Source: Opisthorchis felineus (Eukaryota > Platyhelminthes > Trematoda > Opisthorchiida > Opisthorchiidae). From it: DNA of 64,000 nucleotides. Where the stretch lies: contig SJOL01009659.1 of the NCBI GenBank assembly GCA_004794785.1, positions 137,402 to 201,401 of the forward strand. The letters run 5' to 3'. The position numbers were made by a program, and so were the translations under genes. The notes below the pieces were generated by a model that was not told the origin of the DNA, did not search any database, and was given only the letters and a program-made list of their open reading frames with translations. Shown here piece by piece: positions 1 to 64,000 of this stretch; positions within the stretch are counted from its first letter, which is position 1, and every line of letters begins with the position of its first letter.

Positions 1-298
1 AGGAAAGACCACACTGGTGGGTAGGGACCTCTATGTACTGCAGACGCAGAGACACTGTGAGTATTACTAGCAGTCTGGGCGTAGGTTTGCGAAGGAACTC
101 TTCAAGCCCAGTCCTTGGCGTTTGGTGTAGCTCGCAAAATGGAGCTATGGGTGGCAGGGGTATTCGATATTTTGGAAGGAGGCCACCAGGGAATCTTCTG
201 TGTGCTACAAAGTAGAGAGCAGTGGATGCTGGTTTTAAAACCATGAATGGACGCGGTGGAACCTGGCTGCGCTAAGTTTTAAACCACAAACATCACAA
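1..298. other. No gene recognised
   Basis: A 60-codon open frame at 33-215 has no recognisable motif and is within chance expectation. No RNA gene or repeat was recognised here. Confidence 0.4.
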
Positions 299-541
299 TT
301 AGATCGTATGTTCAACATTGAGTTTGATGTAAGCTGCAATAACTCGTTTGTAAGCGTCCTTCCAGTGTTCTGTATGCACGCCGCCGGAATCGGTGTCTTT
401 TGTTGCAGCAATAGATGCCCTCTGAGATTGAACTGTGTTCAATAGATCCCGTTGAACAATGACCCGAGGACTTCTCAGGGATGAATATGGGCCCAGGGAA
501 CAGGGATGTGAATTGCTGGGTAGACGGTTGGCCTGTGACAA
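299..541 (-). CDS. Candidate terminal exon of an unrecognised gene
   Basis: The minus-strand frame ends in TAA at 301-299. Its last ~60 residues read like a soluble, mixed-charge protein, with a segment RDLLNTVQSQ followed by GGVHTEHWKDAYKRVIAAYI near the C terminus. Possible splice acceptors (CAG and CCCAG) lie near the upper end, so the ORF's first Met need not be the real start. I do not recognise the family. The opposite strand is also open here (481-753) and ends near a good donor, AGGTGAGT, around 714-720, so the coding strand is uncertain. Real coding on at least one strand is plausible but unproven. Confidence 0.3.
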   Translation of the reverse strand: MSQANRLPSNSHPCSLGPYSSLRSPRVIVQRDLLNTVQSQRASIAATKDTDSGGVHTEHWKDAYKRVIAAYIKLNVEHTI

Positions 542-741
542 GTTTTATCAATGCGGAGTATCACGTTGGTTGTGCAGGGCCTTCGTTATTGAAATCACGC
601 TGCACCGGCTGGAGTCCGTTAAATCCCTGTCTACCTACGCAGTCGATCGATGGGCTTTACAACTTTCTCAAAGACGACGAGGAAGTTGATTACATCAGAT
701 CTGTTATCTTAATAGGTGAGTATGCCATTTTTCAAACTTTT

Positions 742-1089
742 TTCAACACCTAAGTAGTCCAGTGGATGTTGAGTAAATGGTACCTCTTTTGGACCGACAA
801 AATTGTGCAGTAATGTGCCCGACCAAGGCTGTGTTAAATTCTCGCATGTTGTTTACCTTTTTCGGCACATGATTAGTTGAATGAAACCAGTGAAATAGGG
901 TTATAGGTCATAACGAGGCGACAACGGAATTTTAAACCCGTAACTGAGTGTTGTTCAGGTGACCACACGATAGTATCAGTCGAATGTATCATGGACTAGG
1001 ATGCCATCGTACGAAACCGCCTGCAGGTAAATCACTTAATGAGTGGCGATAAAACAACAGTTCCTTGTCACAACATCAAGCTGTTGTGA
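742..1089. other. No gene recognised
   Basis: I see no coding frame of interest, tRNA-like box or repeat in this stretch. Confidence 0.4.
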
Positions 1090-1500
1090 AATGTTCAGTA
1101 GAGATTTCGTCCCGTCAGTGGAGCCAGCCTATCCTGAGAAGCCGAGAAGCACTACCAGTATGCATCTCACGAAACTCAGAGTTTCGAACCCCCGTACTTC
1201 CGGCCAGTGATTGAACACTTGACCATTTGGCCAGGAGCAGCTGATCAGCAGTTTGTTTAGTTCACATTTGGACAGGGCGTAGGGCCACTCATCCTTCAAT
1301 CAAGGAAACCACGTCACGTGTTGACTGGCTGTTCGAGTGATGACTTATCAGAAGGAAGCTTCACTCACCTTCTGAAATTGTTCTTCCTCCGAGGTACTGA
1401 TTGAAGGGTGGTGATGTTAGGAGATTTGGTAATGTTCAGTAGATATTTTCTCCCGTCAGTGAGGCCAATCTATGTTTAAAAGCCGAGGAGTACTGTCATG
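1090..1500 (+). repeat. Direct repeat pair of about 70 bp
   Basis: Segments 1090-1162 and 1432-1500 are diverged direct copies. Both begin AATGTTCAGTAGA, share TCCCGTCAGTG, and end in a GCCGAG(A/G)AG-type block followed by TACTG or CTACC. They are about 342 nt apart. Just after the first copy, near 1181-1196, is a sequence resembling a tRNA T-arm (TTCGAACCCCC), so the pair may belong to an old tRNA-derived repeat. The family was not recognised. Confidence 0.5.
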
Positions 1501-2340
1501 AAATGTTCTAGAAATTTGTGGATGTTGTTCTCGAATTCATAGCTAATTGCTAACTACAATTCGAGGAAAATAACTCCACGTCTTCCATTTAATTGTGTTC
1601 TATTTTGTCTAAATTTGATTGAGAGTAGTTGTTCATGGGGCATATGTCTTGATGCCGATCAACTTTAGGGTAATCGTGGAGATAATTTTATCTGTATCCG
1701 CACTTCAAGCATGAGATTTCACGGCAACATTTACCTACTAACCTGTATGGGAAGTAGTTGCCTTCCGTCAAGTTTATGGTCGAATTTGTGAGCAGTGAAA
1801 TTCGAATAGTAGGAAACTTTTTCCCCGCTGGTTCGCTTACTATTGGCAAGAGGTGTTGCAGAATAAGTTTGGAAGATCAAAAAAGGCTTTAAAATCACAT
1901 GTGGAATGGACAAATTGCTAGTATCAACGTCAGTTGTAAAAACGGGAGACTTAAAACTGGGTAATCCCAAGACTCAAAAGGACGGCAGAGGAAGGCAGAC
2001 CAGTTTTAAAGGAATATTCAGTGCAGACAAAACAAGTGTGCATTTCATCCGTAAATTGCTCCCAGGCTGAAGAAATACGCCAAATATAGAATGCTCAGAG
2101 GTCATAGTTGCTGCTTATACTTGAAGAATTGAGGAGAAAAGCCTTATTCCTGGGTCATCCTAACATCCTGACGGTCCAGCATGATGAGACCGTGGTTAAA
2201 CTAGCTAATGTGAGTAACAGCTGTTAACATAATATCCTACAGTTGGGCTGGGTTCCTCAAGTTCAAGTTAGGATGTAAATTTTATGACAAACACCAAGGA
2301 GTTATCGCACAAATGGCCATAGATTGTACTTTGATAAGAG
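1501..2340. other. No gene recognised
   Basis: Only short frames are present, including a 79-codon minus-strand frame at 1731-1970 without motifs. Confidence 0.4.
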
Positions 2341-2396
2341 ATAGTTGTTTAGTATTGGTATTTGGTAATTAGTATTGGTATTTAGTATTTAGTGTA
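2341..2396. repeat. Degenerate short tandem repeat (TTTAGTATTGG-like)
   Basis: The stretch repeats variants of TAGTATTGGTATT and TTTAGTATT several times in about 55 bp. It is a simple AT-rich tandem array with no inferred function. Confidence 0.6.
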
Positions 2397-3759
2397 ATGT
2401 GCCATTGTCTGGACCAGCAACTGACCCACGAAGTAGTTTTTGATAAGTTGTCTCCAGAGTGCTGAAGATAACCTGGATGTTCTGTACTGCCCAGTTACCG
2501 AGAAACTTACTGAATCCGAAGGAAACTTTAATCAGAGGTGATTGGGAGGGTAAATAAAGAATAGCCATGTTAAATAGTGTTAGTTTAGATTTTAAAACCC
2601 AAGTTTCGAGGCACGCAGCAGGTTTGAGCACTGAAGATACGAAATTCCAAATTGTCTCTTTCGGTAACGAAGAATGGAACTTAAGGAAAGTTAGTTCAAA
2701 GAATAAAACTTTTTGAAGCCTCCTTACAACAGAACTTAACCTATATGGTATCAGAGAGGGAGTTAGTAGGATTATCATATTTGCTGTTTCAGGCAGATAA
2801 AATTTAAGCTGGGCTCGAGGAGATGTGTTGACACAAAGTGGGGTAAAGTTGTATCTTACAGATGTTGGACTTCCGTCGCAAGTGCGTTTATAGAGTTGAA
2901 ATTAGGACAGTGTAGTTTACTGAGTGCCTCGCCGACTACCGTTCTTCTTGGAGTACCTCTAAGTCCGAGAGTTCTAAAGACAGCTCAGTGGGCAGTGTCT
3001 CACAAATTTAGGAAAAAGCTGGTAAACGTTAGGCCATGGGCGGTGAATGCATGTAAAATCAAGCATCGGAATAAAAACAGGTGGGCTGTAGGCGTACTAA
3101 TGGAAGTGCATTGTGTGCAATTTCACGAAATCAGTCAAGACTTCGTCCTTGTGTAATGTCCACCTTCGGAAGCTCAGCAAAAGTATTTGTCATCTTTCAG
3201 TAGATGCGCACCTCAGAATATTAGGTCATCACACACAGATTTTATTCGCCACCGTTTTAAGGGTTACTGTAGCCAATGAACTAGCCAGGGCAGATTTCTG
3301 CTACATTGCCTGTAAGAAATCTGCTTAGAATGGTGATTCCTTGAACCGTAATAGTCCGTGCTGTAAAATACGACACTGAAAAGCGAACCTGGAAACTAAT
3401 ACTCTAGGAAAAACTATTTTGGAAATTATTTTTTTTGGGACGATTGTACGAGATATTCTAGTGTACTGTCATTAGTGACTATTTATTGCCTATACGAAAA
3501 CAACTTCAAAGTGAACGATGATTTCGGTGCTCATGGGCCGATAGAGAAACCAGCAAGAAACGCAACTAATGCACACAAACATAATTTGGTTCAACCAGTA
3601 GCCCATGTGAATTTCCAGGACGCTTTTGCTTAATTTGGAAAATGGTCCATTGAGAGTTTTTGATGACTCAGAGTTAACAAATGTTTCCCACCTCAAGTAT
3701 GCGTCATCCGAATCTCGTAACTCATAGAAATACTGGTGATTCAGGTAGAATATGATTGG
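2397..3759. other. No gene recognised
   Basis: A 129-codon minus-strand frame spans 2389-2778. It is hydrophobic and has no motif I recognise, so I do not call it a gene. Nothing else was identified. Confidence 0.4.
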
Positions 3760-4110
3760 CTGTAGATCAGGTAGCTATTGATCTGTTCACGAAGCCTGAC
3801 ACTGTTTATCATACCTGACTGCTGTCTCCGCTCCAGTGCCTTAGTGGCGGAACAAGACTCACCTACAAGGAACATGACAGCTTTGTTGCAAACAAACGAG
3901 TGCGAAAGTACAGCACCTCGCGCTATATATTGGAGGGCACTGTTTGATCTTGATCAGAGGCTGTTTGATCGGCATTTAGTGGAGTTTTGGGGGTCTCAGT
4001 AGTTTTCGGGTATACTGGAATAATCTTCAGGAATCTGACCTTCCTGATAGTTTACAAACGTTTTGACACCATTCATGGGGACGCCGCCAGTTTGCGGTTG
4101 GGCGGGTACT
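3760..4110 (+). repeat. Dispersed repeat A, long copy
   Basis: This segment shares blocks with two other places in the window. The block around 3765-3802 (GATCAGGTAG then TTGATCTGTTCAC) and the block around 4060-4105 (ACACCATTCATGGGG, then GCGGTTGGGCGGGT) both recur at 53625-53745, where the middle is missing. The block around 3850-3900 (ACAAGGAACATGACAGC) recurs in reverse at 25350-25420. It is therefore a mosaic-deleted interspersed element of unknown class. The 74-codon frame at 3778-4002 is part of this repeat and probably not a host gene. Confidence 0.6.
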
Positions 4111-5485
4111 CCCTCCTTATCTGCTTGCTTCTATGTGGTTTTCGAAGGAGTAGTTGATATCCCTTGATGTGGCTTGTTGTTCGGTCTCTCACTGAAAGCT
4201 AATGTAGTTTGGGACATAAGCTTTGTCACTGAATCAGCTGTATCTTGGTGTTTATGGAGCGTCTGTAGGCACTTCCGTGACTGACCCTTCCTATCATCAG
4301 AAATCACTTCCCAGACTATTAAAGTCATCACAGTAGCTCTGATCATTGAAAGCCTTTTTTATTTCGGAAGTCATGCCAATAGCAAGTCATTCTGACTAGA
4401 ACACCCAAATGTAGGATCCGCCTCATTAATGAATCTAACATGTTCCCCTTCATGGCAGAAACTGTGTACTGTTCAATCAACCGACGAGGTCTGTTTAGAA
4501 CTAGGTCATGTCGATCATGCCCCTTAGTCTGAAGTGTGGCACAGAGTGCAACATTGGGCGGACTTTCTGGGGCAGTGCCTGTTTGTGCCCCGAAGCATAG
4601 GTTAATCGGTTGGATACTGCCTACAACAGCTTTCTTGTTCTCTCCAGGACAATATGCTTCTGCAACTACGCCTTCTAAGCGAAGTATACCTAGAGTATTT
4701 TACTCACATGGAACAAAATGTCTCCTGACGGGTTCATTTTCCAGACGACTGTCCGTTCACTGTGACTATTCATTATCTAGTTCGAAAGTTGCCCTTTCTC
4801 AAAATCGCCCGCTAGATAACTGAAACAAACAAATTACTCATCTGAGCTCTAAGTGATTTTCTAAAAGCCAGGTAGACTTTAGTCATTTCACGATGTACAA
4901 TTTTCGGGACTGTAAGATAAAAATACTTTGGATCTTCCAAATGCGAAGCTTTGAACTCAAAATGGATTTATCAGCATTTTGCACCACCGGATTAGATTTC
5001 TTGTCACAACTCACACCTATTTCCCGCTATCAGAAAACTCGTCATAGAATCAGCTATCTCATAGTCTTAATGGTTTGATTTTTAGGATTTTTAGGATTTT
5101 AGATTAGAAGGCAGCTGGGATATTTGGGAAATTAAAATGGCTTTATTAGAATGTCCTCCAATATAGCTATCTAATAAGGCAAAAAGAGAGGAGTGAAGCC
5201 AGTACGCTGTACAAACACTGCACGGGTTGCATGTTCTGACAGAATAACCCAATCTATGTTCTTTTCCCGGACAAATGATTTGATTCTTCATGTCGGCTTG
5301 CTTCCAAACGTTTTAGGATAAGAGTTCAAAAGCGGAACTTGTCACTTCTCCCCTACTTTATTCGTCTGAAGATGACAAACATAAGACGAACATAGTTGTC
5401 TAGTAAAGTGTACAAAATCGCAATTTACCATACCGTTGAGCAGTCTTTTCATTCACCTGGATCAGGGTAAGTATTAGGTGATAGC
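4111..5485. other. No gene recognised
   Basis: A 95-codon plus-strand frame at 4536-4823 is unassigned; it could be a repeat fragment. A short (GATTTTTAG)-like triplet repeat lies at about 5077-5103. Nothing else was recognised. Confidence 0.4.
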
Positions 5486-5695
5486 TGAAGATGGCGAGAT
5501 GGCTCAGTGGTTAGAGCGCGAATTTACTGACCGGAAGGTCCGTGGTTCGAACCCGACCTCTGCCGCTCGACTTCCCCTGTCTAGGCTTGGGCAACCTGGC
5601 AGTATCCCAGCCCTCGTGCTTCCTTCTACTGGCATGGCAGCTAGGCACCGAGAGGGTGTTACAACGGAACGATTACCTTTTTTTTACAGCTGAAG
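5486..5695 (+). mobile_element. tRNA-derived SINE, family 1 (best copy)
   Basis: The head is tRNA-like. An RNA polymerase III A box, TGGCTCAGTGG, lies at 5500-5510 and a B box, GGTTCGAACCC, at 5544-5554, with normal spacing. A tRNA-unrelated body follows (CTGTCTAGGCTTGGGCAACC, then a GCAGCTAGGCACCG segment), and there is a T-run near 5680-5688. Diverged copies occur at 20440-20540, 40965-41060 and 63243-63340. The acceptor and T stems have several mismatches, so it is not a working tRNA. An incidental open frame crosses it (5478-5693); from memory, similar peptides are common in opisthorchiid gene predictions. The box positions are read directly; SINE status is inferred from boxes, body and copies. 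Confidence 0.72.
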
Positions 5696-6958
5696 AAGTC
5701 TGAATGCATATTATTGTCTTTTTATAGTAACAGTTTACATGCATTCGACGGATTGAATCTCATTAGCGAGTAACGTCTTTCTACATGAGGACTTCACGCT
5801 CACGCCAACTGACCACGGAACTTTGCATATATGTTACTGTGTGTTTGTGGATGGATGGCCTCCGATATGCATTCACCCACCAACAGTGTTTGGATCACTG
5901 GGCGTATGCGCACAGTGACAACCACAGGCACCTGGATCTGTGCAACTTGCGGGTCACATGCCTGAGCGGAATCGGATTACCTGGTCACTAGCGTACATAA
6001 TCCAAATCAATATAGAGGCCTCCGTGGGTAACCCAAACGAATTTGTCCCATTTCTAGCCAATACCTTTCAAAGGTTAGGCTGCCCCATTTCTGACCAACA
6101 CCTCCTCAACTCTAATGCCATACTGCAAGATGACATTACCAGTGGTCGTCAAACTACCGGTTTACTGCCTGGTTATTCATTGTCACCCAAATGGCGCAGT
6201 GATGGGCATCCCTCAGAGAGTATTGTTGTGGCGATTTATCAGTAAGAGGTGCGACAACTGGAGGAACTCATGGGTGAGGCCAGCGCCTTGATGCTTGAAA
6301 AATAACGTTGATCTTCATTGTTGTGCTGTCATGCTTAGATTGGCTGGTGGCTCTGTGTGTTTGCTCACCAACCTCATTCCCTGCCTTACCTCAGCATCGG
6401 TGGCTCACATGTGGCACTATATTCAGTTCCGCGCCAGTCGCTTGTGATTTACCTACTCTGTGCAGGTTTTCATTGGATCAACTTCTACTGACTGGCAGGT
6501 CCTTTTGTGGATGGCAGCCAACCTTGTTATTCCATTGTTCCGTACGTTTCACAGAGAAGTTACTTGATTCGACCGTGATGCAGTAGACAGAAGCTTTTTC
6601 GTAGGAAGCGAAAACACCGATCACAGGATCACTGGGCAGTGTGTAAAGCGGTGATTTATGTGGTTTACTGAGAACCAACCGAAACTTGAGCCGTTGCTGC
6701 TACCCATGTTACCCGGCAAAAATCGGCATTACACAATTTCCTGTGGGCAGGTTTCTTTAAGTAGCAAAGAGTATAAAGTTACAGGTAGGGCTATGTACGC
6801 CAGTACACATCCATATTCTACCCGAAGAACCTAGTGCCCCATTCTGAAATCATAGTTCTGGAAATGTCGTATCAGGGGGCTTTAAGGCCGAAGCCATCCG
6901 AAACACCAAGTTTGACTTGGTATTCAAGGGTGGAAGATAAAGCTGTATCAATGATGTC
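5696..6958. other. No gene recognised
   Basis: Several 68-101-codon frames occur (for example 5940-6245 and 6308-6586). They overlap on both strands and have no recognisable domain. Confidence 0.4.
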
Positions 6959-7357
6959 GGTGAATACACTCATTTGCATGTCAATTTGATTTTGACGGGA
7001 GACTCATCTTGAACCCAGCTGAATCTCTCGTTTATGATGTTGTTAAGCAACTGAACGTGCTGCACCAGGCCGCCTCATGTTTCAGTTGGTACGATATTCG
7101 AGATATCGCGATACATTGTATAGACGTAGTGAACTACTCATAAGGTTGCTGGAGAACTTCGACAGCCCACGACCGGTTTCGCCCTTCCTGGGGCTCATCA
7201 GTAGGCGCAGTCTCCGAGTTTCCCTCAACCTTATGTTCTACTTGAACCGACGTTGAACTGAATTCAATACATACAGTCATTTGAAAATCAGTATTATAAG
7301 GGGGAGATTCAGTTCAGTCTCCCGTGAAAACCAAACTGATTTTTAAATGAATGTATT
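6959..7357 (-). repeat. Hammerhead-bearing repeat, locus 1
   Basis: This locus holds one repeat unit of about 300 nt read on the minus strand, with the ribozyme at 7140-7234. The unit includes the recognisable block around 7066-7100 (GGCCGCCTCATGTTTCAGTT on the plus strand) that recurs near 10990, 11350, 34795, 42635 and 48310. Beyond the ribozyme a partial next unit starts at about 7235 and ends in a fold-back: 7266-7292 and 7335-7357 are inverted copies of the AATACATACATTTGAAAATCAGT-type unit edge. It belongs to the same family as the other hammerhead loci. Confidence 0.75.
7140..7234 (-). ncRNA. Type I hammerhead ribozyme, core intact (copy A)
   Basis: Read on the minus strand: CUGAUGA at 7201-7195, then GCCC (7194-7191), loop CAGGAA and GGGC (7184-7181) as a perfect 4-bp helix II. 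GAAA follows at 7180-7177, CCGG at 7176-7173, and UC at 7172-7171, so the predicted self-cleavage is after 7171. Inner helix I pairs GCGCCUA (7208-7202) with GUGGGC (7170-7165) imperfectly, because one C is missing next to the core. A distal 9-bp helix pairs ATAAGGTTG (7140-7148) with CAACCTTAT (7226-7234). All strictly required core bases are present. Activity is inferred, not shown. Confidence 0.72.
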
Positions 7358-7497
7358 AGACGAAGTACGAAACAGGATGTATTTAACTGAGTGAACAAGA
7401 AAAGCGGGTTCGAACTTGAACATCTTTAGCTAAACTACTATTTTTTGCTGAAAATAATTCTTTTCAAGTGTATACGGCTTCAAAAAACTAATGAAGT

Positions 7498-7722
7498 ATG
7501 ACATGCACACGACAGGAGGAGCAAAAGTATTGTGAAAACAACGAGGTCACCATATTATTGAGAGATTGTAAGCAAGTGAACGATTTAAAAGCCGAAATAA
7601 GCTGTTTCGTGACACATGTATTGGATGCAACAAAACAGACTTTACACAAGATGGACTCAGAAATCGAGTCATCTTGGTTAGAAGTGGCGCGGCCACAATT
7701 TTCAAACTTTCTAAAAAATTGA
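7498..7722 (+). CDS. Small unassigned ORF, 74 codons
   Basis: The frame starts at the first ATG after an in-frame TGA located six bases upstream and ends with TGA. The product would be hydrophilic and mixed-charge, with Cys residues near positions 3, 12, 23 and 36, and without a signal peptide or membrane segment. Its composition is more protein-like than most short frames nearby, but I recognise no family and see no splice context that decides it. It may be an exon, a retroelement scrap or chance. Confidence 0.22.
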   Translation: MTCTRQEEQKYCENNEVTILLRDCKQVNDLKAEISCFVTHVLDATKQTLHKMDSEIESSWLEVARPQFSNFLKN

Positions 7723-10369
7723 TGATTTTTAAAGAGAGTTCCAGTTGGACACGTTCTCTCGAAGAGAATTCAACGAAATTTCTTTTCTAGAGAAATTCAT
7801 GCAACCACCAACTTTGCGTGTTCACTCATTCCGCGAGAGAACCGTGGCCTGAGAGAATGCATACACCGGCAATTCACTAATTCTCATTATGCTATTCTAC
7901 ATTTAATCCCAAATATTTTATGCAGAGCGCCTTCAACACTGCCGTCCTGTGTGTAGATGAATCAATAGTCCGACCTATGATTTCGTCAAGTTCTTCAACA
8001 CACCACAGAAGTCTTGCAGTTGTATTATTTCCACAAAGATCACCGATTTATTGTCCGTTCCACCAGAAACCCACTGGATAATCTCTTGCGCCCAATCCAG
8101 TCCTTATTGGCTTAGGTGATCACATTCAGTTTGTTGTCTGTCGTCACGAATCACACCCAGACTGCATTCCCCAGATGTGTTCTTATCACATCTAAACACA
8201 CAATGGAGCTTTTATGAACTGCCATTCTTCGCAGTTGCGTCAGCTGACCCCCGGTCGCAAAATGTTTACGTCCGCGAATTGTGATCTTAGCTGGGGTTGT
8301 GGGCTTTGTGTGCACGGGATAGCGTATCTCATCAGCCTATGTAGATAGCCGTCAGTTCAGCTGTTATGCGTTGGGTAATTTCCTTTTTACAACTGCCCAC
8401 GAACTTGCATGTCACATGTATTTTCGAAACTGCAACACAAGCCGAAGGTGCATGCAACAAACATGCGATCCAGGTTCCCCATAAGCTGATCGACATCTTT
8501 CCAGGAGCATCAGGAGAACCACATGGACAAGATGGATTCCAAGATATTTGGAATAAAGACCGAGCTCAAATTATTTGCCTCAGGAAGATTGAAAGAGGCA
8601 TCCAGGTAAAAAATTAACAAAATATGGATAGACAGGATATGATAAAACAAAATAACTAAAAGATGTGTTTATGTCCTCAATATTTCTAACTCCGGTCCAT
8701 CTAACTGTAGCCTTTAGGTGCATCCATGTCCAAGAATCTAGGGTACTATTTCGAGGCTAACATTTCCTTCCTCGGATGCAAATTTGTATGTCAGACATGA
8801 CTCAGATGTTCAGCAGTTACACATTCATTACGTTTGCGCTTCCAACTCTCCCTGGTGTGTCGACTGCCTTTGAGCCACAGCGTCCAATGAAGGCCAGTGT
8901 ACTTGATCAAAGTTGGTGAATTTCCCGATCTCGAAAAACGGCTGTTCGCATCAGTTTCAAATTTCGCTTGACTAAAGTGAAACCCAAAACCTAATTGAAA
9001 TCTGCGACGTCCTGATGTTAACTAGTCCCGTTTAATATCAGACAGCTAACTGTAAGTATGTGGATCATCTGTACAGGACCTAAACCTGGTAACTTGGTAT
9101 TGTGCGTGCAAGGCTCATGTATCCAAAAAACACTTCGTGATCATTTCACATTAGCTGTTCAGTAGCCAGTAACTTGCAAAAGTCAACCAACAACAATTAT
9201 GGTCTCTGCCTCTAGAGTTTACATCCATACCTCAGCACACTATGATTGGTATCCCTGTAAAACCTGATCCAGCACACGGGAAGGTCATATCTCTCTATCA
9301 GATATAGTCATCTGCCATCAAGTATGGAGCCGCTGAGGACAAGTGCTGAATGGTCAGCTGAATTTCCGTAGCATTAGGCCGTTTTTGTGTCATAGACTAG
9401 CGGAGGTAACACAGAGTCTACGCGAAGGTTAGATATGTCACAAAATACATCCAAGTTGGTCGGATCGATTGTGCCAACATCTATTTTGAATACACTGCCA
9501 AATAACTAGAACTTTCGCAAACACCAAAGCATCCTATTCGGAATGTGACCAGTCTGTTTGGACGCTTACCATAGAGTGCAGTGCTACCCAGTTCCATTTT
9601 GTCTGTTTTACTTTACAAATATTTAGTCTCTCAGGGAAAAATTTCAGGCTCTATCAATGGATATATTTTGTTGCATGATCCATGTCCAAGTAGAACTGAT
9701 CGCAACTGATCCAATAATGCAGGCGACCAACTAAAAATGACATATTTTACTCCTTGATAAAAAATTAATTACGACAGTAGAGGTTCAAAATCGATGATCG
9801 TTCTATAAAACCTCTGCATGTATTCAGGACATCCGGTATAATCGATCAGAAATAGAGTCTTGAATGCAAAGCAAACACGTAGTCATTCTCATTAATCCGA
9901 CATGAAAACTGTCTGCCTCCTGGTTTCTCACTAACTAGGTCGAGGGAACTATCAAAATGTATTCTTACACCGCCTGGGTAATACTGTGCCCACACTTTAG
10001 CGAGTGGAATTGGCCAAACTTGTAGCTGCTAAATTAAATCAGTCACCAATGAGCCAAGAAACCACCTCTGCTCGCGAACTGCTGTTTCGTCTGGCTGTTT
10101 ACTTACGCTTTTGTAATTTGTAATGGCCAACTTTTGCATTTCAGTCAAACGTCGATAACAGCAACGGATATTTTAATGTTATGTTGGAATGCGGTTTGAA
10201 AAACTGCGTCTATCCTATTAGGTTCAAGTAGTTTTTGCAACTTTTATTACGCAGAAATTTATTGAAAGTGCTTCTGCAGGTGTAAGCAACAAGAGCACTG
10301 CTTTTCCAAATAGCACAATGAGCAGGAAGCTTTTTTGACTGTTCTCACTATGCACAATCGCATGACACT
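7723..10369. other. Long stretch with no gene recognised
   Basis: Frames are short; the longest is 83 codons at 8366-8617 with no motif. I recognise no tRNA, repeat family or reverse transcriptase motif in this 2.6 kb. It could be intergenic or intronic. Confidence 0.45.
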
Positions 10370-10575
10370 CGTTTAGACAGTCCTGCTCTTTTCCTGGCGC
10401 AGTTACTCCAATGAGTCCACACCAAAGGTTGGAAGCACTGGACTTGACTTTCGCTCTTATTAAGGCCCAATAACAGCTCATGTCTTTGGTCATGCCGGGG
10501 TTCGAACTCCGAACATCTGACACAGGGGGGCGTGCGCACACTCCCAGCGCACATCGGAAGCGCCTGCATTGTCAC
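10370..10575 (-). mobile_element. tRNA-derived SINE, family 2 (minus-strand copy)
   Basis: On the minus strand a B-box-like GAGTTCGAACCCC lies at 10509-10497, followed by CGGCATGACCAAAG. The body then carries a conserved block GGTGTGGACTCATTGGAGTA (near 10425-10406) and a CGCCAGGAAAAGAGCAGGA stretch. The same order, B box, CGGCACGACCAAGG, TTTGGTGTGGACTCACC, then CGCCAGGACAGGAGGA, occurs at 60255-60450 on the plus strand. The A-box region is more decayed. The long overlapping frames on both strands here are by-products of the repeat. Confidence 0.6.
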
Positions 10576-10802
10576 GTCTGGACAGGCGAACGTGTCCAGA
10601 CACACGTGACACACAAAGACTCATCCGGTTACTTGTCGAAAACCTGGATTGCAGTGACGTGAAATGTTGGTGAAAGTTCATCTGTATATCTATGTCGCTT
10701 ACTTTATGGGAAACGAGTCCCGTCCAAGCAGATGTATTTTCAGATGGGTTGAATGTTTACACGTAACACAATACTCATTAGGTCGCTGAAAACGCCTCGA
10801 CA

Positions 10803-10846
10803 AGCAACGGCAGGTTTTGCCCTTCCTGAGTCTCATCAAGTAGACA
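10803..10846 (-). ncRNA. Decayed hammerhead ribozyme (copy B)
   Basis: On the minus strand the core reads CUACUUGAUGAGA, helix II residues AGGAAGGGC, then AAAACCUGCC. The first core C is replaced by U and GAAA has become AAAA, so catalysis should be lost. The position equivalent to the cleavage site is 10809. Confidence 0.55.
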
Positions 10847-11101
10847 CAGTCCCCGAGTTTCCGTCAACCTTATGTTCTACTTGAAGCTAAATTGGACAAA
10901 CTTTGACAAATACACTCACTTGTATATCAATTTGGTTTTCAAGGGAAACTCAGCTGAATCTCTCGTTTATGATATGCTTCAAATGAATGTGGTGCACAAA
11001 GGCCGTCTCATGCTTCAGTTGGTGCGATATTCAAGATATCGCAAAACATTGTTGTCTAGGCGCAACACACAGCACACAAGGTGGCTGAAAACTCCTTGAC
11101 A

Positions 11102-11146
11102 GCCCGTGACCGGTTTCGCCATTCTTGAGGCACATCAGGTAGGCGT
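11102..11146 (-). ncRNA. Decayed hammerhead ribozyme (copy C)
   Basis: On the minus strand GCCUAC leads into CUGAUGU, where the last core A is U. GCC/GGC closes helix II around UCAAGAAU, and GAAACCGGUC is intact. The position equivalent to the cleavage site is 11108, exactly 299 nt from that of copy B in the same orientation. One core change (A to U) should abolish or strongly reduce cleavage. Confidence 0.6.
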
Positions 11147-11192
11147 GAGCACTGAATTGTCGAATTTCGTGCAACTTGGGTTCAAGTAAAAC

Positions 11193-11290
11193 ATAAGGCT
11201 CACGGAAACTCAGGGGCTGCGCCTACCTGATGAACCCCAAGAAGGGCGGAACCGGTCGTGGGCTCTCTAGGGGCTTTCAGCAACCTTACG
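11193..11290 (+). ncRNA. Decayed hammerhead ribozyme (copy D)
   Basis: GCCTAC at 11221-11226 precedes an intact CTGATGA (11227-11233). ACCC and GGGC form three helix II pairs around CAAGAA. GAAA has become GGAA (11248-11251). CCGGTC follows, then GTGGGC at 11258-11263, which pairs fully with GCCTAC, counting one G-U, as helix I. Outer ATAAGG (11193-11198) can pair with CCTTA near 11284-11288. The A-to-G change in GAAA should inactivate it, but this copy shows the original 6-bp helix I best. Confidence 0.62.
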
Positions 11291-11410
11291 AGTAGTGTTA
11301 CGTCTAGACAACAACGTACTGTGTTATCTCGTATGCCGTACCAAATGAAACATGAGGCGGCCTGGTGCAGCACATTCAGTTGAAGAACGTGTTGGATGTT
11401 CGTTTATGTG

Positions 11411-11874
11411 TGAGAGTTAGCCAGGCATTCAGACACAAGAGTGAAAAACAATAATTTCGCCAGTAGTGCAGTATACAGTGAACCACTGGTATACTGAATC
11501 ATAATATTGCCCATGTGCCCATCACAAAGATCAAAAGATGCGATCAATGAGTGTCTGCAAGTGAGAATCAACTGAGTTTTATGTCTGATTTAAGTCTACT
11601 TATTTATCCCCAAAAATGGAATTCTAAAACATGACAATTATTTCTACGGTCACTGCTTTGTTCACTAAGTTAGACAGGGAAGAGGAAAAAATCATGTGGT
11701 CTTATTTGTATTTGGCTGCAGGACATAAGATAGCACTATGTGCACCGATAAACAACCATCCGGGACTAAACCGGAAAATAGCTCCACACGGTTGAGCTAG
11801 AAGACGATTTTGAATGGCATCAGTTTTAGAGGTAATCTGGAGTAACCTGGGTTACAACTGCACTCTAGTTAATT
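11411..11874. other. No gene recognised
   Basis: No coding frame, RNA gene or repeat was recognised here. Confidence 0.4.
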
Positions 11875-11957
11875 TACTCGTTTGCAAACTCATTTGGTTT
11901 TAACGGAAGACTCAACTGCATCCAACTAAATGCCTCGTTGATGACATTCTGCGTCGG
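11875..11957 (+). repeat. Fragment of the hammerhead repeat unit
   Basis: The block TTTGCAAACTCATTTGGTTT followed by ACGGAAGACTCAACTG and a CCTCGTTGATGACATTCT stretch matches the unit body between ribozymes at loci 1, 2 and 6. No ribozyme core is attached. Confidence 0.45.
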
Positions 11958-14900
11958 AACCGCGCCCATACAACAACAGAGCTGTATACTTTAGTGTTTC
12001 TAGAATGAGTAGTTATCATTCACGTAGATGCTCATGCGCATTCTCAAAGTTTCATGTTTGTGCTGTAAAAACAAGCGTACAAGCATGCGATACCTTTGTA
12101 CTTTTTCAACTTGGTATAAGTAACGCTTGCTCTTCTTGTATCCTTATACTTCACGAAGTGTTCCAGGTCAGAAATCTTGTAAGATGAAAACTGTTTTTAA
12201 ACTACTTTATATCTCACTCCCCAGCACGAGTTTGCCCTTCTACAGTGGGTGAACTGAGTAGGCGAGAGCTTCCAACAAACAAACATGTCTGTTCCACATT
12301 TAGTGAGCTTCCGGACGGTTGTATCCTTCCGCCTGATTGGTACCTGTGTGTCTGTACCCACTGCATCCGTTTCGCTATCCATTGATTTGTAGATTTCGGC
12401 ATTCATCATACAAGAGTAGCTATCGACCGCAGTTTCACTCCCACTAGTCTGTCAGTTGTTTGCCGCCCTGAGGCGGGTTTATTCAGTCTTGTCCCGGGCA
12501 TGTGCATATCACTACTCTGATGGACTTCCTCTACCGAAATGTCTGCTTCGTAAGTGTTGTGCGTAAAGCAAGAAACAGTCGAACATTACAATGGGCAGCG
12601 TTCGGGTGGGGACCACACTGGCATGTGTACTTTGTTTGGCAAGCAGATCTTATTGCCTCCCCCAGTTTGCTCTTCACCATTTGGTTCGACACTTCAATAG
12701 CTGAGAAATTTTCCAGTCGAATTAGCAAGTGGAATTATCTCCAATAGAAACAGGATATTGCAATCTAGCAGCTCTGAATGGGCTATGTCGAGATAAAGTC
12801 GAGCTGGTCCAAGGGACACTCGGAACTATGAGGGTTTTTTGGTTAACACGTCACAGTACCACTCGGATTCCACCCCAATATAATTCTTAGAATAGTGCTA
12901 CGGTAGGTGTCCTGATGCTAATCTACGAATGGTGTCTAACGTAGTATAGATTGTCGTTAGTTTACCCACTGAGATGGTCAATTTAGTTGCAGACGTTTCA
13001 CAACCAATCAGGGTGACCTCATCAATCGGTGACAACCACTGACGCACCGGTGTACTCCGCTTCCTAATGACGCACTAATGGTGAGGCTTAAACTACCTGG
13101 CTCAACAGACAAAGCTATGACCAGGATTCAATTTGTACCGTGAAACCCGAAGTGTTTTACATCTCTTAGGTTCTTGACTTCACATCGAGTCGTCTTGATG
13201 CCTCTGTTGAGACACTTTTCGATCAGTCAATTCATCCTAAAGATTATATCTCGACATCTCACACAATGGAGGGAATTCTTGACATGAAGGTCTTTACAGC
13301 CATTGAAGAATCTGTAGCAATACTACGTCACTACACACGCTGTATCACCTAACATTCGATAGGGGTTATTGAGTCCATTTCAGAATATCTTCAAAACATT
13401 CTGCTAGCCTCGCAAACTATATAAAAGCCTCAGTAATATTTGAACGGCAGGTAATTTCATTTTTTAGCCCATGCTAAGATTTGCTTATTGATTAACTTAC
13501 TCTTCAATAAGAATTCAAGGAAGAGCCATCGCAAAGGCACTTAGCGAGTGAAGGATTTGTGGGTGATACTAGACTAACTGCCAGTCATTTCTTCGGTTGA
13601 CATCCAATTGGATTTGTACAATAGCAACAAACTCCGAACTAAGGCCAACAGATGACCCTCAAACTGAAATATGCACCAGGTGCACGGTGCAGACTGCGGC
13701 TATGTTTGGAGTTGTCGTGGCTACACTGACCATTATATAAGACATAGCCAGCACGAGTAAGTGAGAATGTATGCAAATCTTGACAGTTCTGAAACTTCAC
13801 TAATGACATGCTGGACGACGGTAGAATCACCAAGACAACAGACCACACAAGGCTGGACCACCTTCGGCTCAAAGGACCTTAGTCAAGGCTGGCGTTTCCT
13901 GGACAGAAGAGTTTGTGCCAACGTTGCAAGTAAATAGCAACTAAACACAAGTAAATATGAAGTAAATAATGTCAGGTAATAATGATATCGATTAACACCA
14001 AGTAAACATCAGAATACATCACCAATTCTTCTTCCATAACTCAATGAAATAACGAAGTTTTTGAAGTAATTTTGTGACGCCGTATCATGAAGTCTTAATT
14101 TATCACCCACAAAAGTCTATTGAAAGATTATCGTATTGAAACTGTTATACCTGGTGCACCACCACTAGCCTTGCATTCAAACTTCCGGGCAATTTAGCTG
14201 TTGTTCTTTTTACCAGCACTAATATGATTGCTGAATTAAACGAGCATTTGCGTAAACCTCACACCGTTGGGAGATCTTATCATGTTGACCTTGTATGATT
14301 GCAAATTCAAGCAATATAATTAAAAATCCGTAGTCTTATTAGAATTATTAGGGATATTTGGCCTGAACTTCTCCACAATCACGCTGAAAAGTTCCGGCCT
14401 ACGAGTGAAAAAAGTGCAAATCCGGTGGGATGAATAAGCAGTTTATCAGCTGGCAAACGCAGGGTTTTGGGTGATTAGAGGGAAAGACAGCACTTGAAAC
14501 TAGACGACCGGAACAGAATAAGTTGAATTCACTTACGCTTTGACAGCCATAGTAGTTCCATCAGTATTTTCTGACTCGGATTCTACCAGTCCACGTTGTA
14601 ATTTGCACACGCATTCGAACACGCACCAGCGGGATTACAACACCACCACGGCATGCAAGCGTGCCTGCGAGGTTTAAGACCCTACAACATTACCCATGGA
14701 CAGGAGGTATGTGAATTCACGTGTGTCCTCAAAAAGAACATTTGCCAAATCCATCCTGTTTCCTTTCTCAACTCGCTGTTCATACGGAGTATAGAGTTGA
14801 TCTAGTCAAAAGCGGAGCAACCGGTAGTCTTTTTTCATGATCATACCAACTTGTACCTGAAGCCTCGGCAAGATGGCAGAAGTCCCGCCAAGCTAAAGCT

Positions 14901-17094
14901 AGTGGGACGGAAGTTATTTTCCAAAACCTTACACGCCTCCACAAGCCCTGTCAGTCCAACGCTTCAGTCGGATGTTTGTGTTGGGCTAGTCCTAGGTTAC
15001 CCTCCCTGTCCGGGTTTTTCTTCCCATTTTAAAGCCATATTCAAATAGATTGACATTGTTGTACAGCAGTGAAGCACCAATGCCCTCAACTTCTGTTGTT
15101 GTCAGTGACGGTGATGATGATTACAAGAGTTGTAATCGTCGTTTAAAATCTCATCATCGAAACAAGTGGCTGTCCTCCAAGGGAGGTGCAAATGACTAAA
15201 ATTTCACTGACGGCTTTACGGCTTGGCTTTCAAGGTATAGGGCTGCTCCATAGGGAGATTCTTTGCGTTGGCTAACCAACTTCGACACAGTCGGGCTGCC
15301 TGTACATAGGCTAGGCCCGTTGGTTTACAGTATCTGTTCTGCACTCTGAGATGAGGTCTGTAACTCAAAGACGTACTTTACTCTGGAATTCGCATATCCA
15401 CAGGCATACCGAAGACGTGGTGAATTTGGCTTCGTATGACCTATTGACAGGCTCAAATGGAGTGAATGATTGATCACTTCACTAGCGACCACTTCAATAT
15501 TAATACTAATAATAGTAATTAATTAATAATGCTATTATTTTCCAGGGACATGATTTGTCTAGTTGTTATGGTCAGGAATAAAACAACCATTTCGACCGCT
15601 GATAGAAGCCGTTCTTTACCAGACTGTGCTTTCCACATCATCTATTTCTTCACCAGCGTAAGACTTCCATCAACATATTTGGCAGCTGCAAACAAACCAT
15701 TCGACAGCTTGCTTGAAAACAGGCTGCACAAGCCTTACGTGTGCCTCCATTATCTATCCATCCCACGTATGTGAAGTATTAAATTGTCGCAGCCGGTCGT
15801 TGAACCTTGAGACGGGTCACTACGTACTGGGTGATCTCTATTTAATGGTTGTCAGATATTGTAAGCAGCTGATAGATGACGGATAGGGAAAATCCGATCA
15901 TTAACTTGAAATTCTCTCTGGAGTAATTCTGTATCCTAGAGATACCAAAAAGGCGAGGAACTGCTAGCGTGTATGCAACGACTATCAGTGAAGTGAACCA
16001 CAAGTGCTAGTACATGGTAATCGGTTGTGTAATCTGCATTGCGTCGCACAGATGGGTGGCCTTTGTCTAAAAATAACATTTATAGGGACAGTTGTCTAGT
16101 GAGAACTGAGTAGCCACCCAGACGAAACCTCGTCTCCCTAAGAGAGAGTTCGTATGGAAAGTGACCCTTTTTGGGCAGAGCACTTTAGGATGAGAGTCCG
16201 CCATTCCATCTGATGGCCCCCAATGTTCACAGGGACTGCGGGATTAACCGGCCCTATGTTAAAAACGCCAGTAGGCGGGACGCAAACGAACTTACAGTTA
16301 TAAATAAATTGGTAGAAGCTGGTCACCAGAATTGGAAATTTCACGTTGTCAGAAAGTTTAAAAGTTTGTATGCTCGACAATGTGGAAAACTCCTGTAATG
16401 GGTTGGCATCTTGATGAATAACTGGGGTCGGCACAGCACATCATCGATGTCCGACACTGATGCTTTGCTACCGTACAAGCATGATCTATTTAGAGGACGT
16501 GTTGTGGAAAAGGAAACAAAGAGGATAGGGAAGGGACCCAGCATTAACATACCATAATCGCTCCTAGGTGCTTACAGACAAACTGGCAATAAGGACGTCA
16601 CAGATGCCGACTAGCAGCTTCTCTAGTCAAGCACAGAGAAATCATGCGGGGACCATTCTGGAAGACTGACTTTAGTAATTGCCTTCGTACCACTCTGCTA
16701 GATCGATCACTTCTCTGATTGCGTCACTCTGAAATAGATAGGACTATTCACCTACGTTACGAGCAGGTGGTTTTATATATAGTGTGTGAAAGTATTATGG
16801 CAAGCAGTTTTTATCAGCTTTCTCCGCTGGCGTTCAACTTTGGTTACGCAACTTTTAAAGATTCATCATTCAGGGAATTTGTGAATAACTTCAAGTTGGT
16901 GTGCGCAGAACTTTTTAAACCTCACGTTGCATCCTTAGGAATTTCGGGACACCATGAAGGACAACCCAAAGTAAATGTAAAGAATCAGTACATTTAACGG
17001 CATGCGATAGCCTTCGTGAGTCATCATCGGAAGATAGCATTCGTGCACCCCTGTCACTAAAGTAAGCAAACGTCTTGTTGTTGGGATCTCTTTG
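11958..17094. other. Five-kilobase stretch with no gene recognised
   Basis: Frames are all under 100 codons. Examples are 12197-12409 (-), 12502-12747 (+), 13639-13872 (-), 15529-15774 (+) and 16138-16434 (-). None has a motif I recognise. AT-rich tracts occur near 15495-15535. It is probably intergenic or intronic, with possible old repeats that I cannot name. Confidence 0.45.
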
Positions 17095-17097
17095 AAA

Positions 17098-17140
17098 GCC
17101 CACTACCATTTCCGCCCTCCTTGGGGTTCATCAGTTAGGC
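17098..17140 (-). ncRNA. Decayed hammerhead ribozyme (copy E)
   Basis: On the minus strand GCCUAA precedes an intact CUGAUGA (17134-17128), followed by ACCC, CAAGGA and GGGC. GAAA is changed to GGAA and the CCGGUC segment to AUGGUA. GUGGGC remains at the 3' side of helix I. It is predicted inactive. Confidence 0.5.
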
Positions 17141-17312
17141 GTCATCCCCGAGTTTCCATCAGCCTTATGTCCTGCTTGAGCACCACACCGCACGCAACCG
17201 GTGAAATACACTCATTTGCGAACTACGTGGATGTTTACGAGAGACCCATCTGAAAATCTCACGTGTGATATTCTTGAAAAAGAATATCGGGCCGATAGGA
17301 ATTCGGGGACTG

Positions 17313-17356
17313 GGCCCACCTGATGAGCCCCAAGAAGGGCAAAACCAGTACCGGAC
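17313..17356 (+). ncRNA. Decayed hammerhead ribozyme (copy F)
   Basis: GCCCAC precedes an intact CTGATGA (17320-17326). Helix II, GCCC-CAAGAA-GGGC, is perfect (17327-17340). GAAA has become AAAA (17341-17344) and the cleavage triplet region is CAGTA. It is predicted inactive, but it has the cleanest helix II in the window. Confidence 0.55.
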
Positions 17357-17440
17357 TGTCGAAGAGTATCCACTGGTGTGTTCGGTCCAGATGCAGAAAG
17401 GTCTGTTTTAGGTGTATATCAGCGTTGGCATTAATTACCA

Positions 17441-18439
17441 CTTTTTCAGCAACCGTTTATGCCTTCATTTTTGCAGGACAGTTTAACAATTAAATAAGCT
17501 GGATTGAAAATACCTTAGTGGTTAATCACCAGGATTCAGGGCACTGCAGTGCTAAAACATGAATTTTCCTTCTTCCACAGAAAGACAGAAATCCGATAAC
17601 TGGTTTGATGGAACAATCGATCGAGGATTTCCCGTCTAGTCTCGTTACATGACAACTAGATCCATGGAAAGATACCACGTAACGGCTTCGCCTACTATGA
17701 ATCCCTTGTAATTTTGAAATGCCACACCAGCAGCAGACCAAGCCATCTGGAACCAGAAAATGCCAACCAAGCAATTTTCTCTCGTAACGTACAGTCCCTT
17801 GAAACTATGTATCTGATTTAATTGTGTCACATTAATATGGATCGCCTAAGATCCATAAAGCAGGACTTCCGGTGAGCCCAAATGTGTTTTGACCATTTCC
17901 TCTCATCAGCTTAAAGCTGTGCCTGATTGGATCTCCTGCACATATCCGAAGACAGGCAACTCCAACTCACAACCTGATGTATTTCAATTAATGGACCTCG
18001 TGGAGTGGAGTAATACTAGTCATGGAGCTATGCTTTCACTTGAGGCCGTCATCTTAGTTACAGACATACTTGTTCGTGACTGAAGCTACAAATGCTGTTG
18101 TATGTGTGTCAACAGGTAAGTTGGAGCAACTCCCTCTACGTTGCATCCCAAATGTGAAATTGCGTTTTAAAGACACGAAATATCACGTGAAAGAAGTACG
18201 CAAAGGTCCATCACTGGGCGCACTACTAACCGATAAATGTATGGGTAAAATTTAGAAATTTTAAAAATTTCTGGATTCTTGATGAAGGGTGCGATGTAGG
18301 TAGATTTTAACCGGCTCAGTAACTCTAGTATAACCACCAGTTTTATTATGGAAACGGAACTGAACGACCGCGTGGCCTTCTGGCCACGTCACTGACCAGA
18401 CTAGCTAACGGCTCCATTAAAAAAAGCGCCTATCACGAA
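17441..18439. other. No gene recognised
   Basis: Overlapping 60-82-codon frames occur on both strands without motifs. Confidence 0.4.
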
Positions 18440-18960
18440 ACAACTTGAAGCGATTTTCACACTTTTATCCACTCGCAACAAAAAAACCTCGTTCGCCATT
18501 TGGCGTCAAGAATTTGAAGAACGTGTTACGATGACAATCCGAAACGCAATCCGAGCACCATTAAAAACACTAAAGGAAATGATGCACTGATAGTTTCACT
18601 TCACATCATCTGTAGAAAAGAATCAGAACAGATGTAACAGGAACAACTGAATACAAACAACTTTTCTCAATACTGTCTCTCAAAGACGACAGATTGACCA
18701 CAAGTGTTTCCGAAACTGTCCGATCCTTGGTCAGTGCCATCAAAGACAAACTGCCAGTGTTGACTTTTTCAATGGTTGGTTATCAAACCAAATACGTATA
18801 TGGCGCCGCCTACTTAGTTTCTTACGGCTCAGCATTTGTTCAACCAGACTACAGGACAATGTCCGAAATGGTTGGCTCTTGTTTTGGCCTGAATGGTCGA
18901 CATGGTACATATTAACCGGGATAGAGCACTTCGAATCACGCATCAAGCACCACAAAACCG
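18440..18960 (+). pseudogene. Possible PLE reverse transcriptase N-terminal remnant
   Basis: Across shifted frames this region reads as basic, Asn/Thr-rich peptide. It includes AIRAPLKTLK, then GNDALIV in the next frame, and later TGTTEYKQLF. The spacing resembles the lead-in of Penelope-like reverse transcriptases, where a short helix and an aspartate-lysine-glycine block precede a (D/T)xxEYxxxL segment. The diagnostic block itself is not preserved. This is a weak call made from memory of the family; other DNA of repeat origin is possible. Confidence 0.2.
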
Positions 18961-20439
18961 GTCCAAAGCGGCCAGGTTAGGTGACCTACTGACTACAGAC
19001 GCTATCACCATCCTAGTCATAATATTAAATAGTTTTATTGATAGTAAAAACCTTCCAAGTCAACTGGCCTAGTTTTCGCACACACCAGGCCATACCTTCC
19101 ACACAACCCAGACAGTCAGCTGAGTGTACGGTGACATTTGCCATGACAAACACGCAGCTTTTCCTCTCCCGTCTGCTTCAATTTTAATCAATCCCTCTTT
19201 AATCCATGTATGATGTGCACCGACCCGAAGATGAATCGTTGAAAACCGGTGCGTTTATAACGTCTCATCTCCCATTGTCACTTTGTGATTCTTCAAGCAG
19301 CTGAACTGAAATCACCTGTGTTGGCAAAGGAACCAAAGCAAGTCTTAAGGTTACTCACTAAACTTCGGGAAACAAATGTTACTTTGGAAATCATCGACCA
19401 TTGTATAACAAAGTAAGTATCCCACAATATGCGCCCCAGTCGGATACATCCCAGTAATAAAAAACACTTAGACAACAGACACTAAACGAAGCGGGCACAG
19501 TGAGTTCGAAAACTGGGCAGTTATTTCGTAATGTTTCTCACAGACATGTTCTCATTAATAGGTCCACTTGGGCGAAAACAATTGTTTGGACCACATCAAA
19601 CTAGTCTCTGACCGTCGGAATCTTGGAAACCAAATTAATTCTCCAACCAATCTTTTAACAATATTTAGATATTCGATAGCAATGTTCCTTTTGTGATATC
19701 GATTTTAACTAACTCTGATATGTCTTTGCCTAAAATATCGCTCCCATTCCAGCACTGACGATTGTCTTTATGTTCATCCTTCTCAGGCAACCGTCCGACT
19801 GTGAACCCTTTGTTATTGTAACCTTGGTTACCAAACCATGCGGTTAAAGTTGGTCCCTTTACAGATGTTACCAAACGAACCGCATAGAGACTGCTATTAA
19901 CGGGTATCCAGTCAAGGAAGGACCCTCCCAGACATTGACTTACAATGATCCTACGAGGCTTGTCGAAGCATCCCCTGGATCGTCGGACGTATGCGATAAG
20001 AGTTGCGAGGAGAGTAATTGAGTCATTAGCTCCACGATCGAGCTCGGATCTTGAATTATGCTTTCAAATACGTAGGACTGATCAATTTCAAGCGAATCTA
20101 GTGTGTGGGAAAGAGCAGCCTATTTTCTCCTTGCTTCAAAGTTCGAAAGTTAAAGGCAACCATATAAAGTGAGGAAGAGTTTGAGGATTGATTTGAAGGC
20201 GATTGATGCTGTCGGCGCCAATGGACCCACAGGTGTAGTGGCTAAGACCGACGCAGAACAAATGGGCTACTACAGGAACGTCCTACAAGGAGGGCGCTAT
20301 TAATGGGACAAGGGGAAGAAGACGTATGTGAAGGAGAAAGTAGGGAAGCGTCAGCACTAGCCTGTTTCCACTTACCCGCGTAATGACATTAAGGGAGGGT
20401 CGATGCAGCACGACAGCATCTTAAACTGTAGAAATCATG
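18961..20439. other. No gene recognised
   Basis: A 75-codon frame at 19945-20172 and several shorter ones lack motifs. Nothing else was identified. Confidence 0.4.
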
Positions 20440-20540
20440 GTTGTATGCGGGCTGGGATACTGCCAAGATGTCTAAACCTAGACAGGAGGAAAATTAGGGT
20501 TCTCAACCAAGGCCTTTGGCTCAAAAGCCTGACCGCAAGA
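20440..20540 (-). mobile_element. SINE family 1 fragment
   Basis: The plus strand reads GGGCTGGGATACTGCCAAGA followed by CTAAACCTAGACAGGAGG. This is the reverse complement of the body of the 5486-5695 element. A decayed B and A box region follows (GGGTTCTCAACCAAGG, then GGCTCAAAAGCC). The 120-codon frame at 20403-20765 starts in this repeat and is not a convincing gene. Confidence 0.5.
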
Positions 20541-21189
20541 TGGGACCTGGTGAGAAATGGAAAAGGACTAAGTTTTTTAAAAGAACAATTCGTCACACAT
20601 GCTCCATACCCAAACCTAGAGAACCAAATGACCATGTTGGTTAGAACTGTAACCGCTGGCCAAATTGGTATGAGAAACTACGTGTGTCGCATGAACAACT
20701 TCGTGTATAGCTCAATTGGTTACGGAGGCGCACAAACTCAGACCACGGTAGGGTCCTTTCGTTGATAAACAGACATGAAACACCACTGATCACATATAGC
20801 TATTAACTACCGATAGCGAGGATCTATTCTTGTCCCAAAAGTTAGACAGGCCCGCCAGAATTGCTTATGTGATGCATTTAAAGCCACATACTTCGGAGAC
20901 GTCCGTGGTCACTGAGATGAATTAGGCACAAGGTGAGGAACGCGGCATGCGAAGTTTTCCAGGATATGCCAGACAGGTACTGCAGCTAAGAGGAGCCACT
21001 GTCACTTAACCGTGCGAGGAGCTGTATCCCTTTAGGGCACGATTCAGCTGGGTCCTTTGGACGTGTGCGGATAGAAAAGCCGAGTAGAATTAGGAGGCTT
21101 TAGAAATGGAAGACAGTGCATCCGGGATTTTACGGAAACTATTTCACCTCATATACGAAATGGAATCCGAAAATCCGGTTCGTAGTACG
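20541..21189. other. No gene recognised
   Basis: No recognisable coding region or RNA gene. It may be the 5' extension of the retroelement that follows. Confidence 0.35.
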
Positions 21190-22720
21190 GTCACCAAAGA
21201 TAATATCGGAAATTTAACACAGAGCAAGACCCAGCTTCTCGACCATCGAGCTGAAAATTTTTAAGCAACCGTTCATTTGGAAATCTGTCTGCGTACCAAT
21301 ATCATTCGTTCGACCTGCTCAATCCGAATCACTGACTGGATTGCAGACGTCCCTCAGGTTGAGAAATGCTGACATGCCTTCCTGTCTCGAAAAGGTATCG
21401 AGTTGTAAAACCAGATAGGCCCCCACCATTGTTATTCAGAGAGGATGGTGATCTCGATTGGGTTGTCTAAAATGGTTTGGAAAAGAGAAAGCATCCAGGA
21501 AAATAGGGACCAATCAATCATCGTACCTTTATTAAATAAGGCGCCCAAAGCAACTTGCAACAGTGGTAACGCGATCGTTGGCTAACCCCATCCCGCGAGA
21601 CGCAAGTCTGTGAGCACTAGGCAGAAGTTGGATCAAGTGGGGTCATGCTGACCAACAACTTCACATTATTTCAGCTTTCCTTGACTTCAGATGAGCCTTC
21701 GACCTCGTGGATAGATAGGCGCTTCCACACGCAGTTGTCATGCCATTGTATTTCATGTATACCCTGGGCGATCTTTATTCCCATATTTCCTGTTAGGGTC
21801 TGAAAAACCATCCAAAATTTTTCCCAAAAACTAGTAGGGTACGTGAGGGTTGTCTCTCATCCCCACTTTCACTCACTTTTGTCACCGACATCATCGTGAA
21901 GTGCACCATACAAAGTACCGTGAATCTGAATATCAGAAGTACATCTGGAGAAAGATTGGTTGGCATAGTTGTTATTTGATAAACATTTGTCTACATAAAA
22001 TACTTTAAGTGACATCAGAAGCGGCCTTTGGTTTTGACATGCGCTTTATACCTTCAGGATGTGAAAACCTGCATGAAGATTTCTGCTCCCGTCGTACCCC
22101 TGGAACTACAGAACGAGGTCGAAGAGTTTGCCGAGAGTTGTATTTACCTTGAGCGTTGCATAAGTCATAACTGTACTGTGGCGCATAAAGTCAACGCATG
22201 GTCAATGCATGGTCAAGTCACCAGTAAGTTACCAACTTGGTTCGTCCCTTGTATCTGGAACAAATCTGAGGTTAAAGGGCAATGTGTACAAAATGACCGT
22301 GAAGGCACTCGTAGTTATGGCTCCGAAAGTTAGCCTCTCCGATCTGAAGGCCGCACAATCTTCAAATTTTTGGGTCACCGATGTCTTCGTAGAATGGAAG
22401 ACTTTTTATGGCTGCAGCATGTCAGTAATCAAATCATCTGTAAGCGGACACTATGCAATGAGTCGGAATCGCTTCAGTAGACAAAGCTAGTCATTCTAGG
22501 GTGATTGGGGAGAGGACTACGTATGTTCGATAGAGAGTCGCGTTTTCCACTCCAAAGTTGTTGGCGAAACGTTCGTGGATAGGTTGTGACGTGGTAAGGT
22601 GAAATGAAAGCGGCCACCGTCAAGTTGAGAGCCTTCCTGGGTGGAGCCCACGTGACTCTACTTGCGCGCGGCTGGAAATCCCAAAGAATAAGGGACATAA
22701 CTAGTGGTGAGGTTGTTGTC
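21190..22720 (+). pseudogene. Degenerate non-LTR retrotransposon reverse transcriptase
   Basis: The key piece is 21668-21718, which reads ISAFLDFR, stop, AFDLVDR, stop. This is the reverse transcriptase domain 3 signature (FLDxxxAFDxVDR) of a non-LTR retrotransposon, broken by TGA and TAG. Downstream, 22028-22333 and 22209-22490 hold collinear pieces of the region after the thumb, such as LQDVKTCMKISAPVVPLEL and LRLKGNVYKMTVKALVVMA, in successive frames. These match in order the LQD...LxIGGE and LKGRVYxAxVRxVLLYGxE segments of the family, as also seen at 50560-51545. Multiple stops and frameshifts show a long-dead copy. Clade is not settled (CR1-like from memory). Confidence 0.6.
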
Positions 22721-23699
22721 ATTTCCCACTAGGAGACCTAGTTACCACTTGCCTGTCTTCGCCTACCGGCTTTTGTTGCGAGAGGTTCGCAACGGATGTA
22801 GTGTCTTTTTGTTCCTTTCGTCTTACCTAAAAACGGCTCATGTTCATTTTGTTAGAGGGTATTAACAGATTGCGCCAGTCATTCTCCCTAGGGATGTTCA
22901 GCACCCCCTCTCTTTTCGCTCTCCACTAGGGTCGTGTTCCTCCGTGGCATCGGTTAAGCACCGGTTTCCACCACTGGTTTATTGCTGCATGTGAGGAAAA
23001 TGATATCGCACTGACGATCAACCCATATGCAGAACAGTTATCAGTACGCACGGCATACACTGATGACGTACAGCTGTGAAGTCACTGGGCAGCCAAACTG
23101 ACCAAGCGCGGTCTCCTCGTTGCTTTGTTCATTGAATCCAGTCGCCTCAGGTTCCCATAGCCTATCGACAGCATAGAGGACCTGAGAAATTATGATGGAA
23201 GCCAGAAAGCTTCAGGTACAGCCAACGAACATCTCGAACTGTCATAACGTAGTCACAGTTCGCACGAACCCAATGTTACCAATCCAAAGAATTGTAATTG
23301 GCTCAAGCTTGACCAAGTCTGAATACACAGTGGCTAGTAAACTACGGTATGTAGAAAGGGTCGACCGACCTAAACTTTCATCAATTGTGACCTTGTCCAC
23401 ATCTATAAACTTATGAAGAAACCACCCACTGATGGCTTCCGGTCTTATAATTTGAGATGACTACACACGTCCAAGGTCATATATGGGCACTTCTCCCTCG
23501 ACGACCATTTCCGAACCCACCCTTGCCGTCCACGAAATTCCGTTTACTGTCACAAGTTCATTCTTTCACATGAAGTCTGAACTGTAGCTAGAAGAGTACA
23601 GCCAGTCCACGGAATTTATGCCGGTAGGACTCCAGAAACACTACATCCAACAAGACATCTTATGGGAGTGGACATCCCCACACTCGTCCTACAAGTACC
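22721..23699. other. No gene recognised
   Basis: A 74-codon frame at 23192-23416 has no motif. Nothing else was identified. Confidence 0.4.
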
Positions 23700-24560
23700 A
23701 TCATGGACCGCTTCTGAACTTCAGCCTTAACAAGTGCTCACAAAGCGACATCTTGAAAGCGCCCTCCTGAGGAGCCATCAACACGGGCTTATGCACTACC
23801 GTTTCACGGGTGGTCTACTAATCTACTCCCCAGTACAAAACGAGTTCGTTCGACTAGACAGTTCAAAAACTTTTGACTGGGTTCGATATGCTGATTTTCC
23901 ATTTAAAATACCGGCATCCAACCCACACGTATGGTTGTAACGATCGTCCTGCTACTGCCCCATTAAGGTACCTGGCTGACATGCGGCTTGAAGAAAATAC
24001 TTGCACCGAGAAACCAAAGAGTTCGTATGGGGTTCGAGCGACGGACCTTTCGGTAGGTACTGTCACGACTTATCTCGAGCCCCGCATCCAAACCTGATGA
24101 ACGATTTCACCAGCCTACTTAGGATCGTCCGGTACATACGCACCTAGAAGCTCTTTCAGGTACTTCCTGACTGTATGTTTGATTCGCTGCCTTATCTTCG
24201 TTCTATATTTGCCGCTGGAAGGGTTCCAACGGGATTTCTTCGGTTGCCATCTACGGATGACCGGTAGACTATAGCAACAACTTTCGCGTCTATTGTTTCC
24301 AGTCTGTATGCATTTCCTGTCACTTCACTGTTCCGCCTTTCATTCATTCCAGCGTCACGTTCCTCTGTGGGTTTGTGAAGACTGGATGCAGACAACATCG
24401 GACAGTCGCATTCTGGACGACGATCTTGCCCAAGTCGACGAGTATTTGTCTCTTGTAGCCTCACCTAGCTCTTACAAACCCTTTCATAGTACTGGAACCG
24501 GTTGTCGAGTTCCAGTAGCCCTCACACCATATCGTGTGAAACTCATGTGAGGAGCATTCT
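23700..24560 (+). pseudogene. Second degenerate non-LTR reverse transcriptase fragment
   Basis: The frame at 23734-23940 contains a SHQHGLMHYR segment and then RLDSSKTFDWVRYADFPFKI (key part 23854-23877). This follows the order of the Q(H/Y)GFxxxRS and LDFSKAFDxVxHxxLxxKL motifs of jockey-like reverse transcriptases. The frame at 24293-24550 contains QTTSDSRILDDDLAQVDEY, similar in place and character to the helix just after the (F/Y)ADD motif, but the catalytic aspartates are not evident. It is an old remnant. Partly inference from motif order. Confidence 0.42.
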
Positions 24561-25339
24561 TAATGGAAGAAACAGGATCTTAGGATCTCAAGAATATACT
24601 ATGCCACCATAGATTCTCTGTACAGAGCAAAGAACTCAGCCGAATGTGGAATACTGTCATCATATCTGGGGTCAAGCAACTTCTAATCTTTCGACACTAC
24701 ATCAATTACACGCCGTTCATCCCGTTGCTACTACCTAAACTGGTAGCCCGCAAGCCTAATCATTCCATCGAAATGTGTCCTCACTAGCTTTAGTAAATTG
24801 CTACTACCTCCAACGGAGCATCAACCATACACGTTCTCAAACTTCCAAGTTTCCAAGCGAGGACGTCTGAGGGCGACTTGAAGTCATCCGTTCTCCTCCA
24901 CTTAAGCTTTTGCTAAAAGACCCGGTCCAGCTTGCAACTACTTGTGAGCCAACCATCTACCGTTTAACAGCGAAAAAGACCACGAGGTGCTGCTCCAACT
25001 CACCAACTCTCGTGCTCCCTACTGCCAAGAAGGCCAAACTACTACTACAGAATGCCGAAACCTACTGAGACCCCCAAACCACGCCAAAATCACAGTAGGG
25101 AAGCCGTCAAGCTATCTGGCCCAGAAAAGCCAGCTTCCGATGTGGCGCTCAAACCATCAATCAATTCACCAACGGCCAACAAATGTGTTCAGGCATACCA
25201 CAGAAGCACGGCCAACGATCATGAGCGTTCGGGCAATTCACAGAAGCAGTAACTGACGATGATGGGCTTTCACAGATCGGACAACCTAGATTCGAGATCA
25301 AAAATGCTCTTTAAATACCTCAATGCCCCTTGTGAATTT
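24561..25339. other. No gene recognised
   Basis: The frame at 24987-25256 is basic and Thr/Gln-rich without a domain. No RNA gene was seen. Confidence 0.4.
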
Positions 25340-25425
25340 TACGCTAGCTTGTTCGCAACAAAGCTGTTGTGTTCCTTGTGGGCAAGTCTTTTTCCGATAA
25401 AAACGCAAAAAGGCGGGGACAGTAA
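25340..25425 (-). repeat. Dispersed repeat A fragment
   Basis: The minus strand carries CCCACAAGGAACACAACAGC followed by TTTGTTGCGAACAAGC, matching the middle of the 3760-4110 copy (near 3858-3900). Neither flank of the repeat is kept. Confidence 0.5.
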
Positions 25426-26646
25426 TTAATTACAATACCTATCTTGGCCCGTAACCCTTGCACTCCCCAATCCACAAGAAAGGCCTTAGGACTTTTATAC
25501 AACAGGATCTGGGAGACAGCCCAAAAAAGGAATATTGATGTAAGCACAGATTTCGGCGGTGCCCCTCAGAACTTTGGACGGACATTTACAAACGCAGATC
25601 GCTCCAGCCCGCAACAGACCTTATTTTGAATACGTGACAGAAGCATGGTGCTGCCGCCCAAACGCGACCAAAGATTCGGAGAGCACGAAGTGCCATCGCG
25701 CTCGTCACCACTATTAGTGCCCTGTACCTATTGGTCTGTATGCTATCGCACAGAAGACTGAGTGACCTCGTTCCCAATACCGAAGGACCTCCAAGCCCTA
25801 TGGGCATTTCGTGACTCAGGTCCAGGCTTCCATTCCAACAGAATCCCTCAGACTGTGGGCCATGCTTTCACTCCCTCCATATCCGCCCTATACAGAACTC
25901 CCTATCCAGCTATGCCGTTTCCTCTTCAACGCCACTGGGAGTCAAATGCGGGGTGGATTTCCTATTGCAAGGGTTAAATCACACAGCAGTACGACTTTCC
26001 ACAAGGACAAACTCACAACAGGCGGCCCTCGCCATTTGGAGCACGTAAGAAATGAAATCACTACGCTTATTATTCCCGGCCGACCTCACTCAATCGATTC
26101 ACTCGTCTTGCGGTTGCAGGCCCTAATGCGTGTGAGTACACGATGTGCTTGTGGCTGTCTTTCGATCAGCCGTGATACCATAGGGGAAGTGGAGTACTAT
26201 AGATCACCAACGCACACAAGCCAAAAACCACGTCTCCTCAAAGGTGGAAGCAAAGGACATCTACGTAGCCCTACAACGTAGGCCCTGAAAAGCTGTGAAC
26301 GCTTAGGGCCACCAACCGATAAAAACAAGTATTAAATGTTGGGAACAAAAGTTAACCAAATGAGAAGCCATCGGTCTGGGTGACTCACGTTGAGAAGTTA
26401 GGTATCACGCAATTTCTATCTATTCACGACAGATCGTTCCCTCCTACTGCTGAATTCACGAACTGGTTAGTTCAGTATACCGAAATCAGATATCGATAAT
26501 ATCCAAATATGGAGCACCGGTACCCTAAATCCCACGTCTGTTTAACGATCGCTGTATGACGAGTATGGTACGAACCATCTATTGAGACAAAACTAAGGTT
26601 AAACCAACTAACAATATATTGTGTCTATCCTAAGGAATCAAACATC
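25426..26646. other. No gene recognised
   Basis: The longest frame is 156 codons on the plus strand (25811-26281). It has no recognisable domain, and a second open frame overlaps its start; the window is large enough to yield such a frame by chance. The part nearest 26646 would be the tubulin 3' untranslated and downstream region. A palindromic CAATATATTG at 26612-26621 contains a weak AATATA hexamer, but no canonical poly(A) signal is obvious close to the stop. Confidence 0.4.
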
Positions 26647-28055
<1,409 letters not shown>

Positions 28056-28102
28056 TTTGGTACGGAGCAGACGAGGGATTCAAAATTCACCTCAAGCGCC
28101 AC

Positions 28103-28108
28103 TTTATA
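28103..28108 (-). promoter_or_regulatory. TATA-like box of the beta-tubulin gene
   Basis: The minus strand has CATATAAAGTGG, with TATAAA about 48-53 nt upstream of the ATG. If transcription starts about 30 nt downstream, the leader would be only about 20 nt. Position and match are seen; function is inferred, and an upstream leader exon cannot be excluded. Confidence 0.4.
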
Positions 28109-28109
28109 T

Positions 28110-29539
28110 GTTGTTTGGATTCGGTTGCTATCGCTCAATGGCAATACATAGCATTAGCTCATTGAAACAAAATCTTAGTTCAATGCGCTATATTTGGGGT
28201 TGGAAAATTAGATTACGGAATCGGGGGGTTGATAATATGGAAATATGGCGAAGAAGTTCTAAAACCATGTGGCGTCTATATTTTCTTCATACAAAAATCA
28301 GTAAGTTGGTCAATCAGTCAGCATTTGGTAGCGTGAGTGGTCCGAGTTTGAAACATAATTTCGCGGTACTAGCACAAGAACCTGCCCCTTACAGCTGGCA
28401 TTAGTTTTTGAAGAATACATCTGGGTGTGCTTGAGATAACTTCAGCTGATTGTCTCTTGAAGTATAACTAGTACGTTACCATGCTCGAGTACGCTATGTT
28501 CCGCAGAGTACGGTTGAATCTGTTTCGTTGGGTGTTCTTGCAAATTCACTAACGAATTCTTGCAATCCCACTAACCTTCTGAGTTACCTGGCGTCATTTG
28601 GTTTTTCACATATGTGACGCTCCAGCTGTGCTTGTTTATTGAATGACCACAATGTCCAAGTCTTCTGACCCATTTGGCTGCGCTAGCTGCCTCAATCTCA
28701 ACAGGAAATCTGCAGAAAGGGAATTAACTGCTCACTTCCGGGTCAGGAAAGGAGTACAAACGTTTTTTAATCGGGGCAGTCGGGGGCATAATCTTCCTGC
28801 ATTCGAAGTCATTTCAGGGCCCAACCTCCAGGAACATAGCGGCTTGAACCAAAGTCAACAATGAACTTTCCTACATGAACGAGTACCTAGCGCCTTCCAT
28901 CCCGGTATGCTGGCGTCCAATCCCTGGAACTGGAGTAAGGAGAGCCACGGCGTCAGTGGTGAAAAGGGGCATGGCAGGGTCAGATGTGATCAACTGCAGC
29001 GCGTTCTCCAAAACGACCATGATACCAAAAACTGGCGAAACCGGTCTTTGGCGCTGTTGTTACGAAAGTCGAATACGAATCTCTTCTTGCAAAGTGGTAA
29101 CAAGGTGAGAAAAACAAGCACACCTTCAGGATTCCGTCAATTTTTTCTTCTCACCTGCTTTATGGAAAAACTTGAAAAAGTCTGCAGATGTTGTTGGTTT
29201 GGTCGCCAGGCTTGACAGTTGGATTGCAAACGATTCATCACCAGTCGATGTGGCATCATCAGTGCGGATTGAGTGGATTGAGAACCCCTTACGAAGATCC
29301 GAGGGCAGCCCTCTGGAGGCGCGAAAACTGGACAAAGTCTGTTCCACAGGGGAACAGTGGAATAAAAATGTATGGGAACACCTGGACAGGAAGCATACAA
29401 GTGCGCTTCAGAGGAACCCTTCAAGCCTTGAAAGCAAAGCAAGCATAGAATTACCACCCCTGTTATCTCATCTAATGGCCCAATGAATCTCCGCGCCTTC
29501 GGGGGTAAAGGAAGTAATGTTGAAACGCTGGTCCAAGAA
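28110..29539. other. No gene recognised; tubulin upstream region and possible retroelement lead-in
   Basis: Plus-strand frames at 28057-28404, 28643-28864 and 29172-29486 have no certain domain. The last two lie just upstream of the endonuclease of the next element and could be remnants of its first ORF, but I see no zinc-finger array or other marker. Confidence 0.35.
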
Positions 29540-32130
29540 CTGTCTCAGACTTTTCAACACATTTTGTGCAATTTAGCAATCAGCTTGCGTTGAGCAATTG
29601 TCCCGAATTATACTTACGGAGACCTGGTTCACAGCATGTATGTCTTATGCTGAGATCTCGTTTGAAGTTTTACGGATTTTACCGGCTGACTTGAAACACT
29701 GGAAGACAGGTGGCGTTGTTTATACGCCCCTGTCCACTTCTGTTTACCTCTCTGACATCACTGCTTCAAACTGTGGTGATGCAGTGTGGATTCAAACTCC
29801 AATGCGTGGGACCGACTCTCTTCATCTCGGCATCACTTATCGTTGTCCCTCACGTCCGCCAGGAAACAATTTGAACAACACTCCCACTTTTGCCGACAGG
29901 TTGCTTTCTGCTCCCAAAAACTTCCGAGATGGAATATCAGCACGTAAGGTCTAGTGGACGTTTTGGATCAACGCCGACAGAAGCCATGAAGCAGATCATT
30001 TGAACTCAACATGTCGACACGCCCCCCAGATAAAGCCCGGGCAAACAACAATACCTGAGGGATCTGGTTGTCACCAGTGAAAGAGGTTTCGTTGGTCAAA
30101 TTATCATTATGGCTCTTCTGGAACATAGTGACCAATGTGTGCTGAATTTTGACTTCATTTGTTACTGGACGAAGAACCATAGACTTCACACGTGCATCCA
30201 AAATTTTCTGCCACACAGCTTTCTCAGGAGTGCGTTTTGCCTTTCACCAACCTGAACTGAGACCAACTTCATTGGAGGAGAATGAAAAGACCATTCAGGA
30301 AGCTGATTTAGAAAGAAACCAGCGCAGAGTCCATCGAACTAAAGGTGACCAAGACGGATTCAGCGCCATCTGGAAATAAAAGATAACAACAAGAGGCACA
30401 GAGGCCCAAATAGCACTAAGTAAGATGAGATACCGCTGTAAATAAAAAATCATTCAGCTGAACTCAAGAAAGCAGGCCACGATACCATACCCCGCCCGAG
30501 GAAATAAAATTGAACTACTTAAGTAACTAAAGCAATGCATAAGATACATGCCAACGGCCTACTTTTTGAGAGACAAAAACTTTCGAGCCACCCAACAAAG
30601 GTAGCCGAGACCTACGGAAAACAGTATTCGGGCTTGAATTCTGACCTAGCAAATTCATCACATTTAAAATTGGCAAGGTGAAACAACAGGAAGTCCCCAA
30701 ACATCTCACTATTTACAGAGAGGATGTCTGTGAACACTTGTACAAGGCAGACCCCTTCTGCGTTATAATACCAGAGGAAGTGCATCAAAGCATCCTATAG
30801 GAAACATCACCCAGCTTATCTGGCATTTCCTCCCGATGGTTCATCAGTTACTTGACCGAGGCAACCTTCCTTTTGCTTGGAACGAAGCGACTGTTACACC
30901 TTTTTACGAATCTATTATCCGCTTATCATCCGGCAGCCATATGTCTATTAGCCTCACCAGCACAGTGATCTAACGAGTCCTGATGCTGACAATCCTTGAT
31001 CTACTCATTTTAACAGCTTGAAATCCTTGATGTAACACGGATTCCTCCAAAACCGTTCTTGCGTAAAAAACACGCTCATGTTCATTAAGAGATTAATACA
31101 AGCCAAAGACGAGGGTCTTATTTTGATTGCCATATTTTTTAAAGTTTCGAAAGTATTTAGCCGGTTTCGCGCATTCCATTACTCCACAAATTCAAGACTT
31201 ATGTGAGAGAATTTTCACGCTGGTTTAAGACTTTGGTTTCAAGTAGAACGTTCCAATTGAGAGTCGGATCAACCTACACTTCTTCTGTACCAGTCTGCAT
31301 TGTGGCTACTTCGTCGTAAGACAATTTCGCTTCCTGATCTACGCCAGGGACTTTTCCGATGTGCTCTCAAGTCCATGTCTACCTTTTGCGGATGACCTGC
31401 GATCTCAGAGTTCCAAAGCCAGCGCAATCCAAGTTGATGTCGACGCTGCGAAGTAGTGGTCAATGAACGGGTGACGAACAGTGTATCCATATGTCGTTTG
31501 GAGGGAACTCAGCAAACGTCTTTGTCGTGTATGGACAAGTAGATTCTAAGGAACTAGATTTTTTTTAAAGGATTTAAGTATCTAGCTGTTTTTAGGCATG
31601 TCTTTCTCAACTCATCGTGAAAAAGCGGCGTAAAAGACATTCGTTGTTTTTCGGCTGGGTTGTATACTTTCTTTCGTATAACTCGAATGGACTTCCAGAT
31701 ATTCTACGGGGCCGCTTCTTGAATACACCGACCGAGTTGTTTACTCGGGACGCAAGGTAAATATGACCTTCATTGAGTTTGTCTAACGAGCACCTAGAAA
31801 GTTGGTTACCGGCCTCAAATTCGTGGACTATGAAATACGTCTGAAGATCCTTTATCGTTTGCTCCTAGATTATCACCATCTTTCAGGAAACCTGATGCTT
31901 ACTTACTCCTCGTTTGAACACGGTTTAGATGGTGAACTTTTTACCGTTGGTCATACGGATACACAGAAGGAACAAGGTAGACAATTTTCAAGCTTAAGGG
32001 CGCACAAGTATATCAGGCAACAATGTTTCTCATTTCGGGTAGCCGGTTTGTGAAACAAACTTTCTCAGAAACTTGTCCGCATTGCACCTAGGACCCAGAT
32101 CAAATCGTTTTTAGATGCTTTTTATGTAAG
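29540..32130 (+). pseudogene. Degenerate non-LTR retrotransposon: endonuclease plus reverse transcriptase
   Basis: The order matches a jockey/CR1-type ORF2. The frame at 29598-29954 carries the AP-endonuclease start: LTETW, then GGVVYTP, then LGITYRCPSRPPGN. Next come a LVVTSERGF...SDQCVL stretch (about 30060-30160) and a reverse transcriptase lead-in, NLPFAWNEATVTPFY, near 30870. RVGSTYTSSVPVCIV lies near 31262-31310. The catalytic box FADD lies at 31385-31396, embedded in SSPCLPFADDLRSQ. The C-terminal part reads KVNMTFIEFV and LVTGLKFVDYEIRLKILYRL (to about 31870), then a FSFRVAGL tail. Many stops and frameshifts break it. The coding order is nearly complete, but the 5' end is uncertain. 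Confidence 0.8.
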
Positions 32131-32141
32131 TCCCTGCACTG

Positions 32142-32330
32142 GTGAGCTTATTGTCCAAATCTAAAGACGTAGACAACGGTGCCACATCCTTTTTCAGCCT
32201 GTGCCTTTCTGGTGAGCCAAAGCCCCCAAACAACAAGAACAAACCCGACCCGGACAGCTTGGCCAAAAGCCTCGAGCAATCTGTGCATCAATCTGTGAAT
32301 CTGCAAAATTCTGGAAGAGGACCTTTGTAA
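32142..32330 (+). CDS. Small unassigned ORF, 62 codons
   Basis: It follows directly after the retroelement C terminus. The product is hydrophilic, with a Pro/Asn/Lys-rich centre (PKPPNNKNKPDPD). It may be retroelement 3' sequence or a host exon; no family was recognised. A purine-rich GAAA-type tract lies further on at about 32470-32515. Confidence 0.15.
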   Translation: MSLLSKSKDVDNGATSFFSLCLSGEPKPPNNKNKPDPDSLAKSLEQSVHQSVNLQNSGRGPL

Positions 32331-33230
32331 GCTGCTTTTTCTCCCTGGTCAGTTGTTTTAACTCGCTGACAAGTAAGAGCATTATAACAAGGTATTCGTA
32401 ATAAATGCACTTCAAATATCTTCATATCCTCCGATCGAATGACGCCTATTTAGTTGACCGCAAGCAACAGAAAGCGAAAGAAAGAAAGAAAACGAAAAAG
32501 AGAACGAAATGAAAACAGTGTTTGAAAAGTCTCACGGTTCACAGAATTATCCGATCACAGGTTTGAGTAACTGTCTACAGATTCTGGTTGAATGCTGAAC
32601 TACTCTCTCTCTCGTTCAAAGCAATGCTGTTCCAGGTGTCACCGTTTGACAGTTTTAATTCGGCACACGGGATGTACACGGTGGAAGGCGGTGACCTGCA
32701 GTCGTCTAGTTGCTTACAACATGAACATCTAAAAACCTCGAAAGGGCAGTGAATATCTTCTGTTAGTTGCTAAAATGGTAATTAGCTCTTCTCTGTTAGC
32801 CCATTGCAGGTGTAGCCCACGGTGTTACTGCCTTAGCAGGTCAACCCCTGCACAGGTGTCGGTTAAAGGAGAAATGAAAAAATGGACCCTCTTGATCTAT
32901 TTCCTCAGTACAGTTAGAAAGCATAAGTTGCGAAATGTTATCACTTCAAATTATTTTCATCAACCACAGGCTAAAACACTCAACACTTATTGGTAAATGA
33001 CATAATAGTCAAACTGCTCTGATGAAGGGGATAGTCGGTGTTCGGTTCTAGGGTAATCGGGCAGCCTAAACCAATAGTTTTTGCAAATAATTCGGGTTGT
33101 TGTGCTCTATATACATTGCTTCTCAGGAAGCCAGCCTCTTCCACTTTCGATTGCGTAACAATATGGTGGGCTCATGAGCACGGTCAACCAGGTAGTCTGT
33201 GTCAAATTTAGGACTGACAACAGATGACCC
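32331..33230. other. No gene recognised
   Basis: It contains a (GAAA)-like purine tract at about 32468-32515 and a short CT run at about 32603-32612. No coding region was identified. Confidence 0.45.
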
Positions 33231-33563
33231 TTAGTTCGGTCTGGCCGTCAGTAACGCTGACTTCCCGTAACTCAAAGCCTGTGGGAGCTGATTCGGAATA
33301 AATTCCAAAAACCCCTGAAAAAGATGTCCACGCTTTTTGAGGACAAAGATGTCAACAAAACTGCAAGTGAACTTATAGATGACATGCGAGGCAGAATGTT
33401 TACTCAAACTCTGCCACATGTTTATTAGCACATTTCCCCGGCTTTTCGGGACCGGACGTAATTGAACTGCCTCAAAAGTGTGGTTTATAGCAGACTGAGG
33501 TCTCTGCTTGATGGTATTTGAGATATGATCGCCCCTTAATTGCGCACGTATCGTTATCTCCAA
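33231..33563 (-). pseudogene. Penelope-like element GIY-YIG region remnant
   Basis: The 110-codon frame contains SASHVIYKFTCSFVDIFVLK, then RGHLFQGFLEFIPNQL. In PLEs the link between reverse transcriptase and endonuclease is followed by a (V/I)xYxFxCSCGxxYIGxTxRxLxxRxxEH segment, and this matches its order and spacing. The CSCG and YIG residues are degraded (CSFV, FVL), and the catalytic Arg/His positions are not kept. It appears to be a dead C-terminal piece; no intact reverse transcriptase was recognised upstream at 33564-34690. Confidence 0.6.
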
Positions 33564-34683
33564 CTACGATGTTCTGATTGGATGATGAATTCGGCCTGTT
33601 GTGTAAAGTAACGAACTATTCTGGCTAATCGAGGTTATCTTCAGCAAACATTCTTCATTTGATAGATAGTCCATTCTTTAGGTAAGTCTAACCTGGTGAA
33701 GCAATGCTTTAACTCATCCCCGCTTGTTTTCCATTGGAGAAAACAACCGAAATGAAGACACTGATCAGTCCTACTTGTACTACATTAGAGACCACTTTGT
33801 AAACTACTATCTAGAAGTGGGATAATTAGGAAGGCTCCACTGGTCTCATTCTCTCGACATCTAGACAAATTGGGGTGAATATTATTTAAAATGTCAAAAA
33901 TAAACTAGTATGTCGATCAGAGATAAAAGTCAAAATCACGTCCACCGGTCGCTTTCATGGGGATGCACTCAAGTTAGTACGACTGACATGAGTCCCTACA
34001 TTTTTTCGTAAGCTGTCAGTTATATTTGGATCTAATGCAGTACCTCTGGAGATGTCGTCAACTTTCTTATGGGCAGCTTGTTCAAATGCAGAGCGAAAAT
34101 TAAAATACTTGGGCACTGATGTAGTCACACAACGGGTCAAATGTTTCATATAGTAGGATTATGGTAAATTAGGAATAAGTATCACTTGAAAACATCTTTG
34201 CAAGACTTTCTGGTAGGTGACCATGGATTCCATCTACTTCTGAGGACTCCTTTGAACATTGTGGAGCAAACACTTTCCGAAAGGGAACACAAATATCCAC
34301 TAACCACTAGACGACTTAATCTGTCTTGTACCCTATGACTCTTCTACACCTTTGACTGGTTGTAGTAGGACCACATCGTTCATCATTTCTAACTCTTCCA
34401 TGAGCGGTTGTTTAGGTATTAGACAACTTTACACCCAAATACTTTATTCTCACAAAGCGCTGGTAGATACTTTTTACCACAACGCCCGTCAGTGATTTTG
34501 GGTGATCCTCTCGATAATGTCACTTCTGCAGAAGTTGGACACCGCACAATGTCACGTAAACATTATCCTTTGGATAATTCCATGATTCCTTTGGATTCCA
34601 TAAGGCTTTCACCCGGTACACAGTGAGAAGAATATCCTTCATATAAAAGAATACTATCAATACTTTGCATAAACGTAATCCAT
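33564..34683. other. No gene recognised
   Basis: This is where the reverse transcriptase of the neighbouring PLE remnant would be expected. Only a 64-codon frame at 33955-34149 is visible, and no catalytic motif was seen. Confidence 0.4.
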
Positions 34684-34905
34684 ACTCATAATGTTGTTGA
34701 AAGCTATTCGACGGCCCACGACCTTATGAGTAGTGTACTACGTGTATATACAATGTATCGCGATATCTCGAATATCGTACCAACTGAAACGTGAGGCGGC
34801 CTGGTGCAAAACATTCAGTTGCTAAAGAGCATCATAAACGAGAGATTCAGCTGAGTTCCAGGTGAGTCTCTCATCAAAAGCGAAGTGATATGCAGGTGAC
34901 TGTGT
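34684..34905. repeat. Hammerhead repeat, locus 4, with the ribozyme core deleted
   Basis: A minus-oriented ribozyme flank (ATTCGACGGCCCACGACC, ending at about 34722) is joined directly to a plus-oriented flank (TTATGAGTAGTGTA) and a unit body with GCGGCCTGGTGCA, TCATAAACGAGAGATTCAGC and GAGTCTCTCATCAAAAG. The CTGATGA and helix II segments are absent, as if a palindrome centre had been deleted. Confidence 0.62.
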
Positions 34906-36890
34906 ACATCAGATTATCAGTACTTCTTTTCAGCTCTTGGAACATGGAAGTCGGATAAGAGGAAATAACACTGCACAATGTGTTCACCAAACTTTAATCT
35001 TGTCCACTGGAGAAGGATTGTATTCTGGAATTCATCCGATACAACTAAGTTAGTCATCAGGCGTTTTGTCCGTAAAATGTGATACACCATCAGTCACGAA
35101 AACTGTCTCCAATTCTACGCGGGTAGAAGACTTCCCTCAAAACACATGCATGAATCTGCGGATGCGTGTCTTGTGAACGGGGCTTTCGACTGAGAGCCAG
35201 TGATTACCGAAGCAAAATACTAGTTCAAGAGTAAGCCACAATAGTCTCCATGGACGCATTGCCAAACTTGGTCCTGCGAACCAACACTGACATTGTTTAC
35301 AGCAACAAACGCAGCTTATTGACTTCCAGGATACGGCAGAATCAACAGTAGACCACCAGCAGGTGAGCCTTGCTAATGACTTTACTTCGTTCTATTCCAA
35401 GATGAATGGGGTGCAGATCTTTTAGCACGGCACTGCACAAGCCAGGAGGAAAAGTCATTTTGTTGGTAAGGCACAGCAGCTCATCTGCACTGACTCATGA
35501 TTCTTCGTGGCGTCCTTTTGAGTTCGGGTCCTTATCTTTCCTAATAGCTTTCAGATTAGAAATGAGATTGCGATTGACACCGAGTATCAGTTCAGAGTGA
35601 TTTGCCATTGAAGGTTGAATCAGACTTCGGACTCAAAAGATGAAAAGTAGTGACCAGTAAAGTTGTCAACATGCATGACTTGCTTGGCAGCCTGATGTTG
35701 AATATCACAGTCAAATGAATTTAGTGAAATGCTGCATTTTTGTACGGTGATGGTACAGGATGCAGCAAAAAACTTTTCATGATCGTACTTGCTCCAAGAT
35801 CTGTTTGAACTGCAAAGTTAGCTCCAAAGTATGTTTTTTTTTCACAGTCTGCCAGACCGCCAGGGTATCTCTTTCGAATGTCTACGAGAAACCCATAGAA
35901 TTGGATGAGCCTTCTCTTTGAATATAGCGCCAGTACCCCTTTGGGGGAGTATATACGTTACTACCGGTGCATTCATTCAAGTCAAGTGTTATTCGGCTGA
36001 TGGTCATTCACTTACATCTAGACAAAGTACGCCACCATCTCACACAATATCACCTCAAACAGTTTAAAAATTTGGTTAATTAGCTTACAAAAGATGCCGC
36101 TGGTCTGACCTTATTTGTGATAATTTACTAAGAAAAACGAAAGACGGACACAAAGATTGACGTTATGGGTCTGCTGTTCTGATCATCCAATGGCTGACTC
36201 ATGTACGTTGAGCCTTCAGCGCTGTGTCTAGTGCACACACGTTCGTTAACGAACACACCCAGAGCACTAGGTTTATACGAACCATAAATATCGAGAGCTG
36301 TAGAGACATAAGTGTAAAACCGAATAACTGGATGATGTTTGATGCAAATCTGTCACTAAAGGACCTTGCATGGTGTTGACGTCTCTATGGCAATTCGCGG
36401 TGTCCAGGCGACAGTCATGAGTTCGGTTCAGTCAAGCTATGAGACCCGTAGGAGTGAAAACACTGGCGTGAGAGGTCGTGACAACATCTTTGTTTTAGAC
36501 TATTGAACATAACCAAGTCTTGATTTATCGAAGCCCCCTCCTCAGAAAGGGGAAGCGCCTTCTCGGAATATTGAAATATACCAATAGCACACCAAGCAAA
36601 AGATGATAAACCCATCAGGAAAGTGAATCCTGGTGAAAATAGAAACTGCTATAGTTTGATTAAAGCACGAAGACAAACATATCATTTGCCTTTATCAAAA
36701 AAATAACGTAAAATGAGGGGTTACTATAGAGTATGATGCACTGAAACAAAAGTATAGTAAAAGACAAAGCTATAGATGTACGAAATTTGGAGTGAGGTGA
36801 GGCAGGTTAGCATCATAGCGGGGCCAAGGACGGCTTAAGTTGGTTCTACACATAAAACGTCGTTTTACACATAAAGCAGACAGATTTGAA
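34906..36890. other. No gene recognised
   Basis: Frames of 64-66 codons only, no motif. A few T-runs are present, for example near 35832-35840. Confidence 0.45.
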
Positions 36891-37242
36891 CTACACTGTC
36901 ACAGTAACTCGCTGAACAACCGCTTGGAGTGATCGGTATGGCCTGTGTTTCAGGGATGTTTTACAGTCGACGATGCCCGGTGTCGATTGATTGGACTTTC
37001 CAGTCAGGTAGCGCCACAGACGCTTGAAACGTGCTGGACAGTTTTTTTGGATTAGTCGTAACTGGTTCTTGGATTTGTATTCCATTGCTAGTTCCGGGAG
37101 AGTCCCACCGGCCTTGTGGATATATGCGCAACCGTAGCTGCGAGTGAAATAGCAAGCGACATGAGAAACATATTGATGAGGTACTTTTTGGAAGCAATTT
37201 TTGAGGCGCATTTACATCTCTATTTGTAGGTGTCGAGCACAC
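36891..37242 (-). pseudogene. Second Penelope-like element GIY-YIG remnant
   Basis: Two overlapping minus-strand frames share the region. One begins NAPQKLLPKSTSS; the other continues KVPHQYVSHVACYFTRSYGC and AYIHKAGGTL. Together they follow the PLE linker (LKDxLPxxxxS) and the start of the endonuclease (VxYxFxCSCGxAYIGxT). A frameshift lies between the two parts, and the glycine of YIG is His. It is on the same strand as the remnant at 33231-33563 but 3.3 kb away, so it is probably a separate insertion. Confidence 0.5.
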
Positions 37243-39031
37243 TTGTGCCGCTCGGGTGATGCAAGTGAGTGTTACCCTAAACCTTTAGCCTAACTAGTTT
37301 TCAATGTAGCTTCTTCAAATTAGCAGATATAGAAAGGTGCTGTTATTCTCTGTGATAATGATCGAAAGTGTATCAGTTTTAGATGCGTTAACAGATGTTC
37401 GCATTTTTGTAGGACTGATGTAAGACCGATGCGCTAATAGGCTAGTTTTACCAGAACAGTCAACGGTACTGTCTTCAGGATCGGTTTATGCGTTTGCTTA
37501 CTTGATGAGGTATGCGTTGGGCGCGTCAAAACAATTCTAGCTGGACAGATGTAGGGAGCCTTCAAGACCAGCGTACTCTCTGCTCTAACGTGATCAAGTC
37601 AGAATGCCCATATTAAACATGACCGAGTTATGAAGGTTTCTAATTTTAGCAGTTTTAGTAAAATGTGAAAGAGTGGTTCTCATAACATACGTGGAGAAAT
37701 AATAACACTACAGTGTAGCATGCTTATAATAGTAACTTCAAACATTCCGCCCCAAAAGACCTTGTTTTATGTGAGGGTGGTAGGTTTTAAACTCGGGTTC
37801 ACTTCGATAGCTTGAAGAGCTTGAGTTCTGCACGTCCATTCAGAATCGCCTGATTTTGTCCGGGTGTCTTGATGAGTTCAGAAGCTATGCTAAATCTAAC
37901 GAGATAGGCACAGTTGGTACACCTTCATTCCGGATTTTTTTTGTTAATGAAGCGAGCAGATGCTTTACCTAGTGGATTTACAAGGAGTCGAAGACCAAAA
38001 TTGTCCTGGCTATATGAATACCATCGTAAATGTAAGCAGAAAGAAAATGATGTAAGAGGATACCTCACACTGGAATTGTAGGGGAGACGACAAACAGAGT
38101 TCTGTCAAACGGTAATAAGTTGTTTGGAATGAAAAATAGCCAAAATAACCAAAGGGCAGAACTATTGTTCGAATCACTTCCAGCTGATATTTGTCTGTCC
38201 ACAGCAGAGAAGGTTTAAAAAACGTGCCGAGTTATCCTCTGGTTGATGATCTGTTTGCGAAGTTTGGTAACTGGCTTGCAAACTAATCTGGAAGACGTCA
38301 CCAGAGCGAGTATGTATGCTAGTTCCTCAATTGTTGGTGAAAGATTTGCCAGTTGACTTCACCCTCAACATTGTTGAGCACCAATGCATCATACAGTGGC
38401 CATTCAGTGCATGTATTTCATGTGGAGAGCTGGAGAGAGCGCCTTTCGAATCAAACATCTTTTACTGGATGATTATGACGATTTCGCTAGAGAAATTGAT
38501 GTCGAAGGGTGTGGGGAGTTGATAAATTTGTCATCTGAATAATCAGTCCAATGAATTTACGGAAGTATCTCGTAGTTTTTGGCATTGAAGTTGGAAATAG
38601 TTTCTTTCCAGGTCGCCGGGTTTTCATTGTGCCAGTGACAACTGTTACCGCATATTGGAAATCAAACGACGTTTTATCATGTCCGCATCATGCAACCGCC
38701 AAAAATACGCATTACCTTGAGAGTGAGCACGCCATGCGAGTAGCATTTGCTAAGAAAACAGCGAAGCACTAGGCAAACGGCGGCAAACGAAGCTAGTTGC
38801 TAGGCCTCAAATGGAAAATTCTAACAAGGCATCAAGTCCTTATCAGTTTGATTTGGATTCGAAACGCACGTGAACTGTACACAAAGACTCTCAATGACGC
38901 AGGAATGAAACACATTGGTAAACATTTGAACTTTAGGGCATGGGTTATTAATAGCCAGGATGGTGTTCGTTATTCGTTCCAAGGCCACTGGATCTTTCTT
39001 TCTGGACGCGTACACGGGAAATTATTTGTAA
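37243..39031. other. No gene recognised
   Basis: Frames at 38316-38522, 38551-38772 and 38797-39054 have no motif, and the last runs into the microsatellite that follows. Confidence 0.45.
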
Positions 39032-39053
39032 ATGATTATTATTATTATTATTA
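39032..39053 (+). repeat. (ATT)n microsatellite
   Basis: About seven ATT triplets in a row are present. Such tails often end retroelement copies, but no element body was recognised next to it. Confidence 0.85.
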
Positions 39054-39653
39054 GTCTACTGGCATAGACTGATTCTGGTGGCAGAAGAAAATGTCCGGAG
39101 AGTTCAGTAGATTGATGTGAGACGCAGCAATTGCCAGTCCGGGATTGTAAACATACTTGTAATGGCTTTTTGTAACTCATCTCTTTACCAGCCATATCAC
39201 CGCATGCGCAAACCACGTGAGTCGACCGGAAACGAGCAAGGCTTTCAAACTGTTTGAAAAGGTTCCTGAGAATGACTTTGGGTGTTTAGTGTATGGCCGT
39301 ATGCGTAAAACTTCCCTGATGTTTGCTTAATTGGGCTCTAAGTAGTCGCAGGGTACAAATAAAGTCGCTTGCCACGCAAAGAGAGGTTAAAGGAGATGGG
39401 ATAAGTCTCTGGAGGCGGACTAGATTGTCCAGACGATGAAAGTCCGTCGCTGCTTTTGTTTTTATCACAACCTTTCTTGTTTGGTGAGGGAGAGATAACA
39501 AGTTAGCCGTAACGGACCAATATGTGTAATGTACAATAAACAGCCCCCGGAACATGTTTGACGTTAATCGATCAAACGGACTTCCAATATCTCACAACGT
39601 CTTGTTGACGACCGCTATTTAGATATTGGTATCTTCACTAGACTCTGGGTTAT
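39054..39653. other. No gene recognised
   Basis: No coding region or repeat was identified. Confidence 0.4.
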
Positions 39654-39920
39654 ATGACACCGTCACATCCTGGTATTTCTCTGATACTACCTTCTGGGGT
39701 AGATATTCATCAGAATCCTGGAAGCGACACGTTTCAGTCAAAGAATAAGGCACATTCCAAAATTAATTTGCAGCACTCGAAACTATTCGTAAGCTTTCTC
39801 AAAACAGACGTCGAAGGATCAAAGTTACTGTCAGCTATGAGAGCTCCCACGTTTGCAAATAATTATCCGGCGTCAGATGTTCTTCTGATATTTATTTTGA
39901 AAGATCTCTCACATGCTTGA
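39654..39920 (+). pseudogene. Non-LTR retrotransposon N-terminal fragment with 2A-like motif
   Basis: The 88-codon frame starts with a hydrophobic stretch and then reads SGVDIHQNPGS, with DIHQNPGS at 39702-39725. Many CR1/L2-type retroelement proteins carry (D/G)DIHxNPGP just after a hydrophobic run, a 2A-like translational signal. Here the final P is S. The rest of the frame (SFLKTDVEGSKLL, then NNYPASDVLLIF) could correspond to the lead-in of the endonuclease, but this is uncertain. Confidence 0.4.
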
Positions 39921-40964
39921 AATAGCTTTGGACCAAAAAGAGAAGGTGGCTGCTAACCAGCATTCGCCTCTTGAGATTCTGTCGACGTTGGATGGATGAT
40001 TTTTTGGAGTTTTGTTTGCGGAAGGCTAGCAGTAAATCCTCTTCCGTTCCATTTTTTTCTACATTAACTAAATTGACATGACACCTAAGCACCAGTGTTC
40101 TTGCACTGTCAGTTATAATGATGAAGAACAGACTACTTTGGGACTCCGTGGGTTGCTGCGACCAGGGTCGACATATTGCTTCTCATTTTGAACATCCTTT
40201 TCCGATCCGAAACAGAATTTTCCATTCAGTTGTAGGTTTTGTAGTCAAATTCCGCACAGGAAATTAGACGTTCATCATTACAGTCTCTGGTATTATCAGC
40301 AATTCAGTTGCGAACTATGAAGCAAAACGACATTATCTGTACATCCTGCAAGGCAAAATCCTGCGAAATCAGTATAAAGTTATTAATATCTTGCAATATG
40401 GATGATGCCAAACGTTATTCTATTTAGAATCTGTGGTCTGATACTAAGGTGCATACGGAACACAGCGTGTGTATATGCGGTCTTATGCCACACATCATTT
40501 CAAGAGATAGAGTATGTTGCATGTATATGTTGTATGTATATAGTATGTTGTTTCTTATAAACATTATAAAATAAGCCCATTGTCACCAATCGGAAATGTC
40601 ATAACATTCACCCAGAAATCCCATGTATTGCTCACACAATCCCAGATAAGCAGCCAAGTCCTAATATCCAAAGGAAAGCCACTTAATCAGAATTTGTGTC
40701 CTATGAAGAAATAACGAGAGCACATATTTCAGTTGGAATATTTTTAACACCCATCCAACCGCGCACCGAAGATGTCCTCTTGCACAATGATGAAACGTTC
40801 CGAAAACAGATGCTAAGCTAAGCGAATAGATCAACTGCTACTCGATTCATTGCCAATCATTTTAAGACTTTCAGCTACTACATCTTCATCATTGACGTCA
40901 GCACATCAGTGGTACACTGCTACATAACTGCCACACTATAAGGTTCATGGTTTTGTGTTGGCTG
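39921..40964. other. No gene recognised
   Basis: A GTATGT-rich tract lies at about 40510-40555. A 66-codon minus-strand frame at 39892-40092 is basic and unassigned. Confidence 0.4.
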
Positions 40965-41060
40965 AAAGACTGCCAGGGCACCCAAACCTAGATAGAAGGA
41001 CCATAAGGTTTTCCAACCGCTGCATTTAGCTCAAAAGTCTGACCAAAATGCCGCGGCAGT
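40965..41060 (-). mobile_element. SINE family 1 fragment
   Basis: The plus strand reads GACTGCCAGGGCACCCAAAC followed by CTAGATAGAAGG and a GCTCAAAAGTCTGACC segment. These correspond, in reverse, to the body and decayed box region of the 5486-5695 element and closely parallel the copy at 20440-20540. Confidence 0.45.
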
Positions 41061-41665
41061 TGTCTTGAGACTATCAGATTAGCCCGAATTGCCACACTTG
41101 CGTCAAACATTGACCCGAACGACCAGGAAACTGTCTTTCAGATATCTATCCCTTGACCTATCTGGTAGAAGGGACGGTCAATGCAGCACGGGCATACTGC
41201 AGTACGACTCACTGGTGAAGTGAGGTATAAAAACTGTCGTACCACGATGAGGTCCAGTGTCTTCAGTTACCAGAAACGCAGCTGAAGTGCTACCAAATTT
41301 CGTATCCGAATACCCTATCTTCAAAAGGCAAGCAAACCAGTTTCCCCAGGTTTTGATTTCTATATCACTACTTTTTGAAATCAGGTGCCGTAGCAGCCGG
41401 AAATATTCTTCTGTGACTCAACATCTGTTCAGTGTATGCTCAGTCAAAACAATATGGTTAACACAGACTCCTGGTAGCTGAAGACAACAGTTCGGCGACA
41501 CCGGACTAAAGACCGGTATGACCATCCAGTAGTTGAAGAGTCGAAAACTTCTTTCTGAGCTCGGGCTATAATCCCCTCTTCTGGTCACACTTCATCTTGT
41601 CTCATATGTAGGCTAGTTAATCGCCGGCCACTAAGGTTTTAAAAAAATTTCTGTAGTTTTTCAAA
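41061..41665. other. No gene recognised
   Basis: A block near 41174-41200 (ACGGTCAATGCAGCACG) resembles one near 20397-20418, so SINE-linked repeat sequence may extend here. There is no gene. Confidence 0.35.
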
Positions 41666-42223
41666 ATGTTTCTCAGGAGCAATCTTCGGAAAGAACTCTT
41701 GCTAAAGTTACTTCTCCCTTGTAATTCTACTCAGTCACAGAGGGTCGAGTTATCCGCCTACTGTTTTAGAAAACATACGATAGTAGATCGTACAGCAGTC
41801 TACTGGAGAACATTTACTATATTTACTTCAGGGTGGTCTCTGTCTCGTGAAGTTACCTTACACTCACCTGATTTTACAACCACAATGCTTACAACCTGTG
41901 TTGCAACTCAGCTATTACCAGAGGACGTGGTCCGTCTAAGCTGTTACTGTTGGAAAAGAAGTGTCGCCAAACAGTGTGATAACAGGGTTTGTGATATGAG
42001 CCATGTGGGATTGCAGTCAGAAGTCCCACTCCCGAAAAGCTCATTACACCGCCTGGTTGTGATCAAAGACATTAAGCTGCCTGCACCAAGTCGTTACCTT
42101 TCTTATTCCTTCCCACATTCTACAAGGACGTCCTTTCTCCATTACCGTATACCAGTTGGGTGCAAGCGCTTTCAACTGTTGTTTTTACTGCAGAAGATTG
42201 TTTTTATCTCAACTAGCGTGTAA
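41666..42223 (+). CDS. Unassigned 185-codon ORF
   Basis: This is a single uninterrupted frame from ATG to TAA. The product would have a basic, Leu-rich start (NLRKELLLKLLLP), scattered Cys and a basic Ser/Leu-rich C terminus. I see no domain, signal peptide or membrane segment of note. A frame of this length is not far from chance for a window of this size, and nothing supports splicing. It could be a retroelement scrap. Confidence 0.22.
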   Translation: MFLRSNLRKELLLKLLLPCNSTQSQRVELSAYCFRKHTIVDRTAVYWRTFTIFTSGWSLSREVTLHSPDFTTTMLTTCVATQLLPEDVVRLSCYCWKRSVAKQCDNRVCDMSHVGLQSEVPLPKSSLHRLVVIKDIKLPAPSRYLSYSFPHSTRTSFLHYRIPVGCKRFQLLFLLQKIVFISTSV

Positions 42224-42404
42224 GATGTCGTTCATTAAAAAAGTCCGACGATAACTGAATATAGCATGGGTAATAATGTTTGAATGGAGAGACAACAGAA
42301 ATAGCTACCGGAAGAAGAGGACTTAATCCGAGTGTTGTCCCTTAAAATTCAGCACTTTTTGAGCAGTGACGATAGGATCTCGAACTGAAATCGGGGTTTG
42401 TTTA

Positions 42405-42690
42405 CGAGACGTTTCACTACTCATAAATTGGTAGAAAAATCTTTGATAGCTTACGACCGGTTTTTTCCCTTCTTGGTTTGCGGAAACTCGGGGACTGCGG
42501 CCAACTGATGAGTCTCAAGACGGGCGAAACGGGTCGGTGGCTGTCGAAGAGTTTTCAGCAATCCTATAGTTAGTGTGTTCCGCCAATAAACATACTGCGA
42601 GATCTCGAACATCGTATCAACTGAAGCATGAAGCGGCCTTTGTGCAACATTCAGCTGATTTGCGCTCCAAGAGTAGGTCGCTCACAGTCC
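42405..42690. repeat. Hammerhead repeat, locus 5 (fold-back)
   Basis: A truncated minus-oriented ribozyme flank (about 42410-42480, with CTTACGACCGG and CCCTTCTTGG on the plus strand) is joined head-to-head to a plus-oriented ribozyme (42497-42541) and unit body (to about 42690, with ATCTCGAACATCGTATCAAC and AAGCGGCCTTTGTGCA). The centre of inversion is near 42475. Confidence 0.65.
42497..42541 (+). ncRNA. Type I hammerhead ribozyme, catalytic core intact (copy G)
   Basis: CTGATGA lies at 42505-42511. GTCT and GGGC form helix II with two G-U pairs around CAAGAC. GAAA is at 42526-42529, then CGGGTC, placing predicted cleavage after 42535. Inner helix I is only GCCA with TGGC plus mismatches. 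All conserved core bases are present, but helix I is weakened and the distal helix I arm is lost in the inversion. Confidence 0.6.
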
Positions 42691-43426
42691 TCATTCAGCC
42701 CCTGAAACTTGTGGTTTTTCACCCTGTTGTTCTAGAGCCCACGGGCTTAATGGCCTCTAAAGGGATGGAGATGTCTTCTCCAGGAATGGAAATTCTCAGT
42801 AGTACGTGGCTGAGTGCGTTGTCGTGGACTCCAGGTGAGTGACATTTCTTCGGTGGAAGCCCTGATGAAAGGAGAGATTAATATAGTTCCGTTTGACTGA
42901 GAAACGCCTTGATTTCTAGGGTAATAACGCTTACCAGTTTCCATTTTTGTTATCAAACAATTCTTGTCGCACTTTCGGTCCAGACTGGTGGAATCAGAGC
43001 AATCCTAGATTTATCCTACTCGTCCTTGAGTTTAGCTTTTTGGGAGGTGAGACAGCTGGACAAATAAATCCATGTCCTTGACAGGAAAATGCTCAGTACA
43101 CCGTGGCACACGGAACAAACTGGGGCAATCGATCGAACTGGAATGACCAATGAGGAGTGAACTTGTGTGCCACAGTAGAGCGCCACTATATATCACGTAT
43201 GAAAAAGCGATCGATGGGTCGAACTAATGGGTAGGATCTTTTCTATATAACTACACTGGAACTAGGATTACATTAATCCGTTTAACCTAGCCGATTGATT
43301 AAATTCTAACGGGAGAAAGTAATCTGGATTAATAAGTGTCCACAAAAAGCGGTATACAACCGGGCATAAAACGGACAAGTAGCGCGAGAGCATACTGAGT
43401 GGAATACTATCATTCTTTGAGTAAAA
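42691..43426. other. No gene recognised
   Basis: Upstream region of the next gene. No TATA box in a convincing position and no repeat was identified. Confidence 0.4.
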
Positions 43427-43918
43427 ATGGACCGAATGAATGTGAGACCAACCAGAGTGGATTCGGATGAAAAGCCTGGAGAGGATACCGATTCATCCGA
43501 TGAGAAAGATGAGTCCCTTCTATTGTTAGTTCAGCGTGCTAAAATAAGTCCACACTCATCAGAGAATAGGGAATCAGAGCAGGACAACGCTGACACATCG
43601 GACGAAAATGAAGCCAAATTGGAAGAGAAACCAGAGACCAGGTCATCTGTTTCAGCAATGCGTAGACCCAGCGCTATCAGTATATCAGACTACTTGGCTT
43701 CAAAAGCTGTTCAAGAAACAATCAAAGCCCAACGTCACAGCAAAAAATCTCCTCGAAGATCAAGTGCACCATCAAAATCGAGCGGTCGATCCGGTGAGAA
43801 GGTGACCTTGGCAGATTCCAAGAACGGTTCGACGCAAGTTAGCTCCAGTCACAAGGAGGAAAGCAAAGTTGCTAGGAGCGGCTCGTTGCCAACCCGCATT
43901 GAAGAGGAGAGTGAATAA
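43427..43918 (+). CDS. Disordered Ser/Lys/Glu-rich protein, 163 aa, hypothetical
   Basis: The start is the first ATG after an in-frame TGA nine bases upstream, in a strong context (AAAATGG). The product is highly hydrophilic and rich in Ser, Glu, Lys and Arg. An acidic first half has DTDSSDEKDE, a Ser-rich middle has SVSAMRRPSAISISDYL, and a basic stretch follows (KKSPRRSSAPSKSS). Several RRPS and RRSS-type sites suit basophilic kinases. There are no Cys, no membrane segment and no fold I recognise. The biased composition over the whole frame favours real coding over chance. It may be a complete single-exon gene or an alternative exon of a larger one; no clear poly(A) signal was found. Confidence 0.55.
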   Translation: MDRMNVRPTRVDSDEKPGEDTDSSDEKDESLLLLVQRAKISPHSSENRESEQDNADTSDENEAKLEEKPETRSSVSAMRRPSAISISDYLASKAVQETIKAQRHSKKSPRRSSAPSKSSGRSGEKVTLADSKNGSTQVSSSHKEESKVARSGSLPTRIEEESE

Positions 43919-46900
43919 GCCGCTCGGTCAACAGTTTTAATCGCATTATTTCCTGTGAGTGAAATACAGCACGTAAAGCATGAGAACAAAGTAATTTTGT
44001 GTTTTGACTGAATAATGGTACTTTTTTTTGCGAAACGTACTGAGCATACGAATGGTTACATTGTTTTTTTTCTAGGCAAGATACTACCAGTTTGCTTGCA
44101 ATAGGGAAATGTTAATCCAATAAGAATGCTTGCGGAGGTCAGATCCACTGCACGCGATGTATCAAGTATATCCTTCCGATTCAGTCAAGTGGTCAAACTC
44201 GACGAACGAATCAACCAACAACGACATCCAACCATTCACTATTCAGTCCCATTGCTAAACTCATTGTCCGTTCAACGTACACCAAGGCAAAAGGAAAGGC
44301 AACAGTTAGGACGAAGGCATCATGTTTCCAGACTAAATGGAATAATTCATTCAGCATTTTCGTGACCATGATTGTTAGAATGCTTGTGGTTTACTCGGAG
44401 TAATATGGCCTCCCATTGCACACTGAGTTTCATAGAATTTAGTTGCAACTTTTTCTGTCTTGAACAGATGAGGAATCCAAACCGATTCTAAATTGACAAT
44501 GTTTTTAAGTCAGTATGGACTTCCTGCAATAATTCGTCTGTATTACTCTAAAGCTAAGCGTGGGATATCACCCAGAAGGTTTAAAACGCCAGTTGCATCC
44601 GAAGTTAACTAGTACGAAAAATGCAGACCTTATTGAAACAAACTTTGAACTGATGTGAAACACATGGCCAGATATTCGATGGTAGGCGATTCACAAGGGG
44701 TTTATGGTTTTAAACAAAGACTGAACTCGAAGATCAGCACTTAACTACCTTTCAGACATGTGTCCTTTGCCAGTGTACAAACGAGATTGTCAAGCACCCT
44801 TTCATCTTAGGAGAAATCTGGTGAGACAACTGGCTCTTATTTTAGCACCTGTTTATTTTTACCTCGTGATGCGATATGCCGCAACAAATAATTTATACAG
44901 CTTCTTTCTACCGGCATGAAAAACGTAAACCATTTTGGGTTATACGGATGCGTTAGTCTAATCCCAATCGATCAATATTGATTAGTTTGAACACAATACA
45001 ATGACCTCTTTGAGAGACCACACCTAAGTCTGGTTAGAACTGTGCTCATCCTGGAAGTTTGTTCTCCACGGGAAAGGGGTTGGATCACGTTTGGCCACAG
45101 AGCACCAGAGAGTTCCCGGTAATTCTACACCCTTATGATAAGCGAATAAACGAGAGATGAAGGTTGGAGAAAAAAAATGCGCTTTGCCATCTACAGATTG
45201 TTTTGAGTACCAACTTCCCAACAGCTGCAACCGGCCGGCAGTTACCTCTTTAAAGCTCGAAAATTTTCTTTTTTGTCGTATACACCTTAATGATAGCTAG
45301 ATTCCTAATCGACAGTGGTTAGAAAATACTGTAGGGAGATATACAGCATTTTTGCACTGTAGCTTTTTGGTTAGCGAGAGGTCGATTTTAACATCCAGCG
45401 CATGACAAGTTTCCTGGAGAACCGCCCTTATCACAGGTGATGACTGGGAATTGATGTTGCCCACCATGATGGTTTCATATTGTCATTATACACACCATTT
45501 CCAGAAGCAGGAAACATTAACCTCATTTCTTTTGTGGCGGTCTGGCATTATTTGCCACACAATCGGGAATGTGATAGGGGAAGTTCCCTGTGCATTCATA
45601 AACTTCTGTGGTGACTCCACCCAATAAGAAAGAAAGAACATATCCCTGGAATAAGCTCGCTACAGGTATGAGATCGTTCGTTGTACCCATGCTTTCGGTA
45701 AAGCCACGATTCTCAAAACGACAAGGAAATATCTTAACGGGGAGAGCTAGTAGGCACCTCGTAGCCAATTTGTTGCATCAGAGGTATGTACATAACTATT
45801 TTAGATATCGACGTTAACAAACCGTTGCACGATGAAACACTACCAGTAACAATCTTTTCACGGCTATTCTGGTTAATCGAGTTTTGTTTTTTTGTGAAAA
45901 TGAGGTTTTACCACTAGAGTTACATTGTGCTCGATGTGGTAGGCTCACATGATACATGGGAATATAGGAGTGCACCGTATCATTATAAAAAATTAGGAAA
46001 ACTGACGATTTATTCGGTCCATACAATAACAAAAGACTTTTCAACACTGAGATTTTGTATTACCATAGGCTATAGTTAACATGTTACTTTGGTCTGACGT
46101 TGCATAATCCTCCGTATTAGTCTTCATACGAACTATAAATGTTGCGTCTTTGACTCGTTGTCACAGTGTCTTCGGTATCAGCATATTTTGTATACTTAAG
46201 TCTTGCTGATAGCACAACTAGAAAACATGACAAGAGCTATCTGCTGCCCCACTTTTGTTCAAACACTACCACCCTGTCGATCAATCGCTCCCCTTTCGTA
46301 AAAATACCAGCTTCCTCGTGGTCAGTCGCGCGCTTTGAATTAACAGGTGCTGCATGATGTTAATCACAAGTCGGTTGCTCACGGTTCAGCGGTAAGTCGC
46401 GCTTCCGGACCATCAAAAATGTCATATGATTGTTGACTTAGTTGGAGAGTAGTGGTTAAAACCCTGCACGTTTTATGAGCCATTAGGTCCTGAGTTTTGC
46501 CCGAAACGTTAATGCTCCTCTTTCACAATTAACTGTATAAAGTGGGTCATGGTTTTCTTGGGTTCGCTTGCATTTAGCTTTGCTACATGGGGTACTGTTG
46601 CTAACTTCTTTTCACGGGGAAAATTCTCATGTGGACAGACGTGAAGAGGAAAATGCATCAGGTGCATTCTTCTGTCAAACTCTTATAGTAACCGAATGGC
46701 ACCCGGACTCGAACTCTAAAGATAATATGAGGTCCTTTAAGCACGCTCTCTGAAAAAAGCATCATTAGGCTATCATTTGGCGGTGTTGGACTAAATTGAC
46801 TCATATGCTACTGTATCCAAATCGGAGTATGTTCCGCTTGTCTAAGTCGAAGTTTCCGGTCAGTTCTGCCAGGGCAGGTGGCTCAGCATTCATAAGTAAA

Positions 46901-48224
46901 ACGGTAAACGAGATTAGAGATGGTGTATTGGTGTAGTGTTCCGTTGGAGGTTTGGCAGAATACATCCAGCTGCTGAATTTCACATCGCGCGCAGGACCAC
47001 GAACGGTAAGGTACTACAGTTTCCAGAGTTTATTGCTATCAGAAGGTATAACTCAGTACTCTGTGAACAGAGGGAGCCAATCATATCACTGGTAACCACT
47101 TGGTGAACGGTTTGCTTTCTACATCCCGATGGTAAAGGCTATTCTTCGCCTTTATTCATTTGTTGACTTTGTTATGTAGTACATATCCGAAGAGATACAG
47201 CGAAGTGCACTCTGTGAATTGTGCAATAGCTCACTTCTCTGTATTCCTCTCAAGTTTGTAGCCGGAAAGTGTTTCAATGAAACACTGGCTCGAATCACGT
47301 TCTCTTAGATTAGTTAACCAATGGTTCTGTTTCGATTTGCTCAATTTAAGCACGCTGTATAAGACCGTGCACGTATTCGTACGTGTATTCTATGGCTTCC
47401 TCACCCGTTGATGGTATATCAATTCATGTGTCGATCCGCTGGAACCCTGAGCTCATCGGTGTCTCCAAATTGCTAGTCAGCTTACACTATGCCAATTTGG
47501 CAAGCAGGCACCTCGTTGCACCTGGTCTCATTAGCTCATTGTAAATAAATTACACAGCAGGCCACGCGCCCAGACGGGCGAACTACCACATTGGTCGGTC
47601 GATAAACCCTTCTCTGAGGGCCTTGAAGACAAGTGCAACCGTGCAACCCCCAGTGCGTGGACGAATTGAATGTAGCCAGAGCTTGAAAAATCAACGAATC
47701 ATCCTAACGATAGTTTGTTAACTGTCACAGCTGTGTCCCAAATACGGACTGCATAAGGGCGGTGAGACTGCCTCACGAAAAGCGCGGACCGTGCAACCGA
47801 CTGAAATGCATTTTGGAGTGCAAAGATATGAAAAAGAGCACCCAACTTCAGATAGAAGAAAGTTACAAAGGTTTAGCCGAATCGTCTGGCCCCGGGATAG
47901 CTTTATGAGTTCTGGTGCTAGCCGTCAAAGTCAGATAACTGTGTTTTTAATCTGTGTGGAATCCCTAACAGAGAAAAAGCTATAAACGGCCAAAGTCGTG
48001 ACGTCAGTTATTTCGCGTACTAATACTTCAGTTACAGCCCAGTGGTGCTGTGGGATAAAAACACTACTAAGAGATTCAACGAAGTTGCCAGTGTCCAACA
48101 ATTGTTCATATATAGGGCTTCTTGAACGACCAAAATCAGACCGAAACGGAGAGGAAATGAAATTTCACGTACACGTCACAAACAGTTCTCCATTAGGAAT
48201 AACGAAGTATCGACAATTACTCTC
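43919..48224. other. Four-kilobase stretch with no gene recognised
   Basis: A pyrimidine-rich acceptor-like TTTTTTTTCTAG ends at about 44075, but no open exon fits behind it. Frames at 44126-44365, 45523-45768, 45814-46047 and 47791-47985 are short and unassigned. A tRNA-like head (GGTTCAGCGGTAAGTCGCG, about 46382-46400) may be a decayed SINE, without a clear B box. Confidence 0.4.
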
Positions 48225-48485
48225 ATTTACACATCAGTTTGGTTCTCATAGGAGACTCAAATGAACCTCTCGTTTGTGATATTCTTCAACTGAATATGCT
48301 GCACAAAGGTTGCCACATGTTTCACTTGGCACGATATTCGAGATACCGAGATACTTTCACAAAGGAAACTACACACAAGGTTGCTGAAAACTCTTCGACA
48401 GACCACGGCCGGTTTATCTCTTCTTGGGACTAATCAGGTAGTCGAAGTGTTTTCAGCAAACTTGTGAGTAGTTCCTTTTATGAAA
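48225..48485 (-). repeat. Hammerhead repeat, locus 6 (hairpin)
   Basis: A plus-strand view gives the unit body (CATCAGTTTGGTTCTCATAG, CCTCTCGTTTGTGATATTCT, CACGATATTCGAGATACCG) leading into the ribozyme flank. The flank 48354-48399 is repeated in inverse at 48441-48485, so the ribozyme remnant sits in the loop of a long hairpin. Confidence 0.65.
48401..48440 (-). ncRNA. Decayed hammerhead ribozyme (copy H)
   Basis: On the minus strand CUACCUGAUUAGUCCCAAGA runs into AGAGAUAAACCGGCCGUGGU. The core has changes in CUGAUGA (G to U), in the helix II 3' strand, and in the GAAA and GUC positions. It is predicted inactive. Confidence 0.45.
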
Positions 48486-50559
48486 AGAATGGAGTATCTT
48501 CGTCCTTAGTTTTAATATCAGAACATCAGAGAGAAAAATACTGCTCAGACGACTGATTCACCTCTCCCTTGAATTGTACCCTAAGTTCCGGTTGCAAGAA
48601 CCTAACACGATGAAATAAACTATGTTCACAGGTCTAATCGAATCTCTGTAGAACAGGTGGAATAGCTTGTGTCAACCTTCATCATCGACAACAAAAAATA
48701 CACTACTCTAGGGATTTTCGACAGGAATGAAAGATTTCGTCGCAGATCTCACAAAATAATATAGCCTTTGTAGTTGATTGCATAAAACTCCGAGATAGCT
48801 CAAAAATACCACGTCAGTACGGAGCGATTGCGGTGATAGCAGAGTTGCTTTCCCAACCATTTCGCGGAAGTTCCGAAGCCTCTCCTAATCGACATGAAAC
48901 TAAACAGATTATTATTGCTGAAGCTTACCGTGGGTATGCGGTAAGGACATTTAGGCACAGTGATACAACATATCGATTTCGCCACAAAGTGCACACAGAT
49001 AACAAGCAAAATGCTCTCGTTTTATCGCCATAGTTTGGGTATAAACCAACGTGGATTCTTTCAGTAGCCCGATGAAATTACCTGCGTAAAGTTTTGCAAT
49101 TAATGAAGGTCTTCTGTTTTTTATTTGTAGTTCCTCATTCACACTGGGGGAGTAGTTGAGAACAAGATCTGCAGGCAATTCGAAACATCGAAAAGTTCGT
49201 TCAGACTCGTAGAATTCCACTGTCAGCGGTCTTCTTTGCCACAGAACAACTGACTGCTTGCTGTTCTCCAGCATTAACTTCAATGGGTAGATGTTTCACA
49301 TTCAGTTAACACGATGTGGATCATTTGCTCACTGACCGACACCATCATGGTTTGTCAATACAATTCATTGCTGCTGGTCCATTAGACCAGGAATTGCCTG
49401 CTTCCTACGTCGTGTAAGCAGTCAAATTTCACCCTTCTAAATTTATACAAAGTGTCACCCAGCATACCGGACAGCAGGTGAGCTACCATACTGGACTTAC
49501 GATAGTAAGCAACCACCTTGTCCAACGCCGATTATGTGGACAAAGGCATGCTAGTTACTTTGCTGCGCTGAGTCATTTTACGTGCAACATCTTCAGTCTA
49601 CCACCTAAAGTGCATATCTGAAGAAACATATTTTTTAGGTTTACACTCCATTATTCTTACTACTATTGTTGCCCGAAATTTCAGAATTCCAGTAATTTTG
49701 TGCGTCAACCAGCCCGTGGTTTCTGATGAAGTCTGGAGAACCTGCCGAGACTCTGGAAAAGCCAGCAAATTAAATCGGTTACCATCCAACTTCCAAAAGG
49801 TTCCGATGTTTGAAACCAGAAATTAAAGAAAATTAACTTGGGCACTCCCACGCTAACGACATCAGTGTTGAAGTAGACTGGGTTGCAAAACTAGTATTAG
49901 ACGGACTACATCTGAGGATCTACTTATTCAAGGGAAAGCAGTCATCGTCCATCTCTGGAAGGACCACCATGACAAAAAATACTGTGTCAAATCTCCAATG
50001 ACTCTCATTAAGTATCGTGCAGCTGAATCTTTTACTGAATGTTAATAATGTGAACTTGGTACAGGAATTCGTAGGTGAACGCACCTTTCACCAACTGGTC
50101 TACTGTAGTGAAGAGCTTCGCAGTCCGCGAACCCGACTGGCAGGTGATACGGTGGTTGGAATTCATTTCCCTGCATTTACTCCATGTACACACGCACCAC
50201 AGTCACTGCAATATGAATGCACTGTTCGTCAACTGAAGCACTTATATCCCACACGCATCCAACCGGTGGTCTGAGATTTTGGCTTCCCTCCTTTGAACGA
50301 AGATGCCGTAAGCTTCGGATGAGCTATGTACTCTCGTTACCTTCAGTAAAGTTACCTCAGAATGATATCACAGCCATATCTTCTCTAAACTGGTTTGTCT
50401 GTCTGCATGCTACGTAAGTTTTCTGTTGTGGTCTGAAGGAGGGAAAAACAAAAGTGTTTCAAAACTGGAAAGATTATGCAAATAGTTCGAATTTTGCAAC
50501 GATAAATACTTCAGCTTTGATGGCCAAATTTGGCAACACCTAAAAGTAACTCCAAGGTC
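48486..50559. other. No gene recognised
   Basis: Frames up to 110 codons (48951-49283, minus) have no recognisable domain and are overlapped by frames on the other strand. Confidence 0.4.
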
Positions 50560-51545
50560 ACCAGTATCCGGATTTACCATCGAAGTAGTAATGCATAAGT
50601 TGTCCTAATCTGCGAAGACGAAAGCCAAACACATGCTTTGTTGGATGAGCTGAAAACCATCACAACGTCTTTCGGAAAGTGTCTTGTACCTAAAAAGTGC
50701 AAAGTCATGGTTCAGGACTTACAAGCTCTCAACATGCCCCTTGAAATTCAAAGAGAAACACAGAATGTTGTGGAGAACTTTACATACTTCTGTAGTTGGA
50801 TAGCTCTGACACAAGCGTGTCTGACGAAGTCAGTGCACGAATCTCAAAGGGCCGAATAACTTTGGGTGAATTTGCATCGCTTTCGATACCAAAAAGGCAT
50901 ATCGATAGGTCTCAATGGTTGCGTGTATCAGGCTACAGCAAGCGGTCTGGTTGCGAAGCATGACCCACGCGGAAGGATGACATGAGGCACCTACAGGATT
51001 TTGACCACCGATGTCTCGGAAGTGTTGTTGTTGTCGGTTTGAGTAAACGAATTCGTAAAGAGGTAATTAGTAAACCGGCATCTGGTTGTGCAGCAGGTTC
51101 TTCCGTCGCTGGAAACATCCAGCACCAGCAACTGCGATGGCTAGGCCATGTGCTACGCATGCCGAAACACCGTCTGCCGAGACAAGTGTTATTCTCCGTG
51201 CCTGCTTCAGAATAGCGGAAACTGCGAGGTGGGCAACGTACGACTTGGTATAAAGATGTGAAAGAGATTTCGAAGAGCTTGGGTGTTGTTGGTGCGGTAC
51301 ACCTTCTAGGATGGGGTTCCCGTGAGCCCTCCTGCGCTTGACAGCAGAGATAACAGGAAATGGCTACCGATCCATTTCAGTGGCGTTTGTGTTGTCATTC
51401 TCTTTCCAGGTTAGCTGACTGAGTGCTTGGAGGCGTAGGGACCTCATAATGCTTGTAATAGACAAGCACTAGGTCCCCTCCCTCACCCACTCCTTTATCT
51501 TTTTTTCTCAATTTGTAGCTTTAAATGTAGTTGAATAAACGCTTT
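50560..51545 (+). pseudogene. 3' end of a non-LTR retrotransposon, C-terminal domain and tail
   Basis: From 50599 the frame reads VVLICEDESQTHALLDELKT, i.e. the segment just after the catalytic (Y)ADD of reverse transcriptase. It continues with FGKCLVPKKCKVMVQDLQAL and a VVENFTYFCSWI block. In another frame (50982-51215) come LQDFDHRCLGS and QLRWLGHVLRMPKHRLPRQV, the C-terminal zinc-ribbon-like region of this family. A GGQRTTW- and GWGSRE-like tail follows to about 51340. The sequence then ends in a non-coding tail with TTGAATAAACGC near 51530. Frameshifts and stops mark it as dead. The clade is CR1-like from memory. Confidence 0.75.
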
Positions 51546-51869
51546 AGTTGTATGGTAGCAAAATATCAGTGTCAACACTAATATTTCTATCGGTGATGAT
51601 GGCAATGAGTGCAGAAAGCACGCCGTACTGTCAATAATGACAAGGAATCGTTTGGCTTTCTGTGGACGACATTTCCATCAGAGGGAACGGTATACAGTAC
51701 AATACGCGCACAATCTACTAAACAATACTTCTGGAGGTAATATCTACGATTTAACTTGGAAAGGACAATCAAACACCATTCTTTGGATTACCAGTTAGTA
51801 CGACAACGGAGGGAATATTCAAACTTGTCTTTATCAAAAGAAAACAGATGAACCAGGTACTAAACTACC
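51546..51869. other. No gene recognised
   Basis: Spacer between two retroelement remnants, with only a 61-codon frame. Confidence 0.4.
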
Positions 51870-52530
51870 ATGAGAACCACACACATTAGCGAAACTCTGT
51901 TAAGGACAACGGTGGAAAGTACGGCGGAAATGAGAAATATTTTGAAACGATCATTACGCCTGAAATTACACCATAAAGAGCATGAACAACGACCCAACCC
52001 CGATAGCAACAAGATGCTGAAACAATCAAACAGACAAACCGTCCTATAGTGCGTCAGAAACGTATCTGAACTCACAGCAGGGCTACGACAACCAAAAAAC
52101 GTTCTAGTAGCCCAGAAACAAAAGGCTAAGTTGAACAAGCTGATATCGAGATCGAAGGAAGTAATTTGTCCGAGTACAAGGGCGGTTCACTGAATAACTT
52201 GCACGAATTACAATAAGTACTACGCTGGACAAACAAAGAAAACTATCCGCACGGATGAAAGTAGATAGTGCAGCGATCAGAAAACTTCATCTGCTCTACC
52301 TGGGTTTGACACACGAAGATCGAGAAGGATACAAAGTTCAATCCAAAAAACGTAGAGATTGTGATAAGCGAAAATATAAGGTACCGGGAAAGTCCCTAGG
52401 ATGATGGCAGTCCATAACGAATTCAGCCAGCCAAAATAAAAATTGATCAGTTCTATATAAAGTTTCTCTAACTTAATTGGACAACTAAAAAAGGACTGGC
52501 TGTTAGACGACAATAGTTGGAACCATGTGA
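51870..52530 (+). pseudogene. Penelope-like element C-terminal remnant with GIY-YIG endonuclease
   Basis: The plus strand reads MRNILKRSLRLKLHH, then LTAGLRQPKNVLVAQ and KEVIC. The endonuclease piece ITCTNYNKYYAGQTKKTIRT follows at about 52193-52252. This matches the PLE order: linker helix, KDxxP-type link, then CxxCxKYYxGQTxRxLxTR. The YAG corresponds to the YIG tyrosine-x-glycine, and the Arg of TIRT fits the catalytic Arg. A stop soon after (TAG) and further stops show it is inactive. It is on the opposite strand to the two other PLE remnants. Confidence 0.55.
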
Positions 52531-53624
52531 ACAACGGAAAGAACGTCACTGAGTACGTCAATCAACTATGGAACGAACTAACAAGCTAAACAGCAAGCAT
52601 GATCGACCTAAGGACCAACTATGGTTGGGGGTCACCATACCGTCAGCACGACTTATACGAACAAGCACGGCACGGCCCAAAACCCACACTGAAGTACGGT
52701 AAGAACCGACGCAGCGCTAACTTGGTACGTTCTAACGTCACCTCAATAGGTTGAAAAACTTTTGCGAAGTTCCCAGCTCAGAGTACAGGACAACCGGTAA
52801 AAAGCCCTTGTCGCTACTAGTGAATCTATGATGCTGTGCAGGAGTTAAGCTTTGCATAATAGTCTGAATAAAGATATTACGTTATTGTGAACCTTCCCCC
52901 CCGGATCACAGAAAATTACTGTCGCAGTGGTTTACTGCATGTGTATTCGAAACACCCTGAAGAACGAGCTAAATAATTTGTTTTTGAACCAAGCGACTTG
53001 AGCTTCTGGTGCCGCTAGCTTGTTCCGGGAGAAGATATGATGATGCCAAACGCAAAGCTCCATGTATTCCGAGTTCCCGCTCACAGCTTGTGTGAGCTTA
53101 TACAAGTAGTGATGTGGCCCAGTTACTTCTGTTCCTCTAGCACAGAAGCGTGGATCAGTTAAGTATCTTACTTTCGTTTGTTGGTCTGGCTTGAACACAG
53201 GTAGATGGGACACGCTAGCCTCCCATTTGAAATATGAATATCTTGAGTATCACGAGAAAAATTGTGGGGATGGGGTGCTAAATGTCCCCTTTAAGACAGG
53301 CTTTTGTCATGTTGTTAAACATTATTGCATATCCTATGGTAGCTATGTTGTATTGCACTGAAATCAGCTAATCCAGAGGAGCACCGTTCGGGTTAGCTTA
53401 TTGGGAAACTGACCTGAACTCCTAAGGATGACCTAATAAACGACCAACAATGACAACCTAGGCACTTCAGTAGTCGGGTAATTGCGAGCATCATCATTAT
53501 TTCAGGCGTAAGCATATTGATTGAGAAGAACAACCAATCATGATAGCATGACTTGTCGGTCTTCGGTGCTTCGGTCAACACGAGTGATCTGTACAGGTGG
53601 GGCAGGGTAGTGGATCACGGTATT
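52531..53624. other. No gene recognised
   Basis: A 93-codon minus-strand frame at 52932-53213 has no motif. A short run of C lies near 52895-52903. Confidence 0.4.
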
Positions 53625-53745
53625 GGTAGTTGATCAGGTGGTCGTTGATCTGTTCACCGAACCTGGTAATTGACCGGCAGATGTTTTGTCACCATTCAAG
53701 GAGGCGTTTTCAGATCACGGTTGGGTGGATTGGCACGAAGTACTG
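53625..53745 (+). repeat. Dispersed repeat A, internally deleted copy
   Basis: It keeps the two ends of the 3760-4110 copy (GATCAGGTGGTCGTTGATCT and TCACCATTCAAGGAGGCG, then CACGGTTGGGTGG) but lacks about 230 nt between them. Confidence 0.6.
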
Positions 53746-54208
53746 GCATACTTGATCTGTAAGTGACAGTGGTGAGTTAATCTTATTCACGCACGTCATT
53801 ACATGTAAGCGAATCTATGTTCACCGGATGCCGCCGCCAAGAAAATGACGGAACTATGAAGGCTTGAATCTATTTCAAACCATGAAGACAGTCCGAAAGG
53901 TGGTATTACTGTTTCGAAATAAACGGACTAAATATGACACACAATGCTACCGTGACTGCTTTCGGTTGGTACTGGCCAGAGGAAATTTTAGGTCTTATAG
54001 GACGATTTCCTCCACCCTTTGCCGAATAACGGCGCAAAGTTGTCGTTCCATATTCTCTAAACTGGTTGCCTGGAGTATCTTTCACAACGACGCCCGATAG
54101 TCTATTTGGATTTCCGGTTTAATTACTGTTCAAGCCGCATCCCTCCAGAACCGATCCCATCAGTGTTCAGTTGACATACATCTTCCCAAATTAAAATGCT
54201 CACAACGA
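53746..54208. other. No gene recognised
   Basis: A 78-codon Arg-rich frame at 53864-54100 is unassigned; it could belong with the remnant that follows. Confidence 0.35.
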
Positions 54209-54475
54209 TTGCCTCACTCTCTGCTTAGTAAAGGTTTGATTTTTTGGCCCCTCATTATCTTGCACAGGATTTTCGACTTTTCATACAAGTTATCAGCCGT
54301 TGCAAAAAATGAAAACGTTTTGCTGAGTTTGCAGGTGGCCAGAAAGTTTGGGCTAGTTACGTGCGATATACGCTCCGTAGACAGTCTGCACACTATAAAA
54401 GCCTTGATAGACTGCATTGGACGAGGTTCGGACAAACAGAATTTACTCTACCAACCAGGCGGATTTGTGCCTTAA
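54209..54475 (+). pseudogene. Possible PLE reverse transcriptase fragment
   Basis: The 88-codon frame contains KFGLVTCDIRSVDSLHTIKA and then LIDCI. This recalls the domain A stretch of Penelope-like reverse transcriptases, (V/M)xxDVxSLFTxIPxxxAIxxL. The LFT core is missing (VDSLHT). Similarity is judged by eye only, and chance remains possible. Confidence 0.25.
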
Positions 54476-56744
54476 AAATAACCTGACGAGAGAAACACAA
54501 AGTCTAAAAGCCTTTATCCTCATGTTTTGCTGAACTACACGCATGAAAGCCAGCCCACCGAACAGTATGCGGTAGTGCTGTAAATGTTAGATATAACTTG
54601 ATGACATATTTACGGCGTTCTCTTTTGAACCGTCCCACCCGTGTCCTGAGTCACTTACTCTGGTTAGTTCACACCAAATAGGGGATCGGTGCACTCGAGT
54701 TTATTACTGCTCATTAGCAATGCATACCATTACATGTTCCAGAATGGCTAGGAATGATTCCATTCTCATGCAAAGTTACTATGCCATATGCAGGTCTCTG
54801 GAAGCAGGTAGAGACCGAGATAGTTTCAGAACTAGTAACAGCGGCCACTCACTTCCGGAGACGAACGAGTGTTGCGCTCAGGAATCGGCGTGAAAATTTT
54901 CTGTTGCATCTTGCGCTACTCAATCACAGTTAGTAGGACGTCGTCAAAAGCGACTGAATTTGAGATGCCCTATGGAGCTGAGACGGGAGGCGACCAACCG
55001 AAGCCCACGACTACAATGTTAATCAAGTTGTGTAGCTAATTGATGGGTTCTCAGGAAAGTTTGTGTTAAACCAGTGCGATGGCCCTTTCACATGCAGGTT
55101 TTCTGGTGAAAATAACTTTTCAAGCGAGTTACGCTGGGCAACGCCATTACATTTGATGTGGACGATCCTAAGGTGGAATGTTTACTTCGTGGCGTATTTG
55201 ATTGCTGTGAGGTAACTTACAAAAACGCACCATCAAATCTATGCGTCTACTGTCTGAGTGACCGACTGCGCCGGTTAATAAAAACGAAAACTCAGCGGAA
55301 ACCGGAGGATCAGACATGAATCACCGAACAAAAGCAATCACAAAGTAACCTGGGGGTCTTTGAATGAGAACGAGAAACGTAATTGATGGGAGGGGGAAAG
55401 GCTGGTGCACTAAACCCAACTATATTGGCCACGTTGAATGCAGACCTAACTATTCTTTGAACCTGTCGAAAACTTCCTATTCCAGAGGGGATGGGCTGTT
55501 GACTGCATTTACTCACTTCGGCATTCCACAACGATTGTGATGATGGAATATACACCCAGTAGTTGGTACACCAAGCTAAACCAAGACAGATAGGGCCAGT
55601 GTAAAGACGACCTGGTATTTTCAACCCCAGAGGTTTTTTTGGACGCAGTGGACGACAACTGCGTTAGATTCTCGCTAAACACGGTGTTAAGAGGAGTGGA
55701 CAATGTCGAACGCTGTCAGCGTATACTATAGTTTCTAACCGATTTACGTGGCGCGCTATGCATCACATGGCACTTCTGTGAGGTCCTTCAGTTCCTCCAT
55801 AACTTTTCCATAATTTGCACCGTCGTAAGGTACACAAGTTTAATGAAAAATCCCTCCATACGTGCAGCGCAACTCATATTCGGTGGAAGATGAAAGATAA
55901 GTCTAGCATAAACATCCTTCATTGTGGAACTGAATCTACTTGAGATCATCGCAGTCTGATGTAGCTCTGATTGGAGCATTGACCCAAAGAGTTTGAGCCA
56001 ACATGTGTATTTGATCAAAACATAAACTGGACAAGTGTATATAGGTACCTATGCATGTAGAAGCGGCTTTGTAAATGGTGGGTTAATCTGATTCGTGTCA
56101 TTGTAAGGTTCGCATGGCGACCAATGACTCACCAACCTAAATAGACGCAATACAACGATAAGATCGGTATACCGCAATGGCACCCGTGCCAGCCGTATGC
56201 AAGCTTGACAGGGATATCAAGGCGGGACACAGTACTGCATCGTCTGCACTGATGTGCATTCGCGGGCAACCGGTCTGAAAACTGTTCCCACCAGACAGAG
56301 ACGATCCATGAATCAGAGACCTATAGTATCATCAATGAAGTCGCTCCCAAAAATGAATGTAACACCACCACGGCCAGTAGATGGAGTAAAACCAAGCAAC
56401 TGAAATTCATCTGCACACCTGGTCGACACGTTAGCTTATCTACAGTTGTGTTTTAGCCACAGTTCAGTAATGAGCTTCATGTTCCAACGCCGTCAGATCA
56501 TCATTATGGTCACTTCCAGGATAATCATGCACGGTCCCTGGTCGTCCTCGAACCTGTCTCACTGAAAGTTGTTGAAATATGGATATTGGGTGAACAGGTT
56601 CGTTACAAAATTCGAGTGATTTCGGCGGACAGTGATTAATGGAAAGTTATTCCGAAAAATTAGCGGTCCAAATCTCGAGAGGTTAAGCAAGTGACTTCGT
56701 TCATTTTGATTACTCCAATTTAGTTGTTTGTACAGTTTTTCTAA
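54476..56744. other. No gene recognised
   Basis: The 104-codon minus-strand frame at 55310-55624 and others are unassigned. No repeat was identified. Confidence 0.4.
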
Positions 56745-57465
56745 AATAAGTCGAACACAGGCATAGTTCGATTCCAGATACTGTTTCAGCGGGTGAAAGT
56801 AGTGTGCCTAAAGATATGTCACTTTCTAACAGACTGTAAAATTTTAAAGATGGTGGGTGATGGACAAACTGGTGTATAGAAATGTGAGAAAGTTCTAGTT
56901 AGTATGCAAGGTCTCGTATCCGAGTTTGTTCATGGCGTTTATCAGATCATTGTACAGCGGTTCAATAACAGGGTTTATAGATTTTGCAATTCTATAGGTC
57001 AGTGTGGATCGTGGTATAATGGACAACTGGTCGGTTTCTAAGTTTTCTCCGTTGCAACTTTAAGTAGGCCGCAAAATCCTGATGGCCAGTTACTCCTCGG
57101 ACTTGAAGAAAACCAGTCGGATGGACCGAACGTCCTAGTGGTCGTTCGAATATAGGTGTTGATTTGAGACTAGCCATTTTCAGGGCTGTGTTAAACTGTG
57201 GTTTGCCCTTGGTATATGCGATCCAGTGTTGAGATGGGTTTGGACCTGGGATAGAAGACCATTGTTAGGTTTAATCCTAAGAGACTGTGAAAGTATGTTG
57301 GCCCGGTGGCAACGACTGATGAGTCGCAATTGATATATCAGTTTATCCATCACCCACTATCTTGAAAATTTTAAAATCTGCTAGAAAGTGACGTGCCTTC
57401 AGTCACGCACACTACTTTTCACTCGTTGGAACAGTATCGGAAATCGAACTATGCTCGCATTCGAT
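56745..57465. repeat. Long imperfect inverted repeat, arms about 120-140 bp
   Basis: The left arm at about 56745-56890 includes GCATAGTTCGATTCCAGATA, AGTAGTGTGCCTAAAG, TGTCACTTTCTAACAG and GTGGGTGATGGACAAACTGG. The right arm at about 57325-57465 carries the same blocks in reverse order and complement (GTTTATCCATCACCCACTAT, GAAAGTGACGTGCC, TCGGAAATCGAACTATGC). About 435 bp separate them. This fits terminal inverted repeats of a small non-autonomous DNA element or two opposed copies of another repeat. The overlapping frames at 57388-57587 lie partly in the right arm. Confidence 0.65.
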
Positions 57466-60164
57466 TCGCTTCATGCACTTTTAACGGTGCAAGCTTTACC
57501 TGTGAAGTTGAGGGCGCTGATCGTCCCCTTCATCCTCTGGACTGTATTGTTGGAGCCAGTGAGTCAGGTTTTGATGTGATTTTGTAAACCGACTGATTCT
57601 GGATTACTTTTTGCACCCTTCTTTGGACATAAAACAAACTGTCGTAAACATGGCTAACAAGCTGTGCTGATGAAGACAGCAGACCCGCTGGGATAACTAA
57701 TAGCGAGCATAAGCTAAACCGAAACAATTATCCAGCATTATTCATTGAGAAGGCATTAGATCAGTCGTAGGCAAGATCGAAATGTCCTATTAACCGATCA
57801 TAACTTGTACGGCGTACAAACTGCGGTTTTGTTAAAATTCAACACACAGCTCAAAGTTGACAATACCATTAGCCGACATCTCAACGCCTCAACTACTCCA
57901 GTTGGTCAAACTCAAGGCACACGTTGCGGAACACGACACACACGCTTCCACCACTGAATTCCTCGCCATACTGAAAAAAGAGAAAAGACAGCGATTGTGC
58001 TGCACACCATGATGGAGAGCCACAATATTCTTCCGGGTTGCATGGCAGCTGTGCACCGAAAGGATACCACAGCTGTACGATCCGACCAGGCCTAGCGAAT
58101 TTCAAAAAGCCTGCCAATGCACGAATAATGGTAGTGTGTAGTCCAGGTAATCCACCTGCGTCAACCAGAACGACGGCCAGTTCACATCCAATGTGACCCG
58201 GGGTTGCGAGAAGCAACCGAAAGCCCGACTAGTTGACCTCGGCTTCAACACAAGGATGCTACTGTCTCACCCTGACCATTCAGACGACTCCTTGAAATCA
58301 CACTGGTAGATTACTATTATCCTACTCCCACGGCGATCGAAGAACTGAACAACGGAGCTCTTAGTGTTCATAACTCACGTTTTATTCCACAGATAATCCA
58401 GCCCACAAAGAATGCCAACTCACACAGCATGAGTTTGTCACCAAATGCAATAATTCGTCCTAGGTTAAGTCATTCGACTCTAGTAAGAATCCGGTGCTCC
58501 AGAATTCAGCCGTGAAGAACAGCAGATCCGAAATATCTTGTTGTAAATTAACAGCTGAATAAAGCGTTCAAAGTTTGCAGCGTTAGAGTTTGAATCTGGT
58601 GCACCTGTGTGGCCGTAAACAGAAAGTGTTTTGTGAATGAATTCGCAAATAACTCGTGTTTATTTCTCCTAAAATCCATCGACCGAATGGCACGTAACCA
58701 ACAACATTAATTCAATGATGTCGTGGTTTTGATGTTGGATTTTGCCATAACTTGGCCTAGCTTTGGTCGGGGGCTTCAACCAAGAGTCTTGAGTACTGTG
58801 TAGACCGGTAGATAAAAGACCACTTGAGGTTTGAGAGTCTATTCAACCCGACACATCCGGGATATAAGCGGATGGTTCTCAGGTATGTACTGTGAAACCA
58901 TTCAGCAAGAAATATTCTGCACTAAAGAAGACTTCTTCAATTTCCAATGGATTTACCTGCTGAACCGGACAAGGAACTGTAAAGATGTCATTGTTTCTCT
59001 CACAAACACCAGGTGTTCCTAAGTGGGAGGCTTGTTTATACCCGATATCCACCGTTTTTTCATCATGACTCGCGAGTGTTTAGGCGGGTACGTTCAAGTT
59101 CCTGACGTGCTGGTGTAATGCATTTGGACAAAAAACTGTGAAGACGACCTATGGGGCAAACCCTTATCATGTTAGGGACCGATCCAACTCGTCTCCGATC
59201 AATGCGGTAGCGTAACTAAATTACGACTTTTTTCTCGACCGAAATACGATACCCGCATTTGGAAGTGTGCATTAGCGGGTCATGCCTCTGGCGTTTATTG
59301 TAAACGCATCTGTTTGTTACTCGAGGCATAAACTATGCGCTCTCCGGAGTTTTGAAGGCTTGTTCATTAGGGTATATGCAACGGCATAAAGTCAACCGGT
59401 GTGCTATCATTCCTTGAAGTAGAGAACAACATCCATAATGATGTGAGAAATCGCCACCATTTCAAACTCGGTCAAGCAGCACGTACGCGGCAACTAAAAC
59501 CCGAAAATAAACCACTGCTCTCTTCGGATGACAAGGTTAAAACGATCCGAATGAAAACAGGCGGTTCGCTAACAGGGGGCATTGCACAGCCATTGCGGGC
59601 ATGAAACCTCATGTCCAAAATGTGCTGGCTAAACAATGAAATCACGCACCTTCGGAAGAGCGGAACTCGTTGGGGTCATGAGAGTAAATACGGAAGCCTC
59701 CGTACCTATATCAGAAACACTGCAGTTTTTGGTGCATCTTTGTAGGACAAGGTGGCCGACCTAAGATGTGAAATGGGATACATTAAATTCGTAGCTCTGG
59801 TTGGTCGGATATAAAAACCTGCTGTAAAATTCGCAGCCAACGGTTATGCAGCAAAGCGAACGAACTACTGGTCGGTAAAGTACAAGTTTCTGAAAATAAG
59901 GACCGCAATTCATGTAGCTGGACCTCATAGTCAGGGATGCGTGCAAAAAAGACACCAAGCCATTTTTTAACGAGACAAATTGTAAGTCTTGTGTTGAAAG
60001 GCGAGAGGTACCAAAAGTACATCCAACAGTTAGGGGAGCTCCCAGGTTATCGGGAAGGATACGTCTATATGGCATCTTGTTGGACTACTTGAAAAATTCC
60101 TGACATATCTAGGCTTTATCGTGTCAAGTAGGTTTAGGATGAATGTGTTTTGCAGCAAATTTGC
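57466..60164. other. No gene recognised
   Basis: The longest frames are 107 codons (57893-58216, minus) and 67 codons (59401-59604, plus), with no recognised domain. Confidence 0.4.
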
Positions 60165-60250
60165 ACAATGTTGGTGAGTCCACACCAAACGGGAGGAAAC
60201 CAATCACATAGCTCATACATGAACCCGTTCGCCTGCTCAGACGTGAAAAT
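60165..60250 (-). mobile_element. SINE family 2, truncated minus-strand copy
   Basis: The plus strand has GGTGAGTCCACACCAAACGG, the reverse complement of the body block TTTGGTGTGGACTCACC of family 2. It lies immediately before a plus-strand copy. Confidence 0.5.
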
Positions 60251-60254
60251 TCAT

Positions 60255-60450
60255 AAGCATCCAGCGTGCGCTGGTAGAGTGGTTGGGACACGCTCGCCTC
60301 GCATGTCACATGTCTGAAGTTCAAACCCCGGCACGACCAAGGATGTGCACTGCTGATAAACTCTAACAAGAGCTAAACTCGAGTCCATTACCTCCCCCCT
60401 TTGGTGTGGACTCACCAGAATAATTACGCCAGGACAGGAGGACGACCGTT
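60255..60450 (+). mobile_element. tRNA-derived SINE, family 2 (plus-strand copy)
   Basis: An A-box match TGGTAGAGTGG lies at 60272-60282 and a B-box match AGTTCAAACCC at 60318-60328. CGGCACGACCAAGG follows, then body block CCTTTGGTGTGGACTCACC and CGCCAGGACAGGAGGAC. The order equals the minus-strand copy at 10370-10575. The minus-strand frames at 60124-60490 are by-products. Confidence 0.65.
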
Positions 60451-61011
60451 TAACCGAGTGACGTGAACCTGAAATCTGCAAACCCCACAACTTTCAGTGG
60501 AACATTTTGGTGAACAGAAGTTGACAGTATAACTGTCGCATAGGCTACACTCTAGAAATTCTCGAAGTCATGCTCCAGACAACCAGCAAGAACATGGTTT
60601 ATAGATAGGTTTGACGCCGTAATTGCAAGAGGAAAACAGTATATTATGGAAACTTATGGACCTAAATGTGCTTATCAAAATTAACTAACCACAGAATTTC
60701 ATCAACCAGAACCCTATAGCAGATTGTGGCAGTATTTTGCCTGGCAATGTGCGATGCGAGCATCAGCAAAAGTCCTCTGCGATAGTGTGAGCTGCTACAG
60801 GATAACCTTCACACAAACCATGGAGCAATGGGCTGTTGTTCCCAATCGACTAATTGCCAGAACTTAGACATTTTTCATTTCACCTGCAGGGGGCCTTAGG
60901 TGCAATTACGCAGCGATTGCCAAAAGAATTGGTGAACCCTGCACGAGCCCTTCCTGGGTAGGATTCGTCACCATCGTTGTAGCGGACAGAAGATTAGGTA
61001 AATGACTAAGT
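60451..61011. other. No gene recognised
   Basis: Downstream flank of the minus-strand gene that ends at 61066; no other feature. Confidence 0.4.
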
Positions 61012-61017
61012 TTTATT
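61012..61017 (-). terminator. Poly(A) signal AATAAA
   Basis: The hexamer on the minus strand lies about 50 nt beyond the TAA of the 61066-61263 exon. A second AATAAA (61070-61065) overlaps that stop codon itself but seems too close to the coding end to be the one used. Confidence 0.5.
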
Positions 61018-61065
61018 AGTTACTCAATAAGGCTATCCATACAACAGGGAGAAGAGATGACGGTT

Positions 61066-61263
61066 TTATTTGCCTTTGATTTTTGGTTTCTCCGCCACTT
61101 GATCATCCTTCTTGTCTTCTAATAGTTTGGCCTTGTTAGCTTCACTGGGGTCGCGAAACGCTGGAAAAGTTTCCCAAGGACTTTTGAACTCGAATTTGCG
61201 GAATTCCTGCGTTAATTCCACCGGTTCAATTACGACTCGTTTATATTCATCGTCAAAACGCAT
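61066..61263 (-). CDS. Terminal exon or 65-aa protein, unrecognised
   Basis: The minus-strand exon reads [20 protein letters not shown], then a [19 protein letters not shown] stretch and a Lys/Asp-rich tail ending KPKIKGK. It follows an acceptor, CCACCCTCAG, immediately before ATG. It may therefore be the last exon of a longer gene in phase 0, or a small gene starting at that ATG; the frame is also open upstream to 61380. The WETFP motif and mixed-charge composition look like conserved coding sequence. It has a poly(A) signal in the right place. I cannot name the family. Confidence 0.5.
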
Positions 61264-61380
61264 CTGAGGGTGGGAAGAAGCATTGGAACGAAAAGAAGAG
61301 TGATGAAGAGGAAAAACATTAAAATAGAACATCAGAAGTGACTCAGTACTGACGGAAAAAATGATGTCACTTCTCATCAA

Positions 61381-63242
61381 GAGGAAACATTAGTAGAGTA
61401 AGCCGGATGAAGAAAGACATTTGAGGGGAGATTCAGCGGTTAACTAGCAACGTCAGTTTTCTGGCATTGTAATATCTCAATTAAGGGCCACGCATCTTCC
61501 GGTTGAGGACTAGCGGGATGCGGCAAGTAATAATGCAGTCGAGGCAGTCCAGGCGCGACATCAAATTGAGGTTGAGCGGTCGGTTACGAACAGGGAACTG
61601 GTTTCAATCCTGGGGATATGCCGACGAAACTGAACAAACATACTGGGCTCGTTAATTACTACAGCATTCGGGCCAATATCTCCGATGGATACCAACATGT
61701 CTCTTTAACAGGAACGTTACCGCATGGGTTGACTAAGAAAAGCACTATCGGACGCTCTTTAAAACAGGGCAACGAAATTCTAGTTCGGTTTAGAATAGTG
61801 AGTATTTGATGGAACATTCAGCTTCGTCTGAATGAATATGCCAAACATTCAATATTCTTTCCAACAGTAATCGAGGCATTAGCGAAAGGTGGTCACCAAC
61901 CACCTGCCAATTAGATCACTTGGAACAAGTACTTCTGTCACTTCGAATAAGAACCACAAAGCAGGAATACTGTTCACGAAGTATTGTAGAAAACAGTAAT
62001 GGCTACTGGTAACCCGAAAAAATACCGAGCTACCATGTGTTGGTTCATTAACTTTGGTCCGTATCGCTACCTTGAAATGTTCCAACGAATGGTGCTGCAG
62101 GGGTGTCTTAGTCTAAATTATCGGCTCCGCCAAGTCAATTCCAGTCAAGAAGAACCTAAGGATGTGGCAAATGATGAACCAACATGGTTCACGGTATCGA
62201 CTGCTTCGAGGATAGTTGACTGATATATCTGGGTCAATACCAGAGAGAATACCCAATGTTTCTTCTTTTAGGATTCGAATTAGGCAGCTGAAAAACCAGA
62301 AAGTACCTTCTCCTCGATTCCGACAGAGGATCCAAAGAAAAAAATCCGTATCACCGAAAACTGTCCTGGTGACAGGCGTTTTCCTAAGATAAGTACCGTG
62401 ACAGCCTATGCTATGCATGGTTTGGAACATCGATGAATTTTGAAGACGCCTCCACACGACCCGTCTAACCACCCTCCGATTCCGCAGACCAGACTGCAGT
62501 CTGATATACACCATCCTTGAGAACCTGGGATACAGTTTTGACGCAGGGTGGCGCAAATGTGCGAATAAGGTGCTGGCTTTTGAAATATATGTTCTGATTT
62601 CATCTGTTGCGCTACTAACTTCTGAGGAGCTATGTCAACCAACGCGCCATATTGAACCTCAAGGGACAGGTTCACAAATTGTGTTCTTGAGCATGCCTCT
62701 GTGAGTGCAAAACTAATACCGAAGGATGGAATGACTCTGGGCAATTTTCCTAACAACGTTGGTGTTTCCTCTCCATTTCAAAAATGTGGGTATTGCAGCC
62801 TGATTAATCCAGACCCAAAAGGATTTCGCCCAAGGAGATCTGAATACGGAAGTTTTCAACATCTCTCATCTCTTATCTCATCGCACATACATAAGTTTGT
62901 GAATAATAGAACGCAGGACGCTCATAGACTTCTAAGGCGAATCCTGTTGAAGACAGGAGAAAAGCAAACCCACAAACTGACTATGCATTCACTCCCACAA
63001 AAAGGACAGTAAATAGCTATCACAGCAAATGAACTAGGTTAGTGTTTAAGCCTACCGGTGTGAGGACAGTAGCGTCTCCACCAAACACACAGCATCAACA
63101 CGTAATAACCTCCATGGAGGAAGTGGTTTCAACAATCCCAGAAATTTCCACCACCATCAAAAAACGATACATGCGCTCAGATGTAGCACCCTTTCGGTAT
63201 ATAGCTGCTGTGCAATTCGAAAGAACCACAAGAGCTTAAATG
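61381..63242. other. No gene recognised; upstream exons of the preceding gene may lie here
   Basis: Minus-strand frames at 62113-62556 (147 codons) and 62406-62756 (116 codons) are candidates for exons, but I see no matching splice pairs or domain. A plus-strand frame of 103 codons at 62701-63012 overlaps them. Confidence 0.35.
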
Positions 63243-63340
63243 ACAGGTCGCCCTAGCCTAGATAGAAGGAAGCGGAAAGGGATGGGTTCGAGCGATGACC
63301 GTCCTGTCAGTAGCTTTGTGCTCTAACTGTTGATCCATCT
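63243..63340 (-). mobile_element. SINE family 1 fragment
   Basis: On the minus strand an A-box-like GTTAGAGCACAAAG is followed by CTACTGACAGGACGGTCATC, the B-box-like CGCTCGAACCC (63294-63284), and the body piece ATCTAGGCTAGGGCGACCTG. This is the order found in the 5486-5695 copy. Confidence 0.55.
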
Positions 63341-64000
63341 TGAGCTGACTTCCTACCACAACATCCCACGAATAAGCGGAGCACCAATAACTTGCAGTAC
63401 AATGTTCTAAGAGCAGTATTTGCCCTTCACTATGAAACGTCTGTTGGTTGAGTAGATTTCAGTCGTTTTATGCTAGCCCACGCCAACACTGCTGAAAATT
63501 TACAAGCACTGGACAGATGATATTAACCTTAATCAGAAGCTTCTACAGCTGGAACTGATACCTTGTCAGTGTCCTGGAGTCACACTCAAAAAGTATTCTG
63601 GTAGGTCTACCAAGCTAACCAGCTAGTCAGAGTTCAACCAAGTTGGATGTGAAACAAATGACGACTGACCACTAACAATACGATAACTGGTGCAATAAAA
63701 ATGTTGGATAAACGGAATGAAACCATGCTTACACATGTCAGGGAAAACCGCCCTCGTCGAAACAATCATTGACGAAACTACCCCTTGTGTCAAGTTCAAA
63801 TAACCCATCATCTTACCACAGCGAAACAAGGGCTTATTCAGGATGTTACAGCCCAACGAATCTCATCCATGTACCGGTAGTACGGACAAGCACAACAGAT
63901 ACAGGCTACTGGTTTGTTGTGATTCGGTCTGATTCATTAGAAATCATTTCATATGGTTGCCCATATAATACCGGTTCAGTTCAACATGAAGGTTATCTAG
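63341..64000. other. No gene recognised
   Basis: Only a 77-codon minus-strand frame at 63623-63856, with no motif. Confidence 0.4.

What the first reader, a model, noticed from the sequence alone, without database searches (positions are those of the whole stretch)
6959..48485. A dispersed ~300-nt repeat family built around a hammerhead ribozyme
At least eight places (7140, 10803, 11102, 11193, 17098, 17313, 42497, 48401) share CUGAUGA, a short GCCC/GGGC-type helix II with a CAAGAA-like loop, GAAA, ACCGGUC and a GCCUAC/GUGGGC helix I, plus a common unit body. Seen directly: the motif in conserved order on both strands and with the same flanks. Known: minimal type I hammerheads occur in Penelope-like elements and in schistosome SINE-like repeats. 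Inference: these are such elements in this genome.
Basis: partly seen in the sequence, partly recalled or inferred. Interest (0 to 1): 0.78.

Follow-up and report, generated by a model that had tools for sequence, protein, structure and literature searches.

The report
Hammerhead-ribozyme repeats of a fluke genome
A parasitic-fluke genome carries thousands of copies of a ~300-base mobile repeat with a small self-cutting-RNA motif, and the way the copies are inserted suggests they are spread by a known kind of jumping gene (Penelope-like elements), although most copies examined in this window are decayed and cutting has not been tested.

Summary
All eight places lie in one dispersed family; I map 12 pieces in the window. 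The unit is 293-307 nt, with 5,693 exact core matches genome-wide against 0 for the reversed pattern. The motif reads as a type I hammerhead, GCCUAC-CUGAUGA-GCCC-CAAGAA-GGGC-GAA-ACCGGU-C^GUGGGC. Rfam gives no window hit at gathering score; young copies reach 36 bits against Hammerhead_HH9 (E 1.6e-5, cut-off 52). Helix III is a loopless palindrome; two consensus copies are predicted to pair as a double hammerhead, one alone misfolds. Insertions look Penelope-like (PLE): 16 head-to-head, 0 tail-to-tail joins, target-site duplications on a minority, two preferred 3' termini. PLEs with long open frames share the genome. Best reading: a non-autonomous element mobilised by PLE machinery. Against: cores drift like flanks, helices do not covary, 6 of 8 window cores are broken, two resident PLE termini do not match the unit, and a published PLE inserts in vitro without hammerhead cleavage. 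Cleavage is untested here. Known kind, useful new variant.

The parts
6963..7287 (-). Unit copy with one hammerhead (about 7155-7210) and full body; CTGATGA and GAAACCGGTC present, one base missing beside helix I
10753..11145 (-). More than one unit in tandem: two hammerheads about 290 nt apart, both with core substitutions
11163..11382 (+). Head-to-head partner arm with a third hammerhead (11210-11277; core GAA reads GGA). Composite 10758-11390 has a weak candidate target-site duplication 10748-10757/11391-11400 (9 of 10 bases, score 7, reached by 16% of mismatched pairings)
11871..11944 (-). Fragment of the body (unit 188-261), no hammerhead
17077..17255 (-). Left arm of a head-to-head pair; hammerhead with core GAA changed to GGA and GUA at the cleavage site
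17274..17372 (+). Right arm of the pair; hammerhead from about 17320 with G12 changed and GUA at the cleavage site
34666..34903 (.). Head-to-head insertion not in the finding: (-) arm 34666-34723 and (+) arm 34721-34903; candidate target-site duplication 34655-34665/34915-34925 (10 of 11 bases, score 8, reached by 4.4% of mismatched pairings)
42415..42476 (-). Short left arm of a head-to-head pair
42475..42657 (+). Right arm; hammerhead from 42505 with unbroken core but non-palindromic helix III (ACGGGT)
48202..48448 (-). Left arm; hammerhead with core substitutions
48441..48477 (+). Short right arm of the head-to-head pair

Best explanation
A non-autonomous retroelement family of a trematode, probably opisthorchiid. 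Its 293-307-nt unit carries a minimal type I hammerhead whose helix III is a loopless palindrome (ACCGGU), so it should cleave as a pair of hammerheads on tandem or partner RNAs. It is inserted by the enzymes of resident Penelope-like elements: both strands of the target are cut, reverse transcription starts inside the RNA at preferred sites on each cut end, and the two cDNAs meet head-to-head, leaving an inverted pair flanked by a short target-site duplication. Shown by computation: family, unit, motif, predicted dimer fold, head-to-head bias, duplications on a minority, two preferred 3' termini, coexisting PLEs. Inferred: cleavage, dimerisation in vivo, mobilisation by PLE protein, twin priming.
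For: Family, counts, control. Of 23 kept Rfam matches in nine loci, 21 are HH9 at 33-36 bits (E 1.6e-4 to 1.6e-5; 11 of them identical array copies), 2 at 25.5 and 27.1. Unconstrained cofold of two consensus copies gives the double hammerhead with 6-bp ACCGGU helix III at -41.3, against 2 x -18.6 for monomers that pair core bases; of 18 young motifs examined 12 do the same, that is 6 of 12 distinct sequences. 16 head-to-head and 0 tail-to-tail joins among 55 pieces; three of the 16 (L010, L012 and one in L011) lie in loci fetched because they showed such pairs, leaving 13 to 0. Flanking direct repeats score >=10 in 5 of 37 composites against 0.2% of mismatched pairings. Of 15 3' ends assigned in 10 composites, 12 fall at unit 258-269 or about 98-111, ranges set after seeing the data. 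PLE reverse transcriptase and GIY-YIG in the same genome. An O. viverrini predicted protein fuses the antisense of the unit to a 5'-truncated PLE reverse transcriptase. Head-to-head joins are called the most frequent inverted arrangement of PLEs (PMC3846280, passages); a purified PLE protein cleaves and extends both strands from internal start sites (PMC11167929, parts 1-2 of 4).
Against: No autonomous PLE with this unit as its own terminal repeat was found, though only two PLE-PLE junctions were read; these show no significant similarity to the unit (L042 best E 1.2, L043 none up to 10). Core drift equals flank drift; no covariation in helix I or II. 6 of 18 young motifs do not fold as the full double hammerhead. 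Duplications are clear in a minority. Inner junctions mostly do not lie at the cleavage site, so cleaved RNA as template is not supported. In the lizard PLE the hammerhead cleaved only with protein added, cleavage was not needed for insertion in vitro, and no RNA reads ended at the site (PMC11167929): a role for cleavage in PLE-driven insertion is thus unproven. The P0154 gene model could hide an intron.
Confidence: 0.6

Rival explanations
1. A classical metazoan non-LTR retrozyme: tandem ~300-nt units are transcribed, cut by the hammerhead, circularised by host RNA ligase, and the circle is reverse-transcribed.
For: Unit size, GC of 45-47% and tandem dimers to an 11-hammerhead array match the description in PMC7229834 (parts 1-2 of 6). 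The ten complete units of L009 are identical, as copying around a circle, or unequal crossing-over, would give.
Against: Retrozymes are described there with canonical type I hammerheads; here helix III has no loop. The word 'inverted' does not occur in that paper's main text, whereas 16 of 17 close joins here are head-to-head. The preferred 3' termini lie past the cleavage site.
Confidence: 0.2
2. Debris of one autonomous PLE: solo or severely 5'-truncated terminal repeats (pLTRs) of a Penelope family, not an element in its own right.
For: pLTRs with inverted partners and an optional tail are the PLE norm (PMC3846280, passages). The unit's CUGAUG contains an ATG opening a 21-codon frame, like the PLE ORF starts in L042 and L043. 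P0154 joins inverted unit to PLE reverse transcriptase.
Against: Units stand in direct tandem without any ORF between them (L009, L014). The two PLE termini read do not match the unit.
Confidence: 0.15
3. An ordinary dispersed or satellite repeat in which the hammerhead fold is a chance or dead relic without a role.
For: Most window copies are broken (6 of 8); no covariation; core drift equals flank drift.
Against: Two young subfamilies keep the motif while bodies diverge (3 of 64 against 28 of 194 differences, Fisher p 0.045, weak, and both were found through the core pattern). The motif is the best kept Rfam match of young copies.
Confidence: 0.05

Closest known systems
Penelope-like elements (Penelope/Poseidon/Perere type) and their pseudo-LTRs with minimal hammerheads
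   Same: Minimal hammerhead with very short helix III, reported to act as dimers; head-to-head inverted terminal copies; short target duplications; start codon in or beside the hammerhead; alternative 3' ends
   Different: No coding region; 293-307-nt units in direct tandem; two 3' termini about 150 nt apart rather than a 30-40-nt tail; no sequence match to the two resident PLE termini read
Metazoan non-LTR retrozymes
   Same: ~300-nt non-coding tandem units with a type I hammerhead, GC under 50%
   Different: Helix III without loop; head-to-head insertions; loop-loop contacts not shown
Hammerhead_HH9 (RF02275)
   Same: Best kept Rfam match; CUGAUGA, 4-bp helix II with 6-nt loop, GAAACC/GGUC
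   Different: 16 bits or more below its cut-off; HH9 has a loop in helix III
Schistosome Sm-alpha SINE-like elements and W-elements
   Same: Flatworm repeats with type I hammerheads (335 bp for W36.2_W001); W-element hammerheads have an extremely short stem III, and three of five candidates tested there cleaved in vitro (PMC8490949, passages and section 11)
   Different: Sequences not compared here; head-to-head architecture not looked for in that paper by me

Membership tests
Hammerhead ribozyme, type I | Conserved core CUGANGA ... GAA and UH cleavage site with helix I open | tested here: met
   Consensus and young copies; 5,693 exact matches; Rfam HH9 E 1.6e-5
Hammerhead ribozyme, type I | Rfam hammerhead model at gathering score | tested here: not met
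   0 matches at gathering in the window; best 36 bits against cut-off 52 in young copies
Hammerhead ribozyme, type I | Covariation in helices I and II | tested here: not met
   37 motif rows: paired cells no higher than shuffles; copies are near relatives in neutral decay
Hammerhead ribozyme, type I | Self-cleavage | not testable with these tools
   needs in vitro transcription
PLE-type minimal (dimeric) hammerhead | Very short palindromic helix III and tandem copies able to form a double hammerhead | tested here: met
   ACCGGU; cofold of consensus; 12 of 18 young motifs, 6 of 12 distinct sequences; tandems L009, L014
Penelope-like element insertion | Head-to-head inverted terminal copies | tested here: met
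   16 against 0 tail-to-tail, 13 against 0 without pairs in loci fetched for that
Penelope-like element insertion | Target-site duplications | tested here: met
   5 of 37 score >=10 against 0.2% null; a minority of copies
Penelope-like element (autonomous) | Telomerase-like reverse transcriptase plus GIY-YIG ORF | tested here: not met
   No room for an ORF in 293-307-nt tandem units; PLEs exist elsewhere in the genome
Metazoan retrozyme | Canonical type I hammerhead with helix III loop and loop-loop contacts | tested here: inconclusive
   helix III loop absent; an internal loop in helix I could touch loop II, not tested
Metazoan retrozyme | Circular RNA of unit length | not testable with these tools
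   no RNA data here

The most novel reading that the evidence does not exclude
A missing link between retrozymes and Penelope-like elements: a retrozyme-sized non-coding element with a dimer-only hammerhead that parasitises PLE machinery, its head-to-head scars recording that PLE protein primes reverse transcription from both cut DNA strands in vivo.
Probability: 0.4. Interest if true: 0.62.

Novelty: new variant of a known kind. Interest (0 to 1): 0.42.

Why it matters
It has been proposed that PLEs mobilise hammerhead-bearing non-autonomous elements (PMC7761336, passages). This family gives a genome-scale, testable case: thousands of copies whose ends and junctions record how they were made. 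It also bears on an open question, why PLEs keep hammerheads at all.

Tried and rejected
Rfam at gathering score: nothing. Core-against-flank conservation on unselected copies: no excess in the core (whose labels 'GAAA' and 'CCGG' were one column off; recounted with the same outcome). Helix covariation: none (its 'helix I distal' row used wrong columns and is not used). Inner junctions at the cleavage site: two near unit 48-51 (L004, window 34723), otherwise variable. Strict core pattern in viral and prokaryote collections: 0 (too strict to be informative); unit in plasmids: none. Cofold of the hammerhead-like motifs of L039 and L040 does not give a double hammerhead. L013 first looked like a 293-nt tandem; I read its second copy as a separate head-to-head insertion. 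Pfam on ten long window ORFs: only beta-tubulin is convincing. Tubulin search for the species: flatworm-like, not to species. Rows dropped: the L009 array from the piece counts; overlapping matches (over 40%); one composite too near a locus end (37 of 38 used). For one search I took the composites scoring 8 or more, left out window 6963-7287 because its repeat lies inside the unit, and added window 10758-11390 (score 7).

Full report
What was checked. The window is G000:C1498:137402-201401 of an unnamed 630-Mb genome. A beta-tubulin gene (- strand, about 26650-27960) is 99% identical over 98% of one exon to a Schistosoma mansoni protein (the listed O. viverrini tubulin is at 95%), and a PLE reverse transcriptase fragment from the same genome is closest to Clonorchis and Opisthorchis proteins. 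I infer a trematode, probably opisthorchiid; no call names the species.

The repeat. blastn and nhmmer of a consensus find 12 pieces each in the window (a thirteenth blastn row, 19 nt at E 0.11, is set aside), covering all eight listed places. With the 307-nt genomic unit the map has 55 pieces over window and loci L001-L037, 12 of them in the window; L009 is left out of counts, overlapping matches are dropped, and L001-L008 were fetched because they hold the exact core. In 20 regions of 10 kb on two contigs there are 9 pieces in 154 kb of non-N sequence, against 11 in the window by the same search. The regions were not drawn at random and leave out some stretches known to hold matches, so the threefold difference is an upper bound. 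The strict core pattern occurs 5,693 times genome-wide, its reversed control 0 times. L009 holds 11 hammerheads at 307-nt spacing, and its ten complete units are identical.

The motif. The consensus is GACUGC-GCCUAC-CUGAUGA-GCCC-CAAGAA-GGGC-GAA-ACCGGU-C^GUGGGC-UGUC. Helices I and II are ordinary for a type I hammerhead. Helix III would be ACC/GGU with no loop, which one strand cannot form as three pairs; as ACCGGU is a palindrome, two copies can share it. Cofolding without constraints returns the double hammerhead for two consensus copies (-41.3 kcal/mol), while one copy alone pairs core bases (-18.6). Of 18 young motifs 12 do likewise, 1 partly, 5 not; seven of the 18 are one identical sequence, so 6 of 12 distinct sequences succeed. 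Rfam: no window hit at gathering score; Hammerhead_HH9 at 20-25.7 bits in the window and, in nine other loci, 21 matches at 33-36 bits and two at 25.5 and 27.1, cut-off 52.

Decay. Among window and sample rows, majority fractions are CTGATGA 0.816, GAA 0.758, ACCGGT 0.829, helix II 0.725, loop II 0.874, helix I 0.791, flanks and body 0.757-0.827 (32 rows, partial copies included): no protection of the core. Helices show no covariation above shuffles. Of 8 window cores, 6 are broken. This is what dead copies of a retroelement do; it neither proves nor disproves activity of the source. Two young subfamilies differ at 3 of 64 sites in the hammerhead neighbourhood outside the search pattern and at 28 of 194 sites elsewhere (Fisher p 0.045). 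That is weak, and both were found through the pattern.

Insertion anatomy. Close neighbours (under 60 nt) are head-to-head 16 times, tail-to-tail never, direct once. Direct tandems lying inside one match of the doubled probe are not counted as joins, and three of the 16 lie in loci fetched because the pattern list showed such pairs (13 to 0 without them). Both outer ends are therefore mostly 3' ends of the unit. Flanking direct repeats: scores of 10 or more in 5 of 37 composites against 0.2% of the 37 x 36 mismatched pairings; 9 or more in 6 of 37 against 0.9%; 8 or more in 10 of 37 against 4.4%. The clearest are 12 of 12 and 13 of 13 bases, outside the window. The two window candidates are weaker: score 8, reached by 4.4% of mismatched pairings, and score 7, reached by 16%. 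For ten composites, 12 of the 15 3' ends that I could assign fall at unit 258-269 (7) or about 98-111 (5); the other three lie at 65, 79 and 186. The ranges were set after seeing the data, and one end (L004 left, about 111) is my estimate across an 18-base unaligned tail. Two preferred starts of reverse transcription past the hammerhead resemble the two start sites and 'tail' reported for a lizard PLE (PMC11167929, parts 1-2 of 4). Head-to-head pairs with palindromic junctions are reported as the most frequent inverted PLE arrangement (PMC3846280, passages). That purified PLE protein cleaves and extends both strands suggests how: one cDNA from each cut end, joined where they meet. This step is inference. 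The same paper speaks against a needed role of cleavage: hammerhead mutants did not affect insertion in vitro, the hammerhead cleaved only with protein added, and no RNA reads began or ended at the site.

The presumed helper. PLEs are present: reverse transcriptase and GIY-YIG fragments, and, among 150 scored of 23,686 candidates, many matches without stops, three of them in open frames of 858 aa (some far longer listed frames probably run through unread sequence). One group of matches is about 70% and another about 58% identical to the query. At one junction between tandem PLEs of each group the ORF begins with the ATG of a hammerhead-like CTGATGATGTCACCTCGATTGGTGATGAAACGTTTGC (L042, L043). 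The repeat unit is built alike: its CUGAUG opens a frame MSPKKGETGRGLSKNFQQPYE of 21 codons before a stop. But the sequences do not match, so these PLEs are not shown to be its parent. An O. viverrini predicted protein, P0154, joins the antisense of the unit (74% over 58 aa) to a 5'-truncated PLE reverse transcriptase, which is the PLE head-to-head layout unless an intron lies between.

Literature. Minimal hammerheads without helix III in PLEs, and their action as dimers, are reported in reviews (PMC6155905, PMC7761336, PMC6466107; passages). The primary papers (Cervera 2014, Lunse 2017) are not held and were not read. PMC7761336 also states that thousands of minimal hammerheads lie dispersed in animal genomes and that PLEs are likely helpers of retrozymes. 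Minimal-type hammerheads of Schistosoma W-elements cleaved in vitro in three of five candidates (PMC8490949, section 11). Searches for 'hammerhead' with Clonorchis and with Opisthorchis list 4 and 1 papers, none of which by title concerns the ribozyme in those flukes; only open-licence papers are searched and I did not open them.

Verdict. The finding is real and correctly named in outline. The kind is known; the combination of a retrozyme-sized non-coding unit, a palindromic dimer-type hammerhead and PLE-style head-to-head insertions makes it a variant worth recording, and one that makes the 'PLE helper' idea testable.

Noticed in passing
L042 325-361, L043 (reverse complement) 164-200, L040 from 304, L037 - strand from 1678; related motif in L039 from 347: Junctions of two PLE groups (about 70% and 58% identical to P0154 in the matched reverse transcriptase stretch) share an unchanged 37-nt hammerhead-like motif (CTGATGA-N19-GAAACGTTTGC) whose ATG starts the ORF; L037 and L039 carry related ones. 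Rfam gives no match up to E 0.5 for L040, L042, L043.
   Followed up: partly
window 50492-50602 and 51746-52335, + strand: Decayed PLE reverse transcriptase/GIY-YIG-like fragments by tblastn (E 1.6e-4 and down to 1.2e-15).
   Followed up: no
window 26650-27960, - strand: Beta-tubulin gene with what looks like a very short intron, 99% identical over one exon to a Schistosoma mansoni protein.
   Followed up: partly
window 10361-10522 with 60304-60465; 1090-1153 with 1431-1494; 3807-3907 with 25337-25437; 56804-56877 with 57333-57406: Other repeats outside the mapped hammerhead pieces.
   Followed up: no
L013 about 3386-3475: Sequence not matching the unit between two hammerhead units, ending in a short inverted arm of the unit: it looks like a head-to-head insertion beside another copy, next to an assembly gap.
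   Followed up: partly
L004 2436-2483; window 34721-34723: Two head-to-head inner junctions lie within a few bases of the hammerhead cleavage site (unit about 48-51); could be reverse-transcriptase stops at helix III or chance.
   Followed up: no
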